Shown here piece by piece: positions 1 through 64,000 of a stretch of DNA of 64,000 bases. The notes below the pieces were generated by a model that worked only from the letters and a program-made list of their open reading frames with translations, was not told the DNA's origin and did no database searches. Where the stretch lies: the NCBI GenBank assembly GCA_001296005.1, contig LJHR01000009.1, forward strand, positions 434,001 through 498,000. Direction: 5' to 3'. The translations under genes and the position numbers were made by a program. Position 1 is the first letter of the stretch. Every line of letters starts with the position of its first letter. Origin of the DNA: an alpha proteobacterium AAP38 (GTDB taxonomy: Bacteria > Pseudomonadota > Alphaproteobacteria > Azospirillales > Azospirillaceae).

Positions 1-130
1 GCGCCTTCACATCGTTCAGGATGGCGGTGACAGCATTGTTCAGGTCTTCCTGAACCTCGCGCTTGGCACCCAGCAGGTCCTGAAAGCGGCTCTCGAAATC
101 GGCGTCGCGGGTGGAGAATTTAACCGGCAT
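1..130 (-). CDS. hisD: Histidinol dehydrogenase, N-terminal fragment (cut by window edge)
   Basis: The minus strand from 130 reads [16 protein letters not shown] and continues open to the window edge, giving about 43 residues. This resembles the N-terminus of HisD, the NAD-dependent zinc enzyme that converts L-histidinol to histidine in the last two steps of histidine synthesis. It follows hisG on the same strand. Its ATG lies inside the end of hisG (11-nt overlap, 120-130), so the two are co-transcribed and probably translationally coupled. Only the start is visible, so no catalytic residues can be checked; the call rests on the N-terminal pattern and on hisG-hisD being a common gene order. 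Confidence 0.85.
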
Positions 131-794
131 TGCCGATGGCCTCCTGAAAACGGTCGATCCAGCCCTGGATTTCGCCATGGCGCGTCTTGAAGGCGGCGCG
201 GTTCACAACAAGGCGGGAGGAGATGTCGGCAATATGCTCAATCTCCGCCAGCCCATTGGCCTTCAAGGTGGTGCCGGTGGACACAAGGTCGACGATGCGT
301 GAGCACAGGCCCAGATTAGGCGCCAGTTCCATGGCGCCGTTCAGCTTGATGCATTCGGCCTGCACGCCGCGCGCCGCAAAATGCCGGCGGGTGATTTCCG
401 GATATTTGGTGGCCACTCGCACATGGGACCAGCGCGACGGATCGTCACTGTTGGACAGGTCCACCGGTTCGGCCACGGCGATCCGGCACTTGCCGATGCC
501 CAGGTCCAGCGGCGTGTAAATCTCCGGATAGTCGAATTCCATCAGCACGTCGCTGCCGCAGACGCCCAGATGGGCGGCGCCAAAGGCCACGAAGGTGGCG
601 ACATCGAAGCTGCGCACACGGATGATCTTCACATGCGAAAGATTCGTATCGAACTTCAGGGCGCGGGATTTCGGATTGTCGAAATCGGCTTCCGGCTCGA
701 TGCCGACATGATGCAGCAACGGCCTCACCTCATCCAGAATCCGACCCTTGGGAAGGGCCAGTACCAGCAGGTCATTGGCGGCGGGCGACATCAT
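120..794 (-). CDS. hisG: ATP phosphoribosyltransferase, short form
   Basis: HisG catalyses the first step of histidine synthesis, joining ATP and PRPP. The protein is about 224 residues from the ATG at 794, matching the short form that lacks the C-terminal regulatory domain and, in known systems, needs the HisZ partner; no hisZ is in view. Visible motifs are [12 protein letters not shown] at the N-terminus, [17 protein letters not shown], and the PRPP loop [14 protein letters not shown] near residue 175. The frame is open upstream to 860, but those residues do not look like HisG. ATG 791 directly after 794 is an equally good start. hisD overlaps the 3' end. Confidence 0.95.
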
Positions 795-893
795 GTCCTG
801 GACGCTCCAGGTGGGTTGCATAGGGCTGCTTAAATGGCACGCCCGTGCCGACCCGTCCACCCGCCGCAGCGAAGGGCGGGGTTGCGTGAAACT

Positions 894-1358
894 TCAATCA
901 AGCGGCAGGGACAGGCCGGACTTGACCGGCGACAGGGCGAAAATGGTGGAAAATTTCTGGATTAAGGCATTGTCCATCAGGATACGGCGCGTGAACGCGT
1001 CGTAATTCGCCATGTCGCGGGCGGTCACCACCGCCACGAAATCCGCGTCGCCCGCCGTGTACCAGCATTGCTGAACCTCCGGTGCTGACCGCAGCTGGCG
1101 CCCCATATCATCCACCACCGCCGACCCGCCGCGCGCCAGCGTGATGGAAACGATGGCCGTCAGGGGGCGGCCCACCCTGGCAGGCGACAGGACCAGGGAT
1201 TCTGCCTGGATTACACCATCGGCGCGAAGGCGTTTCAGCCGCCGCTGTACTGCCGTGGGGGACAGTCCCACCCGTTCCGCGACAGCGTCGGATTTCAGGC
1301 GCGCATCATCCTGCATCAGGGCCAGAATGGCGCGGTCGAAGGGGTCAAGCTCGCTCAT
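894..1358 (-). CDS. Lrp/AsnC family transcriptional regulator
   Basis: A 154-residue protein with the standard two-part build of this family: an N-terminal winged helix-turn-helix (about residues 5-60, with DPFDRAILALMQDDARLKSD and LSPTAVQRRLKRLRADGVI) and a C-terminal RAM ligand-binding domain (about 68-145). The start at 1358 begins MSELDPFDRAIL; an upstream extension of the frame to 1412 is not family-like. It is divergent from the SMP-30 gene at 1494 across 135 bp, so it may control that gene or itself. The effector, usually an amino acid in this family, cannot be told from the sequence. Confidence 0.93.
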   Translation of the reverse strand: MSELDPFDRAILALMQDDARLKSDAVAERVGLSPTAVQRRLKRLRADGVIQAESLVLSPARVGRPLTAIVSITLARGGSAVVDDMGRQLRSAPEVQQCWYTAGDADFVAVVTARDMANYDAFTRRILMDNALIQKFSTIFALSPVKSGLSLPLD

Positions 1359-1425
1359 GGGTGCAGGATAACGGCGCTGCCACCGGGGGCCAAGGCCGCA
1401 ACGCGGCGGCAAGCGCCAGCAAAAA

Positions 1426-1455
1426 GCGGCAAGGCGGCGTTACTTATCATATAAT
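1426..1455 (+). promoter_or_regulatory. Candidate promoter for the SMP-30 gene
   Basis: A perfect TATAAT lies at 1450-1455 in a short AT-rich patch, 38 nt before the ATG at 1494. The best -35 match (GCGGCA at 1426-1431, 18-bp spacer) is weak, which would suit an activator-dependent promoter next to the divergent Lrp gene. Confidence 0.35.
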
Positions 1456-1493
1456 ATCCCGACCATCGTAGCTTCTGGCCCTTCGGAGACAGC

Positions 1494-2411
1494 ATGTCCG
1501 ACGCCGATTTCATCATCCATGACCCGGTCCGCGCCCGCGCCGTGATCCGCCGTTCCGCCAAGGTAGAGAAACTGTATGGCGATTGCCGCTGGGCCGAGGG
1601 GCCGGCCTATTTCCCGGCGCATCGCACCCTGATCTGGTCGGACATTCCCAATGAACGCATGCTGCGCTTTGACGAGGAGACGGGGGCGGTGGCGGAGTTC
1701 CGACGTCCGTCGGGCTTTTCCAACGGCAATACCGTGGACCGGCAGGGGCGTCTGGTTACCTGCGAACATGGCGGGCGGCGCGTGGTGCGCACCGAACATG
1801 ACGGCAGCATCACCGTGCTGGCCGACCGTTGGAATGGCAAGCGCCTGAACAGCCCCAATGATGTGGTGGTGAAATCCGACGGCTCCATCTGGTTCACCGA
1901 CCCGACCTATGGAATCGACAGCGATTATGAAGGGTACAAGGCGGTCAGCGAGATCGGGGCTAGCAATGTCTATCGCATCGACCCCGGCACGGGGGCCGTG
2001 GATGTGGTGGCCGATGATTTCGTGAAGCCCAATGGCCTCTGCTTTTCTCCTGACGAAAAGACCCTTTACATTGTGGATACCGGCCGCACGCACCAGCCCG
2101 ATGGCCCCTGTCATGTGCGTGCCTTCCGGGTGAGTGATGATGGCCGCCTGTCGGGTGGGGAGGTGTTCGCCACGTCCGAACAGGCGGGGTTCGACGGGTT
2201 GCGCTGTGACGAGCTGGGCCATCTCTGGATGGCGGAGGATGACGGCGTGCATTGCTACCACCCCGATGGCAGCCTGATCGCCCGCGTTCTGGTCCCGGAA
2301 TGGGTGGCGAATGTGGAGTTCGGGGGCGCGCGCGGCAACCGTCTCTATATATGTGCGACCGGCGGTCTTTATGCGGTCATGCTGGCGGTACGGGGGGCGA
2401 AGCGCCTCTGA
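1494..2411 (+). CDS. SMP-30/gluconolactonase-type sugar lactonase
   Basis: A 305-residue six-bladed beta-propeller of the SMP-30/Gnl/LRE family. These are metal-dependent enzymes that hydrolyse sugar lactones in aldose catabolism. Family hallmarks are visible: [20 protein letters not shown] near residue 32 (the Glu is a metal ligand), [16 protein letters not shown] near 78, [20 protein letters not shown] near 121 (the Asn is a metal ligand), [20 protein letters not shown] near 180, and [19 protein letters not shown] near 230. No signal peptide is seen, so it is probably cytoplasmic. It sits alone, divergent from an Lrp regulator. The natural lactone cannot be read from the sequence. Confidence 0.93.
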
Positions 2412-2526
2412 TCACACTGTAATGGTGTCGCTTCAACCCTCTATGGCGTCCAACCCCCTTGCCCTTTGCCCCGAATCCGGCCATGAAAAGCCCTTAGTCT
2501 TTCCGTTATCACAGAGTGCAGAGACG

Positions 2527-3981
2527 ATGGCTTACCGGATTCAGGGCGAAACGGGTGAATGGGAAGTGGTGATCGGGCTGGAGGTCCATGCCCAGGTCAT
2601 TTCCAATGCTAAGCTGTTCAGCGGGGCCGCCACGGCCTTCGGCGCGGCCCCCAACAGCCAAGTCAGCTTCGTCGATGCCGGCTTCCCCGGCATGCTGCCC
2701 GTGATCAACGAATTCTGCGTGCAGCAGGCCATCAAGACCGGCCTGGGGTTGAAGGCGCAGATCAACCTGCGCAGCGTCTTCGACCGCAAGAATTATTTCT
2801 ACGCCGATCTGCCGTCGGGATATCAGATCAGCCAGTTCAAGCAGCCCATCGTGGGCGAGGGCACGATCATCCTCGATCTGGCCGATGGCGTGACGCGGGA
2901 GATCGGGATCGAACGGCTGCATCTGGAAATGGATGCCGGCAAGTCGATGCACGACCAGCATCCGTCCAAGACCTATGTCGATCTGAACCGGGCCGGCGTG
3001 GCCCTGATGGAAATCGTGTCGAAGCCCGACATGCGCAGCCCGGAAGAGGCGGTGGCCTATGTGCGCAAGCTGCGCACCATCGTCCGCTATCTGGGCACCT
3101 GCGACGGCAACATGGATGAAGGCTCCATGCGGTGCGACATCAACGTGTCGGTGCGCAAGCCGGGCGGTCCGCTGGGCACGCGGACGGAGACGAAGAACGT
3201 CAATTCCATGCGCTTCATGCATGCGGTGATCGAGTATGAGGCCCAGCGCCAGATCGAACTGATCGAGGAAGGTGGGGCGGTCGTGCAGGAAACCCGCCTG
3301 TGGGACACGGCCAAGGGCGTCACCCGCTCCATGCGCAGCAAGGAAGAGGCGCATGATTACCGCTACTTCCCCGATCCCGACCTGCTGCCGCTGGTGATCG
3401 AACAGGAACTGGTAGACCAGATCAAGGCCAGCCTGCCGGAACTGCCCGACGACAAGAAGACCCGCTTCATGGAGCAGTACAAGCTGCCCCCCTATGATGC
3501 CGGTGTTCTGGTCGCTGAAAAGGCCCGTGGCGATTTCTATGAGGAAGTAGCCAAGGGCCGCGACCCCAAGGTTGCCGCCAACTTTGTCATCGGCGACCTG
3601 CTGGGCGCCTTGAACAAGACCGGCAAGGACATCACCGAATCGCCGATCTCCGCCGCCGACCTGGGCGGTCTGATCGACCTGATCGCCGACAACACCATCT
3701 CCGGCCGTCTGGCCAAGGATGTGTTCGCGCTGATGCTGGAAACGGGCAAGTCCGCCGCCATCATCGTGGATGAAAAGGGCCTGCGTCAGGTCACCGATAC
3801 TGGCGCCATCGACGCCGTCATCGCCCAGGTGATGGAGGCCAACCCCGACAAGGTGGCCGAATACCGGTCCGGCAAGGACAAGCTTTTCGGCTTCTTCGTG
3901 GGGCAGGTGATGAAGGCCAGCCAGGGCAAGGCCAACCCGGCCATGGTCAATGACCTGCTGGCGGTCAAGCTGAAGGGCTGA
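2527..3981 (+). CDS. gatB: Aspartyl/glutamyl-tRNA(Asn/Gln) amidotransferase subunit B
   Basis: GatB, 484 residues, is the kinase and tRNA-binding subunit of GatCAB, which converts Glu-tRNA(Gln) or Asp-tRNA(Asn) to the amidated form. It opens [20 protein letters not shown]. The family signature is present ([48 protein letters not shown]) and the C-terminal YqeY-like tail domain covers about 335-484. The frame is open back to 2311, inside the end of the SMP-30 gene, but only the ATG at 2527 gives the normal N-terminus. gatC and gatA, often directly upstream, are not adjacent here. A strong terminator follows. Confidence 0.97.
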
Positions 3982-4006
3982 GGCGGGGCCATATCTGCCC
4001 GTGAAG

Positions 4007-4037
4007 GGGCCGCCGGGGTGATCCGGCGGCCCTTTTT
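4007..4037. terminator. Rho-independent terminator after gatB
   Basis: A perfect 10-bp stem, GGGCCGCCGG (4007-4016) with CCGGCGGCCC (4023-4032), a 6-nt loop and then five T. The T run overlaps the stop codon of the convergent symporter gene. Confidence 0.92.
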
Positions 4038-5013
4038 ATGACTTATCCGCGCCCTCCTGCCGCCACCGGGCCGCCAGCCAGGTGCACAGGATCAGCTGGA
4101 TCTGATGGAACAGCATCAGCGGCAGGATGATCAGGCCCACCTGCGCCACGGGGAACAGCACGCTGGCCATAGGCACGCCCGACACCAGGCTTTTCTTTGA
4201 TCCGCAGAATAGCAGCACGATCCGGTCGGCCCGGTTGAAGCCCAGCCAGCGGCCAGCCAGGGCCGTGATGCCCATGACCAGTGCCAGCAGAACGATGCTG
4301 GCCGCGGCGATGGCGATCAGGTCGGATGCCGCCACTTTGTGCCAGAGCCCCTCCACCACCGCCGCGCTGAAGGCGGAATAGACCACCAGCAGGATCGACC
4401 CGCGGTCGGTATAGGAAATACTGTTGCGGTATTTCTGCACGAACCGCCCGATCAGGGGCCGGGCCAGATGGCCGGCGACAAAGGGCACCAGCAATTGCAG
4501 GATGATCGCTTCCAGTGCGGCCAGCGAGATGCCCGCCTGTCCCCCCGCATTCATCAGCAGTCCGACCAGCAGCGGCGTGATGAAAATACCCAGCAGGTTG
4601 GAGGCCGAGGCCGAGCAGATGGCCGCCGGCACATTGCCGCCCGCGATGGAGACGAAGGCGATGGAGCTTTGCACCGTGGAGGGCAGGAGACAGAGATAGA
4701 GAATGCCGGTGGCGATGACGGGCGGCAGGATGGAGGCGGGCAGCAGCCCCGCGGCCAGACCCAGCAGTGGAAACAGTACAAAGGTGCTGGCCAGGACCGA
4801 CAGATGCAGCCGCCAATGGCCCATACCGGCCAGGATGGCCTCGCGCGACAGCTTGGCCCCGTGGAAGAAGAAAAGCAGGGCGATGGCAATATCGGCGACG
4901 ATATCCACGATGCCCGCGACCTGCCCCTGCGCCGGGAACAGCGCCGCCAGACCGACAGTGGCCAGCAGCGCCAGCAGAAACGGATCAATCACGGCCTCAA
5001 GGAAACGCTTCAT
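4036..5013 (-). CDS. Bile acid:sodium symporter family transporter, YfeH-like
   Basis: A 325-residue inner-membrane protein with about nine or ten hydrophobic segments. It closely follows the YfeH-type branch of the SBF/BASS superfamily: ALLFFFHGAKLSREAI near residue 45, GHWRLHLSVLASTFVLFP near 65, YLCLLPSTVQSSIAF near 105, and GGNVPAAICSASASNLLGIF near 124. The last two match the membrane-crossover ion-binding region of BASS transporters. Relatives move organic anions with sodium; the substrate of this branch is unknown to me. It is monocistronic, convergent with gatB and separated from the next minus-strand gene by a terminator (5130-5163). Confidence 0.92.
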   Translation of the reverse strand: MKRFLEAVIDPFLLALLATVGLAALFPAQGQVAGIVDIVADIAIALLFFFHGAKLSREAILAGMGHWRLHLSVLASTFVLFPLLGLAAGLLPASILPPVIATGILYLCLLPSTVQSSIAFVSIAGGNVPAAICSASASNLLGIFITPLLVGLLMNAGGQAGISLAALEAIILQLLVPFVAGHLARPLIGRFVQKYRNSISYTDRGSILLVVYSAFSAAVVEGLWHKVAASDLIAIAAASIVLLALVMGITALAGRWLGFNRADRIVLLFCGSKKSLVSGVPMASVLFPVAQVGLIILPLMLFHQIQLILCTWLAARWRQEGADKS

Positions 5014-5083
5014 GCAAAGTCATCCATCGCCAAGCTCAGGGGCGGGGACCACCCGCGAAGACGACAGTATGCATGCCAACAAT

Positions 5084-5121
5084 ACAAACCGGGTTCCCCC
5101 GTTTCCGCCGGGGAGGTTTGT
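5084..5121 (-). other. Hairpin in the 5' leader of the symporter gene
   Basis: ACAAACC (5084-5090) pairs with GGTTTGT (5115-5121), and a CCCC/GGGG stem forms inside. It lies about 70 nt upstream of the start codon and downstream of the previous gene's terminator, so it would be in the symporter leader. No known riboswitch consensus was recognised. Confidence 0.4.
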
Positions 5122-5129
5122 GTGCCGTG

Positions 5130-5163
5130 CAAAAGAAAAGCGCCGGAACCTGAGTTCCGGCGC
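5130..5163 (-). terminator. Rho-independent terminator for the secreted protein gene
   Basis: A 10-bp perfect stem, GCGCCGGAAC (5140-5149) with GTTCCGGCGC (5154-5163), and a CTGA loop. On the minus strand it is followed by a T-rich run (CTTTTCTTTT), so it ends the transcript of the gene at 5193-5912. Confidence 0.9.
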
Positions 5164-5192
5164 TTTATCCTCTGCACCTAATCCGGCTGGGG

Positions 5193-5912
5193 TCAGCTGG
5201 CGGCGTCGCCCGTCACCAGCTTGGCGATCTGCTTGGCCCAGCGGCGGGTGAACCGGTCCGCGTCGCCATAGATCGTGTAGCTGTTGATATTGTCCGGGAA
5301 GGGCAGGCCCATGTCGGCATCGGCAATGACCGCCACCACCTGACCCGTCTGGCTGTCCGTCAGGGTCGCCTGAAAGGCGGCGCGGCCAACGGAATAGACG
5401 CGGTCAACGGTGCCGCCGCCACGTGCCTTCTCGGCATGGAAGGAGCGGTTGGGGACATAGTCGGTGAAGGTGATGGCCAGCTTCAGGACACCCGGTCCCG
5501 CTTCCTTCACCATGGCCGGCCCGAACGCCTCCTCCAACTGCTTGGTCATATACTCGAACGCGTGGTCACGCTCGCGCACCGACAGCAGCACTTCGTCAAA
5601 GCGGCGCTCGATGGCGGTGTCCATGGGGGCCAGCATCACCTTGCCGTAGGAGGCGAGGTTGACGCCGGGCTTCACAAAGACCTTGTCCAGGTTGGCATGG
5701 TCCTGTTCGGTCAGCCCCTCGGTCACCAGCTTGGGCGCCTTCTTGGACGGGATACCGTCCCAGGCGCTTTCGGCGGCACCGGCGGCACCGGCGGCTAGAA
5801 CCATAAGGGACAGACCCAGCATGCCGGCCAAAAGGCCAGCCTTGAAACCGGTACCGTGGCTGCGAATCACATTGCTGTCGGTCATGGCGATGGGCTTTTC
5901 ATGTCCGAACAT
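5193..5912 (-). CDS. Secreted protein, possibly DUF3313-like
   Basis: About 239 residues with a hydrophobic export segment (LLAGMLGLSLMVLAAGAAGA) ending near residue 45. I chose ATG 5912 because a GGAG lies 9 nt upstream; ATG 5927 and 5885 are alternatives. The mature part contains LASYGKVMLAPMDTAIERRF and ends in a segment on TDSQTGQVVAVIADA and DADRFTRRWAKQIAKLV. That layout (Y-x-K-V-x-L-x-P near the start, then D-x-x-T-G-x-x-V, then a C-terminal amphipathic helix with WA) resembles the DUF3313 outer-membrane lipoprotein family, but I see no lipobox Cys. Function unknown. It has its own terminator. Confidence 0.75.
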   Translation of the reverse strand: MFGHEKPIAMTDSNVIRSHGTGFKAGLLAGMLGLSLMVLAAGAAGAAESAWDGIPSKKAPKLVTEGLTEQDHANLDKVFVKPGVNLASYGKVMLAPMDTAIERRFDEVLLSVRERDHAFEYMTKQLEEAFGPAMVKEAGPGVLKLAITFTDYVPNRSFHAEKARGGGTVDRVYSVGRAAFQATLTDSQTGQVVAVIADADMGLPFPDNINSYTIYGDADRFTRRWAKQIAKLVTGDAAS

Positions 5913-6056
5913 GGTGTCGAACTCCATTCATAGGGCGCGGGTGGGAACCCGTGCGGTACCGCATTCGTGCGGCGGATAACCGGGCCGCCCCCGTCCCGAT
6001 ATGTCCCACGCATCACTGCCGGGATCACTTTTTAAGAATGGGGTGTTGCAGCGCCG

Positions 6057-6085
6057 TTGACAAGCCCGCTTCATGCCACTAAACA
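6057..6085 (+). promoter_or_regulatory. Candidate promoter of the tRNA-Ser gene
   Basis: A consensus TTGACA (6057-6062) is followed after 17 bp by TAAACA (6080-6085), about 50 nt before the mature tRNA. The spacing is ideal; the -10 is a moderate match. Confidence 0.55.
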
Positions 6086-6135
6086 CCCCTCTCACCGACG
6101 CAGCCCCGGTTCAACCGGCTGGTTGCAGACGGTGC

Positions 6136-6227
6136 GGAGGGGTGGCCGAGCGGCTGAAGGCAACGGTTTGCTAAACCGTCGTACCGGGAAACTGGTACCG
6201 TGGGTTCGAATCCCATCCCCTCCGCCA
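6136..6227 (+). tRNA. tRNA-Ser (anticodon GCT)
   Basis: The acceptor stem GGAGGGG (6136-6142) pairs with CCCCTCC (6217-6223), followed by the discriminator G and an encoded CCA. The anticodon arm has loop TTGCTAA with GCT at 6170-6172, reading AGC/AGU serine codons. A long variable arm (GTACCGGGAAACTGGTAC) marks it as a class II tRNA, and the T arm carries GGTTCGAATCC. All arms pair well. Confidence 0.98.
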
Positions 6228-6295
6228 CTTTCCCATAAAATATGTGGAATGTTCGGCGTACGCCAAGGGCGGTGCCGATTTTGTTGCCCGCCGGA

Positions 6296-7180
6296 ATGGC
6301 GCGGGTTCAACCAATATCCGATGCGGATGATGCGGTGATCCAGGCAGACCGCGTGACCACCAGCAATGACATTGGCCGTCGGCGCCTGTGGGCGGTTTCC
6401 GGTGCGGTGTGGCTGTGTGTCGCGCTGATCAGCATGGTGCAGGGCCAGGTTTTTGCCGCCTATGCGGGCCGGGCACAGGCCTGGTGGCCCGCTTTCCATT
6501 ATACGGTTGCGATCTTTTCCGTCTGGGCGCTGTTGACCCCTGCCGTGCTGCATGCGGCCCGCAGAGTGGAAGAGCGGCGGTTGGGCCGGGGTGCGGCCTT
6601 GTCCTTATGGCTGGCGGGATATCCGCTGACCGTCATGGCGCATCTGACCCTGTTCGTTCTGCTGTTCTGGCCGATTTATGGCGGGCAGAGCCCGTCTTTA
6701 TTGGCCATGGCGAAGGCGGTGTTTCTGGCCAACCTGGACAAGTCGGCCTTTGCCTATATCGCCCTGATCGCGCTTGCCCGCCTGCGCCGGCAATGGACGC
6801 CGCCGGGTGAAGTGCCTGCGCCGCCGTTGCTGGCTACCACCGCGCCTGCCGGTGAAGACGGCCTCTGGGTGCGTGTGGCGGGCGGACAGCAGCGCGTGCC
6901 GTTCCAGGATATCGACTGGATTGCGGCGGCGGGTGACTATGCCGAAATCCATGCCGGTGAGCGCACCCTGCTGATCGACCGTAGTCTGGCGTCGCTGACC
7001 GATGAATTGCCGGCTGCCGCCTTTGTTCGGGTGCATCGCGGGGCCATCGTGCGGCTGGACCGGGTGCGGGAGGTCCGCAGCCTGGGGCGGGGGGATGCCA
7101 GCCTGATTCTGCATAATGGCGAAACGCTGCGCCTCAGCCGCCGGTATCGCGAGGGCTTCAAGGCCCTTCTGCCGGTCTGA
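6296..7180 (+). CDS. Membrane-anchored LytTR-type transcriptional regulator
   Basis: About 294 residues. The N-terminal half has four likely transmembrane helices (about residues 30-50, 65-85, 105-130 and 145-165). A linker leads to a C-terminal LytTR DNA-binding domain (about 190-290) with IDWIAAAGDYAEIHAGERTL, FVRVHRGAIVRLDRVREV and the closing LSRRYREGFKALL, all typical of the family. Such proteins bind DNA from the membrane without a separate sensor kinase. The start is uncertain: ATG 6296 and ATG 6242 are both possible, and 6242 would lie only 15 nt after the tRNA. Target genes and signal are unknown. Confidence 0.88.
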   Translation: MARVQPISDADDAVIQADRVTTSNDIGRRRLWAVSGAVWLCVALISMVQGQVFAAYAGRAQAWWPAFHYTVAIFSVWALLTPAVLHAARRVEERRLGRGAALSLWLAGYPLTVMAHLTLFVLLFWPIYGGQSPSLLAMAKAVFLANLDKSAFAYIALIALARLRRQWTPPGEVPAPPLLATTAPAGEDGLWVRVAGGQQRVPFQDIDWIAAAGDYAEIHAGERTLLIDRSLASLTDELPAAAFVRVHRGAIVRLDRVREVRSLGRGDASLILHNGETLRLSRRYREGFKALLPV

Positions 7181-7282
7181 TCCCGGTTACCGACCGGACG
7201 GTCCCGCTTGCCGATCCGGGCTGGAAATGGGGCGGTGGGGCATCAACCCTGGCCCCGTTCACAGTCAATGACGGGCTCCACC

Positions 7283-8014
7283 ATGATCTGCCGATTGCGC
7301 TCCCTGCTGCTGGCCTTGCCGTTTTTGCTGGCCCTGCCGGCCATGGCCGATAAACCCCTGCCGGATGATCCGGTTCTGATTGTCGGCGCGCTGCATCATC
7401 TTCACGAACGGGAACCGGCCTTCGGTTATGACCGGCTGCGGGCATCCATCTTTGCCTTCAAGCCGGATGTCCTGGTGCTGGAGGTGCGGCCCGATGAACT
7501 GGCCGAACGCAAGGCGACGCCGGGCCGGCCTGAATATCCGGCGGTAATCTGGCCGCTTCTGTCCGAGTTGCGGATCGACGCCGTCGCCATGGAACCCGGC
7601 GGGGAATTGTTCAAGGAAATCGCCGGCGCGGCGGGTGCGGCCTTTGACGTGTTGAAGGCGCGTGATCCGCAGGCGGCGGTAGCCCTGTCGCGCCTGGATG
7701 ATGCCATGGAGGATGTCCTGCTGGCCTATTGGCAGACGCCGGGACAGGCACAGGATGAACAGACCGCCGCCGTGGCCGCCGGTGCCCAGGCCGCACAATT
7801 CGCCCTGGCCGGTCCCGCATTTGCCGCAGCGCAGGCGCGGTGGGACAGTCATATGGGCGGTCAGGTGATCCGCACCGTCCGGTCCCATCCCGGCAAGCGG
7901 GTGATGGTCATCGCCAGTTACAAGAACCGCGCAGTGCTGGAGCGCATGGTACGGCAGGCGGTGAAGGGTCGGGTGGTCGATACGGCCCCCTGGTTTGCGA
8001 AGACCGCCAATTGA
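7283..8014 (+). CDS. Secreted protein, weakly like the ChaN/TraB-type superfamily
   Basis: A 243-residue protein starting MICRLRSLLLALPFLLALPA, a clear signal peptide with likely cleavage after AMA. ATG 7268 would add five residues. The mature part opens with PVLIVGALHHLHEREPAFGY, then FKPDVLVLEVRPDELAERKA. An early G-x-x-H and a following D-x-L-x-L-E-x-R are reminiscent of the EreA/ChaN/TraB group, where such His and Glu residues form the active centre, but I could not confirm a third motif. It ends with KRVMVIASYKNRAVLERMV. The role is unknown and the location is predicted periplasmic. It is followed closely by the GFA gene on the same strand. Confidence 0.72.
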   Translation: MICRLRSLLLALPFLLALPAMADKPLPDDPVLIVGALHHLHEREPAFGYDRLRASIFAFKPDVLVLEVRPDELAERKATPGRPEYPAVIWPLLSELRIDAVAMEPGGELFKEIAGAAGAAFDVLKARDPQAAVALSRLDDAMEDVLLAYWQTPGQAQDEQTAAVAAGAQAAQFALAGPAFAAAQARWDSHMGGQVIRTVRSHPGKRVMVIASYKNRAVLERMVRQAVKGRVVDTAPWFAKTAN

Positions 8015-8034
8015 CCACCCCAATCCCTGAAAGC

Positions 8035-8466
8035 ATGGATCAGCAAATGACGACAAAGCATTGGTATAATGGCAGCTGTCACTGCGGCACTGTCCGGTTC
8101 CGGGTCCATCTGGACACCCATTTCGGCACCAGCAAATGCAACTGCACCTTCTGCTGGAAGCAGCGGAACTGGAATGTATGCGGGTTGAAGCCAGAAGATT
8201 TTGAACTGCTGGCCGGTGCTGATCTCATGTCCACCTACGCCCGCAAGACCGAGACGTTTGAGCTTTCCCACAGGTTCTGCGCCAAATGTGGAACGCACAC
8301 CCATGGCGATGGCTATCTGGAGGAAATGGGGGGTGCCATGGTGTCGGTACGGGTGGCGGCACTGGATGATCTCAACATTGAGGATCTGGTCTCTGCCCCC
8401 ATTTACTATTGTGATGGTAGGCGGGATAATTGGTGGAACCCGCCAGAGGAGATACGTCACCTTTGA
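8035..8466 (+). CDS. GFA family protein (glutathione-dependent formaldehyde-activating enzyme fold)
   Basis: A 143-residue protein with the zinc-binding cysteine pattern of the GFA/CENP-V family: GSCHCGTVRFRV at residues 13-24, CNCTFCWKQRN near 38, and a later pair FCAKCGTHTH near 83. The founding member adds glutathione to formaldehyde, but most relatives have no proven activity. The start may be ATG 8035 or ATG 8047; both precede the conserved region. It is 20 nt downstream of the secreted-protein gene and could share its transcript. A strongly structured non-coding segment follows. Confidence 0.92.
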   Translation: MDQQMTTKHWYNGSCHCGTVRFRVHLDTHFGTSKCNCTFCWKQRNWNVCGLKPEDFELLAGADLMSTYARKTETFELSHRFCAKCGTHTHGDGYLEEMGGAMVSVRVAALDDLNIEDLVSAPIYYCDGRRDNWWNPPEEIRHL

Positions 8467-8470
8467 TCGG

Positions 8471-8585
8471 GCGACGCTGGGTAAGGCGATTGCGAGGCAG
8501 GGCCGGGTGGGTTATGTTCCCGCCCGGTCGGCAGTTCACCCAGGCGTCGCCGGTCCCATTTGGGACATGCTAAACCTGCCATCGC
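8471..8585 (+). other. Structured intergenic segment with competing stems
   Basis: Between the GFA gene and the alpha/beta hydrolase four stems can form. GCGACGC-TGGGT (8471-8482) pairs with ACCCA-GCGTCGC (8538-8550, one bulged G). CCGGGTGGG (8503-8511) pairs with CCCGCCCGG (8519-8527). GTCCCA (8553-8558) pairs with TGGGAC (8561-8566). GCGAGGCAGG (8492-8501) pairs with CCTGCC-TCGC (8575-8585), which would cross the first stem as a pseudoknot. There is no T run, so it is not a plain terminator. No known RNA family was recognised. Confidence 0.45.
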
Positions 8586-8716
8586 AAACAGTTCTTCGCG
8601 ATCAATCCTGCCCTTCCTCCATCGACCGACTGCTTTTCCTGAAAAAGCCGTGCCAGGTCGGAAGCCGGCGACCACCGACATCCATCAAGGATCGGCACGA
8701 CAGACGGGGAACAGCC

Positions 8717-9574
8717 ATGTCCATGTCGATTGCTGAAGCAACGGCCGCCACACCGCGCGGCCTTATCCATTATGCCGATGCCGGGGAAGGCCCGGCGGTT
8801 CTGTCCCTGCACGGGGCCATGGGCGGGACGGACCAAGGGATGATCCTGGCCCGTGTCACCGGGGCCGATGCTGGGCGCATCATCGCGCCGGCCCGTCCGG
8901 GTTATCCCGGCACACCGCTGTCATCCGGCGTCACGCCGGAGGCGCAGGCCGACCTTTATGCTGCCTTGCTGGACCATCTGGGTCTGGACCGGGTTGCCGT
9001 GATCGCGGTGTCGGGCGGGGGTGCATCGGCCCTGATGTTTGCGCTCCGCCATCCCGGACGCTGCCGGGGGCTGGTGCTGGTTTCCACTTGCGCGGGACCG
9101 GAGCCGATGCCGATCCCTGGCGGCTTCCGCCTTTTCGGGCTGCTGGCCCGCTGGCCCGCCTTTGCGGGGTGGATGAAGGGCCGGGCGCTTCGCAATCCCG
9201 ACCGGATTTCCAGCCGGTCCATCCCCGACCTTAAACATCAAGGCGCCTTGCGGACCGATCCGGTCGCCATGCCGCTTTATCGCGACCTGCGCGTCGGCAT
9301 GTTTGACCGGTTGGCGGAGCGTTTGCCGGGGACGGAGAATGATATCCGTACGACCCGAAGTCAGTCTTTCGCGCTGGAGGAGATCGGTGTGCCCACGCTG
9401 GTGGTGCATGGCACGCATGATCCCCTTCTACCTTATGAAAGACATGGAGCGGAATTGGCCCGCCGTATCAAGCGAGCGGAAATGCTGACGGTGTGTGAAG
9501 GCGGCCATGCGGCCATCTTCACACACCGAGCATTGATTGCCCCGCGTGTGGCAGGGTTCCTGGCGGCATTGTAA
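8717..9574 (+). CDS. Alpha/beta hydrolase
   Basis: A 285-residue alpha/beta-hydrolase-fold protein. Visible features are LSLHGAMGG (oxyanion-hole HG) near residue 35, the nucleophile elbow AVSGGGAS near 103 (Ser in S-G-G-G, close to the usual G-x-S-x-G), the acid in VVHGTHDPLLP near 235, and the catalytic His in CEGGHAAIF near 263. The chosen ATG at 8717 starts MSMSIAEA; the open frame upstream to 8201 is the shadow of the GFA gene. The enzyme could be an esterase, lactonase or C-C hydrolase; the substrate cannot be assigned. It is convergent with the MFS gene, 20 bp away. Confidence 0.93.
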   Translation: MSMSIAEATAATPRGLIHYADAGEGPAVLSLHGAMGGTDQGMILARVTGADAGRIIAPARPGYPGTPLSSGVTPEAQADLYAALLDHLGLDRVAVIAVSGGGASALMFALRHPGRCRGLVLVSTCAGPEPMPIPGGFRLFGLLARWPAFAGWMKGRALRNPDRISSRSIPDLKHQGALRTDPVAMPLYRDLRVGMFDRLAERLPGTENDIRTTRSQSFALEEIGVPTLVVHGTHDPLLPYERHGAELARRIKRAEMLTVCEGGHAAIFTHRALIAPRVAGFLAAL

Positions 9575-9594
9575 GGATCAAGGCCGGTGGCGGT

Positions 9595-10881
9595 TTATGC
9601 CGCCGCCGGCTGCGCCTTCCGGCCCATGGTCAGGCAAATCAGGGCTGCGAACAGGCACAGCACGCCCGCCACGTAGAAGGCCGGCATGTAGCTGGCCAGA
9701 TAGGTACGGGAGAACCCGCCGCCGAACGCGGCGCAGGCGGCACCCAACTGATGGCCGGCGAAGACCCAGCCGAAGACAAGGTTCGCCTTCTCCCGCCCGA
9801 ACCGTTCTGCCGTCAGCTTTACCGTCGGCGGCACCGTCGCCACCCAATCGAGGCCATAGAAGACAGCAAACAGCGACAGGCCGTAGAAGGTGAAGTCCGA
9901 GAAGGGCAGGTACAGCAGCGACAGGCCGCGCAGCCCGTAATACCAGAACAGCAGCCAGCGATTGTCATAGCGGTCGGACAGCCAGCCCGACGCCACGGTG
10001 CCGATGAAATCGAAAATACCGATCACGGCCAGCATGCCCGCGGCCTTCACCGCCGGCATGCCGAAATCCACGCACATCGGCACCAGATGCGTCTGGATCA
10101 GGCCATTGGTGCTGGCCCCGCAGACGAAGAAGGTGGCGAACAGCACCCAGAAGACCTTGGTCTTCGCCGCCATGCGCAGCGTATCGATGGCAGCAAACGC
10201 CACCGATCCGGCGGGCGGCGGTGGGGCGGGGTCCGGCGCGCCCGGCGCTTCGCCATAGGCACGCAGGCCCACATCGCCCGGCCGGTCACGCATCAGCAGC
10301 AGGACGCCGGTGGCGGCCACCGCCAGCATGGCGCAGATCACCGACAGGGCGGTGCGCCACCCAATCTCCTCCGCCAGCCAGGCGGTCATGGGGATGAAGA
10401 CCAACTGCCCCGTGGCCGAACTGGCTGTCAGCAGGCCGATAACCAGTCCGCGCCGTGCCGTGAACCAGCGGGTGGCGATGGTGGCACCCAGCACCAGGGC
10501 CGTCATGCCGGTGCCCAGCCCGACCACCACGCCCCAGAGCAGGACCAGTTCCCACAGGCTGCTCATCCCCAGTGACAGGATCATGCCGCCGCCGATGATG
10601 GACAGCGAGGTCAGGGCCATGCGCCGCACCCCGAACCGGTTGATCAGCGCCGCCGCGAACGGGCCCATCAGGCCGAACAGTACCAGACGGATTGCCAGTG
10701 CCGTCGAAATCTCAGACGCGGTCCAGCCAAACTCCTTCTGCAACGGGATCATCAGTACGCCCGGTGCACCCACGGCGCCGGCGGCGGTGATGGAGGTGAG
10801 GAAGGTCGCGGCCACAACGACCCAGCCATAATGGATGTTGCGTGCGGCCAGCCGGGCCGCCAGACGATCAGACAGGAACAA
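9595..10881 (-). CDS. MFS transporter
   Basis: About 428 residues with twelve predicted membrane helices, of the major facilitator superfamily. The branch resembles oxalate/formate-antiporter and monocarboxylate-type members: it opens HYGWVVVAATFLTSITAAG, has the loop motif INRFGVRRMALTSL between helices 2 and 3, and a second-half counterpart SGWLSDRYDNRWLLFWYYG. No ATG suits the N-terminus. TTG 10881, preceded by a G6 run at a 6-nt spacing, is my choice; TTG 10923 is the next in-frame alternative. It is divergent from a TetR gene, a common pairing where the regulator represses an exporter. Confidence 0.9.
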   Translation of the reverse strand: MFLSDRLAARLAARNIHYGWVVVAATFLTSITAAGAVGAPGVLMIPLQKEFGWTASEISTALAIRLVLFGLMGPFAAALINRFGVRRMALTSLSIIGGGMILSLGMSSLWELVLLWGVVVGLGTGMTALVLGATIATRWFTARRGLVIGLLTASSATGQLVFIPMTAWLAEEIGWRTALSVICAMLAVAATGVLLLMRDRPGDVGLRAYGEAPGAPDPAPPPPAGSVAFAAIDTLRMAAKTKVFWVLFATFFVCGASTNGLIQTHLVPMCVDFGMPAVKAAGMLAVIGIFDFIGTVASGWLSDRYDNRWLLFWYYGLRGLSLLYLPFSDFTFYGLSLFAVFYGLDWVATVPPTVKLTAERFGREKANLVFGWVFAGHQLGAACAAFGGGFSRTYLASYMPAFYVAGVLCLFAALICLTMGRKAQPAAA

Positions 10882-10939
10882 GCCACACCCCCCGTCACCA
10901 GCCCTTGCGAAAGCGGCTGACAATGATGATGTTCATAAT

Positions 10940-10965
10940 GATAAATTATTCATGATAGCTATCAT
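10940..10965. promoter_or_regulatory. Palindromic operator between the MFS and TetR genes
   Basis: A perfect 14-bp palindrome, ATGATAGCTATCAT, lies at 10952-10965 in an AT-rich stretch, with an imperfect one (ATGATAAATTATTCAT, 12 of 16 positions symmetric) just before it. Its position between divergent transporter and TetR genes suggests autoregulated control of both. Confidence 0.6.
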
Positions 10966-11011
10966 CAATGCGGTCAAGCAGGATCGTTGGCATTTTTGGG
11001 GGAGGTGGGTT

Positions 11012-11572
11012 GTGCGTGTGTCGAAGCAGAAGGCAGCGGAGCATCGCGACGCCATCCTGTTGGCGGCCTCCCGCCTGTTCCGCGCGCGCGGCTTTGACAA
11101 GGTGGGCGTGGCGGAGGTGACGCAGGCTGCCGGCCTGACCCATGGCGGCTTCTACGGCCATTTCGCATCGAAGGAGGCGCTGGCAGCAGAGGTCTGTGAC
11201 CTCAGCTTCGGCAATGCCGTGCGGCGGGTTCAGGCATCGGCCAGCCTGGAGGATTACATCGACTATTACGCGTCGACCGAACATCGCGACCGGGAGGGGC
11301 CATGCCCCATGGTGGCGCTGGGGGGCGATGTTTCACGCCTGTCGGGACCTGTCAGGGCGCATTTCTCTGCTGGCGTGGCACGTTATGTCGCCGCCATTCG
11401 CGCGCATATGCCGACCGATGATCCGTTGGCGGAGGGCAGGGCATCGGCCCTGGTTTCCCTGCTGGTCGGCAGCATGAATCTGGCCCGCGCCGTTGCCGCC
11501 ACCGACCCCGCCCTGTCGGAAAACATCCTGGCGGGGGTGCGGCAGCAGGCGCGGGCATTATTGCGGGGATAA
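11012..11572 (+). CDS. TetR/AcrR family transcriptional regulator
   Basis: About 186 residues. The N-terminal helix-turn-helix (about 8-55: HRDAILLAASRLFRARGFDK, then VGVAEVTQAAGLTHGGFYGH and FASKEALAAE) is classical TetR. The C-terminal part, with GPCPMVALGGDVSRLSG, matches the subgroup near NemR/AcuR-type regulators with a TetR_C-like ligand domain. I chose GTG 11012 because GGGGGAGG sits 6 nt upstream. The in-frame ATG at 10952 lies within the operator palindrome, so it is unlikely. It probably represses the divergent MFS gene and itself; the ligand is unknown. Confidence 0.93.
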   Translation: MRVSKQKAAEHRDAILLAASRLFRARGFDKVGVAEVTQAAGLTHGGFYGHFASKEALAAEVCDLSFGNAVRRVQASASLEDYIDYYASTEHRDREGPCPMVALGGDVSRLSGPVRAHFSAGVARYVAAIRAHMPTDDPLAEGRASALVSLLVGSMNLARAVAATDPALSENILAGVRQQARALLRG

Positions 11573-11573
11573 T

Positions 11574-11673
11574 ACCACCGGTCATACTTTATGACCGGTG
11601 GTGCGGCGGTGACTACCGCCGCGCCGACCATGCGGCGTAGACAAGGGCGCGGATGCGCTCGCCGGCGATTGAG
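11574..11673 (-). repeat. Four-hairpin dispersed element, copy I
   Basis: Read on the minus strand from 11673: lead CTCAATCGCCGGCGA; hairpin A with stem GCGC and loop ATCC (11647-11658); linker CTTGTCTA; hairpin B CGCCG/CGGCG with loop ATGG and one mismatch (11622-11637); hairpin C GCGGCGGT/ACCGCCGC with loop AGTC (11603-11622); hairpin D, a perfect 13-bp stem (11574-11586 with 11590-11602). It has the same order and loops as the copies at 21921, 58987 and 59425. It lies in sense orientation downstream of the stress-protein gene. Confidence 0.75.
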
Positions 11674-11714
11674 CGGCACGAAATCTTGACCATCGGTCAT
11701 GATTTCGTGCCGCT
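11672..11714 (-). repeat. Long near-perfect inverted repeat after the stress-protein gene
   Basis: A 14-bp stem (11672-11685 with 11701-11714), one T-T mismatch, a further 5-bp stem (TGACC/GGTCA) and an ATC loop. It begins 9 nt after the Usp stop codon and abuts repeat copy I. It lacks a T run, so it may stabilise or process the 3' end rather than act as an ordinary terminator. Confidence 0.6.
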
Positions 11715-11723
11715 GGGAAAAGA

Positions 11724-12587
11724 TCAATGGGCCAGCAGCAAGGGCAGCGTCGTCTGGTTCAGCATGGCGCGCGTCACCCCGCCCAGGATCAGTTCCCGCA
11801 GCCGTGAATGGCCATAGCCGCCCATGACCAGAAGATCGGCCCCAACGTCCGCACAGGCATCCTGGAGCTGTTGTGCCACGCTGCCGGTGCCGGACAGTTT
11901 GTGATACTGCGCCGGGACATTGTGCCAGGCCAGGTAATCGACGACGGGGGCTGCTTCCTCCGCGTCGGTGCGCATCGTATCGACACCCAGTACATGCACC
12001 GCGTCGGCACCGGTCAGCAGGGGCATGGCCAGGGCCAGGGCGCGCGCCGACTGGGTGCGGCCATTCCAGGCGATGGCGACGCGGCGACCCAGGACAACGG
12101 GCGTCTGCTCCGACGCCACCAGCAGGGGGCGCCCGCCTTCCAGCAAGGCCGCCTCCAGACCCACCAGAACCGCTGTCCGGTCCTCCTTTGCGACCGATGG
12201 GAAAACGGTGACGTCCGACAGGCGGGCGGCGGCGGCCATGACATCCTCTGTCACGCCGGCCGCTTCGGTGAAGCTGCCGCTGACGCGGTCGCTGCCGGGC
12301 GCACGCTCGCAATAGACGCCACCGGCGGCGGCCAGCGCCTTGTCCAGATGGTCGCGGGCCTTGGCGGCGTGGCTCTTGTTCTCCTGTTCCAGGGATTTCA
12401 TCAGATCCTGGATCAGGGCGCCGGACAGGCCCTCGCCCACCATCGGCATCACATCGCGCGGGTCGGCGCGCAGATAGAGGGCGGCGACATTGCCCTTGGC
12501 CGGTGTCGCCAGCAGCAATGCCGACCCCAGGGCGGCGGCATCGCGCGCACCGCCGGTAACGAAACAAGTGATCTTGCGGAAAGCCAT
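11724..12587 (-). CDS. Universal stress protein (UspA family)
   Basis: A 287-residue protein long enough for two Usp folds. The C-terminal half (about 150-287) is a clear Usp domain: RRVAIAWNGRTQSARALALA and the ATP-loop-like MGGYGHSRLRELILGGVT, followed by MLNQTTLPLLLAH. The N-terminal half (MAFRKITCFVTGGARDAAAL onward) is a degenerate second copy lacking the G-x-G-x-H motif. Usp proteins help survival under starvation or low oxygen. The upstream same-strand neighbour, a phosphotransferase/ATPase fusion, is found beside usp genes in many proteobacteria. A possible FNR/FixK-like box lies about 90-100 nt upstream. Confidence 0.93.
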   Translation of the reverse strand: MAFRKITCFVTGGARDAAALGSALLLATPAKGNVAALYLRADPRDVMPMVGEGLSGALIQDLMKSLEQENKSHAAKARDHLDKALAAAGGVYCERAPGSDRVSGSFTEAAGVTEDVMAAAARLSDVTVFPSVAKEDRTAVLVGLEAALLEGGRPLLVASEQTPVVLGRRVAIAWNGRTQSARALALAMPLLTGADAVHVLGVDTMRTDAEEAAPVVDYLAWHNVPAQYHKLSGTGSVAQQLQDACADVGADLLVMGGYGHSRLRELILGGVTRAMLNQTTLPLLLAH

Positions 12588-12675
12588 GACCGGTCCCCCT
12601 TGTGCCGTTTCGCGGGCCATTGCCGCCTGGAAACGCATCCTTGACCCAGCATCACGCCATACCCGGTGCCGGGCA

Positions 12676-12689
12676 TTGACATGGATCAC
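12676..12689. promoter_or_regulatory. Possible FNR/FixK-type box upstream of usp
   Basis: TTGAC-ATGG-ATCAC at 12676-12689 matches the TTGAY-N4-RTCAA consensus of FNR/FixK-like oxygen regulators except at the last base. It lies in the 163-bp gap upstream of the stress-protein gene, whose homologues are often induced by low oxygen. A chance match is possible. Confidence 0.35.
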
Positions 12690-12750
12690 CCGGAACCGGT
12701 CCCATCATAACAGATGGTCCACAAAATTGTCGAAGAACAGGGTAGGGGGA

Positions 12751-14352
12751 TCAGCGCGCTATGTGGCGGCGGGCAATCGCGGTGGTTTCGTCGGCATTGC
12801 CGCTGGCGGGGATCACCTCCCACCGCATGTCGCCCAGATCATAGGCGGCCTGACGGCGGACAATCGCCGTGGTGGCGTCCGACGCATCGCCGCGCCGCCG
12901 TGCCACGCGGGCCAGGGTGACGGCCTGATCGGCGACCAGCCATAGGCCGGTAAAGCCGGCACCGGCCGCCTGGGCCACGTCTTCCACCGCCTGACGCTGA
13001 TCCGGGCGGGCATAGACGGCATCGCAGATGACGGCATGATGCCCGTCCAGGGCCAAACCGGCGCGCCCCGCCATCTCCGCATAGGTGCGGTCTGAATGGT
13101 CGTGGCCATAGAAACTGTCGGGCAGGGCCTGATCCTCCGCCACGCCGGCCAGGGATTTGCGCAGTGCGTCCGACCGCAGGATCACCGCCCCCGGTGCCGG
13201 CCCCAGCGTCGGGGCCAGGGCACGGGCCAGGGTGGTCTTGCCCGTGCCTGACAGGCCGCCAATGGCCAGCAACTGGGCCGGCGGCGGCGACAGCAGCCGG
13301 TTGGCCAGCGCCAAATAGGATTGTGCCTCCGCCCGCATCGCCGCCGCCTTGTCCGCATCGGCCTGCCCAGCAGCGGCGGAGGCCGTCAGATGCGCGCGGA
13401 TGGCGGCGCGCACCGACATGAAAAGCGGCAGCAGCGAAAGGCCGGACAGATCGCCGGTCAGGTCCAGATAGCGGTTGAACAGGATATTAGCGTGGCTGCG
13501 CAGGCGGCGATGTTCCAGATCCATCAGCAGGAAAGCCAGATCATAGAGAACATCCGTCACCGCGATGCGGTCACCGAATTCGACACAGTCAAAGGGCACG
13601 GGCCGCCCGTCCAGCATGACGATATTGCGCAGGTGCAGATCACCATGGCAGTGGCGGATATAGCCGGCGTCCCGCCGCCGGTCGATCAGGTCGCCGCCTG
13701 TTGACAATGCCTGTCGTGTGGTGCGGTCCAGCCGGTCCACGGCCCCGGTATCAAACAGGGTTCCATGTTTGCGCATCTCGCGGATGTTGGTATGGGCCAG
13801 ATCGGTCATCTCCTCGATGCCGGGCGCATTCGGCCTGGGTTCAGCACCCTCATGGAATTCCGCAATGGTGGCGGCCAGATCGCGCATGATGGCGGGCGAC
13901 AGGGTGCCGTCCGCCGCCATCCGGTCCAGCAGCGCTGTCTGCGCAAAACGCTGCATGGTGACCAGATATTCCAGTACCGACGGGTCCGGCCCGCCATCGG
14001 CGGCCACCGGTGCCTGTTCAACCAGACGGATAGGGCCATTGCCATCCCGGACCAGCCCGCCAACACCCAGATAAAGCGACGGCGCCGTCCGCCGGTTCAG
14101 GGCCAGTTCTGCCTCGCACGCATCAAGGCGCTGCGACAGGGTGGCATAGTCGAAGAAAGGGTAGGTTACGGCCCGCTTCATCTTGAACGCACGGTTGCCG
14201 GCCATGAAAATGCGGGCTGCGTGCGTGTCGATGCGGTCGACCTTGTTTCCGGGTGGCAATCCATGGGTGGCGGCGTCGCTCAACAGGGCGATGGCCCGCG
14301 TCTGGGCGCCCTCTCCGACACTCTTGTCGCTGTCCGCCGGACTGCTGTGCAT
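12751..14352 (-). CDS. Aminoglycoside-phosphotransferase-like / AAA ATPase fusion protein
   Basis: About 533 residues in two parts. Residues 1-340 are a kinase-like APH fold with the catalytic loop YIRHCHGDLHLRNIVMLDG (H-x-D-x-x-x-x-N) and a following VPFDCVEFGD. Residues 350-533 are a P-loop domain with Walker A GGLSGTGKTTLARALA and a zeta-toxin/gluconate-kinase-like layout (RSDALRKSL; DAVYARPDQRQAVEDVAQAA). This fusion is widespread in proteobacteria; its substrate is not established to my knowledge. I chose ATG 14352 (AAGGG 9 nt upstream) over GTG 14361. The next gene on the strand is the stress protein, which suggests a shared stress role. Confidence 0.9.
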   Translation of the reverse strand: MHSSPADSDKSVGEGAQTRAIALLSDAATHGLPPGNKVDRIDTHAARIFMAGNRAFKMKRAVTYPFFDYATLSQRLDACEAELALNRRTAPSLYLGVGGLVRDGNGPIRLVEQAPVAADGGPDPSVLEYLVTMQRFAQTALLDRMAADGTLSPAIMRDLAATIAEFHEGAEPRPNAPGIEEMTDLAHTNIREMRKHGTLFDTGAVDRLDRTTRQALSTGGDLIDRRRDAGYIRHCHGDLHLRNIVMLDGRPVPFDCVEFGDRIAVTDVLYDLAFLLMDLEHRRLRSHANILFNRYLDLTGDLSGLSLLPLFMSVRAAIRAHLTASAAAGQADADKAAAMRAEAQSYLALANRLLSPPPAQLLAIGGLSGTGKTTLARALAPTLGPAPGAVILRSDALRKSLAGVAEDQALPDSFYGHDHSDRTYAEMAGRAGLALDGHHAVICDAVYARPDQRQAVEDVAQAAGAGFTGLWLVADQAVTLARVARRRGDASDATTAIVRRQAAYDLGDMRWEVIPASGNADETTAIARRHIAR

Positions 14353-14401
14353 GCGCAACACCCTTGTCCCGATCCAACATGTAAGCGAACGACGTTACAA
14401 G

Positions 14402-14440
14402 TAATCTATCGCCAGAGAAGCCTGTCTCCTTTAATCTATC
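14402..14440. promoter_or_regulatory. Direct repeats TAATCTATC, 30 bp apart
   Basis: TAATCTATC occurs at 14402-14410 and 14432-14440, exactly 30 bp (about three helical turns) apart, between the divergent phosphotransferase/ATPase and PEPC-like genes. That spacing suits a regulator binding the same DNA face. The protein is unknown. Confidence 0.35.
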
Positions 14441-14579
14441 ACTTCAATCCTGGGGGGTGATGCAGACTGATTATGTCCGCCATACCCCTTTCGGCGTTGA
14501 CAGATGTAGTGAAATTACAGCACCCTGCGACGCTGCGCCGCAACAGAATGCGGCCCTTTCGCAGAAGATGGAAGCCCCC

Positions 14580-17500
14580 ATGCCGCTGGACCCCGCCATG
14601 CCCCAAGCCGCCGCCCCGTCTGATCTGGAATTCCTGGGCACTACCACGGCCAAGGGGGCTTTGCTGTCCACTAAACAGGCGCGCTTCCCGGCACCCAAGG
14701 GCCTGGATGTACGCGCCCTGGCGGGCGATCTGATGACGCAGCTTGACCGGTTCAGCGCCGATGCCAAGCAGGACCCTTTCGCCAATCCCGTCATGCTGCT
14801 GGCCCTTGATATTTCCCGCCGCGTCGGTGCCGGTGAATTGTCGCCGGGCGCCTTGGAGCAGTTGATTCAGTATCTGTCGGCGGAGGGTTTTCTGGCCCGC
14901 GCCGCGCGTCTCTCTAATTACTTGGGCGAGGCGTCGCCCGAAGCCAATGCCAGCCGTATGGAAGAGTTGCTGGACGTCGCCGCCGCTGGCAGCGGCGGGG
15001 AGCCGCTGACGTTTGAGGCGTTCCAGAAACTGGTGGAGAAGGAGGTGTTCGGTATCGTTATTACCGCGCATCCGACCTTCAACCTGTCGGGCGCGCAGAT
15101 GACGACCATGGCCTGTCTGGCCACGGGCCGCGACCAGAATGGCAAGCGCCTGTCGGCGGAGGCACGCGAAAGCCTGATCCGGCAAATGGCGACGGCGGAG
15201 CACGCGCCCGAAGACATGTCGCTGACCCGCGAACATGAACTGTCGCTGGACGCCATCGCCAATATCCAAAGCGCCATCCGCACGCTGTACCGCGCCGTCC
15301 TGCGCGTGGGCCGCAAGCATTATCCTGAGCGCTGGACCGAACTGACGCCGCGCCTGCTGACGGTGGCCAGCTGGGTTGGCTATGATCTGGATGGCCGGTC
15401 GGACATCCGCTGGTCCGATACGCTGCATAAGCGCCTGATCGTGCAGCAGCGGCAGCTGCGTTACTATCTGTCCAACCTGCGCGATATCCGCGCCGGCGCA
15501 CCGTCGCTGGAGGATCTGCGCCATACGCTGGCTTTGATCGAAAGTCGTCTGGCCCTGGCCCTCAATCAGGTGACGGATGAAATCGCGGCCTTTGGCGGGT
15601 CGGAGGCGCAGGACCTGGACCATCTGCGCCGCATCGCCAAGCGTATGCATGAAGGTCTGCCGCTGCGTCTGGTCGATGCATCGGAGGCTATCGAGTTCGT
15701 CAATCGCGGCATCCGCCTGTCCGCCGCCATTGAGGGTGACAAGGCGCTGGCCACGGTGGAACAGCTGGCTGTGCTGCGCGCCGAGCTGGCGACCTTCGGC
15801 CTGGGCATGGCGCATACCCATGTCCGCCTGAACAGCACGCAGGTCCATAACGCCATCCGCAAGGCCGTGGGCCTGGACACGGCGGCGGATGATCCGCGCT
15901 ACCGTCAGTCCTATTTGGCCACTCTGACCGACCTTCTGGACAAGGTGGAGCCGGTCAGCATCAATTTCGGCTCCGTCGTGGCCGAACGCACCAGCGCCAA
16001 GCGCCTGTTCATGGTCGTGGCGCAGATGCTGAAATATTCCGATGCCCGTACGCCTATCCGCTTTCTGATCGCCGAAAGTGAAAGCGCCTTCACCGTCCTG
16101 TCGGCGCTGTATTTCGCCAAGCTGTTCGGGGTGGAGGAGCGTGTCGATATCAGCCCGCTGTTCGAAACCGAAAAGGCCCTGGAAACCGGCAGCCGCATCA
16201 TTGAACAGCTGCTTGAGAACCCGCATTACCGCGCCTATGTGCAAAAGCGTGGGCGTCTGTGCATCCAGACCGGCTATTCCGATGCCGGCCGCTATCTGGG
16301 CCAGACGCCGGCCAGCGCTTCGATCGAGCGTCTGCGCCTGCGCGTCATGCGGCTGTTCACGCGCCACACGCTGGAAAATGTGCAGCTGGTGATCTTTGAC
16401 ACGCATGGCGAAAGCATCGGTCGCGGCGGTCACCCCGCCGGCCTGCATAACCGCCTGGCCTATGTCAGCCCGCCGGCCACGCTGGCCTTTGCTGCCAAGC
16501 ACAATATCGAGCTGAAGCAGGAAGTCAGCTTCCAGGGTGGCGACGGCTACACCTATTTCGTCACCCCGGCTTCGGCGCTGGCCGTTGTCACCCGTATTCT
16601 GGAATATATGATCGGCACGGCCAAGCCGGACCTGGATCATGACGTCTTCTATGCCAAGGGCGACTATATCCGGGAGTTCTTCACCACCGTGAAGGCCTTC
16701 CAGGTCGGGCTGGTCGAAGACCCGAATTATGGTGAGTTGCTGGCCGCCTTCGGCACCAACCTGCTGTTCCCCAGCGGCAGCCGCGCCATCAAGCGCCAGC
16801 ATGATGCGGCGCCCGATCCGGCGGCCCGTGTCATGGCCGGCCAGTTCCGGGCCATTCCCCACAATGCGGTATTGTTGCAGATGGGCCTGCCGGCCAATGC
16901 CCTTTCGGGCGTGGGGGAGGCCATCGACCGTGATCCCGAACAGTTCCGGTCGCTCTACGCCACCTCGGCCCGGTTCCGTGAGTTGATGGGCATTGTCGTC
17001 TATGGTGCCGCCGTCAGCTGCCCCGACGCGCTGAAGGCTTATGTCGATACGCTGGACCCCGGTCATTGGCTGACGCGCGCCGCGCGGTCGGAAAACCCGC
17101 TGGAGGCCGATGATATGCGCCGCATCGCGGCGGTGCTGGAGGAGACGCCGACGCAGGCGCGTCTGGTCCGCATCTTTCGCAAGCTGTATCGCGATTACGG
17201 CGTGCTGCGCCAGAATCTGGAGCGGGCAGGGGCGGCGCCTAAGCCGAACCCCGACCTGGACCGGCACTTGTCGCTGCTGCATGCCGTGCGCCTGTCGCTG
17301 ATCCATCAGGTCTACCGGCTGGCGGTTCATATCCCTGAATTCTCCAGCCAGCATTCGATCACCAACCAGCGGCTGGTGACGCGCATGCTGCATCTGGATG
17401 TGCCCTGGGCCCTGGACCAACTGGCCCGCATCTTCCCGGCGCGTACCGATGTGACCCTGGATGAAGGGTTCGGGGAGGTCGCTACCTATGTCAGCGATGA

Positions 17501-17615
17501 GAGCCAGGATTACAGCCAGGAAAACCAGAATATCTTCCGGCCCATGGCCTCGCTCTATGAACTGATCCGCCGCACCAGCAATGCGTTGACGCAGCGTATC
17601 GGTTTCTTCGGCTGA
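14580..17615 (+). CDS. Divergent phosphoenolpyruvate carboxylase family protein
   Basis: A 1011-residue protein with overall PEPC organisation. Landmarks align with the family but are altered: TAHPTF (162-167; usually TAHPTE), SWVGYDLDGRSD (usually SWIGGDRDG), ESESAFTVL then PLFET (conserved), GYSDAGRYLG (usually GYSDSAKDAG), FDTHGESIGRGGHP (606-619; usually FHGRGGxxGRGGGP), FQGGD near 651 (usually TEQGE), and RAIPHNAVLLQ (usually RAIPWxFxWTQ). The His of TAHPT and the Asp of GYSD remain. The HGR Arg and the SAKD Lys, which contribute to the active site in the E. coli enzyme, appear replaced. It may have changed chemistry or be a pseudoenzyme. ATG 14568 is an alternative start. Confidence 0.8.
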   Translation: MPLDPAMPQAAAPSDLEFLGTTTAKGALLSTKQARFPAPKGLDVRALAGDLMTQLDRFSADAKQDPFANPVMLLALDISRRVGAGELSPGALEQLIQYLSAEGFLARAARLSNYLGEASPEANASRMEELLDVAAAGSGGEPLTFEAFQKLVEKEVFGIVITAHPTFNLSGAQMTTMACLATGRDQNGKRLSAEARESLIRQMATAEHAPEDMSLTREHELSLDAIANIQSAIRTLYRAVLRVGRKHYPERWTELTPRLLTVASWVGYDLDGRSDIRWSDTLHKRLIVQQRQLRYYLSNLRDIRAGAPSLEDLRHTLALIESRLALALNQVTDEIAAFGGSEAQDLDHLRRIAKRMHEGLPLRLVDASEAIEFVNRGIRLSAAIEGDKALATVEQLAVLRAELATFGLGMAHTHVRLNSTQVHNAIRKAVGLDTAADDPRYRQSYLATLTDLLDKVEPVSINFGSVVAERTSAKRLFMVVAQMLKYSDARTPIRFLIAESESAFTVLSALYFAKLFGVEERVDISPLFETEKALETGSRIIEQLLENPHYRAYVQKRGRLCIQTGYSDAGRYLGQTPASASIERLRLRVMRLFTRHTLENVQLVIFDTHGESIGRGGHPAGLHNRLAYVSPPATLAFAAKHNIELKQEVSFQGGDGYTYFVTPASALAVVTRILEYMIGTAKPDLDHDVFYAKGDYIREFFTTVKAFQVGLVEDPNYGELLAAFGTNLLFPSGSRAIKRQHDAAPDPAARVMAGQFRAIPHNAVLLQMGLPANALSGVGEAIDRDPEQFRSLYATSARFRELMGIVVYGAAVSCPDALKAYVDTLDPGHWLTRAARSENPLEADDMRRIAAVLEETPTQARLVRIFRKLYRDYGVLRQNLERAGAAPKPNPDLDRHLSLLHAVRLSLIHQVYRLAVHIPEFSSQHSITNQRLVTRMLHLDVPWALDQLARIFPARTDVTLDEGFGEVATYVSDESQDYSQENQNIFRPMASLYELIRRTSNALTQRIGFFG

Positions 17616-17639
17616 TCTGCCTGTTTCACACATAAAAAA

Positions 17640-17672
17640 GGGGGTGACGGTTCAATCCGTCACCCCCTTTTT
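17640..17672. terminator. Bidirectional rho-independent terminator
   Basis: GGGGGTGACGG (17640-17650) pairs with CCGTCACCCCC (17657-17667) around TTCAAT. A T run follows on each strand (A6 before, T5 after), so it can end both the PEPC-like gene and the convergent small gene. Confidence 0.93.
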
Positions 17673-17694
17673 GCTGGGTTCTGGCTACCGGCTT

Positions 17695-17904
17695 TCACCC
17701 CCAGAATCCCACATCCCGCTTCAACTGCGGCGGAACGCCGTGGCGATAGGCTTCACCGGCCAGCAGCTCGGTCAGCACCGACTGCAACTGCCCGGCCATG
17801 CCCGAGAGGGCAGTGGCCCGGCGCGATGGCGGGGTGGTGGTCGGAGCGAGCGACAGGGTTTGCGGCTGCAATGCAGCCCCATGGGCAAAATTCAGCTTTT
17901 GCAT
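17695..17904 (-). CDS. Small protein, possibly DUF1127-related
   Basis: A 69-residue protein beginning MQKLNFAHGAAL, with AAAGGA about 9-12 nt before the ATG at 17904 as a plausible ribosome site. Its C-terminus, ELLAGEAYRHGVPPQLKRDV then GFWG, resembles the end of DUF1127 (YjiS-like) small proteins, where a helix ends in L-x-D-I-G-x. It is divergent from a GcvA-type LysR gene 134 bp away, an arrangement I associate with DUF1127 genes in alphaproteobacteria. A terminator follows. Some DUF1127 members bind RNA or affect phosphate and stress responses; nothing specific can be claimed here. Confidence 0.55.
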   Translation of the reverse strand: MQKLNFAHGAALQPQTLSLAPTTTPPSRRATALSGMAGQLQSVLTELLAGEAYRHGVPPQLKRDVGFWG

Positions 17905-18038
17905 TTTGATGGGTCCTTTCCGAACCGGTATGGAGGTGGGTGCCTGTGTTGCACCCTTTATCGCTCCATTCCGGCCTGGACGACAAACGAGTAATCCCGA
18001 TAGGATGCATTAGCTGATTTTGTGCATAAGGGGCTGTG

Positions 18039-19007
18039 ATGGATAAACGACTGCCGCCGTTGAATGCGCTCCGCACCTTTGAATCGGCGGCAAGGCACCT
18101 GTCCTTCACCAAGGCAGCGGATGAGTTGGCTGTGACGCAGGCCGCCGTGTCCTATCAGATCCGCCAGTTGGAGGAACATATCGGGCGGGAGCTGTTCCGC
18201 CGCCTGACGCGCAAGCTGGAACTGACGCCGGCGGGGATTGAATTGCAGGCGGCGGTGGAGGATGCGTTCGACCGTATCCGCGCCACGATGCATAAGCTGA
18301 CGGACGCGGCGGAGGACAAGGTCCTGTCGGTGACGACGCTTCCCACCTTCGCCTCACACTGGCTGGTGCCGCGCCTGGGTCATTTTCAGCTGCGGCGGCC
18401 CGATCTGGCGGTGCGGCTGGATAGTTCGGTGGGGCTGGGCGATCTGAACCATCAGTTCGATGTCGCCATCCGCTCCGGTCTGGGGCAATGGCCGGGCATG
18501 GTGGCGGAACGGCTGGTTGAATACCGGCTGACCCCGGTGATCAGCCCCATCCTGGCCGAACGGATGGGCGGCATCCGCCATCCGTCCGATCTGGCCCGGC
18601 TGCCATTGCTGGATTACAACCATATTGAGGATATCCGCTATTGGCACCAATGGTTTGCCATGGCGGATGTGGCGGTTGATGGCATGCGCAGCGGGCCGCA
18701 ATATGACATGCAGGCCATCACCGGACAGGCGGCGGTCATGGGACAGGGTGTGGCACTTGTCTGCCCCGCCTTCTTCGCGGCGGATATCGCGTCGGGCCGC
18801 CTGCTGGTGCCGTTTCCCGATCTGGTGCTGGTCACCGACCGGTCCTATTGGCTGGTCTGTTCACAGCGGCGCGTCGATGAGCCAAAAATCAAGGCCTTCC
18901 GCGACTGGATTTTGTCAGAGGTCAGCGCCTGTGAGGGGCAGTGCGGGGCCTTGGGCGGCATGCTGAATGTGGCGTTGGCGGGTCCACGAGTTGCCAACAA
19001 TAGCTGA
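18039..19007 (+). CDS. LysR family transcriptional regulator, GcvA-like
   Basis: A 322-residue LysR-type regulator. The N-terminal helix-turn-helix opens MDKRLPPLNALRTFESAARH and continues LSFTKAADELAVTQAAVSYQ and IRQLEEHIGRELFRRLTR, which is the GcvA-type signature. A substrate-binding domain (about 90-300) follows. ATG 18039 is preceded by AAGGGG; GTG 18036 is one codon upstream. Its likely target is the divergent small gene at 17904. GcvA itself controls glycine cleavage, but many GcvA-like proteins control other genes, so the name should not be transferred. Confidence 0.93.
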   Translation: MDKRLPPLNALRTFESAARHLSFTKAADELAVTQAAVSYQIRQLEEHIGRELFRRLTRKLELTPAGIELQAAVEDAFDRIRATMHKLTDAAEDKVLSVTTLPTFASHWLVPRLGHFQLRRPDLAVRLDSSVGLGDLNHQFDVAIRSGLGQWPGMVAERLVEYRLTPVISPILAERMGGIRHPSDLARLPLLDYNHIEDIRYWHQWFAMADVAVDGMRSGPQYDMQAITGQAAVMGQGVALVCPAFFAADIASGRLLVPFPDLVLVTDRSYWLVCSQRRVDEPKIKAFRDWILSEVSACEGQCGALGGMLNVALAGPRVANNS

Positions 19008-19011
19008 CGCG

Positions 19012-19371
19012 TTATTCCACACTGCGCCAGCCCATGCTGGCGGCGGTGCGGGCGACCAGGATGCCGGCCAGGGCGCCAGCGGCAGCCGGCAGCATGGCGA
19101 CGGCGGCGGCAATCATGCCGCGTTCCAGCACCGGCATGGCACTGCCGGGCGGCGGATAGGCCATCAGATGCGCCAGCAATACGCCCCCCGCCAGGCCCAG
19201 AACGCCGAAGACGGCCAAGCGCGGCAGGAACAGGGCCAGCATGAAGGCCGACGCGGCCAGGATGGCCAGCGTGCCGGACAGCGTATCGGCGGTTAGGTCC
19301 CACAAGCCGGCACAGGCCCCAAGAAGGGCCGCTAGGCTGGAAAGGACCAGTATCTTCGTCGTGAAATTCAT
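19012..19371 (-). CDS. Small integral membrane protein, unknown
   Basis: A 119-residue protein with three or four hydrophobic segments (about residues 7-22, 33-50, 53-70 and 82-108) and few charged residues. It opens MNFTTKILVLSSLAALLGAC; the Cys at 20 might look like a lipobox, but LGAC is followed by more hydrophobic sequence and the protein is membrane-embedded throughout. It is convergent with the LysR gene, with only 4 bp between the stop codons. I do not recognise a family. Codon usage fits the neighbours, so it is probably a real gene. Confidence 0.65.
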   Translation of the reverse strand: MNFTTKILVLSSLAALLGACAGLWDLTADTLSGTLAILAASAFMLALFLPRLAVFGVLGLAGGVLLAHLMAYPPPGSAMPVLERGMIAAAVAMLPAAAGALAGILVARTAASMGWRSVE

Positions 19372-19539
19372 GGCACCGCCACCTTGTCATCTACAGTGCC
19401 GGAACCCCGGCGCCGATGAGATCAAGATGGTGGAAGATTAAGGCGAAAGCCGGTCAAGCACCGGGCGACGAAGAGGCGGGGCGGCGGATTTGCCGTGACC
19501 CCACCCCCGTCACCGGATTTGTCACAGGGGTGTTGCGCC

Positions 19540-19923
19540 TTACTCTGCGGCCACAATATTGCGCAGCGCCGGTGTGAACATCGCCACCTTCGGCGGCGGT
19601 CGGTCGGCCATCATGCCCTGTTCATTATCGGCCCGCTGCATGGCGGCACGGGTCAGGTCAGCATGTTCACGGACAAGGTTGCGCAGTACGGCCCAGTGGC
19701 GGCGGATGCTGTCCTCCACCTCGCGCAGGCGCATGTCGGGCTTGGCAGGTTCTGCCGTGATGGCGGCAAGAATTTCCGCCAGACCCACGTCTGACTTGGC
19801 GTCATCCAGCAGGCGCAGGCCGGCGGGCAAGCCATCAAAGCTTCCCGAAGCCTTGGCTTCCTTGGGCTTTGCAAACAGGCCACCTGATTTCGCGGCGCCT
19901 GGACGGTGTAGTCGGTCGTGCAT
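19540..19923 (-). CDS. Conserved-type hypothetical protein
   Basis: A 127-residue soluble protein. The N-terminal 35 residues are polar and probably disordered (MHDRLHRPGAAKSGGLFAKP). A central helical segment follows (LPAGLRLLDDAKSDVGLAEI, later VEDSIRRHWAVLRNLVREHA) and a short tail ends TPALRNIVAAE. There is no signal peptide or membrane segment and I recognise no family. It lies just downstream of mutL's end in the same orientation, 89 bp away. The frame shows normal high-GC codon bias. Confidence 0.6.
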   Translation of the reverse strand: MHDRLHRPGAAKSGGLFAKPKEAKASGSFDGLPAGLRLLDDAKSDVGLAEILAAITAEPAKPDMRLREVEDSIRRHWAVLRNLVREHADLTRAAMQRADNEQGMMADRPPPKVAMFTPALRNIVAAE

Positions 19924-20012
19924 ATCAGACCCTCCCGGTGAAAAGGATGGGGAGGGATAAGCAAGCCATGTGCCGGTTTTAATTGGGAAAATTCTGCCGG
20001 GTCAGGCTGGGC

Positions 20013-21866
20013 TCAACGCCGGCCGAACAGCCGCTCGATATCGCCCAGCTTCAGTTCCACATAGGTGGGGCGGCCATGATTGCACTGGCCGGAATGGGGG
20101 GTGGCCTCCATCTGGCGCAGCAGGGCGTTCATTTCATCGACATTCATGGGCCGGCCCGCCCGTACACTGCCATGGCAGGCCATGCGGGAACAGATGGCGT
20201 CCAGCTTTTCCTTCAGCGCGTGGGCGTCGCCCATTTCGGCCAGTTCGTCGGCGATGTCCCTGATCAGCCCGCGCACATCTGCCCGCGCCCCCAACATGGC
20301 CGGCACCTCCCGCACCACGATGGCGCCCGACCCGAAGCTTTCCAGGACCAGTCCCATATCGGCCAACTCGTCGGCGCGTTCACCCACCCGTTCGGCATCG
20401 GCGGGGTCCAGTTCCACCACCTCCGGGATCAGCAGGCCCTGGCGCTTCACCCCGCCGCCCAGCATTTCCTTCTTCATACGCTCATAGACCAGCCGCTCAT
20501 GGGCCGCGTGCTGGTCCACGATGACGATGCCGTTTTCGGTCTGCGCCACGATGTAGGTGGCGTGAAGCTGCGCGCGGGCGGCACCCAACGGGAAGCTGGG
20601 CGGGGTGGCGGCGATGGCATCGGCTTCCTCCGCACGGGCCGCCGGGGCAAAACTTTGCGCGGGGGCCGTCATCGGCTGCGGTGCCTGGAACTGCCACGCC
20701 GCCTCCGCCATTTCCCGGTTCACAGGCGGCGGGGCATGGTGGGTGTGGGCATAGGGCGGGGGTGCTGCCGGGCGCTGCGGTTCCCACAGCAGGCTGGTCT
20801 GGGGGGCCACGCGCGGGGTCAGGCTGGCCAGCGTATCGGCGGCAACGGTGGTGCTGGCGCGGTGGCCAGCGGCGGCCAGGGCATGCTTCAACGCCCCGAC
20901 GATCAGGCCCCGGATCAGGGCCTGATCGCGGAACCGCACCTCCGTCTTGGCCGGATGCACGTTCACATCCACGTCATGCGGGTTCAGCGACAGGAACAGG
21001 GCCAGTACGGGGTGCCGGTCACGCGCCAGGAAATCCGCATAGGCCCCGCGCACCGCGCCCACCATCAACCGATCCTTCACGGGACGGCCATTGACGAACA
21101 GATACTGTCCGGCGGCGGTGGGCTTGTTATAGGTGGGTAGGCCGATATGCCCGACCAGCCGCACACCGGCCCGTTCGGCATTCACCGGGATGGCATTTTC
21201 CTGAAACTCCCGACCCAGAACGGCACCCAGGCGGGACAGGCGCGCGGCCTCTTCCTCCCCGCTGTTTGACGTCAGGCGGACGGGCGTCCGGCCTTCATCT
21301 GTCACGGTAAAGGCGACATGCGGATGGGCCATGGCGAGGCGTTCGACCACGTCGATGGCATGCTGGCTTTCCGTGCGGCTGGTTTTCAGGAATTTCAGGC
21401 GGGCCGGCGTGGCAAAGAACAAGTCCCGCACCTCCACCCGTGTGCCAAGGCCACCGGGGGCCGGACCGACGGGGTGGACACTGCCGCCTTCCACCAGGAT
21501 GGCGCTGGCATGATCCGCGCTTTCCGTACGGCTGGTGATGGTCAGGCGGCTGACGGCGCCGATGGAGGGCAGGGCCTCGCCGCGAAAGCCCAACGTGCGG
21601 ATATCGGTCAGGTCGCCATCTGGCAGCTTGGACGTGGCGTGCCGTTCCACGGACAGCGCCAGCTGTTCCGGGTCCATGCCGCACCCATCATCGGCCACCG
21701 ACAGCAGCGCCTTGCCGCCATCACGCAGGGTGATGTCGATGCGCCGGGCACCGGCATCCAGCGCGTTCTCCACCAACTCCTTCACGGCGGCGGCAGGACG
21801 CTCCACCACCTCGCCGGCGGCGATCTGGTTGACGAGATTATCGGGAAGGCGGCGGATGATCGGCAT
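20013..21866 (-). CDS. mutL: DNA mismatch repair protein MutL, endonuclease-type
   Basis: A 617-residue MutL. The N-terminal GHKL ATPase has [20 protein letters not shown] (residues 12-31), the DDGCGMDP box and a [16 protein letters not shown] lid. The C-terminal half holds the metal-dependent nicking motifs: [12 protein letters not shown] (D-Q-H-A-x2-E-x4-E), CNHGRP and the terminal FGRR. These mark the self-nicking MutL type found in species without MutH. It acts with MutS on replication errors. The middle (about 340-430) is a Pro/Ala-rich linker. The start at 21866 gives [14 protein letters not shown]; an extension to 21911 is not conserved. Confidence 0.97.
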
Positions 21867-21920
21867 GGGGTGGTCATAGCACCGATTGGGGGTGCACGCC
21901 AAGACGGCCACAAGTTATGG

Positions 21921-22016
21921 CCATGGCGTCTGCGCCATGGCAGGCCGGCGACCGCCGGCCCGCGCACCCATGTGCGCGTAAGCCAAGCCCACGGATGTGG
22001 GCGCCCGGCGCCTGAG
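21921..22016 (-). repeat. Four-hairpin dispersed element, copy II
   Basis: Read on the minus strand from 22016: lead CTCAGGCGCCGGGCGC; hairpin A GCCCAC/GTGGGC with loop ATCC (21987-22002); linker CTTGGCTTA; hairpin B CGCGCAC/GTGCGCG with loop ATGG (21961-21978); hairpin C GGCCGGC/GCCGGCC with loop GGTC (21943-21960); hairpin D CCATGGCG/CGCCATGG (21921-21940). It starts 11 nt after the stop codon of the pentapeptide-repeat gene, in sense orientation. An outer pair AGTTATG/CATAACT (21913-21919, 22023-22029) encloses it. Confidence 0.82.
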
Positions 22017-22027
22017 GGAACACATAA

Positions 22028-23314
22028 CTATGGCACCTTGAACCCTACCACTTCCCCCAACTGTTCCCGCTTTACCTTGGTGCCCGACAGGCGCGCGCTG
22101 GTCAGGTCGGTTTCCTTCAGGTCGGCCAGCAGCAAATTGGCGAAGGAGAGATCGGCGCCTGAGAAATTGGCCTTCACCAGCCTGGCACCCGTCAGGTTGG
22201 CATAACGCAGCCTGGCCCCTGCCAGTTCCGACCGCACGAAACGGGTGGCGTCGATCTTCAGAAAGCCCAGATTGGCTTCCGACAGGTTGGCATTGCCCAA
22301 CTGCGCGTCGGTCAGGTTGATGCCGCGCAGGTCGCAGCCCGACAGGTTGGCCCCGCGCAAATCGGCCCCGGCCAGATTGCCCACCTGGATCTGCGCCGAG
22401 GACAGGTCCATACCATAGAGAATGATTCCGGGCGCATGCAGGCGGGTCAGGCAGGTATGGGACAGGCTGCCGGCGGTGCGCAGGTCATAGCCGGTCAGGT
22501 CCAGCGCCAGCCCCGCCTGTCCCGCCGTGCCCACCCATTCGGCATGCAGCTTCAGCATTTCTTCCAGCGGGCGGGGCAGGGCGCTGGCCGGCTTGCCCGC
22601 TGGCTTGTCGGTCAGGGCGCCGGCCATGTCGGCGCCCGCCATCTCCGTCATCATCAGGACGGCACCCGTCAGCACCGCGCCTTTCAGGCTGGCGCCGCGC
22701 ACATCGGCGCCCGACATGTCGGCCCCTTCCAGGATGGCACCGTCCAGCGTGGCGTTGCGCAGATTGGCGCGTACCAGCTTGGTCCCGCGCATCACGGCAT
22801 CCGTGAAGTCGGTATGCTGGGCGATGGCGCCCGACATCTTGGCCTGGGACAGGTTGGCATGGGCCAGCTTGGCGCCCTGCATGTCGGCGGGGCTGGCATC
22901 GCTTTCCACCACCACCATTTTCAGGCTGCCATCGGCGGCGCGTTCGGCCAGCGACCCGTCACGCAGATCGGCGCTGACCAGATTGGCGCCCGTAAGGTCG
23001 GCCCCCCGCAAGCTGGCGCCACGCAGATCGACCTTCACCATGGAGGCGCCGGTCAGGTTGGTTTCCCGCAGGTCTGCGGCGAACAGGGTGCAGCAATCCA
23101 GATTGGCCCCGGCCATATTGGCGCGGCGCAGGATACAACCGGTGAGATCGGCATGGGCCAGATCGCGCCCGGCAAGGTTCAGCCCGGTCAGGTCATAATT
23201 GGTCAGGACCGCGCGGGCGCCGCCCATGCGGGCATTACGGAACATCTCATGCCGCTTCAGCATCGCATCGAGTTGTTCCTGCGTCACCTTGTAAAGTGGT
23301 CGCTGTTCGACCAA
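22028..23314 (-). CDS. Pentapeptide-repeat protein with two repeat blocks
   Basis: A 428-residue protein built of A(D/N)LxG-type five-residue repeats that form right-handed beta-helices. Block one covers about 40-235 and block two about 285-425, each led by a related non-repeat segment: LDAMLKRHEMFRNARMGG near residue 15 and LEEMLKLHAEWVGTAGQA near 250. This suggests an internal duplication of a head-plus-repeats unit. There is no signal peptide or membrane helix. Some relatives bind gyrase or serve as scaffolds, but most have no known role. It is upstream of mutL on the same strand with repeat copy II between them. Confidence 0.92.
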   Translation of the reverse strand: MVEQRPLYKVTQEQLDAMLKRHEMFRNARMGGARAVLTNYDLTGLNLAGRDLAHADLTGCILRRANMAGANLDCCTLFAADLRETNLTGASMVKVDLRGASLRGADLTGANLVSADLRDGSLAERAADGSLKMVVVESDASPADMQGAKLAHANLSQAKMSGAIAQHTDFTDAVMRGTKLVRANLRNATLDGAILEGADMSGADVRGASLKGAVLTGAVLMMTEMAGADMAGALTDKPAGKPASALPRPLEEMLKLHAEWVGTAGQAGLALDLTGYDLRTAGSLSHTCLTRLHAPGIILYGMDLSSAQIQVGNLAGADLRGANLSGCDLRGINLTDAQLGNANLSEANLGFLKIDATRFVRSELAGARLRYANLTGARLVKANFSGADLSFANLLLADLKETDLTSARLSGTKVKREQLGEVVGFKVP

Positions 23315-23433
23315 CGCTTCTCTCCCCGACCAGCCTAATTTTGTTCAAGTTGAGACATCATGCGTAGGGTGTTGCAAAGAAATAATGAACACCTGCTGAT
23401 TTGTGTGGGCTTGATAGCAGCGGTCGTTGGTTG

Positions 23434-24324
23434 TCACAGCGATACGGTGTCTTTCCGCTCCTGTGGCCGCCGGATCATTGCGACCAGGCCGTAGGAGATC
23501 AGCATCAAAAGATACCAGGACCCGAATTTGGCGAAGGATACCATGGTCCAGCCCTGCTTCTGGTTGGGATAAATCCAGGCGCCCGCGAAGGTACCCAGGT
23601 TTTCCGCGAACCAGATGAATAGGGCGACCAGCGCGAATCCAACTAGAAGCGGCATACGCCGGTCCACATCCCACACCCGGAAATAGACCCAGCAGCGCCC
23701 GAACAGCAGGGCCGCCAGCGCGAACAGGCCCCAGCGCAAATCCCACCAGTAATGATGCAGAAAGAAGTTCGCATAGATGCCAGTGGCCAGCAGCAGCACG
23801 GACCATAGCGGCGGATGGTGGCTGAACCGGAAATCGAACAGCCGCCAGACGCGCGCGATATAGGAACCGACAGCGGCATACATGAAGCCGGTGAACAGCG
23901 GCACGCCGCCGATCCGCAGATAGCTTTCCTCTGGATAGGCCCAGGACCCCACCGCCGTCTTGAAAATCTCCATCCCCGTTCCGACCAGATGGAAGATCAG
24001 AATGACCTGCGCCTCCTCCTTCGTCTCCAGCCGGAAGCCGATCAGCGCGACCTGCAGCGCCAGGGCGGCCAGGGTCAGAAAATCATAGCGGGGCAGGGCG
24101 GCATCACGTGGGTAAAGCAGCCAGGTCCCCAGCAGCAGGGCCAGCATCAGCCCGCCATAAAAGCAGGCCCAGGCCTGCTTCACCCCGAAACGTAAAAACT
24201 CATAGAAGCCAGCCGTCCAGGGACCCCGGGCCTTCACGGCGCCGCCCAGGGCAGCCTCCCGCGCGATGAACCGGGAAAGCAGGGGCCAGTCGCGTGTCGC
24301 GCTGGGTGGGTGGGGTTTCAGCAT
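23434..24324 (-). CDS. DUF817 family integral membrane protein
   Basis: A 296-residue protein with about eight hydrophobic helices. It matches the DUF817 pattern: FLRFGVKQAWACFYGGLML near residue 48, then VGTGMEIFKTAVGSWAYPEE, the His-rich YANFFLHHYWWDLRWGLF near 190, and WFAENLGTFAGAWIYPNQKQ near 245. The conserved Glu, His and Trp residues inside membrane segments suggest an enzyme or transporter, but no function is known to me. It is monocistronic by spacing. The 119 bp upstream of the pentapeptide gene hold nothing recognisable. Confidence 0.9.
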   Translation of the reverse strand: MLKPHPPSATRDWPLLSRFIAREAALGGAVKARGPWTAGFYEFLRFGVKQAWACFYGGLMLALLLGTWLLYPRDAALPRYDFLTLAALALQVALIGFRLETKEEAQVILIFHLVGTGMEIFKTAVGSWAYPEESYLRIGGVPLFTGFMYAAVGSYIARVWRLFDFRFSHHPPLWSVLLLATGIYANFFLHHYWWDLRWGLFALAALLFGRCWVYFRVWDVDRRMPLLVGFALVALFIWFAENLGTFAGAWIYPNQKQGWTMVSFAKFGSWYLLMLISYGLVAMIRRPQERKDTVSL

Positions 24325-24466
24325 GAGGGACGCCGGAAGAGAAGTTCAGGCGGCGTTCTGACAGCTAGGCGCGGCGAAAAGATGGCGCTAATGCCGACGA
24401 TGTTCCGATAGTTGAATATCTATGATGCTGACCATCCAGCAATGGATGGCCAGCCTATCAGCAGTC

Positions 24467-26131
24467 TCAGGATGGGAGAAGAACGCCTTCACCCACCTTG
24501 CCCCCATTCACCACGCCAACCAGCCCCGCCGTGCTGGCGTCGTGCGGCTTGGCGCCTTCGCCTTCCAGTTCGGGTAGGATGACCTTGGCCAACTGCTTGC
24601 CCAGTTCCACGCCCCACTGGTCGAAGCTGTTGATGTTCCAGATGATGCCCTGCACGAACACCTTGTGTTCATAAAGGGCGACCAGCATGCCCAGGCGATA
24701 GGGGTCGAGTTGATCGACCAGGATCGTATTGGTGGGGCGGTTGCCGGTGAAGATCTTGTGCGGCAGCAGGGCGTCGAGCGCCGGACCCGACTTGCCTTCC
24801 TTGGTCAACTCGGTCCGCACCTCATCGGCATTCTTGCCGCGCATCAGCGCTTCGGTCTGGGCCAGCGTATTGGACAGCAGCATGGCATGATGCCGGCCCG
24901 TCGGGTTCTGGCTGTTGATCGGGGCGATGAAATCACACGGGATCAGGTGCGTGCCCTGGTGGATCAATTGATAAAAGGCGTGCTGGCCATTGGTGCCGGG
25001 TTCGCCGAAAATGATGGGGCCGGTGGCGTAATCCACGCTGTTGCCCTGCCGGTCCACCGACTTGCCATTGCTTTCCATGTCCAACTGCTGGAGATAGGCG
25101 GGCAGGCGGGCCAGATACTGGTCATAGGGCAGGACTGCATGGGCGGCAGCGCCAAAGAAATTGCCGTACCACACACCCAGCAGGCCCATGATCACGGGCA
25201 TATTCTTCGCCAGGGGCGCCGTGCGGAAATGTTCGTCCATGGCGTGGGCACCGGCCAGGAGTTCGCCGAACTTTTCCGGTCCCACCATAAGGGCGATGGG
25301 CAGGCCGATGGAGGACCAGAGGCTGTAGCGCCCGCCGACCCAGTCCCAGAAACCGAACATATTGTCGGTGTCAATACCGAACTTCTCCACCTCGGTCGCG
25401 TTGGTCGACACGGCCACGAAATGCTTGGCCACATCATCGGCGCTGCCGCCATTGGCCAGGAACCAGTCGCGCGCCGTGTGGGCGTTGGCGAGCGTTTCCT
25501 GGGTTGTGAAGGTCTTGGACGCGATGATGAACAGGGTAGTCGCAGGGTCAACGCGGCGAAGCACCTCGGCAATATGGGTGCCATCGACATTGGAGACGAA
25601 ATGCGCCGCCAGATGCGGGTGGTGCCAGGGCGTCAGAGCCTGCGTTACCATCACGGGGCCCAGGTCGGAGCCGCCGATGCCGATATTCACGATGTCGGTG
25701 ATGGCCTGCCCGTCATAGCCGCGCCATTCGCCGTCGCGCACCTTGTGGCAGAAGGCGTACATGCGGGCCAGCACCTCATGCACGCCCGGCATCACATCCT
25801 GTCCATCCACCAGAATGGGTCGATCGACACGGTTGCGCAGGGCGACATGCAGGACGGCGCGGTCCTCAGTGATATTGATGCGTTCGCCCCGGTACATGGC
25901 GTCGCGCATCTCTTCCAGGTTCTGCTGATAGGCCAAATCAACCAGCAGGGACAGCGTCTCGTCCGTCACGCGATTCTTGGCGTAATCCAGCATCATTCCA
26001 TCGAACGTGATGCGGTAGCGGTCGAAGCGGCCGGGATCGGTGGCGAATATGTCGCGCATCGACACCCCTTCCAGGGCGGCGCGGTGGGCAGCAAGGGCCT
26101 GCCAGGCGGGGGATTGGGTCAGGGCGGACAT
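24467..26131 (-). CDS. pgi: Glucose-6-phosphate isomerase
   Basis: A 554-residue Pgi that interconverts glucose-6-phosphate and fructose-6-phosphate in the cytoplasm. Signatures include [36 protein letters not shown], the PROSITE-type stretch [20 protein letters not shown] near residue 270, and [16 protein letters not shown]-like sequence near 420 (here [20 protein letters not shown]). The C-terminal region contains [23 protein letters not shown] 26131 gives [13 protein letters not shown]; an in-frame extension to 26206 is not family-like. It has its own upstream region with an inverted repeat at 26285-26305. Confidence 0.98.
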
Positions 26132-26284
26132 GGGCTTTCTCTCCGGCCGAACGCTGAAACTCTGTTTCAGATTGATAGCATGAAGGGCGCTGTCCACAAG
26201 GCGCAAACCGTGCTGATTTCGCCCAGGACAGCGATTTTTCGGGGTAATATTGATGTTGTGGCGATAAAAGGCGGTCAGTCTGAA

Positions 26285-26305
26285 TTATGTAACATCGCTA
26301 CATAA
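26285..26305. promoter_or_regulatory. Inverted repeat upstream of pgi
   Basis: TTATGTA (26285-26291), a 7-bp spacer and TACATAA (26299-26305) form a perfect dyad about 155 nt before the pgi start and 23 nt past the end of the gene at 26328. It may be an operator; the binding protein is unknown. Confidence 0.35.
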
Positions 26306-26327
26306 CCGACCCTGCCCGTGCAACGGA

Positions 26328-26876
26328 TCAGAAGGCTTCCGGGTCCCCTTCAAAGGGGCTGGGGGCGCTGACGCGATAGCCCTTGTCCTGGTTGAAGCGC
26401 ATGCTGGCCTTGGCGGTGGCCATCTTCTCGCTGGCGGCCCACACCATATAACGGCGCCCGGCTTTCCAGGATTGGATCACCTCATCCGGGGCATTGCGGG
26501 CCAGGGCGTTGAAGTCCGGATGGCTGATCTGGAATACAAAGGCGGTGTCGCCCATGTTCTTACGCTCATCGAAGACGTAAATCTGCGACTCGCCCATCCG
26601 TTCACGTTCCGCCTGCTGCTCTCCCTGCTCAATGGCGTGGTTCAGCCGCTCCAGTTCCTGGCGCATCTGCCGTTCCTCCCGCCGCAGTGACAGGGTCGTG
26701 CCCGCCTGTTCACGTGTGGCCCGGCTGACGGTGGCGACACGGGTCTGCTGGCCCTGATGCATCTTCTGGGCGCGGCGAAGGCGTTTACGGGTATGGGCGA
26801 CCATTTGCAGGGCGACCACGCCCCCGCCCAGAATGCCAAATAAAATCGGAAGGCTGGCGAAAAGTGCACTCAGCAT
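26328..26876 (-). CDS. Membrane-anchored coiled-coil protein, unknown (second of a pair)
   Basis: A 182-residue protein. An N-terminal hydrophobic helix (MLSALFASLPILFGILGGGV) is followed by a basic stretch and a heptad-like coiled coil (about residues 55-95, with RREERQMRQELERLNHAIEQ). A compact C-terminal part contains IYVFDERKNMGDTAFVFQIS and SWKAGRRYMVWAASEKMATA. Its start lies 3 nt after the stop of the upstream gene (26880-27506), which has the same build, so the two are surely co-transcribed and may interact. I recognise no family. The likely location is the inner membrane with the coiled coil in the cytoplasm. Confidence 0.7.
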   Translation of the reverse strand: MLSALFASLPILFGILGGGVVALQMVAHTRKRLRRAQKMHQGQQTRVATVSRATREQAGTTLSLRREERQMRQELERLNHAIEQGEQQAERERMGESQIYVFDERKNMGDTAFVFQISHPDFNALARNAPDEVIQSWKAGRRYMVWAASEKMATAKASMRFNQDKGYRVSAPSPFEGDPEAF

Positions 26877-26879
26877 GTC

Positions 26880-27506
26880 TCAGCCACCCCGTTCCTGTGC
26901 ATCCGCTTCCATTTCGGCACTCTCCAGCGCCGTCAGGTCCTCCTCCCCATCGCCCTGGGGTTCGGCGATAGAGGCGATGAAGAAGCCGGTGGCCGGTGGA
27001 AAGGACTTCTCCACCATCAGCTTGGCATCGCCGATGGTGGGGGCCCAGATGGTCGCCTGCTGCGTGCGTGACCAGGCGCGGGACAGGAACGGATGTTCCT
27101 TCTGGTCCATCTGCGCGCGCTGAACATGCCGGTTGACGATATTGGCGATGAACTTGCGGGCGGGCCGTTCCATCCGCAAAAAGGCATCTTCTTCGCCCAG
27201 GACGCGCATCAACTGTGACCGGGCCATTTTCAGGTCCAGGATCTTCTTGTTGACCATGTAATGGCGGCGGCGCGCCGATTTCAGTTCAGCATCCAGCTTG
27301 GCCAGCCGCGGAAGCATCTTGTCTTTTCGCGATTGCAGTCTCTGCCCCAGGATGCCCAGCTTCTGCAACCGCCCATCCAGCCCGACATCCGCCTGGCGTT
27401 TGCGCACGGCATTCTCGGCGGCGCTGGCGATGCCAGTGCCGATGACATAGGCAAGGCCGGAGATCACAAGGAAGGCGATCACGGCTTCGGTCAGTTTTTC
27501 AAGCAT
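26880..27506 (-). CDS. Membrane-anchored coiled-coil protein, unknown (first of a pair)
   Basis: A 208-residue protein starting MLEKLTEAVIAFLVISGLAY, a single membrane helix, then a basic coiled-coil region (about residues 35-105, with RLQSRKDKMLPRLAKLDAEL). The C-terminal domain includes HPFLSRAWSRTQQATIWAPT and the motif SFPPATGFFIASI. The tail is acidic. The start at 27506 avoids an unlikely upstream extension. It forms a two-gene unit with the next gene (3-nt gap). The shared plan of one N-terminal helix, a coiled coil and a small C-terminal domain suggests partners in one complex. No family was recognised. Confidence 0.7.
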   Translation of the reverse strand: MLEKLTEAVIAFLVISGLAYVIGTGIASAAENAVRKRQADVGLDGRLQKLGILGQRLQSRKDKMLPRLAKLDAELKSARRRHYMVNKKILDLKMARSQLMRVLGEEDAFLRMERPARKFIANIVNRHVQRAQMDQKEHPFLSRAWSRTQQATIWAPTIGDAKLMVEKSFPPATGFFIASIAEPQGDGEEDLTALESAEMEADAQERGG

Positions 27507-27623
27507 GCTTGATGGTACCGGTTCCCCAGCAACGGCGAAAACCGCCGTCCGTATTATAGTGTGAAGGCCGCAGGGCGCGGAAGGTTTTGTTGACCGGCAA
27601 AGCCGGTGTCTCCCGGTGGACAG

Positions 27624-27660
27624 CAAAAGAAAACCCGCCGGCCCTGTGCGGGCGGCGGGT
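27624..27660 (-). terminator. Terminator for the SDR gene
   Basis: ACCCGCCG (27633-27640) pairs with CGGCGGGT (27653-27660), with further CCC/GGG pairing inside. On the minus strand TTTTCTTTT follows, so it ends the SDR transcript. Confidence 0.82.
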
Positions 27661-27777
27661 TCAAGGCGGGGTCGTCGGCGGAATGGGAAAAGGGATGGAA
27701 CCCATCCGGCCACTGAACGGGGAACGGTCAGTGATTGGAAAGTAACCCCACCCGTCTCCACGCCGCTGTGACCCGTG

Positions 27778-28512
27778 TCACGCCGTGCGCAAATCGATCA
27801 ATTCGCCATGTAGGGCGCAGGCCGGCACCGTGAACTCCACAATGGCGCGGGCCGTATCTGCGGGCGTCGGCAGGGTTGCCGCATCCTCACCGGGGAAGGC
27901 CTTGGCCCGCAGGCCCGTGGAGACGGGGCCCGGATCGACCAGATTGATCCGCAGATTGGTGTTCAGCGTTTCCGCCGCCCAGGTGCGGGCTATCATGTCC
28001 AGGGCCGCCTTGGACGCCGCATAGGCAGACCAGTAGGCGGTGGGTTCACGGCCCACCCGGTCGGTCAGGAAGATGGCGCGGCCGGCATCCGACAGGCGCA
28101 GCAACGGGTCGGTGGTGCGGATCAGGCGCATGCCGGCGGCAATCGACACGCCCATGACGCGATCCCAGTCCTTGGGATCGGAATGGGCGATGGGACCCAG
28201 CGTACCCAGCTGCGCCGCAGCATGGACCATGATGTCCAAACGGCCAAACCGGTCATAAAGGGCGGGGCCCAGACTATCCAGCTTGGCGCTGTCCATCAGA
28301 TCCTGCGGGATGATGGTTGCAGCCCCACCTAATGCCTTGATCCGGTCATCCAGTTCCTCCAGCGCGCCCAGTGTGCGGGCCAGCAGGACGACATGCGCGC
28401 CTTCGCGCGCCAGTTGCTCGGCCACGGCGGCACCGATGCCGCGCGAAGCACCCGTCACCAGGGCGACGCGGCCGGTCAGGCGCGGGGAGGGAAGGGGGGT
28501 GGAACCGGTCAT
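27778..28512 (-). CDS. Short-chain dehydrogenase/reductase
   Basis: A 244-residue classical SDR. It has the cofactor motif VTGASRGIGAAVAEQL (T-G-x3-G-x-G) near residue 20, an HAAAQLG variant of the N-A-G segment near 97, and the active-site Y-x3-K in YWSAYAASKAALDM near 160. DPGPVSTGLRAKAFPG follows the cofactor loop. It resembles YciK-type oxidoreductases. The arginine in VVLLARTLGALEEL after the second strand would favour NADP(H). The substrate is unknown. It is monocistronic, with a terminator at 27624-27660, and lies downstream of rne on the same strand. Confidence 0.93.
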   Translation of the reverse strand: MTGSTPLPSPRLTGRVALVTGASRGIGAAVAEQLAREGAHVVLLARTLGALEELDDRIKALGGAATIIPQDLMDSAKLDSLGPALYDRFGRLDIMVHAAAQLGTLGPIAHSDPKDWDRVMGVSIAAGMRLIRTTDPLLRLSDAGRAIFLTDRVGREPTAYWSAYAASKAALDMIARTWAAETLNTNLRINLVDPGPVSTGLRAKAFPGEDAATLPTPADTARAIVEFTVPACALHGELIDLRTA

Positions 28513-28625
28513 GGCGGGTCTCTGAAGAATTCCGTTCGGGAGGCGTGCTTAGCGCATTCGGGCGCGGCGGGAAAGCGGCGGATCGCCGCTCTGTCTATCG
28601 TCGGCATCATTCCGCGTTCGATATG

Positions 28626-28654
28626 AAAAAGGGGAGGTGCCGAAACACCTCCCC
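28626..28654 (-). terminator. Rho-independent terminator after rne
   Basis: GGGGAGGTG (28631-28639) pairs perfectly with CACCTCCCC (28646-28654) around CCGAAA. On the minus strand TTTTT follows. It lies 27 nt past the rne stop codon. Confidence 0.93.
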
Positions 28655-28680
28655 CATTCATTGCGATAGCGGAACAAGTC

Positions 28681-31600
28681 TTACGACTTGCGGCTCCACC
28701 AACCGCGCTTAGGCTTCTCCACCGTCGGGTTCACCTCGGTGGCCAGCTCGGCCTGGGTCGGGGCCGGTGCGGCTTCCTCCGCCGGTGTGGCGGCGGGGGC
28801 GACCTCTGCGGCCACTTCCGTCACGGTCTCAACCGGCGCCGCTTCGGCCTCTGCGGCCTTCTTGCGGGTACGCGGTGCCCGTTTCTTCGGTGCCGGGGCT
28901 TCCTCTGCCGGTGCGGCGGGCGCTTCCTCGGCCACGACGGCGGCAACTTCGACGGCGGCGGGAGCTTCGGCGGCTGCCTCGGCTTCCGCTACCTTCTTAC
29001 GGCTGCGGGTTGCACGCTTCTTCGGTGCCGGGGCTTCCTCTGCGGGGGCAGCGGCTTCCTCGGTCACGACAAGAGCGGCTTCGACAGCGGCAGGCGCCTC
29101 AACCGGGGCTTCGGCGGGTGCCGCCTCGGCTTCCGCAACCTTCTTGCGGCTTCGGGTGGCGCGCTTTTTCGGTGCCGGAGCTTCCTCTGCCGGGGCGGCA
29201 GGGGCTTCTTCGGTCACTGCGGGAGCAGCTTCTGCCACCGGCTCGGCAGCAGGTGCTGCTGCGGCGGCGACAACCGGAGCCTCTTCGGCACCCTGTTCAT
29301 CGCCTTCGCCGTCATCCTCGCCCTCATCGCCGGCGCCATCGGTCACGCCATCCTCGCCACGGCGGCCGCGGCGGCGACCGCCACGCTTGCCACGACGACG
29401 CTTCTTGGCGCGAGCTGCCTCATCATCCTCGCCAGCGGCGGGAGCGGGGGTTTCACCTTCGCCAACAACTTCGGCTTCGACGGCTTCACCTTCAGCAGGA
29501 GCATCACCCTCCTCACCATCGGCCTCGTCGTCACCGTCGCCATCACCGGCCTCCGGCGCGCCGCCATTCTCGCCACGCTCACCACGGCGGCGGCGACGGC
29601 GGCGGCGGCGGCCACGACCGTCACGGTCGCCATCGCGGTCACCACGGCCTTCCGCGCGACCCTGGGGCTTGGCTTCCTCTTCTTCGCCCTCGGCCTCGGC
29701 CTCGATCTCGGTGGCTTCGGCGTCGGCCTCTGCTTCCTCGATCTCAATGGCGCGTTCGGTTTGTGCCATCACGCGTTCGGCGCTGACCGGTGCAGCGGCG
29801 ACAATGTCGTCGGCAGCGGTGCGGGCGCGGATACGGTCAATCTGATGGCTGGGGCCAATCAGATTGTCATCACCCTGCAGATAGACGCGCAGGCCATGAC
29901 GCCGCTCGATATCCGCCAGCGCTTCGCGCTTGTGGTTCAGGATATAGAGCGTGACATGGCTGGCGCAGGTGACGGTGATTTCTGCCGACCGCTTGCGGAT
30001 ACCCTCTTCCTCGACCGCACGCAGCACGGCCAGGGCAGCGCTTTCAAGGCTGCGGACCATGCCGGTGCCCTGACAATGCGGGCAGCGTTCGAAGTTGATT
30101 TCCTGCAAGGACGGGCGCAGACGCTGCCGCGACAGTTCCAGCAGACCGAAGGCGGAGATGCGGCCCAGCTGAATGCGCGCGCGATCCGCCTTCATCGCGT
30201 CCTTCACACGCTTTTCAACGGCGGAATTGTTGCGCGGGTCTTCCATGTCGATGAAGTCGACAACGACCAGACCGGCTAGATCGCGCAGGCGCAGTTGGCG
30301 GGCCACTTCCTCAGCGGCTTCCAGATTGGTGCGCAGTGCCGTCTCTTCGATATTGCGTTCCTTGGTGGAACGGCCCGAATTGACGTCGATGGCGACCAGC
30401 GCTTCGGTCTGGTTGATGACGATATAACCGCCCGAACGCAGCTGCACGATCGGGTTGAACATCGTCTCAATGGCACCTTCCACCTGGAACCGGTGGTAGA
30501 GCGGGATCGAGGGATCGTTATAGAGCTGGATCTTCTTGGCGTGGCTGGGCATCAGCATACGCATGAAGTCCTTGGCCACGCGGAAACCTGCCTCACCCTC
30601 GACATGCACTTCGTCAATGTCGCTGGAATACAGGTCGCGGATGGTGCGCTTGATGAGGTTCGCTTCCTCATAGATCAGCGCCGGAGCGACGGATTGCAGC
30701 GTCGTCTCGCGGATGCTGTCCCACAGGCGCATCAAATACTCAAGATCGCGGCGGATTTCCGGCTTCGACCGCTCGATACCGGCGGTGCGCAGGATGACCG
30801 ACATGCCCGACGGAATGTCGAAATCTTCCAGCATCTCCTTCAGGCGCTTGCGGTCGGCCGGGTTGGTGATCTTCCGGCTGATGCCGCCCCCGCGCGGCGT
30901 GTTGGGCATCAGAACGGCATAGCGGCCCGGCAGCGACAGATAGGTGGTCAGGGCGGCGCCCTTGTTCCCACGCTCTTCCTTCGTGACCTGCACCAGCAGA
31001 ATCTGACGGCGCTTGATGACTTCCTGGATCTTATAGGATTTTAGCGGGCGGCGGCGTTGCTGCTGCGGCTGCCGCTGCTCTTCCACTTCTTCCTCGACGC
31101 TTTCGTCATTGCTTTCGGCCTGGGCGGCCTGCGGACGATAGCGGCGCGAACGTTCCCGCCCACCACGGCCCGATGAATGCACGAAGGGGGAGCCGGTCTC
31201 GCCGACATCGGCGGTTTCGCCATCGGCATCGCCGCCGGCATGCTCTTCCTCGGTCGGCACGCCTTCGGCGTCGCCAGTTTCCACTACATCATGGCCATCA
31301 TCTGCGCCTACCGGCTCGCCGACATCGTCGGCCACGATGGGGGCCGGGGCGGCACCACCGATTTCCTCCGGCGGCGGGGCGGGGGGCGCATCCTCGACAT
31401 GGCCATGATCGTCCAGATCTTCGCCCCGTTCGGCACGGGCTTCCCGCTCTTCCGCCAGTTCCTGCTGTTCGCGCAGCAGCGCTTCGCGGTCGGCGACCGG
31501 GATGCGGTAATAGTCGGGGTGGATTTCAGAGAAGGCCAGAAAGCCGTGGCGGTTGCCGCCATATTCAACGAACGCCGCCTGAAGCGACGGTTCAACCCGG

Positions 31601-31743
31601 ATCACGCGGGCGAGGTAGATATTGCCCTTGAGCTGTTTCCTGGAGGCGATCTCGAAATCAAGCTCTTCCAGGCGGTTACCATTCACCACGACGACCCGGG
31701 TTTCCTCCGGATGCGTGGCATCGACAAGCATACGCTTGGCCAT
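28681..31743 (-). CDS. rne: Ribonuclease E
   Basis: A 1020-residue RNase E, the main mRNA-decay and rRNA/tRNA-processing endonuclease. It opens MAKRMLVDATHPEETRVVVV with the S1 domain from about 35, interrupted by a long acidic insertion (about 100-235). The catalytic part has AIDVNSGRSTKERNIEETAL and VVDFIDMED (metal-binding Asp residues), and the zinc link CPHCQGTG near 560. The C-terminal third is low-complexity acidic/basic sequence with three tandem repeats around APKKRATRSRKK (about 850-990). It ends KPKRGWWSRKS, a tail like those that recruit PNPase in alphaproteobacteria. A long structured leader suggests autoregulation. Confidence 0.96.
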   Translation of the reverse strand: MAKRMLVDATHPEETRVVVVNGNRLEELDFEIASRKQLKGNIYLARVIRVEPSLQAAFVEYGGNRHGFLAFSEIHPDYYRIPVADREALLREQQELAEEREARAERGEDLDDHGHVEDAPPAPPPEEIGGAAPAPIVADDVGEPVGADDGHDVVETGDAEGVPTEEEHAGGDADGETADVGETGSPFVHSSGRGGRERSRRYRPQAAQAESNDESVEEEVEEQRQPQQQRRRPLKSYKIQEVIKRRQILLVQVTKEERGNKGAALTTYLSLPGRYAVLMPNTPRGGGISRKITNPADRKRLKEMLEDFDIPSGMSVILRTAGIERSKPEIRRDLEYLMRLWDSIRETTLQSVAPALIYEEANLIKRTIRDLYSSDIDEVHVEGEAGFRVAKDFMRMLMPSHAKKIQLYNDPSIPLYHRFQVEGAIETMFNPIVQLRSGGYIVINQTEALVAIDVNSGRSTKERNIEETALRTNLEAAEEVARQLRLRDLAGLVVVDFIDMEDPRNNSAVEKRVKDAMKADRARIQLGRISAFGLLELSRQRLRPSLQEINFERCPHCQGTGMVRSLESAALAVLRAVEEEGIRKRSAEITVTCASHVTLYILNHKREALADIERRHGLRVYLQGDDNLIGPSHQIDRIRARTAADDIVAAAPVSAERVMAQTERAIEIEEAEADAEATEIEAEAEGEEEEAKPQGRAEGRGDRDGDRDGRGRRRRRRRRRGERGENGGAPEAGDGDGDDEADGEEGDAPAEGEAVEAEVVGEGETPAPAAGEDDEAARAKKRRRGKRGGRRRGRRGEDGVTDGAGDEGEDDGEGDEQGAEEAPVVAAAAAPAAEPVAEAAPAVTEEAPAAPAEEAPAPKKRATRSRKKVAEAEAAPAEAPVEAPAAVEAALVVTEEAAAPAEEAPAPKKRATRSRKKVAEAEAAAEAPAAVEVAAVVAEEAPAAPAEEAPAPKKRAPRTRKKAAEAEAAPVETVTEVAAEVAPAATPAEEAAPAPTQAELATEVNPTVEKPKRGWWSRKS

Positions 31744-32239
31744 ATGTCTTCCCCGTGGCCAGGGCTGCCGCCCTTCCGCGCGACGGGACGGAAGACGGAC
31801 CCTGCCACCATTGCGGTGAGGGACCTGTCGGCACCGGCGTCTTGGGTCCTCAAACAGCGCCCGCCGCCATTATCCCATATGGGAAGCAGGGGGGAGCAGC
31901 CAGGATGGACCAACGCTGATGCCGGGCCTGTACCGGATGAACCGGACTGGCCAGCCCCAAGGTTTCCACTACACCGCACCCCGTTGGGGTCGAACCCGTG
32001 AGGCGTCACATCCTGGGGGCGGCTCGGGCCGGCGTCACAGCCGGCGGCGGGGTCCCCGGGGCGACGCCAAAGCCCGTTTCAGGGCCCTGGCGAGGCGCGG
32101 TCTGTCGCGGTTGTCACCATAAACACTCCGCCCCCCATTCCACAATGGGAGAATTGCCAAAAGCGCATTTGGTCATGCCGGTGATGGGCGTGTCGGCGTG
32201 TTTAGAGGGCGGGATTGAGTCGGCAGGTTATGATAGGCG
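31744..32239 (-). other. Long GC-rich leader/intergenic region upstream of rne
   Basis: About 500 bp upstream of the rne start without a gene. On the minus strand it can form several GC-rich hairpins: GCCGGC-TGTGAC-GCCGGC around 32029-32046, GGGG-A-CCCC around 32050-32060, CCCCAACGGGG around 31978-31988, and TCCCATATGGGA at 31873-31884. RNase E genes in other bacteria have long 5' UTRs that sense the enzyme level; a similar role is inferred here. Very short frames in it lack codon bias. The divergent amidase promoter is at its far end. Confidence 0.5.
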
Positions 32240-32269
32240 TTGAAGTCACTGATTCGCCGTGTTTATAGT
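32240..32269 (+). promoter_or_regulatory. Candidate sigma-70 promoter for the amidase gene
   Basis: TTGAAG (32240-32245), 18 bp, then TATAGT (32264-32269), about 80 nt before the amidase start. It is one of the best -35/-10 pairs in the window. Confidence 0.6.
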
Positions 32270-32346
32270 GTTAGTGAAACCAACCATCATGACCGATTCG
32301 CCCAAGGGGGAAGGGCCGCTTGTCGCAGAAGGGGGCAATCCAGTCC

Positions 32347-33579
32347 ATGGCCGTGAAGACGGCGTTGGCGGCGCGTGCGCTGCTGGCGATTGGCTTGTTG
32401 TGTCTTCTGTGGATGGCAACGGGGATCGCGGTGGCGCAGACACCGGTGCAGACCGCCTCCGTCGCGTCCGCCCGCATGATGCCGGAACCCGCCCGCATCG
32501 GTGCGGCCCGGCTGGGGGACCATGGCGACAAGACGCGTTTCGTTCTTGAACTGACACGCGACGCGCCCTTCACCATTCTGCCAGATGCCAGTGGTGTGGC
32601 GGTGGAGATGGAGGCGGCCTTGGATGCCGCCCTGCCGCCGGCCAAGGGTCTGGTCAAATCCGTTTCGGTACGGCCCGGTGCCAAGGCCGGGCATCTGCGC
32701 CTGATTTTGGCAACCACTGGCCCGGCGCGGGTGCAGTTGGCGGAGATCATTCCGCCGCGTGATGGCATGCCCCCGCGTTTCGTCATGGATCTGGCGGCGG
32801 GCAAGGCTGGGCCGGGTGCCGTGCTGACCCCCGCCAGCGCCAGCATGATGAACCCGCCGGTGCCGAAGGAGAAGCCGAAGCCACCCCTGCCGATGATCGT
32901 CATCGATCCCGGTCATGGTGGTCAGGACCCCGGCGCCGTCGCGGTCAGTGGCGCCTATGAAAAGGATATCACCCTGGCCATGGCCAAGGAGGTGCGTCGG
33001 CAGCTCCTGGCCACGGGCCGTTACCGCGTTGCCCTGACCCGCGACAAGGATGTGTTCATCCCGCTGCGCGACCGTCCAGCCCTGGCGCGGGCCAAGGGGG
33101 CGGACCTGTTCATTTCGCTCCATGCCGACAGCATCACGGGCCGGCAGGTGCGCGGGCTATCCATCTATACCCTTTCGGAGAAGGCATCGGACCGCGAGGC
33201 GGAGATGCTGGCCCAGCGGGAGAACCAATCCGACGCCATTGTCGGCATGGACCTGTCGGTGCAGTCCGCCGACATCGCCAATATCCTGATCGGCATGTCG
33301 CAGCGTGATACGATGAACCAGTCGCGGCGCTTTGCATCGCTGGTCTTGAAGAACCTGGCCCCCAATGTCGCGGTGCTGCCCGGCCCCTTGCGGTCGGCTG
33401 GCTTTGCCGTGCTGACGGCGCCCGACGTGCCGGCCATCCTGGTGGAGATGGGGTATCTGTCGCACAGCCAGGATGCCAAGCTGCTGGGCAGCGATACGCA
33501 CCGCAAACGCATGGCGGGTTCACTGCTGCGTGCCGTGGATAGCTACTTTACCGGCAACGCGGTGCCGCCGCGGTCATGA
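32347..33579 (+). CDS. N-acetylmuramoyl-L-alanine amidase (AmiC type)
   Basis: A 410-residue periplasmic cell-wall amidase that cuts stem peptides from peptidoglycan, mainly during daughter-cell separation. It has an N-terminal signal segment (ALLAIGLLCLLWMATGIAVA), an AMIN-like beta domain (about 50-150) that targets septal wall or envelope, and an Amidase_3 domain (about 180-405). Zinc and catalytic motifs are VIDPGHGGQDPGA, then ISLHADS, and VEMGYLS near the end; the first His, the SLHAD His and the VEMG Glu are expected to act in catalysis. I chose ATG 32347 (AAGGGGG 11 nt upstream). The next gene is PBP1A, also in wall metabolism. Confidence 0.95.
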   Translation: MAVKTALAARALLAIGLLCLLWMATGIAVAQTPVQTASVASARMMPEPARIGAARLGDHGDKTRFVLELTRDAPFTILPDASGVAVEMEAALDAALPPAKGLVKSVSVRPGAKAGHLRLILATTGPARVQLAEIIPPRDGMPPRFVMDLAAGKAGPGAVLTPASASMMNPPVPKEKPKPPLPMIVIDPGHGGQDPGAVAVSGAYEKDITLAMAKEVRRQLLATGRYRVALTRDKDVFIPLRDRPALARAKGADLFISLHADSITGRQVRGLSIYTLSEKASDREAEMLAQRENQSDAIVGMDLSVQSADIANILIGMSQRDTMNQSRRFASLVLKNLAPNVAVLPGPLRSAGFAVLTAPDVPAILVEMGYLSHSQDAKLLGSDTHRKRMAGSLLRAVDSYFTGNAVPPRS

Positions 33580-33689
33580 CCGCGACATAATCAGCGTCAT
33601 CTTGTACTAATGGCCGAACGGTACCCGTCCGTCGCGGGTGCTGGCACATATCTATGCGGTCCCGTCCGGGGCCTTCAGGGGTTGGAATT

Positions 33690-36206
33690 ATGAATCGCGT
33701 TGTGAAGGGCTTGTTGGTCGCCGGTGTCTCGCTTGGTGTGCTGGGTATGGCCGCCGCCGGGGGCGCCTGGGTCTATTTCAGCAAGGAATTGCCCGATCAC
33801 ACGACGCTCGCCAATTACAACCCCTCGGTTGCTACCCGTGTGCATGCGGGTGACGGACGTCTGGTGGCTGAGTTTGCCAGCGAACGGCGGGTATTCGTGC
33901 CATTCGCGGCCATCCCCAAGCGGGTGACCAGCGCCTTCATCTCCGCCGAGGATCAGAATTTCTATACCCATCATGGGGTGGACTGGTTCGCGGTGCTGCG
34001 TGCGCAATTGCAGAATGTGAAGAATATCGGCCAGGGCCGCCGCCCCATCGGCGCCAGCACCATCACCCAGCAGGTGACGCGCATCTTCCTGCTGTCGAAC
34101 GAGGTCTCCTACGTCCGCAAGATCAAGGAAGCCATCCTGGCCGGCCGCATCGAAGACGCGATGGGCAAGGACAAGATCATTGAAATCTATATGAACGAGA
34201 TTTTTCTGGGCAACCGCGCCTATGGCGTCGGTGCGGCGGCCCTGAACTATTTCAACAAGTCGATGGATGAACTGACCATCGCCGAAGCCGCGTTCCTGGC
34301 CAGCCTGCCCAAGGCGCCGGACCGGTATTATCGCGAGCGTCACCGCGACGCCGCCATCGCGCGCCGCAACTATGTCATCGGGCGCATGGAAGAGGATGGT
34401 TACATCACGCGGGAAGAGGCGGAGGCAGCGCGGGCTGAGCCGTTGAATTTCGCCGACCGGTCCAATGACAGCAATGTCCGCGCCGATTATTTCGTGGAGG
34501 AAGTGCGCCGCGAGCTGGCCAAGCTTTATGGAGAGCAGACGCTTTATGCCGGTGGCCTGTCGGTACGCACCACCCTGGACCCCGATATCCAGGCGGCGGC
34601 GTCCACGGCGCTGCGCAATGGTCTGCTGGCCTATGATCGCCGCGACGGCTGGCGCGGGCCCATCACCCGCTTCGACAGCCTGGATGGCTGGCAGGAGCAG
34701 TTGGAGGATGTGCGCACCCCGCCGGGCGGGGAGGAATGGGACTTGGCCGTCGTGCTGTCGGCGGGGGCGGACGCGGTGGAGGTTGGTCTGGCCGACGGCT
34801 CCAAGGGTCAGATCCCGCTGTCGGAACTGAAATGGGCGCGCAAGGTCAAGGACGGCAAGTTCGTCGGCCCCAGCATCCAGAAGGCTTCCGACGCCCTGTC
34901 GCCGGGTGAGGTGGTGCTGGTGGAGCCGCTGGACGAAAAGGCCAGCAGCCTGGGCCTGCGCCAGATCCCGGAGGTTCAGGGTGCCCTGGTCGCCATGGAT
35001 CCGCATACGGGCCGCGTTCTGGCCATGTCGGGCGGGTTCAGCGCCCGGATCAGCGTGTTCAACCGCGCCACCCAGGCCTATCGCCAGCCGGGGTCGGCCT
35101 TTAAGCCGTTTGTCTATCTGGCGGCGCTTGATCAGGGCTTCACGCCCAGCACGCTGGTGCTGGACGCGCCCTTCGCGCTGGACCAGGGTGGTGGATTGGG
35201 CAAGTGGAAGCCGTCTAACTACACCGAGAAATATTATGGCCCGACCCCGCTGCGCGTCGGGATCGAGAAGTCGCGTAACGTCATGACGGTGCGGCTGGCA
35301 CAATATATCGGCATGGAGCCGATTGTGGATGTGGCCCGCCGTTTCGGTATCAAGGATGATCTGCAGCCCACCTTGTCCATGGCCCTGGGGGCGGGGGAGA
35401 CGACGGTTCTGCGCCTGACCGCCGCCTATTCCATGCTGGTCAATGGCGGGCGCAAGATCGATCCCAGCTTCATCGACCGGGTGCAGGACAAGGCGGGCAA
35501 AACCGTCTATCGCCATGATATGCGCGATTGCGCCGGGTGTCAGACGGTCCTGCCCGTGGCAGCAGCGCCCGTGCCCGCCGGAACGGTGCCGGTGCAGCCG
35601 GCGGCACCCGCCGTTGCCCCTGTCGCCGCCGATCCCAACGCCTTGCCGCTGATCCCCGATCTGCGCGAACAGATTGCCGATCCGCGTACCGTCTATCAGA
35701 TCGTGTCTATGCTGGAAGGCGTGGTTCAGCGTGGCACCGGCGTGCGCCTGCGGGAGATTGGCAAGCCGCTGGCCGGCAAGACGGGTACGACGAATGACGC
35801 CATGGATGCCTGGTTCGTCGGCTTCTCCCCCGATCTGGCCGTGGGCATCTTCGTCGGTTACGACCAGCCGCGTTCCATGGGCGACCATGAAAGCGGATCG
35901 ACCATCGCGGTACCTATCGCCAAGGATTTCATGTCAGCCGCATTGAAGGATGCACCGGCCACGCCATTCCGCGTGCCGCCCGGCCTGCAACTGGTCCGTA
36001 TCGATCCCGAAACTGGCAAGCCGGCATCGCCGGGTCAGCGTAATGCCATCTGGGAAGGCTTCATTCCGGGTACGGAGCCAAAGGGACAGCAGGGCGTTCT
36101 GGATGGCGGTGATGCCGGTGCCGGCTTTGTCCAGGGACAACCGGGACAGCCGACGGGTACCACGCCGCAGCCAACGGTCGGCACCGGTACGGGCGGGGTT
36201 TACTGA
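33690..36206 (+). CDS. mrcA: Penicillin-binding protein 1A (bifunctional transglycosylase/transpeptidase)
   Basis: An 838-residue class A PBP that polymerises and crosslinks peptidoglycan at the inner membrane. It has one N-terminal membrane helix (LLVAGVSLGVLGMAAAGGAW). The GT51 domain (about 50-230) carries SAEDQNFYTHHGVDW, GASTITQQVTRIFLL and KIIEIYMNEIFLGNRAYGVG. An OB-like insert lies around 330-420. The transpeptidase domain carries the catalytic S-x-x-K in PGSAFKPFVYLAAL, SRNVMTVRLAQ, and the KTGTT motif near residue 700. A Pro/Gly-rich tail ends the protein. ATG 33690 gives MNRVVKGLLVAG. It is 110 bp after the amidase on the same strand. Confidence 0.97.
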   Translation: MNRVVKGLLVAGVSLGVLGMAAAGGAWVYFSKELPDHTTLANYNPSVATRVHAGDGRLVAEFASERRVFVPFAAIPKRVTSAFISAEDQNFYTHHGVDWFAVLRAQLQNVKNIGQGRRPIGASTITQQVTRIFLLSNEVSYVRKIKEAILAGRIEDAMGKDKIIEIYMNEIFLGNRAYGVGAAALNYFNKSMDELTIAEAAFLASLPKAPDRYYRERHRDAAIARRNYVIGRMEEDGYITREEAEAARAEPLNFADRSNDSNVRADYFVEEVRRELAKLYGEQTLYAGGLSVRTTLDPDIQAAASTALRNGLLAYDRRDGWRGPITRFDSLDGWQEQLEDVRTPPGGEEWDLAVVLSAGADAVEVGLADGSKGQIPLSELKWARKVKDGKFVGPSIQKASDALSPGEVVLVEPLDEKASSLGLRQIPEVQGALVAMDPHTGRVLAMSGGFSARISVFNRATQAYRQPGSAFKPFVYLAALDQGFTPSTLVLDAPFALDQGGGLGKWKPSNYTEKYYGPTPLRVGIEKSRNVMTVRLAQYIGMEPIVDVARRFGIKDDLQPTLSMALGAGETTVLRLTAAYSMLVNGGRKIDPSFIDRVQDKAGKTVYRHDMRDCAGCQTVLPVAAAPVPAGTVPVQPAAPAVAPVAADPNALPLIPDLREQIADPRTVYQIVSMLEGVVQRGTGVRLREIGKPLAGKTGTTNDAMDAWFVGFSPDLAVGIFVGYDQPRSMGDHESGSTIAVPIAKDFMSAALKDAPATPFRVPPGLQLVRIDPETGKPASPGQRNAIWEGFIPGTEPKGQQGVLDGGDAGAGFVQGQPGQPTGTTPQPTVGTGTGGVY

Positions 36207-36211
36207 TCGGT

Positions 36212-36289
36212 ATCAAATCGAATCCCGCATCGGGTTTCGATTTGATGATTGTCCGTCGGTGTCAAGAGATCGCGGCTGTGATCTCTTGA
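36212..36289 (+). repeat. Two adjacent strong inverted repeats after PBP1A
   Basis: The first has ATCAAATCGAA (36212-36222) with TTCGATTTGAT (36236-36246), a T-T mismatch and an inner CCCG/CGGG. The second has TCAAGAGATC (36262-36271) with GATCTCTTGA (36280-36289). Neither is followed by a T run at once. They could stabilise the PBP1A 3' end or bind a protein before the next gene. Confidence 0.5.
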
Positions 36290-36343
36290 TATCAACCAAT
36301 CTTTAACCATGTTCAACTTCGTTTGTCCGTTTGACAGGCGCTG

Positions 36344-37747
36344 ATGTCTTTGTATAGTGCCGGCCCTTTTGCCAGCACCGTTCCCATGCCTGCCGATCCC
36401 GCCACGCCGCTATCGTTCAACCGTCTGCACCTGGTCCGCACTGCGGGCGGGGCGGAGGCCTTGCGCCGTGGGTTGGCGTCGCTGTCGGATGCGGATGTCC
36501 GCCATCTGGCTCGGTCCCTGGAATTCCAAGGTGTGCTGGAGGGAGAGCCACCTGACCTGTTGTCGGCGCTGCGCCCACGCCTGCGTCAGGTCCAGCCGGA
36601 ACGGGTGGGGTCGGTGGAACGCATGTGTTGGCGCCCACTGGAACGGTTCCTGACCGACCAGACGGAGGTGGTGCAGGGCGTTCCATGGGTGGTTCCCCGC
36701 CGAATGCTGCGGCCTCTTTGGGAACTGATCGAGGCGGCAAATGCCGATCTGGTGGACCAGTTGCGTCGCCGTCACCTGACCGCCTGTTTCGACGGTGACC
36801 AGATGGCCCTGGATCAGGTAGCGCATCAGGTGGTGGATCTGGCGGCCTTTATCTTGAACAACGCCATGAATATCCCAGCTCGACTTAAACTGTCGGCGGC
36901 GGAAACCGCGGTGGTGCGCTTTATCGCGCGGGTCCTGAAATGGCACCGGCTGGTCATGCCGAATGTCCGCTATTTCCAGCAGGCACAGGCCCGACAGAGC
37001 AATCAGGTGCAGGCGTTACGGCTTTACACGAATTGGTACGGCGTATTCGAACTGCTGGATACGCAGTTCGATCTTTATGTCCTGTACCTGTTCGAGATGA
37101 CACCAAACCCTGTGGACGTCATCGACGCCTTTCCCTTTTATTTCGATACCATGACGGAACCGTCGGGCCTGGCTGTGCAGTGGCTTCACCACCGGCTGGA
37201 TAATCTGGCGGCGGATACGGCCACCCTTCTGGGCCGACCGCCGCGTACACAACCGACCGAAATTCTATTGAACCTTGCCGACCGGGTCTTTGCCCTGAAC
37301 CATCTGGTCATCCGCCTGCGCCGTATCCCGCTGTTCGGGACGGAAGGGGCGGGGGCGGAAGGATTGGTTCAGCTTCTGCGCGCCCGCCTTGGCTTCGACT
37401 CCGTCGAACGGCTGGGCGAGGCTTTGATGGACTGGCTGCATGACGTGCTGATGGGGCCGGCGGACAAGCGCATGCGAGCCACCATGGTGCTGGGCCCGCT
37501 GGCTGGTATCTATCCGGCCCTGCTGCTGCTGATCGACAATGGTGAACGCGGCAATCGCGCGCACAAGCTGCGCATGCGCCTAGGTGACAAGGCCGTGGAT
37601 GATATCGACCGCTACCTGCGCAGCCACGAAATGGCACCCCAGGCCCGCCACACCACCGCCTCCAACATCACCCCCATCTTGGAAATGTGCCGCGCCTTCG
37701 GCAAGGCAGAGGCAGTGACCGAACTGGAGCGACGGTTGCGGCGGTAG
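36344..37747 (+). CDS. Hypothetical protein, largely helical
   Basis: A 467-residue protein with strong coding bias but no family I recognise. It appears cytoplasmic (no signal peptide, no clear membrane helix) and alpha-helical throughout. It contains LSDADVRHLARSLEFQGVLE near residue 47, a Trp-rich stretch (VERMCWRPLERFLTDQTEVV) near 90, VRFIARVLKWHRLVMPNVRY near 190, and FDLYVLYLFEMTPNPVDVID near 240. A repeated sense of helix pairs suggests a repeat-like or structural protein. It is convergent with the chemoreceptor gene (6 bp between stop codons). It follows PBP1A after two hairpins, so co-transcription is uncertain. Confidence 0.7.
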   Translation: MSLYSAGPFASTVPMPADPATPLSFNRLHLVRTAGGAEALRRGLASLSDADVRHLARSLEFQGVLEGEPPDLLSALRPRLRQVQPERVGSVERMCWRPLERFLTDQTEVVQGVPWVVPRRMLRPLWELIEAANADLVDQLRRRHLTACFDGDQMALDQVAHQVVDLAAFILNNAMNIPARLKLSAAETAVVRFIARVLKWHRLVMPNVRYFQQAQARQSNQVQALRLYTNWYGVFELLDTQFDLYVLYLFEMTPNPVDVIDAFPFYFDTMTEPSGLAVQWLHHRLDNLAADTATLLGRPPRTQPTEILLNLADRVFALNHLVIRLRRIPLFGTEGAGAEGLVQLLRARLGFDSVERLGEALMDWLHDVLMGPADKRMRATMVLGPLAGIYPALLLLIDNGERGNRAHKLRMRLGDKAVDDIDRYLRSHEMAPQARHTTASNITPILEMCRAFGKAEAVTELERRLRR

Positions 37748-37753
37748 TCTGGG

Positions 37754-39175
37754 TCACACCCTATAGGCCAGCCGCACGGCACCCCAGTGTTTGCCCGCGA
37801 CGATGATGGGGGCGGAGCAGTCCTTCATCAGGGCGAAGGTGCCGTTGCCCATGTCGCGGCGATAGGCCTGGAGCAGGAAGGGGTTGGTGTTGCGTCCGGC
37901 GGCCAGGCCGACACGGTCATCGAAGATGCGGCGGTTACGGCAATTGGCCGTATTCCAGGCGACGTCGCCTTGCTGCTGCGGCTGGCTGAATTTACGGTTG
38001 TGGGTGGGCAGATAGCCGTTGCGGTCCACGGCGGCGCAGAACACCACCTTGTCCGACAGGGCCAGCGCCGGCTCCTGGATGTCGGGCAGCAGACGGTCCG
38101 TCAGGTCGGTGAAGCGGGTACGATGCTGGACCGGCTCGGTGCCAGGGATCGGCTGATACTTGTCGTCGAACAGGTCAGCCACCGTCAGGGTCCCGTCGGC
38201 GACCGCGCGTTCAAAGGTGGCGGCCATGCGGGCGGCGATTTCGCGGACGGTGCGGATATAGGGTGTATCCACCGTCTCAACATCGAGTTCCGCGCTGTGC
38301 CCGATCAACCGTTCCGATGTGGCCAGCAGCTTGTTCAGCCGGTCGCCGGCCACCGACAGGCTGCTGGCGCTGTCCTTCACATCGCCGGCCAGACCGTCAA
38401 TGCGGCCCTCCACGGTGGCGATGGAGCCGGCAATGGCGCGGGCGGCGCGGTCGATCTGGTCCTGCTGGCTGTCGACCTCCGCCATGGCGCGGTCCAGCGT
38501 GGTCATGACATCGCCGATGCGGGTCGTATCATTGCGCACCGCCGTGGCTTTAGCGGCACCGGCGGCCCCTCTGGCCGACAGGGCTTTTACCTGTTCGCCC
38601 AGGTCGCGCATGGTGGCGTCAATCTCCTGCGTCGCCTCCGCCGTTTTGTTGGCCAGGGCCTTCACCTCCGTCGCGACAACCGCAAAGCCGCGCCCGGCAT
38701 CGCCGGCCCGCGCCGCCTCGATGGTGGCATTCAGCGCCAGAAGGTTGGTCTGTTTGGCGATGGTGTTAATCTCCGCCGCAACCCTTCCCACCCGGTTCAG
38801 CGCGTCTGTCAGCCCGGTCAGTTGCCGTTCGATGCCGTTCACATCCTCCGCCAGGGCGCGGATATCGGCCAGGGCGTGATCCACTTGGCTCCGGCTTTGC
38901 GCCACTTCCTGCCGCGCGCGGGTGGTCACCTCACGTGCGGCAGAGGCGGCGCCCGTCACCTTCCTGTTACCGTCGGCCATGTCGTGCGCCTGCCGGCGAA
39001 GTTCCTCAAAGATGGCGGCTTGCCGGGCGATGCGGACAGAGACATCGCCGACATGGCCGGCGACATCGGCAATGGAAACGCCCAGCGTTCCCACTTCCTG
39101 CGCCAGTTCGGCGATGGCGTTCTGTGTCCGGTGCGTGGATGTGGCGGTGTCCTGCCAGCCTGCGGCCTGATCCAT
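37754..39175 (-). CDS. Soluble methyl-accepting chemotaxis protein with C-terminal sensor domain
   Basis: A 473-residue chemoreceptor without membrane helices and with the reverse of the usual domain order. The signalling coiled coil comes first (about 1-300), with the hairpin-tip region [20 protein letters not shown] and [20 protein letters not shown] near residues 135-180. The C-terminal part (about 370-473) contains [33 protein letters not shown] and [18 protein letters not shown], then a final [13 protein letters not shown]. That C-terminal pattern recurs in cytoplasmic receptors of alphaproteobacteria as a Cache/PAS-like sensor. It would read an internal signal and feed CheA/CheW. It stands alone, divergent from lpd. 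Confidence 0.92.
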
Positions 39176-39483
39176 GTTTCCTCCCGTTACCGGTGCCGGT
39201 GTTGTTCCGCTGATCGGCGGCAGCCCGGCTTTTTTGCCCTAACAGGTGATCATCCCATCCTTTCCTAACCAAAGGTATATAGGCTTTAGTCGATTATTGC
39301 GCCGCAGCAGAAAGAATTTTTCCGATTTTTCCATCAATGCTGCAGATTATGTCCAGCCATGTGCATCGGCGGCATCTGTCCCCAAGGCCTCGCGATGGAC
39401 ATGGCCGTCAGGGATTGCCATAAATCCCGCGAACAAATTCCAGGACCCTGGACGGGGTCGCACAAAAACGGATGGTCATTCAA
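39176..39483. other. Divergent intergenic region, MCP/lpd
   Basis: 308 bp without a gene. It holds an AT-rich patch (39275-39345) that should contain the promoters for both divergent genes, and a small hairpin GACCC/GGGTC at 39443-39459 near the lpd start. No clear sigma-28 site or known operator was found. Confidence 0.4.
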
Positions 39484-40893
39484 ATGGCTGATACGCAGTT
39501 CGACCTCGTCGTCATCGGTGCCGGTCCCGGTGGTTATGTCGCCGCCATTCGCGCCGCCCAGCTGGGCATGCGCGTCGCGGTCGTGGAAAAGCGCAAGACG
39601 CTGGGCGGCACCTGCCTGAATGTCGGCTGCATCCCGTCCAAGGCGCTGTTGGTCGCATCGGAAAAGTTCAGCGAGGCCAAGCACCATCTGGGTGCCTTCG
39701 GCGTGAAGGTCAGCGGTGTCGAGCTGGACCTGCCCGGCATGATGAAGCACAAGGACGAGGTGGTGAAGTCCAACGTCACGGGCGTGGATTTCCTGTTCAA
39801 GAAGAACAAGATCACCCGTTTCACGGGTTTGGGCTCCATCAAGGCCGCCGGTGTCGTCACCGTCACCAAGGATGATGGCAGCGCGGAAGATGTGGCGGCC
39901 AAGAATATCCTGATCGCTACCGGTTCCGACGTCGCCCCCCTGCCGGGCGTCACCATCGATGAAAAGCGCATCGTGTCGTCCGACGGTGCCATCGCCCTGG
40001 ACAATGTGCCGGGGCGTCTGGTCGTGATCGGCGGCGGCGTCATCGGCCTGGAACTGGGCTCTGTCTGGCAGCGTCTGGGTGCGCAGGTGACCGTGGTCGA
40101 ATTCTTCGACCGTATCCTGCCGACCATGGATGGCGAAGTGTCCAAGCAGATGCAGCGCATCATGGGCAAGCAGGGCATGTCCTTCAAGACCTCCACCAAG
40201 GTCACCTCCGCCGTGACCGAGGGTGAGGTGGTGAAGCTGACCATTGAGGCTGCTGCCGGCGGCAACGCCGAAACGCTGGAAGCCGACATCGTTCTGGTCG
40301 CCATTGGTCGCCGTCCGTTCACCAGCGGCCTGGGTCTGGAGGCTGTGGGCGTGGCGCTGGACGAACGCCGCCGCGTGAAGATCGACCATCATTTCCAGAC
40401 CAACGTCCCCGGCATCTATGCCATCGGTGACGTGGTGGCCGGTGCCATGCTGGCTCACAAGGCCGAGGAGGAGGGCGTGGTCTTCGCCGAAATCCTGGCC
40501 GGTCAGACGGGTCACATCAATTACGATGCCATCCCCGGCGTCGTCTATACGTGGCCGGAAGTTGCCTCTGTCGGCAAGACGGAGGAGCAGTTGAAGGCCG
40601 AAGGTGTGGCTTACAAGGCCGGCAAGTTCCCCTTCACCGCCAATGGCCGCGCCCGGTCCATGAACGCCACTGACGGTTTCGTGAAGATCCTGGCCGATGC
40701 CAAGACCGACCGTATCCTGGGCGCCCATATCATTGGCGCGTCTGCCGGTGAGATGATTGAGGAACTGGGGTTGGCGATTGAGTTCGGCGCGTCGGCCGAG
40801 GATATCGCCCGCACCAGCCACGCCCACCCGACCCTGACCGAGGCCATCAAGGAAGCGGCCCTGGCGGTCGATGGCCGCGCCATCCATATGTGA
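39484..40893 (+). CDS. lpdA: Dihydrolipoyl dehydrogenase (E3)
   Basis: A 469-residue flavoprotein disulfide oxidoreductase that reoxidises the lipoyl arm of 2-oxoacid dehydrogenases and the glycine cleavage system. It has the FAD motif DLVVIGAGPGGYVAAIRAAQ, the redox disulfide GGTCLNVGCIPSKALL near residue 40, an NAD motif VVIGGGVIGLELGSVWQRLG near 180, and the C-terminal base HAHPTLTEAIKEAAL (His-x4-Glu). ATG 39484 gives MADTQFDLVV. The E1 and E2 genes are not next to it. It is followed by a terminator, then lipA and a RatA-like gene, so lipoate-related genes cluster here. Confidence 0.97.
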   Translation: MADTQFDLVVIGAGPGGYVAAIRAAQLGMRVAVVEKRKTLGGTCLNVGCIPSKALLVASEKFSEAKHHLGAFGVKVSGVELDLPGMMKHKDEVVKSNVTGVDFLFKKNKITRFTGLGSIKAAGVVTVTKDDGSAEDVAAKNILIATGSDVAPLPGVTIDEKRIVSSDGAIALDNVPGRLVVIGGGVIGLELGSVWQRLGAQVTVVEFFDRILPTMDGEVSKQMQRIMGKQGMSFKTSTKVTSAVTEGEVVKLTIEAAAGGNAETLEADIVLVAIGRRPFTSGLGLEAVGVALDERRRVKIDHHFQTNVPGIYAIGDVVAGAMLAHKAEEEGVVFAEILAGQTGHINYDAIPGVVYTWPEVASVGKTEEQLKAEGVAYKAGKFPFTANGRARSMNATDGFVKILADAKTDRILGAHIIGASAGEMIEELGLAIEFGASAEDIARTSHAHPTLTEAIKEAALAVDGRAIHM

Positions 40894-40918
40894 TGGACGT
40901 CTCGGGGGATTGATTGAG

Positions 40919-40951
40919 AAAGGGCCGGAGCAATCGCTCTGGCCCTTTTGT
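40919..40951 (+). terminator. Terminator between lpdA and lipA
   Basis: AAAGGGCCGGAGC (40919-40931) pairs with GCTCTGGCCCTTT (40936-40948, one G-U pair) around AATC, followed by TTTTGTTT. It implies that lipA has its own promoter or relies on read-through. Confidence 0.85.
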
Positions 40952-41058
40952 TTGGCCGCCTTGCAGTGTAAGCGGGGGAGGGTGGCGGAACGCCGCGCTT
41001 GGTTCAAGGGCCGGGGCGGCTTATGTTCTGCGCCAAGGCAATTCCCAAGGTCAGGGCC

Positions 41059-42018
<960 letters not shown>

Positions 42019-42044
42019 TACTGATGCCAGGGTACTGACATCCC

Positions 42045-42476
42045 ATGCCGACGCACGCCGAACGGCGCATCCTGCCGCACACGCCGGAGCAGCTCTACGC
42101 GCTTGTCGCCGATGTGGAGCGCTACCCGGAATTCCTGCCTTGGGCCGTGGCCTGCCGCATCCGCAAGCGGCAGGAACCGGTGATCTGGGCCGATCTTGTC
42201 ATCGGCTTCAAGATGATCCGTGAGCGGTTCACGTCGAAGGTGACGTTGAACCCGGAAGCCCTGCGGGTGGATGTCGAATATGTCGACGGCCCGTTTCATT
42301 ACCTGAACAACCACTGGGTTTTCGAACCCCACGCCGATGGCTGCGCCGTCGATTTCTTCGTGGATTTCGAGTTCAAGAACAAGGTCCTGCAAACCATCAT
42401 CGGCGCGCTGTTCAACGAGGCCGTCAAGCGCATGGTGGCGGCGTTCGAGGGGCGGGCGAAGCAGCTTTACGGGTAA
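42045..42476 (+). CDS. RatA/Coq10-type START-domain protein
   Basis: A 143-residue protein of the SRPBCC fold (polyketide cyclase/Coq10 group). It has the typical MPTHAERRILPHTPEQLYAL start, VERYPEFLPWAVACRI near residue 26, and a C-terminal long helix (NEAVKRMVAAFEGRAKQLYG) that caps the hydrophobic cavity. Coq10 relatives bind ubiquinone and aid respiration; E. coli RatA was described as a ribosome-association toxin, so the family name is contested. The link to lpdA and lipA favours a respiratory or lipid-cofactor role. It starts 26 nt after lipA, likely in the same transcript. Confidence 0.93.
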   Translation: MPTHAERRILPHTPEQLYALVADVERYPEFLPWAVACRIRKRQEPVIWADLVIGFKMIRERFTSKVTLNPEALRVDVEYVDGPFHYLNNHWVFEPHADGCAVDFFVDFEFKNKVLQTIIGALFNEAVKRMVAAFEGRAKQLYG

Positions 42477-42798
42477 GCAGCCAACGCTTCCCGCTCTTCA
42501 CGCTTAAATAATGTCGCGACGGCCGTAGTCGTCGTCGATTGTCCTGCGGACCTCATTTCGCTGCGCCCTATACCCCACGTGGGTATGCGGGCAATCGCTG
42601 TTGCCCGGTGCTATCCCGTTGCAATCCCATCGCTTTCAAGTACCGCCGAATGGCGGGCCTCTGGCCGCCATCATGCCTGGGCACGTCTGCTCAGACAATG
42701 GATGCGATATTCGTTACGCATATTAAATTTTATGTTTTGCATAAAATTATGGATGATATATAGAAGCTCCATGTCTGTAACGAATGGAGTTTCAAAAC
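42477..42798. other. Intergenic region with AT-rich inverted repeat before the DUF2975 gene
   Basis: About 320 bp without a credible gene. The last 100 bp are AT-rich, unlike the surroundings. AATTTTATG (42726-42734) and CATAAAATT (42740-42748) form a perfect 9-bp dyad with a 5-bp spacer about 50 nt before the start. It is a good candidate operator for the XRE regulator encoded downstream, and the AT-rich patch probably holds the promoter. Confidence 0.5.
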
Positions 42799-43440
42799 AT
42801 GTCACTGCGTGTCCTGAACTGGATACTGACCGCATCCATCTGGCTGCTCGGTCTTGGTATCCTGCTGATCCTTGGCGTCAGCCTTTACGGAGGTTTGGCC
42901 GGTAAGCCGTGGTTCATGATGTTTCCGATTGTCCTGGGCCCAGCCGGCTCTACAGACCTGTTGGGTGACGCCCAGGCGGTGGTTGGTCATCTGTTGGCTG
43001 ACCGCGCTACCTTGAACGTTGCAGTCGACCAGATGTGGATAAAGTTCCTGTTTGGCGTCTCAACGGCGCTGGTGGTCGGGTTATGGCTTTACGCTGCCAT
43101 CACCTTGCGGCGGCTGGTCGGGGATATTGCCGGGGGTGACCCTTTTGCTGAGACGGCTGTGCCGCGCCTGCGATGGCTGGGTTGGCTGCTGATCGGTGTA
43201 AACGCAGCGACACTGGTCTCTTCCTGCCTGTTGCCGCTGACGCTGTCCGGTATCACGTTGGCGGATGGGCGTGCTCTGGTAACCAGCCCTCTATCATTCG
43301 GCTTGCCATCCACACCTTATGCTCAGGTCAAAGCCGATCTCGATGGCTGGCTGGCACTCTGCGGTCTGGTTCTTCTTGCTCTGGCAGAAGCCTTCCGCAT
43401 TGGACGCAACCTGAAGGTTGAAGGGGAGGGGATCATCTGA
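42799..43440 (+). CDS. DUF2975 family membrane protein
   Basis: A 213-residue protein with four membrane helices (about residues 5-30, 70-95, 120-145 and 180-200). VLGLYAAITLRR-type sequence (here VVGLWLYAAITLRRLVGDIA) precedes GGDPFAETAVPRLRWLGWLL, which is typical of DUF2975: a loop G-x-P-F followed by a helix with R-L-R-x-I/L-G. I favour ATG 42799 because GGAG sits 9 nt upstream; ATG 42784 is possible. The stop codon overlaps the ATG of a small XRE regulator (TGATG), the partner found with DUF2975 in many bacteria. Function unknown; the pair may be a membrane-linked regulator. Confidence 0.88.
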   Translation: MSLRVLNWILTASIWLLGLGILLILGVSLYGGLAGKPWFMMFPIVLGPAGSTDLLGDAQAVVGHLLADRATLNVAVDQMWIKFLFGVSTALVVGLWLYAAITLRRLVGDIAGGDPFAETAVPRLRWLGWLLIGVNAATLVSSCLLPLTLSGITLADGRALVTSPLSFGLPSTPYAQVKADLDGWLALCGLVLLALAEAFRIGRNLKVEGEGII

Positions 43441-43688
43441 TGGCCATCATCATCAATGTCGATGTCATGCTCGCCCGACGTAAAATGTCGGTGACCAAGC
43501 TTGCAGAGGAAGTTGGAATATCCCTGACCAACCTGTCCTTGCTGAAAACCGGGAAGGTAAAGGGTATTCGCTTTGCGACCCTGAATCAGATTTGCATGGT
43601 TCTGAACTGTCAGCCGGGCGACATTCTGGAATATCGACCGGATGAGCACCCACCGGAACCAGGGGCGGGAGCCGATGACGGCATTTGA
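43440..43688 (+). CDS. XRE/Cro-type regulator, YozG-like
   Basis: An 82-residue helix-turn-helix protein: MAIIINVDVMLARRKMSVTK, then LAEEVGISLTNLSLLKTGKV, RFATLNQICMVLNCQPGDIL and EYRPD. This is the short HTH_26/YozG type that is almost all DNA-binding domain. It overlaps the DUF2975 gene by one base and is surely translated with it. It probably binds the dyad at 42726-42748. The last 12 residues are acidic and disordered. A bidirectional terminator follows within 35 nt. Confidence 0.93.
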   Translation: MAIIINVDVMLARRKMSVTKLAEEVGISLTNLSLLKTGKVKGIRFATLNQICMVLNCQPGDILEYRPDEHPPEPGAGADDGI

Positions 43689-43698
43689 AAACAAAAAA

Positions 43699-43721
43699 GG
43701 GGGCCAAAAGGCCCCCTTTTT
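43699..43721. terminator. Bidirectional terminator between the XRE and purU genes
   Basis: GGGGGCC (43699-43705) pairs with GGCCCCC (43710-43716) around AAAA, with an A6 run before and T5 after. It serves both convergent genes. Confidence 0.93.
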
Positions 43722-43725
43722 ACAT

Positions 43726-44598
43726 TCACTTAAAAATCACCGTCCGCGATCCATCCATGATGATGCGGTGTTCAAGCTGCCAGCGCACGGCCCGCGCCAG
43801 CACGGCACATTCGACGTCGCGGCCCATATCGACCAGATCCTCGGGCGTGTGGCTGTGGTCCACGCGCTGGATATCCTGTTCGATGATCGGGCCTTCATCC
43901 AGGACGTTGGTGACGAAATGGGCTGTGGCGCCAATGATCTTCACACCACGCTCATGCGCCTGATGATAGGGCTTGGCGCCCTTGAAGCTGGGCAGGAAGC
44001 TGTGATGGATGTTGATGCAGCGGCCGGACAGCACCTCGCAGAATTCCGGCGACAGGATTTGCATATAGCGGGCCAACACCACCAGATTGGCGCCGCTATC
44101 CTGAATGATCTTCGTGAACTGCGCCTCTTGCGCTTCCTTGTTACCCTTGGGTACGGGGAGGTGGTGATAGGGGATGCCCGACCATTCCACGAAACTGCGC
44201 ATATCGTCATGGTTGGACACTACCGCCGGGATATCCATGCGCAGGCTGCCCGACCGCTGCCGATGCAGTAGGTCATAAAGGCAGTGGCCGAATTTCGATA
44301 CGGCGATCACCACTTTGGGCCGCACCGACAGGTCGTGCAGTTCCCAGTGCATGTCATACTGGCGCCCGATGGGGGCGAAACCTTCCTTCAGCGCGTCCAG
44401 ATCGGGAAAATCGGCCCCGTCCGCCCGGAACACCGTGCGCATGAAGAACAGATTGTTCAGCGCGTCATTGAAATGGTTCGATTCCGTGATCGAGGCGTCA
44501 TGCTTGGCAAGATAGGTTGAAACCGCCGCCACGATCCCTTTGCGGTCCGGGCACCGCACGATCAGTACATAAGGACCCTGCTCAGCAATTACCGACAT
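43726..44598 (-). CDS. purU: Formyltetrahydrofolate deformylase
   Basis: A 290-residue PurU that releases formate from 10-formyl-THF, balancing one-carbon pools and supplying formate for PurT. The N-terminal ACT domain (about 5-85) opens GPYVLIVRCPDRKGIVAAVS. The formyltransferase-fold part has VLARYMQILSPEFCEVLSGR, the catalytic-loop NIHHSFLPSFKGAKPYHQAH near residue 205, and GATAHFVTNVLDEGPIIEQD with the active-site His and Asp. The start at 44598 gives MSVIAEQGPY; a frame extension to 44709 is not conserved. Confidence 0.97.
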   Translation of the reverse strand: MSVIAEQGPYVLIVRCPDRKGIVAAVSTYLAKHDASITESNHFNDALNNLFFMRTVFRADGADFPDLDALKEGFAPIGRQYDMHWELHDLSVRPKVVIAVSKFGHCLYDLLHRQRSGSLRMDIPAVVSNHDDMRSFVEWSGIPYHHLPVPKGNKEAQEAQFTKIIQDSGANLVVLARYMQILSPEFCEVLSGRCINIHHSFLPSFKGAKPYHQAHERGVKIIGATAHFVTNVLDEGPIIEQDIQRVDHSHTPEDLVDMGRDVECAVLARAVRWQLEHRIIMDGSRTVIFK

Positions 44599-44749
44599 GT
44601 CACGCACCCGCCATTTTATCAAAAATTTGATCGGGCAGGAGAGTTGCGACTGGCGCGCGGGCTTGTCCACCCCCAGATTAGATAAAGGCGGCGAAAGGAT
44701 GGCCGCCATGCAAAAACCGCTTGACGTGAGCGGAAGCTTAACTTACCTA

Positions 44750-44763
44750 TTACGTAAACGTAA
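44750..44763. promoter_or_regulatory. LiuR-like operator upstream of the MerR gene
   Basis: TTACGTAAACGTAA is a perfect 6-bp inverted repeat (TTACGT/ACGTAA) with a 2-bp centre, 30 nt before the MerR start. Spaced ACGT dyads of this sort are known for LiuR-type MerR regulators of branched-chain and fatty-acid catabolism, so self-regulation is likely. Confidence 0.6.
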
Positions 44764-44792
44764 GCCACCTGTCAGCGACAAGGGCAGCTCTC

Positions 44793-45227
44793 ATGCTGAA
44801 CACCATCGATCAGGCCAAGTCCGCCTATAACCCGGCGCAAACCTTCACCATCGGTCAGTTGGCCGACGAATTCGGCCTGACCCTGCGGTCGCTGCGGTTT
44901 TACGAGGATGAAGGTTTGATCTCACCGGCCCGGATGGGCCAGACGCGAATCTATACCCACCGTGACCGCGCCCGGCTGAAGCTGATCTGCCGGGGCAAGC
45001 GGCTGGGCTTCTCAATCGGGGAAATAAAGGATTTCCTCGACCTGTATGACACGGACGAGGCGCAGGTGGAGCAGATGACCTATCTGCTGCGCCGCGCCCG
45101 CGACCGTATCGTGCATCTGGAGCAGCAGTTGCGCGATGTGCAGCAGACGCTCAAGGAACTGCATGAGATCGACGGCATGATCGTGTCGCATCTCCATTCC
45201 AAGGGTGTGCCGGTTCAAACCGAATAA
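44793..45227 (+). CDS. MerR family regulator, LiuR-like
   Basis: A 144-residue MerR-type protein. The DNA-binding wing covers about 15-85: TFTIGQLADEFGLTLRSLRF, YEDEGLISPARMGQTRIYTH and RDRARLKLICRGKRLGFSIG. A dimerisation coiled coil (about 95-130) follows. The cysteines typical of metal-sensing MerR proteins are absent, which fits LiuR/acyl-CoA-type regulators. Directly downstream are thiolase, bifunctional hydratase/dehydrogenase and acyl-CoA dehydrogenase genes, so it most likely controls fatty-acid beta-oxidation in response to a CoA intermediate (inference). Confidence 0.93.
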   Translation: MLNTIDQAKSAYNPAQTFTIGQLADEFGLTLRSLRFYEDEGLISPARMGQTRIYTHRDRARLKLICRGKRLGFSIGEIKDFLDLYDTDEAQVEQMTYLLRRARDRIVHLEQQLRDVQQTLKELHEIDGMIVSHLHSKGVPVQTE

Positions 45228-45351
45228 GCTTCTTTTCCCGGGCGGAATGATTTCATACGCCCGTTTGAATGGTTTATCCTGTCCCCAAAATCAACGGTAC
45301 CGTCCGACAGAGACGGGCCGCAGCCAACCCCAGGCGAGGAGTGCTCCAGAG

Positions 45352-46494
45352 ATGAAGAACGTCGTGATTGCCGGTTACGCCCGGTCACCCTTCCACATCG
45401 CCAACAAGGGCGAACTGACGAAGGTGCGCCCGGATGATCTGGCCGCCGCTGTCGTGAAGGAACTGCTGGCCCGTACCGGTGTTGACGGCGCCGCCGTGGA
45501 AGACCTGATCATGGGCTGTGCCTTCCCGGAAGGTGAGCAGGGCTTCAACGTCGCCAAGCTGGTGGCCATGATCGCGGGTCTGCCGCAGTCGGTGGCGGGC
45601 GCGACCGTCAACCGTTTCTGCGGTTCGTCCATGCAGTCGATCCATCAGGCTGCCGGCGCCATCGCCATGGGCGCTGGCGACTGCTTCATCGCCGCTGGTG
45701 TGGAAAGCATGTCCCGCGTGCCGATGGGCGGTTACAACCCGATGCCCAACGCCGTCCTGCATGCTGCCAATCCGGGCGCCTACATGGCCATGGGCATCAC
45801 GGCGGAAAACCTTGCCAAGAAGTTCGGCTTCACCCGCGCCCAGCAGGAAGCCTATGCCGTCGAGTCTCACGCCAAGGCCGCCAAGGCGCAGGCCGAGGGT
45901 CGGTTTGAGGCTGAGATCGTCCCCATCACCGTCCCCGGCGGCAAGGTGGTCAGCCAGGATGGCGGCATCCGCGCCGGCACGACGGCGGAGGGTCTGGCGA
46001 CCCTGAAGCTGGCCTTTGATGCCGAAAACGGCACCGTCACCGCTGGCACCTCATCGCCGCTGACCGATGGCGCGTCGGCCACGCTGGTCTGCTCGGAAGA
46101 TTTTGCCAAGGCCCATGGCCTGAAGATCCTGGCTAAAATCCGCTCTATCGCCGTGTCCGGCTGCGATCCCACCATCATGGGCTATGGCCCGGTCCCGGCA
46201 TCCAAGAAGGCGCTGGCCCGTGCCGGCGTGACCATCGCCGACATCGACATCGTGGAAAGCAACGAGGCGTTTGCCGTGCAGTCCATGACGGTCGCCAAGG
46301 AGCTGGGCTTCGATGCGTCCAAGGTGAACCTGGATGGCGGCGCGCTGGCACTGGGTCACCCGCTGGGCGCCACCGGTGCCCGCATCACCGGCAAGGCCGC
46401 CAGCCTGTTGCAGCGTGAGGGCAAGTCCCTGGCGCTGGCCACCCAGTGCATCGGCGGCGGTCAGGGCATCGCCACCGTCCTGGAAGCGGTCTGA
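45352..46494 (+). CDS. fadA: Acetyl-CoA acyltransferase (thiolase)
   Basis: A 380-residue thiolase that cleaves 3-ketoacyl-CoA to acetyl-CoA and a shortened acyl-CoA. Active-site motifs are all present: the nucleophile Cys in NRFCGSSMQS near residue 87, NEAFAVQ near 305, GHPLGATG near 338, and the base Cys in CIGGGQG near 368. ATG 45352 gives MKNVVIAGYARSPF, with CAGGCGAGGAGT upstream. It lies 125 nt after the MerR gene and 29 nt before the FadN-type gene. Although it could also act in acetoacetyl-CoA synthesis, its position with fadN and fadE argues for beta-oxidation. Confidence 0.93.
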   Translation: MKNVVIAGYARSPFHIANKGELTKVRPDDLAAAVVKELLARTGVDGAAVEDLIMGCAFPEGEQGFNVAKLVAMIAGLPQSVAGATVNRFCGSSMQSIHQAAGAIAMGAGDCFIAAGVESMSRVPMGGYNPMPNAVLHAANPGAYMAMGITAENLAKKFGFTRAQQEAYAVESHAKAAKAQAEGRFEAEIVPITVPGGKVVSQDGGIRAGTTAEGLATLKLAFDAENGTVTAGTSSPLTDGASATLVCSEDFAKAHGLKILAKIRSIAVSGCDPTIMGYGPVPASKKALARAGVTIADIDIVESNEAFAVQSMTVAKELGFDASKVNLDGGALALGHPLGATGARITGKAASLLQREGKSLALATQCIGGGQGIATVLEAV

Positions 46495-46523
46495 TCGGCG
46501 GCTTCAAGCGGGAGGAAACACCC

Positions 46524-48866
46524 ATGACTATTAAGAAAGCCGCCGTCATCGGCTCCGGCGTCATGGGCAGCGGTATCGCTGCCCACATCGCCAATGCGGG
46601 CATTCCCGTCTACCTGCTGGACATCGTTCCGCAGGCGGTGAAGGACAATGGCGGCGACCGTTCGGTCGTTGCCAAGACCGCCATCGACAAGATGCTGAAG
46701 ACCGACCCGGCCCCCTTCATGCACAAGAAGGCCGCCAGCCTCGTCACCCCCGGCAATATCGAGGATGACCTGGAAAAGCTGGCCGATGTCGACTGGATCG
46801 TCGAGGCCGTGCTGGAGAACCCCAAGGTCAAGCACGACCTGTATCAGAAGCTGGAAGCGGTCCGGAAGGACGGCTCCATCGTCTCGTCCAACACCTCCAC
46901 CATCCCGCTGAACATCCTGCTGGAAGGTCAGTCGGAGCGGTTTGCGACCGATTTCTGCATCACCCACTTCTTCAATCCGCCGCGCTATATGCGTCTGCTG
47001 GAAGTGGTGAAGGGTCCGAAAACCCGCCAGGATGCGTTCGACACCGTCAGCGCCTTCTGCGACCGCGTCCTGGGCAAGGGTGTGGTGGAATGCAAGGACA
47101 CGCCGGGCTTCATCGCCAACCGCATCGGTACCTATTTCATGGCCGTCGCCGTGAACGAGGCCATCGATGGCGGCCTGACGGTGGAAGAGGCGGACGCCAT
47201 CACCGGTCGCCCCATGGGCATCCCCAAGACCGGCACTTTCGGTCTGATCGATCTGGTCGGTCTGGACCTGATGCCGCTGATTTCCAAGTCGCTGCTGTCC
47301 ACGCTGCCGGCTGACGATGATTATCGCCGTATCCATCGCGACAACGCGCTGGCCAACAAGATGATCGCCGACGGCTATACGGGCCGTAAGGGCAAGGGCG
47401 GCTTCTACCGCCAGACCAAGGCCGCTGATGGCCGCCGCGTCAAGGAAGCCATCGACCTGAAGACGGGCGTCTATCGCACGTCGGAAAAGGCCACGCTGGC
47501 GTCTGCTTCGGCCAAGAACCTGAAGGCGCTCGTGGAAACCGCTGACGCTGGTGGGGCCTATGCCTGGCGTGTGCTGTCGCAGGCGCTGTCTTACGCCGCC
47601 GATCTGGTCCCGCAGATTGCCGAACAGATCACGGCGGTCGATGAGGCGATGCGCCTGGGCTATAACTGGAAGTCCGGCCCGTTTGAGCTGATCGACCAGT
47701 TGGGCACCGGCTGGTTCGCGGAAAAGTTGGCCGCCGAGGGCAAGGCCGTTCCGCACATGGTGAAGGTGGCCGCCGGCCGTCCCTTCTATAAGGTGGAAGG
47801 CTCCAAGCTGCTGTTCCTGGGCACCGATGGCAACTATGCCGAGGTGAAGCGTCCGGACGGTGTGCTGCTGCTGACCGATATCAAGCGCGGGTCGAAGCCG
47901 GTCGCCAAGAACGGTTCCGCCAGCCTGTGGGATATCGGCGACGGCGTCCTGTGCCTGGAATTCACGTCCAAGATGAATGCCCTGGATCAGGACATCATGG
48001 GCATGATCCGCAAGGCCATGGGCATCATCGGTGATGGCAAGTCCGGTGCCTACAAGGCCCTGGTCATCCATAATGAGGCGCAGAACTTCTCCGTCGGTGC
48101 CAATCTGGGTCTGGCCCTGTTCGCCATCAATATCGGCCTGTGGCCGCAGATCGAGGCGACGATTGCCGAGGGCCAGAACACCTATAAGGCCCTGAAATAC
48201 GCGCCGTTCCCCACCGTCGCGGCTCCGTCGGGCATGGCGCTGGGGGGAGGCTGCGAAATCCTGCTGCACAGCTCCGCCGTCCAGGCCCATGCCGAGACCT
48301 ATTCGGGTCTGGTCGAGGTCGGCGTCGGTGTGCTGCCGGGGTGGGGTGGCTGCAAGGAGATGGTCATCCGCCATCTGGCCAACAAGCGTCGTCCGGGCGG
48401 CCCCATGCCGGCCCTGAGCCAGGCATTCGAGGCCATCAGCACGGCCAAGGTCGCCAAATCGGCGTTCGAGGCGCGCGACATGCTGATCCTGCGCCCGACC
48501 GACGGCATCACCTTCAACAAGGATCGTCTGCTGGCCGATGCCAAGGCCAAGGCCCTGGAACTGGCCGCGAACTACACCCCGCCGCAGGAACCGGAAATCC
48601 GCCTGCCGGGCCCGACGGCCGCCGCCGCCTTCAGCATGGCCGTGGATGGCTTCGCCCAGCAGGGCAAGGCCACGCCGCATGACGTGGTCGTGTCCAAGGC
48701 CATCGGCTTCGTGCTGTCGGGTGGCAACACCGACATCACGCAGGTGATGACCGAAGACGACCTGCTGACGCTGGAGCGGGAAGGGTTCCTGGCCCTGACC
48801 AAGACCAACGGCACCATCAACCGCATCGAGCACATGCTGGAAACCGGCAAGCCGCTGCGGAATTGA
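46524..48866 (+). CDS. fadN: 3-hydroxyacyl-CoA dehydrogenase / enoyl-CoA hydratase (FadN-type)
   Basis: A 780-residue bifunctional enzyme for the two middle steps of beta-oxidation. Here the dehydrogenase comes first: AAVIGSGVMGSGIAAHIANA (NAD motif) at the N-terminus, CITHFFNPPRYMRLLEVV near residue 150, and a C-terminal HAD domain to about 420. The crotonase/hydratase domain (about 470-700) follows, with FPTVAAPSGMALGGGCEILL near 565 and ETYSGLVEVGVGVLPGWGG near 592, carrying the catalytic Glu region. This order is that of FadN, opposite to E. coli FadB. GGGAGGAAA precedes the ATG. A strong terminator follows. Confidence 0.95.
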   Translation: MTIKKAAVIGSGVMGSGIAAHIANAGIPVYLLDIVPQAVKDNGGDRSVVAKTAIDKMLKTDPAPFMHKKAASLVTPGNIEDDLEKLADVDWIVEAVLENPKVKHDLYQKLEAVRKDGSIVSSNTSTIPLNILLEGQSERFATDFCITHFFNPPRYMRLLEVVKGPKTRQDAFDTVSAFCDRVLGKGVVECKDTPGFIANRIGTYFMAVAVNEAIDGGLTVEEADAITGRPMGIPKTGTFGLIDLVGLDLMPLISKSLLSTLPADDDYRRIHRDNALANKMIADGYTGRKGKGGFYRQTKAADGRRVKEAIDLKTGVYRTSEKATLASASAKNLKALVETADAGGAYAWRVLSQALSYAADLVPQIAEQITAVDEAMRLGYNWKSGPFELIDQLGTGWFAEKLAAEGKAVPHMVKVAAGRPFYKVEGSKLLFLGTDGNYAEVKRPDGVLLLTDIKRGSKPVAKNGSASLWDIGDGVLCLEFTSKMNALDQDIMGMIRKAMGIIGDGKSGAYKALVIHNEAQNFSVGANLGLALFAINIGLWPQIEATIAEGQNTYKALKYAPFPTVAAPSGMALGGGCEILLHSSAVQAHAETYSGLVEVGVGVLPGWGGCKEMVIRHLANKRRPGGPMPALSQAFEAISTAKVAKSAFEARDMLILRPTDGITFNKDRLLADAKAKALELAANYTPPQEPEIRLPGPTAAAAFSMAVDGFAQQGKATPHDVVVSKAIGFVLSGGNTDITQVMTEDDLLTLEREGFLALTKTNGTINRIEHMLETGKPLRN

Positions 48867-48872
48867 CCCTTA

Positions 48873-48896
48873 CGGCCCCTCCTTCGGGAGGGGCCG
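48873..48896 (+). terminator. Strong hairpin terminator after fadN
   Basis: CGGCCCCTCC (48873-48882) pairs with GGAGGGGCCG (48887-48896) around a UUCG tetraloop, followed only by TT. It may slow or end transcription, so fadE probably has its own promoter. Confidence 0.75.
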
Positions 48897-48902
48897 TTCC
48901 CA

Positions 48903-48942
48903 TGCAACACCTCCCGTCATTGTGTTGCACATTGTTTCACAT
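48903..48942. promoter_or_regulatory. TGTTGCA-type repeat upstream of the acyl-CoA dehydrogenase gene
   Basis: TGCAACA (48903-48909) and TGTTGCA (48923-48929) form a dyad with a 13-bp spacer, and TGTTGCACAT is directly followed by TGTTTCACAT (48923-48942) as a tandem repeat. The arrangement is operator-like and lies between the terminator and fadE. Similar TGCA-rich sites are known for PHB and fatty-acid regulators; which one acts here is unknown. Confidence 0.5.
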
Positions 48943-49068
48943 CTCCCCCGTCCACCCTATCGACGCCCCGAGGTGCCTCATCTGCCATCTTGTCTGAATC
49001 CTGCTCAGGTGCCGGACATGGTGGGGGATGGTGGTCTGCCGCGGTAGCGGTCCACACGGAGAGTTCCC

Positions 49069-50862
49069 ATGCCCATGTACAAGGCCCCGCTCGAAGATAT
49101 CAACTTCGTCCTCAACGACGTCCTGAATGCCCAGTCGCTGACCCAGCTTCCCGGCTTCGAGGATGCGACCCCCGACCTTATCCAGTCCGTCCTGGAAGAG
49201 GCTGCCAAGCTCTGCGAGAACGTGTTGCAGCCGATCAACCGGTCGGGTCACGAGGAAGGCTGCCACTACGAGAACGGCGTGGTGCGCACGCCCAAGGGCT
49301 TCAAGGAAGCCTATGATCTGTACAAGGAAGGCGGCTGGCAGGGCATGGCCTTCGATCCCGAATATGGCGGGCAGGGACTGCCGCATACGATCGGGTTCGT
49401 GCTGGAAGAACTGATGTGTTCGTCGAACATGGCGTTTGCCATGTATCCGGGCCTGACCCATGGCGCCATGAACGCCATCCGCGCCCATGCGTCGGACGAG
49501 TTGAAGGCCCAGTACCTGCCCAAGATGGTCTCTTCCGAATGGTCCGGCACCATGTGCCTGACGGAGCCGCATTGCGGCACCGACCTGGGGCTGATGAAGA
49601 CCAAGGCCGTCCCCAGCGATGATGGCAGCTACCGCATCACCGGCACCAAGATTTTCATCTCCGCCGGCGAACATGACCTGACCAGCAACATCATCCATCT
49701 GGTGCTGGCCAAGCTGCCGGATGGCCCGCCGGGCATCAAGGGCGTCAGCCTGTTCCTGGTGCCGAAGTTCCTGCCCAACGAGAATAACGAGCCGGGCGTG
49801 CGCAACGGCGTCATGTGCGGGTCCATCGAACATAAGATGGGCATCATGGCCAACGCCACCTGCGTCATGAATTTCGACGATGCCAAGGGCTGGCTGGTGG
49901 GTGAGCCGCACAAGGGCATGCGCGCCATGTTCACCATGATGAACGCCGCCCGCCTGGGTGTGGGCATGCAGGGTCTGGGCGTGGCGTCCGTCGCCTACCA
50001 GAACGCCGTTGTTTATGCCAAGGACCGGTTGCAGGGCCGGGCCCTGTCGGGGACCAAGGCGCCGGACAAGGCCGCCGATCCCATCATCGTTCATCCCGAT
50101 GTGCGCAAGAACCTGATGCAGGGCAAGGCCTTCATCGAGGGCGCGCGTGCGCTGGGCTATTGGGTCGGCATGATGATCGATCTGGTGGAAAAGCACCCGG
50201 ACCCGGTCGCCCGTCAGGAGGCCGATGATTTCGTCGCCCTGCTGACCCCGGTGATCAAGGCCTATTTCACCGACATGGGCTATGAGATCGCCACCAACAG
50301 CCAGCAGATGTATGGCGGTCACGGCTATATCCGTGAATGGGGCATGGAGCAGTTCGTGCGCGATGCCCGCATCGCCATGATCTATGAAGGCGCCAATGGC
50401 ATTCAGGCCTTGGATCTGGTCGGCCGCAAGATGCCGCAGAATCTGGGCCGCCTGTTGCGCCGCTTCTTCCACCCGATGCAGGCGGAGCTGGAGCAGAGCC
50501 AGGAAGACCCGACGCTGCTGGAATTCGTCATTCCCGTGGCCAAGGCGTTCGGCAAGTTGCAGCAGGCCACGGCCGTGGTCGCCCAGAAGGGCATGGCCCG
50601 CCCGGATGAGGCGGGTGCCGCCTCTACCGACTATCTGCGCATCTTCGGTCTGGTCAGCGTCGGCTGGATGTGGCTGAAGATGGTGAAGGTGGCGCAGGCC
50701 AAGTTGGCCGAAGGTGCCGATGGCAAGGAAGCCTTCTACGACGCCAAGATCAAGACGGCCCGCTTCTTCGTGGAAAAGATGCTGCCGGAGGTGGATTTCC
50801 GCTTCAAGAGCCTGATGTCCGGCGCCAAGTCCATGATGGATCTGGACGTCGAACAGTTCTGA
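49069..50862 (+). CDS. fadE: Acyl-CoA dehydrogenase (long, with C-terminal extension)
   Basis: A 597-residue FAD-dependent acyl-CoA dehydrogenase for the first step of beta-oxidation. It has an N-terminal AcylCoA_dh_N segment (MPMYKAPLEDINFVLNDVLN), MCLTEPHCGTDLGLMKTKAV near residue 163 (the T-E-P-x2-G-T-D substrate-loop signature), and YGGHGYIREWGMEQFVRDAR near 418. The last 120 residues form the extra helical domain seen in the long bacterial type (DcaA-like). It follows fadA and fadN, so the set makes a complete beta-oxidation spiral resembling the fadNAE order of Bacillus. A terminator follows at 50897. Confidence 0.95.
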   Translation: MPMYKAPLEDINFVLNDVLNAQSLTQLPGFEDATPDLIQSVLEEAAKLCENVLQPINRSGHEEGCHYENGVVRTPKGFKEAYDLYKEGGWQGMAFDPEYGGQGLPHTIGFVLEELMCSSNMAFAMYPGLTHGAMNAIRAHASDELKAQYLPKMVSSEWSGTMCLTEPHCGTDLGLMKTKAVPSDDGSYRITGTKIFISAGEHDLTSNIIHLVLAKLPDGPPGIKGVSLFLVPKFLPNENNEPGVRNGVMCGSIEHKMGIMANATCVMNFDDAKGWLVGEPHKGMRAMFTMMNAARLGVGMQGLGVASVAYQNAVVYAKDRLQGRALSGTKAPDKAADPIIVHPDVRKNLMQGKAFIEGARALGYWVGMMIDLVEKHPDPVARQEADDFVALLTPVIKAYFTDMGYEIATNSQQMYGGHGYIREWGMEQFVRDARIAMIYEGANGIQALDLVGRKMPQNLGRLLRRFFHPMQAELEQSQEDPTLLEFVIPVAKAFGKLQQATAVVAQKGMARPDEAGAASTDYLRIFGLVSVGWMWLKMVKVAQAKLAEGADGKEAFYDAKIKTARFFVEKMLPEVDFRFKSLMSGAKSMMDLDVEQF

Positions 50863-50896
50863 TTTTTCGACAGGGTGGACTGCTCTGCAACTCAAA

Positions 50897-50925
50897 GGCT
50901 GCCGGTGCGACCCGGCGGCCTTTTT
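50897..50925 (+). terminator. Rho-independent terminator after fadE
   Basis: GGCTGCCGG (50897-50905) pairs with CCGGCGGCC (50912-50920; one T-G pair) around TGCGAC, then TTTTT. Confidence 0.88.
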
Positions 50926-50940
50926 CTTTATCGGTGGTCG

Positions 50941-50977
50941 CAAAAGAAAAGGGCCGCTGGTTCCCCGCCGGCGGCCC
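50941..50977 (-). terminator. Terminator for the small secreted protein gene
   Basis: GGGCCGC (50951-50957) pairs with GCGGCCC (50971-50977), flanked by A/T runs that extend the stem. On the minus strand CTTTTCTTTTG follows. Confidence 0.85.
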
Positions 50978-51001
50978 TTTCATGAACGTCAGGTCCTGGC
51001 T

Positions 51002-51373
51002 TCACTCATACTCGGCCCAGGTCTTGTCCTTCTTGCGGTCGTAATAAATGCTGATGGTCGACACTTCGCACAGGTTGAAGCCGGACCATTCGGCCGGCGT
51101 ACCATCGTCGTAGACCACCTTCAGGTCCCAATTGCAGGACTTCTCCGAGCGGCTGAACTCAATATCAAAAGTTTCGCCATCGGGCATTTCATCACGGCCC
51201 AACACATCCTCTTCCCAGCTGGATGCCTTGCTGGGCGAGACATAGACCTCAGAGATTGTGTAGCCGGTCTTGTTGTTAAGCGTGAAATTCTGCTTTCCCT
51301 CCGCCCATACGGAAGGAACGGCCAACAGTGCCGTTGCTGAAAGGCCCAACAAAGCCTTGGCGAAAGCATGCAT
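51002..51373 (-). CDS. Small secreted protein, unknown
   Basis: A 123-residue precursor starting MHAFAKALLGLSATALLAVP with a clear signal peptide and likely cleavage after VWA. The mature part contains FTLNNKTGYTISEVYVSPSK, then SSWEEDVLG, CNWDLKVVYDDG and GFNLCEVSTISIYYD. Two cysteines may form a disulfide. The beta-rich layout (N-x-T-G, then V-x-S, W-x-x-D-x-L-G, C-x-x-D-L, C-E-x-S) is one I have seen in alphaproteobacterial secreted proteins without known function. ATG 51373 is the start that puts the signal peptide first; the frame is open to 51436. It has its own terminator. Confidence 0.75.
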   Translation of the reverse strand: MHAFAKALLGLSATALLAVPSVWAEGKQNFTLNNKTGYTISEVYVSPSKASSWEEDVLGRDEMPDGETFDIEFSRSEKSCNWDLKVVYDDGTPAEWSGFNLCEVSTISIYYDRKKDKTWAEYE

Positions 51374-51451
51374 GATAACGCCCCCATCTATGATCAACAG
51401 GGGAAAGGTTGCATGCTTTCGCTGCCTGCTCAACAACTTAGCATTGCTTGG

Positions 51452-52255
51452 TCAGACTACCAGCTTGCGATACAGGTGCCAGGTGGCATGTCCCAGGATC
51501 GGCATCACCACCGCCAGCCCGACAAATAGCGGCAGGCTGCCCAGCAGCAGCAAGCCAGCCACCATCAGGCCCCAGACGGCCATGATGACGGGATTGCGCC
51601 AGACGGCACGGGCCGAGGTAACCATAGCGTCCAGCACCCCGACACGCCGGTCCAGCAGCATGGGGAAAGACACGACCGTCATGGTCAGCACCAGCATGGC
51701 GAACAGGAACCCGACACCATTGCCGATGATGAACATCATCATGCCTTCACGGGTGCTGATCAGCGCATTGATGAAGCTGGCGATCCCGTCATGCGGCTGG
51801 CTGGCCAGCGTCGCCATGTAAATCCGCTCTGCCACACCCAGCCAGACCAGGAACACGGCCAGCAGCATCGCGCCCAGCCAGGCGATGGGCATGATCTGCC
51901 CCGAACTGCGCACATCCAGGGCGTTGCGCCAGGTGATCTCCACACCCATCTCCCGCTGCCGCGACAGCTCATACATACCCAGCGCTGCAATGGGACCCAT
52001 GATCGACAGGCCAGCCAGGGCAGGGTAGAGCAGGGGGACCAGATCATTCTGAGCCGCCGCCGCCGCCGCAAGACCGCCCACGACGGGGTAGATCAGGCCC
52101 AGGAACAGCAGCTGAGTGGGGGCGGCCATAAAGTCGCGCACCCCCATGGACAGGGCTTCCATGAGATCATGCACGGTGATGTGCCGGATTTCCGGCATGC
52201 TGACGGAACGGTCGTGGTTCATCGCCGCCTGATCGGCGGCCATGCGATAAGCCAT
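51452..52255 (-). CDS. DUF2189 family membrane protein
   Basis: A 267-residue protein with six predicted membrane helices. The cytoplasmic N-terminus MAYRMAADQAAMNHD leads to IRHITVHDLMEALSMGVRDF, the typical entry of DUF2189 (a conserved stretch before the first helix containing L-x-x-G-x-x-D). GPIAALGMYELSRQREMG near residue 95 and the C-terminal MPILGHATWHLYRKLVV also fit; the latter H-A-T-W-H-x-Y-R end is characteristic. ATG 52255 has GGGGAGG 7 nt upstream. No enzymatic or transport role is known to me. It is upstream of the small secreted protein on the same strand, 78 bp away. Confidence 0.88.
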   Translation of the reverse strand: MAYRMAADQAAMNHDRSVSMPEIRHITVHDLMEALSMGVRDFMAAPTQLLFLGLIYPVVGGLAAAAAAQNDLVPLLYPALAGLSIMGPIAALGMYELSRQREMGVEITWRNALDVRSSGQIMPIAWLGAMLLAVFLVWLGVAERIYMATLASQPHDGIASFINALISTREGMMMFIIGNGVGFLFAMLVLTMTVVSFPMLLDRRVGVLDAMVTSARAVWRNPVIMAVWGLMVAGLLLLGSLPLFVGLAVVMPILGHATWHLYRKLVV

Positions 52256-52447
52256 ATCCTCAACCTCCCCAAAGGCCAGCCTGTCCACCATCAAGATGAA
52301 TGGCCGGTGTGTCATGGTTCGGCCATTTGGCCCGGAGAATCAAAGTCGGCATACCGGGTGACGGCTGCTGCAAGGGGCGATCGGTCGAACCCACTGCGGC
52401 AAATGATAGCAGCTTTGGCGGCTTTTGCACCGGTAAACAGTGAAGCC

Positions 52448-52816
52448 TTACGCCGCTTCCTGGCAGACTTCGCCGGTTCGGCTCAGCTTCAGCTTCCGCC
52501 CCACCTCCGCAATCGCACTCAAAACCGGGATCAATTCGCGGCCCAGATCGGTCAGCCCATATTCCGTGGAGGGTGGGGAGGTCGGCATGACGGTCCGCAC
52601 CACCAGCCCATGCTGTTCCAGCATGCGCAGCCGGGCGGTCAACGTCTTGGCCGATATCTGCGGCATGTCGATCCGCAATTCCCCGAACCGACGCGGCGTC
52701 GCCTGCAAATGCCAGAGCACGTGCGTGGTCCAGGCACCGCTCAACATATTCATGAATTCCGACACGGGGCAGTAAGGGGCCGGGACGACGGGGTTCTTGC
52801 GGATTTTCAAGGCCAT
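52448..52816 (-). CDS. HxlR family transcriptional regulator
   Basis: A 122-residue winged-helix regulator of the HxlR/MarR-like type: YCPVSEFMNMLSGAWTTHVL with the conserved Cys near residue 14, RRFGELRIDMPQISAKTLTA, and RLRMLEQHGLVVRTVMPTSP. EYGLTDLGRELIPVL closes the domain, as expected. HxlR proteins often sense electrophiles or oxidants through cysteine and control detoxification genes. The start at 52816 gives MALKIRKNP. It is divergent from a glutathione S-transferase gene (146 bp), the likely target. Confidence 0.94.
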   Translation of the reverse strand: MALKIRKNPVVPAPYCPVSEFMNMLSGAWTTHVLWHLQATPRRFGELRIDMPQISAKTLTARLRMLEQHGLVVRTVMPTSPPSTEYGLTDLGRELIPVLSAIAEVGRKLKLSRTGEVCQEAA

Positions 52817-52962
52817 GGCGGGGAGATTCCGGTTACCGGTTTGAAACTTCAAAATGCAGGTTACCAGAAGTAACCAGCTATACAATGGCAACCATCTTCG
52901 CCATTCTCCGCGCCATCACCCAGGCCCCTGAACGGGGCGATGATCCAGACTGAGGAAACCAG

Positions 52963-53571
52963 ATGAAGCTCTATTACAAGCCCGGCGCCTGCTCTCTTGC
53001 CTCCCATATCGCCCTGCGCGAGGCGGGCTTCAATCCGGAGATCGAGGCGGTGGACCTGCCCACCCACAAGACTGCCGGCGGTGTTGATTTCTATACGATC
53101 AACCCCAAGGGCTATGTCCCCGCCCTGATCACGGACGAGGGTGAGTTGCTGACCGAAGGCGTGGCCATCATGCAGTATGTGGCCGACCTGAAGCCCGAGG
53201 CCAAGCTGCTGCCGCCGCCGGCCACGCTGGCCCGTGCCCGCGCGCAGGAAGCGCTGAACTTCATCGCAACCGAGGTGCATAAGGGTTTCAGCCCTTTTTT
53301 CAACCCCACCACGCACCCGGAAACCAAGGCCGCCGTGCCGGCCAATGTCGGTCGTCGCTTCGACGCGCTTGAGGCGCAGCTGGCCGATGGCCGTGACTAT
53401 CTGCTGGGGCCTGACTTCACGGTTGCCGATGGCTATCTGTTCACGGTTCTGGGCTGGTCGCCCTATATCGGGCTGGATCTGGTGAAGTGGCCGAACCTGT
53501 CGGCCTATCGCGCCCGCATCGCCGCCCGCCCGGGGGTACAGGCGACGCTGAAGGCGGAAGGCCTGATCTGA
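52963..53571 (+). CDS. gstA: Glutathione S-transferase, beta class
   Basis: A 202-residue GST. It opens MKLYYKPGACSLASHIALRE, in which the Cys at 10 is the beta-class catalytic residue that forms a mixed disulfide with glutathione. The N-terminal thioredoxin-like domain includes NPKGYVPALITDEG (cis-Pro) and LLTEGVAIMQYVADL. The C-terminal helical domain has YLLGPDFTVADGYLFTVLGW (N-capping motif). Proteins like this detoxify electrophiles and peroxides. It is divergent from an HxlR regulator and overlaps the following NTF2-like gene by one base (TGATG), so the two are co-translated. Confidence 0.94.
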   Translation: MKLYYKPGACSLASHIALREAGFNPEIEAVDLPTHKTAGGVDFYTINPKGYVPALITDEGELLTEGVAIMQYVADLKPEAKLLPPPATLARARAQEALNFIATEVHKGFSPFFNPTTHPETKAAVPANVGRRFDALEAQLADGRDYLLGPDFTVADGYLFTVLGWSPYIGLDLVKWPNLSAYRARIAARPGVQATLKAEGLI

Positions 53572-53966
53572 TGGACGGCACGACCCCGGCAGCACCTGAC
53601 TTCGCCGGGGTCACCGCCCTGATGGCCGATTATTTCGACGGGCTGTATCATTCCGATGCGGCCCGTCTTGGCCGGATTTTCCATCCGCGGGCGGTCTATG
53701 CCTGCGCGACGGAGGGGCGGTTGACCCATCTGACTATGGATGCCTACCTGCCCATCGTGGCGGCCCGTACGTCCCCGGCCAGCCGGGGTGAGGTGCGGCG
53801 AGATGAGGTCGTCTCCATCACGTTTGCCGGCCCCGTGACGGCCCTGGTTCAGGCGCGATGCGCCATCGGACCCAAGCATTTCACGGATTTCCTGAGCCTG
53901 GTGAAGCTGGAAGGCCAGTGGCAGATCATTGCCAAGACCTTCCATTTCGATCTGACGGAAACTTAA
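53571..53966 (+). CDS. NTF2-like (SnoaL/lumazine-binding-type) protein
   Basis: A 131-residue single-domain protein of the NTF2-like cone fold. MADYFDGLYHSDAARLGRIF near residue 16 and a late VKLEGQWQIIAKTFHFDLTE are typical of the Lumazine_bd_2/SnoaL_3 group: the start of the first helix, then the final strand with W-x-I-I/V-x-K-x-F. Members include ketosteroid-isomerase-like enzymes, but most are uncharacterised. It overlaps gstA at its start (one base) and the convergent bpt gene at its end (four bases). A detoxification-related role alongside GST is plausible but unproved. Confidence 0.88.
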   Translation: MDGTTPAAPDFAGVTALMADYFDGLYHSDAARLGRIFHPRAVYACATEGRLTHLTMDAYLPIVAARTSPASRGEVRRDEVVSITFAGPVTALVQARCAIGPKHFTDFLSLVKLEGQWQIIAKTFHFDLTET

Positions 53967-54691
53967 ATCGTCAGTGGCGCCCAGCCGTCGCGACCAAGGG
54001 CTTCCAGCGGCTGGAAATTGGCCTTGTATTCCATCTTGGGGCTGCCCTCGATCCAATAGCCCAGATAGAGATAGGGCAGCCCTTCCTGGCGGCAGCGTTC
54101 GATCATGGCCAGGATCAGATGCGTGCCAAGGCTGCGCTTGGGATCTTCAGGATCATAGAAGCTGTAGACGGCGGAATAGCCGTCCTCCAGCCGGTCCACC
54201 AGCATCGCCCCGCGCAGCCGGCCCGCCTCGTCACGGGTTTCGGCCATGAAAGTATTGACCTGTCCTTCGTCCACCATGGAGGCGAAATCGCCGGGCGTCA
54301 TACGGTTCATGTCGCTGTCGCTGTGGCGGGCATCCTGGTAGAGGGCGAAAAGCTGGAACTGCTCCATCGTCGATGCGGCGGGAACGACATCCAGCACCAG
54401 ATCGGTGTTGGCGCGCAGGATGCGGCGGTTGGTCCGGCCCGGCGCGAAGGTGGCGACCGGCACCCGCACCGGCACACAGGAACTGCACCCCGGACAGACG
54501 GGGCGATAGACGATGTCGTGGCTGCGGCGGAAGCCGGCCCGAGACAGGGCCGAATTCACCTCTGCAGCCTGCGGCCCCACCAGCCGCGTGAACAGCTTCC
54601 GCTCCACCCGGCCCAGCAGATAGGGGCAGGGCATGGGGCCGGAGCGGAAGAATTGCTGCAAGGGCCGGTGCAGGGGTGGGATGACACTCAT
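53963..54691 (-). CDS. bpt: Aspartate/glutamate leucyl-transferase (N-end rule)
   Basis: A 242-residue aminoacyl-tRNA-protein transferase (Ate1-like fold, Bpt type) that adds leucine to proteins with N-terminal Asp or Glu, marking them for ClpS/ClpAP. Family motifs are PCPYLLGRVERKLFTRLVG at residues 21-39, then YRPVCPGCSSCVPVRVPV (cysteine-rich, possibly metal or redox related), SFYDPEDPKRSLGTHLILAM and LYLGYWIEGSPKMEYKANFQ. It is the third gene of a minus-strand run after the ATP-grasp and alpha-E genes, with a 34-bp gap, and is probably co-transcribed with them. Confidence 0.95.
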   Translation of the reverse strand: MSVIPPLHRPLQQFFRSGPMPCPYLLGRVERKLFTRLVGPQAAEVNSALSRAGFRRSHDIVYRPVCPGCSSCVPVRVPVATFAPGRTNRRILRANTDLVLDVVPAASTMEQFQLFALYQDARHSDSDMNRMTPGDFASMVDEGQVNTFMAETRDEAGRLRGAMLVDRLEDGYSAVYSFYDPEDPKRSLGTHLILAMIERCRQEGLPYLYLGYWIEGSPKMEYKANFQPLEALGRDGWAPLTI

Positions 54692-54725
54692 TCGTGGCCC
54701 TGGCGCGGGGTGGTGGGGCGGGGGA

Positions 54726-55700
54726 TCAGGCCGATAGGGTACCCGGTTCGTCGATCAGGAAAAAGGCCTGTGCGATGTCATTGGAGAGCTTGCCGAAATT
54801 GATCTGCAAACCGTCCAGATATTCGTGCAGGCCCACCGAAATGACGGACTCGATGGTCTGGTTCGACAGGTTCCCCAACAGCTCGTCCGACCGTTCTAGC
54901 GGCAGGGTGCCGCGACGCAGGCGATACTTGCTATTCAGCCGGTTCAAGAGACTGTCCACCTCCCGCATGCAGACCAGCACGGAGCGCGGGAAATTGTCGT
55001 TGAACAGCAGGAAGCCCGCCACCGCCGCCGGGGTCATGCCTCTAGGATAGACGCGGCGGAAGGCGTGGTAACCGGCGGCAGAGCGCAGCAGGCTGTTCCA
55101 CTGGCTGATATCGATAGGGGTGCCGATGTCGCGCGGGCTGGGCAGCAGGGTGTGGTACTTGATGTCCAGCACGCGGGTTGCCTGATCTGCCCGCTCAAGA
55201 TTGCGGCCTAACTGGTAGAAGTACCAGCCCTGGTCGCGGAAGAAGGTACCCTCGGTAATACCCGTATGGGTCTGGCAGGCTTCCTTGATGGAGGCACACA
55301 GCCGCTGGATATTGTGCTGGGCCAGATCGGTGGCCGGTTCCAGCGCCAGCAGGCGATTATAGAACATGTTGAGATGCGCCCACATCTCGGTCGAGATCAG
55401 GGGCCGCAACTGCCGTGCATTCTCCCGCGCCGACGCGATGGCGGCGATGATGGAGGTGGGGTTGTTCTGATCCAGAACGTAGAAGTTCAGCACATTCTTG
55501 ACGCTGGCCGTCGGGTACAGCTCAAAGAAGCGCTTCTCATCGGCGTTCAGGCGCAGGATCGGTAACCAGTTGGTGGACCCGAAACTGTCGCGGGCGAAGG
55601 TTTCATGCACGTCCAGGATGCGGGCCAGATTTTCGGCACGCTCCATATAGCGGGCCATCCAGAAGATGCATTCGGCGTATCGGGCGAGAAGGGCTGCCAT
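54726..55700 (-). CDS. Alpha-E domain protein
   Basis: A 324-residue all-helical protein of the alpha-E family (named for conserved Glu in helices). It opens LLARYAECIFWMARYMERAE, then NLARILDVHETFARDS. Further motifs are SARENARQLRPLISTEMWAH, YYQLGRNLERADQATRVLD-type sequence (here FYQLGRNLERADQATRVLDI) near residue 170, and MREVDSLLNRLNSKYRL. It is the constant partner of circularly permuted ATP-grasp proteins and has been predicted to belong to a peptide- or amide-bond-forming system. It starts 14 nt after the ATP-grasp gene, so they form an operon. Confidence 0.95.
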   Translation of the reverse strand: MAALLARYAECIFWMARYMERAENLARILDVHETFARDSFGSTNWLPILRLNADEKRFFELYPTASVKNVLNFYVLDQNNPTSIIAAIASARENARQLRPLISTEMWAHLNMFYNRLLALEPATDLAQHNIQRLCASIKEACQTHTGITEGTFFRDQGWYFYQLGRNLERADQATRVLDIKYHTLLPSPRDIGTPIDISQWNSLLRSAAGYHAFRRVYPRGMTPAAVAGFLLFNDNFPRSVLVCMREVDSLLNRLNSKYRLRRGTLPLERSDELLGNLSNQTIESVISVGLHEYLDGLQINFGKLSNDIAQAFFLIDEPGTLSA

Positions 55701-55714
55701 GTCCGGTTCTCCCC

Positions 55715-57328
55715 TTACTGGCTTTGCGACTGTGACTGGGACTGGGTATGGAACGGATCGGTGCTGTCATCGGCCACCGGCTCGGTCTCCGCCTCTCCAC
55801 CTTCCGTCAGGACCCAGGTATCCTTGGACCCACCGCCCTGGCTGGAATTCACAATCAGGGTGCCTTTCTTCAAGGCCACGCGCGTCAACCCGCCGGGCAG
55901 TACCCAGGTGCTTTTGGCAGTGATGGCGAAGGGGCGCAGGTCCACATGGCGCGGCTCTATCCCTTCCTCCGTCAGGGTGGGGCAGACCGACAGCGGCACC
56001 ATTGGCTGGCTGATATAATTGGCCGGGTCCTCCAGCAGCTTGGCCCGGCATTCCTCCAACTCTGCCTTGCTGGCGCGCGGGCCGATGGTGATGCCATAGC
56101 CGCCTGCCTCACCCACCGGCTTCACAACCAGCTTGTCGAGATTGTCGAGCGTATATTGCAGCGCGTCAGGCTCGCGGCAGATATGGGTATCGACATTGGG
56201 GATGAGAGCGTCTTCACCCAGGTAATATTTGATCATGCGCGGGACATAGGCATAGACGGCCTTGTCATCGGCCACACCCGTCCCGATGGCATTGGCCAGC
56301 GCCACATTGCCCTTGCGATAGGCCTCGAAAATCCCCGGCACGCCCAAAAGGCTATCGGGATTGAAGGCCTTGGGGTCCAGGAAATCATCGCCGATGCGGC
56401 GATAAATGCTGTCCACGCGGCGCAGGCCGCCGGTGGTTTTCATATAGACCTTGTCGTCGATGACGGCCAGATCGCGCCCTTCCACCAGCGGCACGCCCAT
56501 CTCGCGCGCCAGGAAAATATGCTCGAAATAGGCGGAGTTGTAGGCGCCGGGCGACAGCAGCACCACCTGCGGGTCATAGCTGTCGACATCCGCGCGGGGC
56601 GGTGCGATCTCGCACATGGCCTCCAGCAGCTTGGCGCCGTAATTCTCCACATTGCGCAGGCCAATATCCCCCATCAGATCGGGGAAGGCGCGCAGCATCA
56701 TGTGGCGGTTTTCAACGACATAAGACACGCCCGACGGCACGCGGCCATTATCCTCCAGCACCCGGAACGTGCCCTCATGGTCACGCACCAGATCGACGCC
56801 GGCAATGTGGATATAGGTCTTGAAGGGCAGGGTGATGCCCTGCATCTGCGGCCGGTAATTGGCATTGCCCAGCACCAGTTCGGCGGGAATGATCCCATCC
56901 TTCAACACATGCTGGTCATGATAGATATCGTGCAGGAACATGTTCAGCGCCGCGATGCGCTGCTGCACGCCCTTTTCCAGATGCGCCCATTCCTTGGCCG
57001 CGATGATGCGGGGGATCACATCGAAGGGCAGGATACGGTCAACGGCCTTGGCATCGCTATACACCAGAAAGGTGATGCCCAGATTATACAGCTCCCGCTC
57101 CGCGTCGGACGCGCGGCGTCGCAGATCATCATATTGCAACTGTCGAAGCCGGTCCTTCACGGCTTCGGTATGCGATGCCGGTTTGCTGGCCGAGCCGAAC
57201 AGCTCATCATAGAAGCCGTTGGCATCATAGGACGACAACAGGTCGTCAACACCTTTTCCAGACCCGCTCAACAGAGCCCCCTGCGCCCTTCGTGCCATGC
57301 GATCCGCTGTCGAGGGCGATGCCGACAA
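55715..57328 (-). CDS. Circularly permuted type 2 ATP-grasp protein
   Basis: A 537-residue ligase-fold protein of the CP-ATP-grasp group (DUF404/DUF407 type). Signatures are YDELFGSASKPASHTEAVKD near the start, FRVLEDNGRVPSGVSYVVEN near residue 190, VVLLSPGAYNSAYFEHIFLA near 255, and LVVKPVGEAGGYGITIGPRA near 400 (nucleotide-binding loop). The predicted chemistry is ATP-driven amide bond formation on an unknown acceptor. The C-terminus ends in a (QS)4-Q microsatellite-like tail (55718-55744). It heads a minus-strand operon with alpha-E and bpt. The usual transglutaminase partner is not adjacent. Confidence 0.94.
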   Translation of the reverse strand: MSASPSTADRMARRAQGALLSGSGKGVDDLLSSYDANGFYDELFGSASKPASHTEAVKDRLRQLQYDDLRRRASDAERELYNLGITFLVYSDAKAVDRILPFDVIPRIIAAKEWAHLEKGVQQRIAALNMFLHDIYHDQHVLKDGIIPAELVLGNANYRPQMQGITLPFKTYIHIAGVDLVRDHEGTFRVLEDNGRVPSGVSYVVENRHMMLRAFPDLMGDIGLRNVENYGAKLLEAMCEIAPPRADVDSYDPQVVLLSPGAYNSAYFEHIFLAREMGVPLVEGRDLAVIDDKVYMKTTGGLRRVDSIYRRIGDDFLDPKAFNPDSLLGVPGIFEAYRKGNVALANAIGTGVADDKAVYAYVPRMIKYYLGEDALIPNVDTHICREPDALQYTLDNLDKLVVKPVGEAGGYGITIGPRASKAELEECRAKLLEDPANYISQPMVPLSVCPTLTEEGIEPRHVDLRPFAITAKSTWVLPGGLTRVALKKGTLIVNSSQGGGSKDTWVLTEGGEAETEPVADDSTDPFHTQSQSQSQSQ

Positions 57329-57943
57329 TGGCTTCGTTTCGCATCCGCGAGATTGAGATTAACAGATCAGTAAGGTTTGACCAGAGGCTGTGTGAACGCT
57401 CGCAACGGTTTTAACAGTTGTGATTTTTTTGCCCTGCGGTGAGGCGGAGAGTGGCTGACAGTTGTGGCTTTGGCGTCCGCACTCCCGTGTGAAAAACTTT
57501 TTCGGAGGGGGCGGTGATACCGCTCCGAAAAGCACTACCTGCGAATGAAGGCCGGTATATGAAACGCTGTGCACCATAAAATGAGGGGGTGTTTCACAAG
57601 GTTGGGGGGGCGGCCCCGGAAGGAGCGGGCCAACGCCCCTCGTGCAACGTTGTGCGACATAAAATAAGGGTATGTTCCGGAGGGCCGGCTATTGCCGCTC
57701 CGAAAGCAAGCAGTTCCGAATGCCGTGATGGGGATGGCATGCAGGTGTGAGGGCGGCGATGATGGAAGTAATTTAGCACAGTAGCGGCGGAAAGTCAGCG
57801 GTTGGGGCCATTGCTGAGATGGTGAGAACGATCCATTTAAAAGGAACCAAGCCTGTGACCCAAGCCCCCGCGCCCCCACCCTGCCAGCCATTCATGCAGG
57901 AACTCTTTCGGTCGGCGTCACAACCGCCTATATAGGGGCCGCA
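57329..57943. other. 615-bp divergent intergenic region with duplicated modules
   Basis: No credible gene. Two related hairpins, CGGAG...CTCCG at 57503-57527 and 57678-57702, are each followed by GAAA(A)GCA. Between them two copies of a 33-35-nt motif (AACG-TGTGC-CATAAAAT-AGGG-TGTT type) lie at 57562-57596 and 57647-57679, 85 bp apart. The AT-rich CATAAAAT cores stand out. The region should hold promoters for the ATP-grasp operon and for the gene at 57944. Confidence 0.55.
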
Positions 57944-58480
57944 ATGATGCTCCGGCTTGTGGCGATTACCCCGATCATGAAGCGCACCTATACCCGCAAG
58001 GAAGTGCAGGACCTGCTGGGCGCCCTGGAAGGCCAGGCGCGGGAGGCCATTCGGTTGGCCAAGCAGGCGGAGGAAGAGGCGGCCAAGGATAGTTTCCTGG
58101 CCTATAACGACTTCCGCAACAAGGTGGGAGAGTTCAGGGCGCTGTGCATCCTGATCGAGGGGCGCCTGAAATCCGTCGATACGGCGCGGGTCGATGACCT
58201 GAAAGAGGAATATGCGCGGCTGGATACGCTGATGCTGGGCCTTCTGGTCCGGGCGTCGATGCGGTTCTTCTTTGTGCTGTCGGCCAAGACCATGCTGCCC
58301 ATGGGGGCCCGCGACATCTTCATCGCAGAACTGCGCAGCCTGCACGACGCGGCGGAAAAGCTGCGCCGGCCCGAATATTCCGCCACCATGGGCGACAAGT
58401 TGAAGGGCGATCTGGAAACGGCCGAACTGATCCTGGAAGAGATCATCGACAAGGCGCCGGGAATGTTGAATTTCGGATAA
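57944..58480 (+). CDS. Hypothetical helical protein
   Basis: A 178-residue protein, helical by pattern. It contains YTRKEVQDLLGALEGQAREA near residue 16, LAYNDFRNKVGEFRALCILI near 52, LMLGLLVRASMRFFFVLSAK near 95, and a final ELILEEIIDKAPGMLNFG. The start at 57944 has AGGGG 5 nt upstream; ATG 57977 (MKRTYTRKEVQ) is an alternative with no ribosome site. No signal peptide is present; one moderately hydrophobic helix near 95-115 may not span the membrane. I recognise no family. It is convergent with rnk. Confidence 0.65.
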   Translation: MMLRLVAITPIMKRTYTRKEVQDLLGALEGQAREAIRLAKQAEEEAAKDSFLAYNDFRNKVGEFRALCILIEGRLKSVDTARVDDLKEEYARLDTLMLGLLVRASMRFFFVLSAKTMLPMGARDIFIAELRSLHDAAEKLRRPEYSATMGDKLKGDLETAELILEEIIDKAPGMLNFG

Positions 58481-58502
58481 TTGGGCGGATTGGTAGGGCG
58501 CC

Positions 58503-58535
58503 CCCTCACCCTTCCCAGGTTTGGGAGGGTGAGGG
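58503..58535. terminator. Strong hairpin between convergent genes
   Basis: CCCTCACCCTTCCC (58503-58516) pairs with GGGAGGGTGAGGG (58523-58535), with one bulged T. It has no T run, but it lies between the ends of the 57944 gene and rnk and probably limits read-through. Confidence 0.6.
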
Positions 58536-58553
58536 CAGGCTTGGTTCCCTATA

Positions 58554-58955
58554 TCAGCCGTTATTCACCACCCTGGTCACGGTGATCCGCTTTTCCCGGC
58601 GGTCCACGGTCTGATAGGTGATGGTCTGCCCCGGCGACAGGCCCAGAAGGGCGCAGCCCACAGGCGTCAGGATCGAGATGGCGTCGGGCGGCACCGGGCA
58701 GCCTTCTTCCGGCATATGCAGGGTGCCACTGTGGCTGGTGCCGATATCATCGGTGAAATGCACCTGCGACCCAAGGCGGACAAAGGGCCGGCGCGTCGCC
58801 TGATCCACGATGTCGGCACGCAGGACCTCCTGCTGCAGGAACATCGAAATCCGCGCATAAGAACGGTGCATGCTGTCAAGCAACGTCTCAAGTTTCTGCA
58901 AATCATCACGCAGGATGCGGATGGGCGGGTCGCCGATCTGGACTTTGCGATTCAT
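58554..58955 (-). CDS. rnk: Nucleoside diphosphate kinase regulator (Rnk)
   Basis: A 133-residue Rnk, related to GreA/GreB C-terminal domains. An N-terminal short coiled coil (IRILRDDLQKLETLLDSMHR) is followed by the FKBP-like domain: RLGSQVHFTDDIGTSHSGTL, PPDAISILTPVGCALLGLSP and GQTITYQTVDRREKRITVTR, which is the Rnk/Gre signature. Rnk binds RNA polymerase and influences nucleotide pools and stress responses. It is convergent with the 57944 gene. Repeat copy III lies directly upstream, in antisense orientation. Confidence 0.93.
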   Translation of the reverse strand: MNRKVQIGDPPIRILRDDLQKLETLLDSMHRSYARISMFLQQEVLRADIVDQATRRPFVRLGSQVHFTDDIGTSHSGTLHMPEEGCPVPPDAISILTPVGCALLGLSPGQTITYQTVDRREKRITVTRVVNNG

Positions 58956-59261
58956 CTTTTCCTCTAAAGCGTGTTCTGTTCAGTTCCTCAAACGCCGGCA
59001 CCGCATCCGCGGCTTGGCTTCACGGCGCATGAGCGCCGCGGCGGCAGTCGCCGCCGGAGGTGTCTTCGGTCAACCGAAAACACCTCTTTGTAAAAATACC
59101 CCCGAAAACGGGGGCGGGCACAGCAGGCCCCATCTGTTGGCAAAGGTCAACCCACCGCGACGTCGCGCCGCGAAAGGGGTAGCCCGTAATCGCCCGCACC
59201 CATTTGCGCTTCTGTGTTGTTGAGAAGGTGGGCGTAATGACAACAGAAGATGGAGTGCCCC
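58956..59261. other. Intergenic region between rnk and DUF3309
   Basis: 306 bp. It contains repeat copy III (58987-59085), a hairpin CCCCCG/CGGGGG with loop AAAA (59099-59114), and, just before the DUF3309 ribosome site, an inverted repeat CTTCTGT-TTGT (59209-59220, one bulged G) with ACAACAGAAG (59240-59249). No further gene is seen. Confidence 0.6.
58987..59085 (+). repeat. Four-hairpin dispersed element, copy III
   Basis: Read on the plus strand from 58987: lead CTCAAACGCCGGCA; hairpin A CCGC/GCGG with loop ATCC (59001-59012); linker CTTGGCTTCA; hairpin B CGGCGC/GCGCCG with loop ATGA (59023-59038); hairpin C CGGCGGC/GCCGCCG with loop AGTC (59039-59056); hairpin D 6+5 bp with loop TCAA (59058-59085). 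Stems differ from the other copies, but the order and loops agree. Confidence 0.8.
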
Positions 59262-59414
59262 ATGACGACGATCCTGCTGATCATCGTGATCCTCATCCTG
59301 ATCGGTGCCTTGCCCGCCTGGCCCTATAGCCGCGGCTGGGGCTATGGCCCGTCCGGCCTTCTGGGGACCGTGCTGATCGTCCTGCTGATCCTGGTGCTGC
59401 TGGGACGCATTTAA
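59262..59414 (+). CDS. DUF3309 small membrane protein
   Basis: A 50-residue protein reading MTTILLIIVILILIGALPAW and then PYSRGWGYGPSGLLGTVLIV, ending LLILVLLGRI. This is the DUF3309 pattern: two short hydrophobic helices around a W-P-x-S-x-x-W-G-Y-x-P-S-G loop. It is too short for usual gene calling but is unmistakable. GGAG lies 6 nt before the ATG, with a small inverted repeat just upstream (59209-59249). Function unknown; such proteins often rise under envelope stress. It is flanked by repeat copies III and IV in the same orientation. Confidence 0.93.
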   Translation: MTTILLIIVILILIGALPAWPYSRGWGYGPSGLLGTVLIVLLILVLLGRI

Positions 59415-59424
59415 GACCCGTCCC

Positions 59425-59522
59425 CTCAAGCGCCGGGCGCTGCCTCCGGCAGCTTGGGCTTACGCAGGCACGTGCCTGCGGGCCGGCGGTCGCCGGCCTG
59501 GGGGGCATGGACCATGCCCCCC
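59425..59522 (+). repeat. Four-hairpin dispersed element, copy IV
   Basis: Read on the plus strand from 59425: lead CTCAAGCGCCGGGCGC; hairpin A GCTGCC/GGCAGC with loop TCC (59439-59453); linker TTGGGCTTA; hairpin B CGCAGGC/GCCTGCG with loop ACGT (59463-59480); hairpin C GGCCGGC/GCCGGCC with loop GGTC (59481-59498); hairpin D, a 10-bp stem (59500-59509 with 59513-59522). It starts 10 nt after the DUF3309 stop codon, in sense orientation. Confidence 0.82.
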
Positions 59523-59546
59523 GGTATAAGCTCGTGACAGGGCCCG

Positions 59547-59602
59547 TATGCGGACGCTATCCCTTGGGGCTGATAACAGCTTTAAGGGATAGCGTCCGTA
59601 TG
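59547..59602 (+). promoter_or_regulatory. 26-bp RNA hairpin enclosing the deaminase start codon
   Basis: The arm 59547-59572 pairs with 59577-59602 around an AUAA loop. All 26 positions can pair in RNA: 21 Watson-Crick and 5 G-U wobbles. The right arm contains the ribosome site AAGGG (59584-59588) and ends with the AUG at 59600-59602, so both would be hidden. This points to translational control, or to RNase III processing, of the deaminase mRNA. Confidence 0.7.
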
Positions 59603-60076
59603 TCCGGTCAAGACCAGCATTTCCTGTCACTCGCCGCCGATCTGTCCCGCCAGGGCATGGAAGGCGGGCAGGGCGGGCCTTTCGGGTCGGTGGTGGTGAT
59701 GGACGGCAAGGTGGTCGGGCGTGGCTGTAATCAGGTCACCTCCACCAACGACCCCACCGCCCATGCCGAAGTGGTGGCCATCCGCGATGCCTGCCGCACC
59801 CTTGGCCGGTTCGACCTGCGCGGGGCCGTGCTTTATGCCAGTTGCGAGCCGTGCCCCATGTGCCTGGCCTCTGCCCTGTGGGCGCGGGTGGACCGTATCG
59901 TTTATGCCAATGACCGGTTCCAGGCGGCGGCGATCGGCTTTGACGACGCCCTGATCTATGAACAGGTGGCGGCGGCCCCGGACCAGCGTATCATCGCTTG
60001 CGACCACCGGCCCAATGACGATGCCCTGTCGGTCTTCAACGACTGGGCGGAGAAGGCCGATCGCGTGCCCTACTGA
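59600..60076 (+). CDS. Nucleobase/nucleoside deaminase (CDA fold, guanine-deaminase-like)
   Basis: A 158-residue zinc-dependent deaminase. Zinc ligands and catalytic Glu are in TAHAEVVAIRDAC near residue 53 (H-A-E) and ASCEPCPMCLASALWARVDR near 82 (P-C-x2-C). The pattern GGPFGSVVVMDGKVVGRGCN near 25 and the tail with DDALSVFNDWAEK place it near guanine-deaminase/TadA-like small enzymes rather than cytidine deaminases. It probably converts guanine or a related base. ATG 59600 is the family-like start, yet it sits at the end of a 26-bp hairpin. An in-frame ATG at 59507 would start within repeat copy IV. Confidence 0.92.
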   Translation: MSGQDQHFLSLAADLSRQGMEGGQGGPFGSVVVMDGKVVGRGCNQVTSTNDPTAHAEVVAIRDACRTLGRFDLRGAVLYASCEPCPMCLASALWARVDRIVYANDRFQAAAIGFDDALIYEQVAAAPDQRIIACDHRPNDDALSVFNDWAEKADRVPY

Positions 60077-60087
60077 CGCCGGAGGTG

Positions 60088-60720
60088 ATGGTGACGCTGT
60101 GTGCGAGCGACCTGCTGGTCCTGGTCGATATCCAGAATGATTTCTGCCCCGGCGGGGCGCTGGCCGTGGCCGATGGCGATGCGGTGGTGCCGCTGGCCAA
60201 TGAACTGGCCCGGCGGTTCCATGCGGCAGGGGGCGGTGTCGTCCTGACCCAGGACTGGCATCCGCCCGGCCATTCCAGCTTTGCCAACAGCCATCCGGGG
60301 GCAAAGCCCTTCGACGCCATACAACTGGACTATGGGGAGCAGACCCTGTGGCCGGCCCATTGCGTGCAGGGTACGCAGGGGGCGGAATTCCATGCAGGCC
60401 TGGATGTGCCCATGGCGTCGCTGGTGGTGCGCAAGGGCTTCCGCCCTGGTATCGACAGCTATTCCGCGTTTTTCGAGAATGACCGTCGGACACCGACGGG
60501 TCTGGCCGGCTATTGCCGGGAACGGGGCTTCGCGCGCCTGTTCTTCGCCGGGCTGGCCACCGATTTCTGTGTCGCCTATTCGGCGGAGGATGCGGCGCGC
60601 TGCGGCTTTGCGTCCGTCCTGCTGACGGGTTCCAGCCGGGCCATCGACCTGCACGGATCGTTGGAGGCCGCGATGGCGCGGCTGTCGGCGGCGGGGGTCA
60701 CGGTGGTGGAAACGGTCTGA
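60088..60720 (+). CDS. pncA: Nicotinamidase
   Basis: A 210-residue isochorismatase-fold hydrolase converting nicotinamide to nicotinate in NAD salvage. It has the catalytic Asp in LVLVDIQNDFCPGGALAV near residue 14, metal ligands in TQDWHPPGHSSFANSHPG near 53 (D-x-H and a later His), the conserved Lys in VVRKGFRPGIDSYSAF near 115, and the nucleophile Cys in FAGLATDFCVAYSAEDA near 158. GGAGG lies just before; GTG 60085, ATG 60088 and GTG 60091 are all in frame, and the spacing favours 60088 or 60091. It follows the deaminase by 11 nt, so the two may form a nucleobase-salvage operon. Confidence 0.96.
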   Translation: MVTLCASDLLVLVDIQNDFCPGGALAVADGDAVVPLANELARRFHAAGGGVVLTQDWHPPGHSSFANSHPGAKPFDAIQLDYGEQTLWPAHCVQGTQGAEFHAGLDVPMASLVVRKGFRPGIDSYSAFFENDRRTPTGLAGYCRERGFARLFFAGLATDFCVAYSAEDAARCGFASVLLTGSSRAIDLHGSLEAAMARLSAAGVTVVETV

Positions 60721-60822
60721 TCGGCATGGGGCGGGGGGCAGGCGCATGAAAGCGTCACTTTTCTTCCTGCCCCGAACGGATTATCCCGCCTTGGTCATGG
60801 TTCCGCACCGGCTGGAGGTTGC

Positions 60823-61545
60823 GTGCAGCTTTCCGTTCTGATCCCGGTCCTGGATGAACAGGACAATATCCTGCCGCTGCTGGAAGAGATTTACGCGGCC
60901 CTGGCCGCCTGTCCGGCGTTTGAGGTGCTGGTGATTGATGACGGGTCGGGCGATGCCACGGCAACGCGCGTGGAAAAGGCCCTCGCCGAATATCCGACCC
61001 TGCGCCTGATCCGCCATGAACGCCGCGCCGGCAAAAGTGCGGCCCTGGTCACCGGTGCCCGCGCGGCGCAGGGGGCGTGGTTGGCCTTCATCGATGGCGA
61101 CCGGCAGAATGATCCCGCCGACATCCCGCCCATGTTGCGCAAGGTGGAAGGGGATGAGGATCTGGTCCTGGTCAATGGCGTGCGCCGCCGCCGGCAGGAT
61201 ACGCTGTCCAAGCGTCTCGCATCACGCGCCGCCAACGCCATCCGTCAGGCCATCCTGCATGATGATTGCCCGGATACAGGCTGCGGGCTGAAACTGATCC
61301 GCCGCGATCTGTTCCTGGACCTACCGGCCATCGACTGTCTGCACCGGTTCATTCCGGCCCTGGTGAAGGGGCGGGGGCTGACCCATGCCAACCTGTCCGT
61401 GAATGACCGGCCGCGCGTGGCCGGCACCTCCAAATACACCAATTTGCACCGGGCCGCCGTGGGGCTTTGGGACCTGTTCGGCATCCTGTGGCTGATCCGG
61501 CGGCAGAAACGGCCCGGTGGGGCGATAGAGGTGAAGGCACCATGA
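60823..61545 (+). CDS. Polyprenyl-phosphate sugar synthase-type glycosyltransferase (GT2)
   Basis: A 240-residue family 2 glycosyltransferase like DPM1/ArnC: QLSVLIPVLDEQDNILPLLE at the start, VLVIDDGSGDATATRVEKA near residue 34, the catalytic D-x-D-like AFIDGDRQNDPADIP near 88, and DTGCGLKLIRRDLFLDLPAI near 150. It lacks C-terminal membrane helices. It should load a sugar onto a polyprenyl-phosphate carrier on the cytoplasmic face. The start is GTG 60823 with GGAGG 4 nt upstream. It overlaps the next gene by 4 nt (ATGA) and forms an operon with the LAB_N and ArnT-like genes. Confidence 0.93.
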   Translation: MQLSVLIPVLDEQDNILPLLEEIYAALAACPAFEVLVIDDGSGDATATRVEKALAEYPTLRLIRHERRAGKSAALVTGARAAQGAWLAFIDGDRQNDPADIPPMLRKVEGDEDLVLVNGVRRRRQDTLSKRLASRAANAIRQAILHDDCPDTGCGLKLIRRDLFLDLPAIDCLHRFIPALVKGRGLTHANLSVNDRPRVAGTSKYTNLHRAAVGLWDLFGILWLIRRQKRPGGAIEVKAP

Positions 61546-61856
61546 TCTGGACCCAGTTGAGCCAATGGTGGCACGCCGCCGTGGACGGTCAGGAATGGCT
61601 GGTCCTGTTTGGCATGTCGGCCCAGGCCATGTTCATGATGCGTTTTGTCGTGCAGTGGATCAGTTCGGAACGCGCAGGCCGCAGCGTGATGCCCGTCGCC
61701 TTCTGGTGGTTCAGCCTGGGCGGTGGCCTGCTGCTGACCATCTATGGCTTTCTGAAACATGAGCTGGTGATCATCGCGGGGCAGTTGCCGGCCCTGATCA
61801 TCTATTCCCGCAACCTGCACCTGATCCGCCGCGAACGGCGGGGGGCGGGGGCATGA
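61542..61856 (+). CDS. LAB_N (lipid A biosynthesis N-terminal) small membrane protein
   Basis: A 104-residue protein with three hydrophobic helices: GMSAQAMFMMRFVVQWISSE near residue 24, SVMPVAFWWFSLGGGLLLTI near 48, and a third to about 90, ending YSRNLHLIRRERR. This is the LAB_N domain named after the N-terminus of some lipid-A-disaccharide synthases. Stand-alone copies accompany GT2 and ArnT-like genes, and a role in flipping or presenting the sugar carrier has been suggested. It overlaps both neighbours by ATGA junctions. Confidence 0.94.
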   Translation: MIWTQLSQWWHAAVDGQEWLVLFGMSAQAMFMMRFVVQWISSERAGRSVMPVAFWWFSLGGGLLLTIYGFLKHELVIIAGQLPALIIYSRNLHLIRRERRGAGA

Positions 61857-63520
61857 ACCCGGATCGGGCGCCTGACCAGGGGATGGGCGGCAAGGTCTGG
61901 CTGTTCCTGGCCCTGCTGGCCTTTGCCGCCTTCATCCAGGGGTTCGCCACCATCCCGCCCTTCGACCGGGATGAAAGCCGTTATGTCCAGGCCAGCCATC
62001 AGATGCTGGAAACCGGCGATTTCATCGATATCCGGTTCCAGGATGAGGCAAGGCACAAGAAGCCTGTGGGCATCTACTGGATGCAGGCGGCGACCGTCCA
62101 TCTGCTGACCGGCGGGGATGATACGGGGCCGGTCTGGATGTACCGGCTGCCGTCGCTGATCGGGGCCATCGCCGCCGTCCTGCTGACGGCATGGGCCGGA
62201 CTGGCGCTGTTCGGGCCGGGGGCGGGGACCATCGCCGCCATGATGATGGCCACCTGCGTCATCCTGGGCGTGGAAGCGCGCATGGCCAAGACGGACGCGG
62301 TACAGTTGGCCTGCATCCTGGGCTGCTTCGGCGTGCTGGCGCGGGCCTATCTGCGGCCCGACCGGGCCTTGCCCCTGTCGACGGCTCTGCTGTTCTGGGT
62401 GGCGCTGGGGATCGGGGTGCTGGTCAAGGGTGTGATCCTGATGGTGGTGGGTACTGCCATCCTGGCGCTGTGGCTGATCGACCGGGAGGTGTGGTGGCTG
62501 CGCCGGCTGCGTCCGACCCTGGGACTGCCGCTGTTCCTGGCCATCATCCTGCCTTGGCTGATCGCCATCACCATCGCCACCAAGGGCGCGTTCTTCGGTA
62601 CCGCCGTGGGGCATGAATTTCTGGGCAAGGCGGCCACGGGACAGGAAAACCATGCCGGCCCGCCGGGATATTTCCTGGCGACCTTTTGGCTCAGCTTCTG
62701 GCCCTGGGCGCCGGTGGTCTTTCTGTCGCTGCCGCTGATCTGGGCGCGGCGGCATGAGGCTTCGGTGCGCTTCTGTCTGGCGTGGATCATCCCGACCTGG
62801 GTGATCCATGAGGCGGTGGTGACAAAGCTGCCGCATTACACCCTGCCGGTGCTGCCGGCGCTGGCCTTGCTGGCGGCGGCCATGGTGATCAATAACCGCC
62901 GCCCGGTCTTATCCCGTGGCTGGGTCTGGGCGGCCACGGCAATGACGGTCATCGTTTCCGTCGCCTTTGCCGGGGCCATCATCGGCTTTCCGGTGCAGTT
63001 GATGGGGCAGGTGCAGGCGGGGTCTGTGCTGGCGGCTCTGGCCATCCTGGCCGTCGCCGGGCTGGTGGTGTGGCTGATCCGGTCGGCCCGTGGCGATGCG
63101 GCGGCCTATGTCGTGCTGGGCACTGTTTTCGCCTATATCGGCATCTTTGCCATGGCGCTGCCCAACCTGACGCCGATGTGGCTCAGCCCGCAGGTGAAGC
63201 AGGTTTTCGACGAGAACAAGCCGTGCCCCGGCAGCATCCTTGCCGCCGGTGGCTATAATGAGCCGTCGATGGTCTTCCTGGTCGGCACGCAAACGCGGCT
63301 AGGTGGCGGGGAACGGGTGGCGGCCCACCTGCTGTCCGACCCGGCTTGCGCCATCGGCATGGTCACCACGGGGCGGGAGGAGGAGGCGTTCCATGCCGCC
63401 CTGCGCGCCGCCGGGCGTGAGCCCCTTCTGGTCAGCGAGCTTTCGGGCTTCAACTATTCGCGTGGCAAGAAGGCCGTCCTGCATTTCTACACGCTGTCAA
63501 ACCGGGTTATTGCTCCATAA
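61853..63520 (+). CDS. ArnT-like lipid-linked glycosyltransferase (GT83/PMT family)
   Basis: A 555-residue GT-C enzyme with about 12 membrane helices. The first periplasmic loop has the D-x-D/E-x-R catalytic motif in PPFDRDESRYVQASHQMLET near residue 36 and GDFIDIRFQDEARHKKPVGI near 57, matching ArnT/PMT enzymes. PGYFLATFWLSFWPWAPVVF near 275 and a C-terminal soluble segment (about 440-555) follow. It would move a sugar from undecaprenyl phosphate to lipid A or another acceptor on the periplasmic face. It is the last gene of the three-gene operon; the sugar is unknown. Confidence 0.93.
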   Translation: MNPDRAPDQGMGGKVWLFLALLAFAAFIQGFATIPPFDRDESRYVQASHQMLETGDFIDIRFQDEARHKKPVGIYWMQAATVHLLTGGDDTGPVWMYRLPSLIGAIAAVLLTAWAGLALFGPGAGTIAAMMMATCVILGVEARMAKTDAVQLACILGCFGVLARAYLRPDRALPLSTALLFWVALGIGVLVKGVILMVVGTAILALWLIDREVWWLRRLRPTLGLPLFLAIILPWLIAITIATKGAFFGTAVGHEFLGKAATGQENHAGPPGYFLATFWLSFWPWAPVVFLSLPLIWARRHEASVRFCLAWIIPTWVIHEAVVTKLPHYTLPVLPALALLAAAMVINNRRPVLSRGWVWAATAMTVIVSVAFAGAIIGFPVQLMGQVQAGSVLAALAILAVAGLVVWLIRSARGDAAAYVVLGTVFAYIGIFAMALPNLTPMWLSPQVKQVFDENKPCPGSILAAGGYNEPSMVFLVGTQTRLGGGERVAAHLLSDPACAIGMVTTGREEEAFHAALRAAGREPLLVSELSGFNYSRGKKAVLHFYTLSNRVIAP

Positions 63521-63598
63521 GCCATTGCCACGGGCTTTGCCCTGCCGCCTGCCTGCTGCTATCAAGGCGGCAACGCATTCTTGTGATGGAGGTTTTTT

Positions 63599-64000
63599 AT
63601 GGCGGGTCGTATCGATGCGCGTCTGGCCGAACTGAATATCGAGCTGCCGAAGGCCGCCGTGCCGCTGGCCGCCTATGTGCCGGCCGTGCGCACCGGCAAC
63701 CAGCTGTTCATCTCCGGCCAGGTGCCGATGTGGAATGGCGAACTGCGCCATGTCGGCAAGCTGGGCGCCGGCTACAGCATTGAAGAAGGGCGCGAGGCGG
63801 CCCGCACCTGCGCCCTTAACATCATCGCCCAGGCCAAGCTGGCGCTTGATGGTGATCTGGACCGGATCGTGCGGGTGGTGAAGCTGGTGGGCTTCGTCAA
63901 TTCCACGGGCGATTTCAATGACCAGCCGAAGGTGATCAACGGCGCGTCCGAACTGTTCGGGGAGATTTTCGGCGATGCCGGCAAGCATGCCCGCTCCGCC
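63599..64000 (+). CDS. RidA family protein (cut by window edge)
   Basis: The first 134 residues of a RidA/YjgF-type protein, which normally hydrolyses reactive enamines and imines. Visible are RIDARLAELNIELPKAAVPL, TGNQLFISGQVPMWNGELRH near residue 35, EEGREAARTCALNIIAQAKL near 60, and VVKLVGFVNSTGDFNDQPKV near 98. GGAGG sits 7 nt before the ATG at 63599. The remaining about 20 residues, including the expected conserved Arg near ARSAVG, fall just past the window. It belongs to the longer RidA subgroup of about 150 residues. Confidence 0.93.
   Translation, partial: MAGRIDARLAELNIELPKAAVPLAAYVPAVRTGNQLFISGQVPMWNGELRHVGKLGAGYSIEEGREAARTCALNIIAQAKLALDGDLDRIVRVVKLVGFVNSTGDFNDQPKVINGASELFGEIFGDAGKHARSA

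Follow-up and report, generated by a model that had tools for sequence, protein, structure and literature searches.

The window, a 64,000-nucleotide stretch of contig LJHR01000009.1 from the alphaproteobacterium AAP38 (G000 in the genome comparisons below), contains four elements of chained hairpins, here called e1 to e4, and re-reading the DNA places them at the positions and on the strands given by an earlier, sequence-only reading. The full unit consists of an optional hairpin E, a lead CCTCARNCGCCGG(GCG), hairpin A (loop ATCC), CTTGGCTTACG or a variant of it, and hairpins B, C and D, in about 105-150 nt. We searched with a model, R1, whose seed is e2 plus five other copies from the same genome, leaving e1, e3 and e4 outside the seed. 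With filters off, R1 finds all four elements in the window (E 8.5e-20 to 2e-7), and its next match there is the opposite strand of e4 (E 0.016, filters off). The features are as follows.

11573..11711, minus strand: whole inserted unit of e1 (E-lead-A-linker-B-C-D), between convergent ORFs; the orthologous site in G006 lacks e1 (149-nt difference)
11675..11711, minus strand: extra 5' hairpin E of e1 (GGCACGAAATC..GATTTCGTGCC), seen in the sequence and within the G000-only insertion
11603..11674, minus strand: core of e1 (lead, hairpins A, B and C), R1 match E 2e-7
11574..11602, minus strand: hairpin D of e1, a single base away from where the convergent plus-strand ORF ends (11572)
21922..22028, minus strand: inserted unit of e2, flanked by a duplication of 5-6 bp, (G)CCATA; G003, G005, G006 and G007 have the empty site
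21942..22017, minus strand: core of e2 (lead, hairpins A, B and C), R1 match E 8.5e-20, e2 itself being in the seed
58967..59082, plus strand: approximate inserted unit of e3, with a flanking duplication CCTCT; present in G006, with an empty site in G005 and G007
58986..59057, plus strand: core of e3 (lead, hairpins A, B and C), R1 match E 1.2e-8
59415..59526, plus strand: approximate inserted unit of e4; present in G006, with an empty site in G003, G005 and G007
59424..59499, plus strand: core of e4 (lead, hairpins A, B and C), R1 match E 1.4e-15
59500..59522, plus strand: hairpin D of e4, differing on both arms together from the orthologous D of G006

Hairpin E (11675-11711) extends the first outline of e1, which takes up the whole space between two convergent ORFs (ending at 11572 and 11724). 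The first base of e2 is also the final stop-codon base of its upstream ORF (22028-23314), and the next ORF beyond e2 ends at 20013. The gene 5' of e3 is antisense to it, and e4 directly follows the stop (59414) of a 54-aa ORF. Three of the four had been said to start 10-50 nt after a stop codon in sense orientation; this is true of the cores, at 9, 10 and 49 nt.

Copies in the genome, the genus and beyond

The elements had been described as a four-copy family, a figure that the genome-wide search overturns: at least 105 copies are present in the genome of AAP38 (E<=0.01), a lower bound because 150 of 6,929 candidates were scored and e1 is absent from the list. The search of the genome and its relatives proposed with that description also found copies in all 11 genomes of the genus (this one and 10 others; the GTDB genus is apparently Niveispirillum), with 14 matches in G008 and at least 81 in 7 of the 11. 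The copies are dispersed, and some stand in tandem arrays with periods of 108-116 nt. Occurrence in other Alphaproteobacteria is patchy. Among 72,556 plasmid records, the e2 core matches Niveispirillum only, in two records of N. cyanobacteriorum; there was no match among 50,697 phage records, and two stretches of one IMG/VR contig that do match apparently belong to a prophage of Azospirillum sp. RU38E.

Presence of individual copies differs between close relatives, as in REP/BIME-like repeats in the broad sense. A 604-kb stretch of G000 was compared with N. cyanobacteriorum (G006), with 567 kb aligned at 92%. This stretch holds 14 core copies in G000, of which seven (including e1 and e2) are absent from G006, three are shared, three are shortened and one falls in an unaligned gap, while G006 has five core-bearing insertions of its own that are absent from G000. 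Sites are empty in four relatives for e2, in two for e3 and in three for e4; gain versus loss at such sites is something that we infer. The sequence-only reading had set selection on the fold against simple copying, a contrast that these comparisons do not support, the copies being dispersed repeats whose presence varies between species.

The junctions are ragged, and thus no single transposition chemistry fits them. Short flanking duplications occur at e2 (5-6 bp) and e3 (5 bp), degenerate duplications of about 10 bp are perhaps present at e1 and at C62:83386, and a clear flanking duplication is absent at the other differing sites. GTTC was considered as a fixed target site and rejected, as, by eye, many copies in the genus follow it whereas the listed copies from other taxa do not. 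The duplications at e2 and e3, together with a compatible size and copy number, would suit a MITE derived from a DDE insertion sequence whose target duplications are short. We think this improbable, however, since duplication is inconsistent at the other differing sites, the outer ends are by eye the variable E and D hairpins and not conserved terminal inverted repeats, and an autonomous partner was not seen in the G000/G006 indels of at least 400 nt (the longest ORF of each, inspected by eye).

The intergenic copies cluster at the 3' ends of genes: 65 of 84 have a facing stop no more than 20 nt away on the 5' side or 50 nt away on the 3' side, and 25 copies lie between convergent genes versus 5 between divergent ones (p about 3e-6). 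The copies are dispersed, intergenic and palindromic, near gene 3' ends and few in divergent gaps, as broadly expected of REP/BIME-like repeats. They adjoin stop codons in either orientation, with 32 sense and 22 antisense copies between co-directional neighbours (p 0.22). These counts are approximate because the gene calls are crude (an ORF at 10835-11572, beside e1, was missed), and they exclude 15 of 101 copies inside predicted ORFs.

Complementarity of the stem arms

The RNA folds of the four elements are more stable than those of dinucleotide shuffles (z of -5.4, -2.9, -5.3 and -4.4). A plan of hairpins A, B, C and D had been proposed for all four, and in minimum-energy folds e2 and e3 show all of these, but e1 and e4 deviate. 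In e1, C and D alone form and the regions of A and B pair in other ways, with part of A kept in the centroid structure; in e4, the pairing takes in both A and the lead.

Paired changes in the stems had been noted among the four elements, and they are abundant. In the alignment, 96.8% of stem cells are paired, versus 73.0% for shuffles (sd 0.7) and no more than 63.2% when one side of the stems is slid, counts that lean towards the model because the alignment was fitted to it. Both sides change in 19 of 20 pairs among 103 copies (102 distinct) of this genome, and neither of the outcomes named beforehand as grounds for giving up the idea, a genome without more copies or a lack of covariation beyond chance, was what we found. 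Orthologues of hairpin D of e4 differ on both arms together, and B and C of the G006 copy carry unpaired changes. In a pattern search (80 loci), 96 of 99 copies have complementary free stem letters in hairpin A, with 14 distinct stems, and a CTCA lead, absent from the search pattern, is present in 92 of the same 99. Nitrospirillum viridazoti (L321) has a perfect inner A stem in 44 of 53 copies, with 17 different stems. Unpaired motifs recur around stems that vary and remain complementary, although the inner motifs (CGCCGG, CATCCG, CTTGGCTT) are constant in other taxa by construction, because the search patterns fix them along with the innermost A pair; if truly constant, they might also point to a functional RNA or a protein site.

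The covariation, the recurrent unpaired motifs in distant taxa and the location just 3' of stop codons could all be read as signs of a structured RNA class, either a 3'-UTR regulatory element or a processed sRNA, with the fold under RNA selection and dispersal secondary; repeats in Bradyrhizobium 3' UTRs are visible in transcript data (PMC5082802). Selection on sense-strand RNA should favour G.U pairs, but the stem exceptions are 16 G.T versus 35 A.C cells (152 distinct rows, p 0.011), or 9 versus 19 when counted by distinct pair and mismatch (p 0.09). As the exceptions show no G-U preference, the pairing looks maintained in DNA and not in sense-strand RNA, which we set aside as the leading cause of pairing after this count. 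Frequent GT pairing in stems is taken as a sign of transcription in PMC3733652; here, in contrast, G.T pairing is not enriched. The fold had been thought selected as RNA or single-stranded DNA: that it is kept through paired changes is borne out, while the wobble count and the 32 sense versus 22 antisense copies tell against the sense-strand RNA part. Given also the fast turnover between species at 92% identity and the lack of an Rfam match at gathering score (three sub-threshold matches fall near e3 and e4, none at e2), we regard a structured RNA class as unlikely.

Known repeats and the search for a mobiliser

The sequence-only reading knew of no described family with this layout, and in agreement with it the Rfam searches (e1 being included in one of them) gave no match above gathering score. 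In E. coli, BIMEs are chained palindromes, and naRNA4 derives from a REP array. The minus strand of e3 does match naRNA4 (RF02564) at 23.8 bits, but the cut-off is 59.5, so the present repeat is not a naRNA4 member. We did not find the layout described in the literature, searched by title and the start of the abstract in mostly open-access papers, where sequences printed in figures are not searchable.

Among the closest descriptions are those of GTAG and CGTC REPs, which in Di Nocera et al. (2013; PMC3733652) are high-copy intergenic palindromes of convergent or unidirectional gaps, near 3' ends, with heterogeneous stems and a patchy distribution. The present repeat shares its copy number, intergenic location near 3' ends in convergent and unidirectional gaps, heterogeneous stems and patchiness over species with these, but they are described there as single or dimeric palindromes of 20-40 bp that carry a terminal tag, whereas the present repeat strings together three to five different hairpins in a set order, has other motifs and lacks a fixed tag. 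A terminal unpaired GTAG is by eye not among the shared motifs, and GTAG or CTAC occurs anywhere in 24 of 101 copies. CGTC REPs, by the same account mostly alphaproteobacterial and without a known transposase, have a terminal CGTC (or TGTC, CCTC), an 8-9 bp stem starting with AT, a 4-5 nt loop and a CCA tail (PMC3733652); by eye, the lead CCTCA is close to the CCTC variant whereas the present stems and tail do not fit, and CGTC or GACG, found in 45 of 101 copies, has no fixed place that we could see. Br-REP1 of Bradyrhizobium likewise has three palindromes or stem-loops in alphaproteobacterial 3' UTRs, its flanking palindromes varying in number independently between species, but the central consensus given in PMC5082802, CCGGAATCTCGAGATTCCGG, is unlike the present motifs (compared by eye, unaligned). 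The RIME, AB and C palindromes of Sinorhizobium, compared by description only (PMC2573895), are also alphaproteobacterial intergenic palindromic repeats, and Sinorhizobium repeats with transcription appear in PMC2873474.

A linked REP-associated tyrosine transposase had been suggested as something to look for. Being palindromic, dispersed and stop-adjacent like GTAG REPs (PMC3733652), the copies could be REPINs moved by a Y1 transposase (RAYT) or an IS200/IS605 relative, and this genome does have one RAYT-like ORF. That ORF, however, is the only PF01797 match among the 11 genus genomes, lies in a 540-nt insertion absent from G006, and adjoins another palindrome, GTCGCATAAG..CGCATGCGAC, which belongs to a different repeat, one of GTAG type. 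Among 12 chosen carriers, not all independent (one is apparently the genus genome G004 and two are strains of one species), PF01797 matches one, the Telmatospirillum L279; the control for this profile rang in 5 of 14 known genomes. Further, G006 has no PF01797 match and yet has five core-bearing insertions not in G000. With GTAG or CTAC as infrequent as noted above, RAYT is not supported as the mobiliser, and we consider movement by this route very unlikely.

The Y2 transposase profile (PF04986, IS91-like) matched none of the 11 genus genomes, a result that carries no information because its control matched 0 of 14. No candidate mobiliser was shared among neighbours at six loci outside this genome, whose translations were inspected by eye. 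The neighbours at L311, L321, L349 and L275 look like ordinary chromosomal genes and those at L350 like conjugation genes, and no gene was called at L310. The mobilising enzyme was not identified in the present analysis, which counts against the reading of the family as a mobile repeat.

Proposed mechanism and significance

Even so, the four elements probably belong to a family of mobile, non-coding, composite palindromic repeats of REP/BIME-like character, best filed as a REP/BIME-like repeat without a fixed GTAG or CGTC tag that is apparently not moved by a Y1 transposase (RAYT). The unit would move as DNA, in trans, with the hairpins and recurrent motifs serving as recognition features for a putative enzyme, and the loss of insertions at other places may explain why it survives chiefly behind stop codons. 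Complementarity of the arms would be kept at the DNA level, either by arm-templated conversion in replication or by selection on a DNA fold. Within a 3' UTR, the unit would act as a putative REP-like hairpin barrier, blocking 3'-5' exonucleases and attenuating transcription. A more speculative proposal, to which we give some credence but which we think is probably not correct as a whole, is an alphaproteobacterial class of mobile DNA in which single-stranded motifs around the hairpins are fixed while both arms change without restriction but in step. Its mover would be an enzyme not of the Y1 type, possibly one that works on the complementary strand in its folded state, on which A.C exceptions become G.T, and the class would have been handed on between orders and into a prophage.

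On the practical side, such repeats confuse both annotation and RNA-motif discovery, and they place strong hairpins behind many genes; they also warn that covariation among a few copies in one genome is not proof of a functional RNA. If the mobile-repeat reading is right, a large repeat family of soil and water bacteria would be a mobile element without a known mover, and its many stems, with the same flanks and different but matching arms, would offer a natural test of how palindromes are kept up.

The chained-hairpin family in its own genome

The sequence-only reading had placed four chained-hairpin elements in the window, and inspection of the window sequence showed its places and strands to be correct; the inserted units, with approximate limits for e3 and e4, are:

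e1, 11573..11711, minus strand
e2, 21922..22028, minus strand
e3, 58967..59082, plus strand
e4, 59415..59526, plus strand

The plan it had proposed, a lead followed by hairpins A to D, stands in part: all four fold better than shuffled sequence, but the minimum-energy fold of e1 has C and D only, and that of e4 pairs A with the lead. Two RNAs also lie in the window:

6136-6227, plus strand, tRNA-Ser (GCT)
8525-8581, plus strand, COG3860 RNA (RF02940; Rfam, 70.4 bits, exceeding the gathering score)

Family copies have in common a lead, CCTCARNCGCCGG(GCG), after which come hairpin A with the loop ATCC, then CTTGGCTTACG or a variant, then hairpins B and C (lead, A, B and C being the core). Many copies also have a hairpin D, 3' of C, and a 5' hairpin, E, is found in some copies only (e1 and one copy of G006, Niveispirillum cyanobacteriorum). 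Modules can be lost or exchanged among copies: some are reduced to lead and A, the copy at C62:417399 (C62 being the genome's own contig) is E-B-C-D with neither lead nor A, and copies of other taxa have different C hairpins. A genome of the same genus, G002, presumably Azospirillum sp. RU38E, has tandem arrays with periods of 108, 109 and 116 nt, and there the A module is also duplicated, over 46 nt:

L165:2002-17836, also L391 and L392, tandem arrays of the element, with apparent phage structural genes around them (by eye)

Mechanical ORFs run through some of these arrays, and an IMG/VR contig holds apparently the same array.

A covariance model, R1, seeded with e2 and five further own-genome copies, recovered all four elements in a search of the window, e1, e3 and e4 being outside the seed. 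The further genomic copies for which a search had been proposed were found, with at least 113 R1 matches at E<=1 and at least 105 of them at E<=0.01, a lower bound in that 150 of 6,929 candidates were scored and e1 is absent from the list.

Position was analysed for 101 copies (103 minus the two weakest), from which 15 overlapping predicted ORFs and two without a neighbour were removed. The remaining 84 comprise 25 in convergent gaps, 5 in divergent gaps, 32 co-directional sense and 22 co-directional antisense, against 61 convergent and 87 divergent background gaps of at least 20 nt in 604 kb of own sequence (p 3e-6). In 65 of the 84, a stop codon faces the element at a distance of at most 20 nt on the 5' side or 50 nt on the 3' side. 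Gene calls came from our own caller, which missed ORF 10835-11572 beside e1, so that e1 was scored co-directional and is truly convergent; neighbour names (mutL, TetR, UspA, pentapeptide repeat) were recognised by eye.

Paired changes in the stems

The claim that stems differ in sequence yet remain paired held: in 103 own-genome copies, aligned by fitting to the model and leaving out those in L154-L158 and L160, 96.8% of stem cells are paired against 73.0% in shuffles, and both sides vary in 19 of 20 stem pairs. At 80 loci outside the own genome, 96 of 99 copies have complementary bases at the stem positions that the search pattern left free, with 14 distinct stems; the Nitrospirillum viridazoti genome has a perfect inner stem in 44 of 53 copies, with 17 different stems, flanks and innermost pair being fixed by the pattern.

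An RNA fold on the element strand should accept G.U more readily than A.C, and the trend among exceptions is opposite: G.T 13 against A.C 26 in the own genome, 3 against 9 elsewhere in the genus, and 16 against 35 over 152 distinct rows pooled (p 0.011), or 9 against 19 with each pair and mismatch counted once (p 0.09), these p-values being a guide only, as copies share ancestry. The excess is similar by orientation (6 against 10 in sense copies, 4 against 9 in antisense). Between e4 and its G006 orthologue, D differs on both arms jointly, and B and C of G006 bear unpaired changes. We infer that the arms are held complementary at the DNA level.

Insertions between relatives and candidate mobilisers

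Four relatives, G003, G005, G006 and G007, have an empty site at e2, where 5-6 bp are duplicated in the flanks. G006 carries both e3 and e4; the e3 site, with CCTCT duplicated, is empty in G005 and G007, and for e4 the empty sites are those of G003, G005 and G007. By eye, the e2 site holds in G001 (L200, ~2480-2790) a palindrome, CGTCACCCCGGCGAAGGCCGGGGTCCAG, and its reverse, a CGTC-type REP pair by look, and in G009 a different stretch of ~100 nt.

Between 604 kb of C62 and 660 kb of G006, 567 kb could be aligned, at 92.1% identity; the C62 stretch holds 14 core copies, and G006 has core-bearing insertions of its own:

C62:64790, 73620, 83386, 164295, e1, e2 and 574880, seven cores with an empty site in G006
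e3, e4 and 523307, three cores present in both
C62:56826, 210971 and 357838, three cores shortened in G006
C62:383131, one core in an unaligned gap
137132, 293194, 416002, 522324 and 577851, five core-bearing insertions of G006 only, each an R1 match

A 665-nt indel at 137851, flagged by a loose pattern, was left out of these counts. At several empty sites the sequence departs from the flanks by 2-22 nt, and target duplications are not general.

Other insertions were seen as well. A second intergenic repeat, CCCTCACCCTCCC..GGGAGGGTGAGGG-like, is absent from G006 at C62:147984, 258990, 503125 and 526587, several copies being directly 3' of stop codons (both by eye), and a G000-only (own-genome) insertion at C62:276459-276601 bears the palindrome GTAGCGCGGATTAGCGAAGCGTAATCCGC. 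Similar chained-hairpin insertions at C62:20833 (in G006) and C62:350799 (in G000) have different outer hairpins and a common GGCGGCATGGGCCGCC module, and are perhaps a sister family.

The linked REP-associated tyrosine transposase (RAYT) that the sequence-only reading had suggested looking for did not emerge: PF01797, the Y1 transposase profile covering RAYT and IS200, matches in only 1 of 11 genus genomes, the own one, where it adjoins another repeat, and in 1 of 12 chosen carriers, which are partly dependent. A PF04986 search gave no matches, as did its control.

L073, C62:117162-117689, RAYT-like ORF of ~179 aa, in a 540-nt insertion absent from G006

Beside this ORF are palindromes of a different type, GTCGCATAAG..CGCATGCGAC, carrying a GTAG end, and G006 has the palindrome at this site without the gene. 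The palindrome occurs 15 times in 604 kb of G000 and once in 660 kb of G006, with six more G000-only insertions; a RAYT-driven family might show such a skew. The chained-hairpin family has inserted in both lineages. At C62:146233, a G006-only insertion holds a palindrome of different sequence ending GTAG/CTAC, though G006 has no PF01797 match.

Spread across taxa and proposed role

R1 matches were found in all 11 genus genomes and, at E<=0.1, in at least 35 of the 59 searched, genus included, with up to 81 matches counted per genome and some weak ones lost. Among 385 genomes sampled across the class, 5 (three in the genus, two outside) hold exact matches to a gapped pattern with 26 bases fixed; named records matching it are from Nitrospirillum, Telmatospirillum, Novispirillum, Rhodovarius, Sneathiella, Mesorhizobium ciceri WSM4083 and several MAGs (at least 110 stretches, 80 of them listed). 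The genus is apparently Niveispirillum in the GTDB sense: G002, G007, G008 and G010 correspond to named records, and G006 to plasmids of N. cyanobacteriorum, which carry matches. Carriers recorded as Aerophototrophica and Oleisolibacter appear to be G004 and G008, and so not separate GTDB genera. A looser pattern matched in all 12 chosen carriers, picked for already having a hit, with 1 to 56 copies each; reversed, it gave none in these 12. Patchy occurrence and near-identical copies suggest horizontal spread, in records that include drafts and MAGs, where misassigned contigs are possible.

The family fits no Rfam family, and a literature search found no description of it, although one may exist elsewhere. 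REPs that likewise favour the 3' ends of genes are known, alphaproteobacteria included (PMC3733652), and a three-palindrome repeat is found in 3' UTRs of Bradyrhizobium (PMC5082802). The family differs from both GTAG and CGTC REPs in sequence and layout. In E. coli, exonucleases are hindered by REPs, which also take part in termination and stall ribosomes when near a stop (as summarised in PMC5082802); by analogy with these reported effects, we propose that the chained-hairpin copies would serve as REP-like 3'-UTR barriers.
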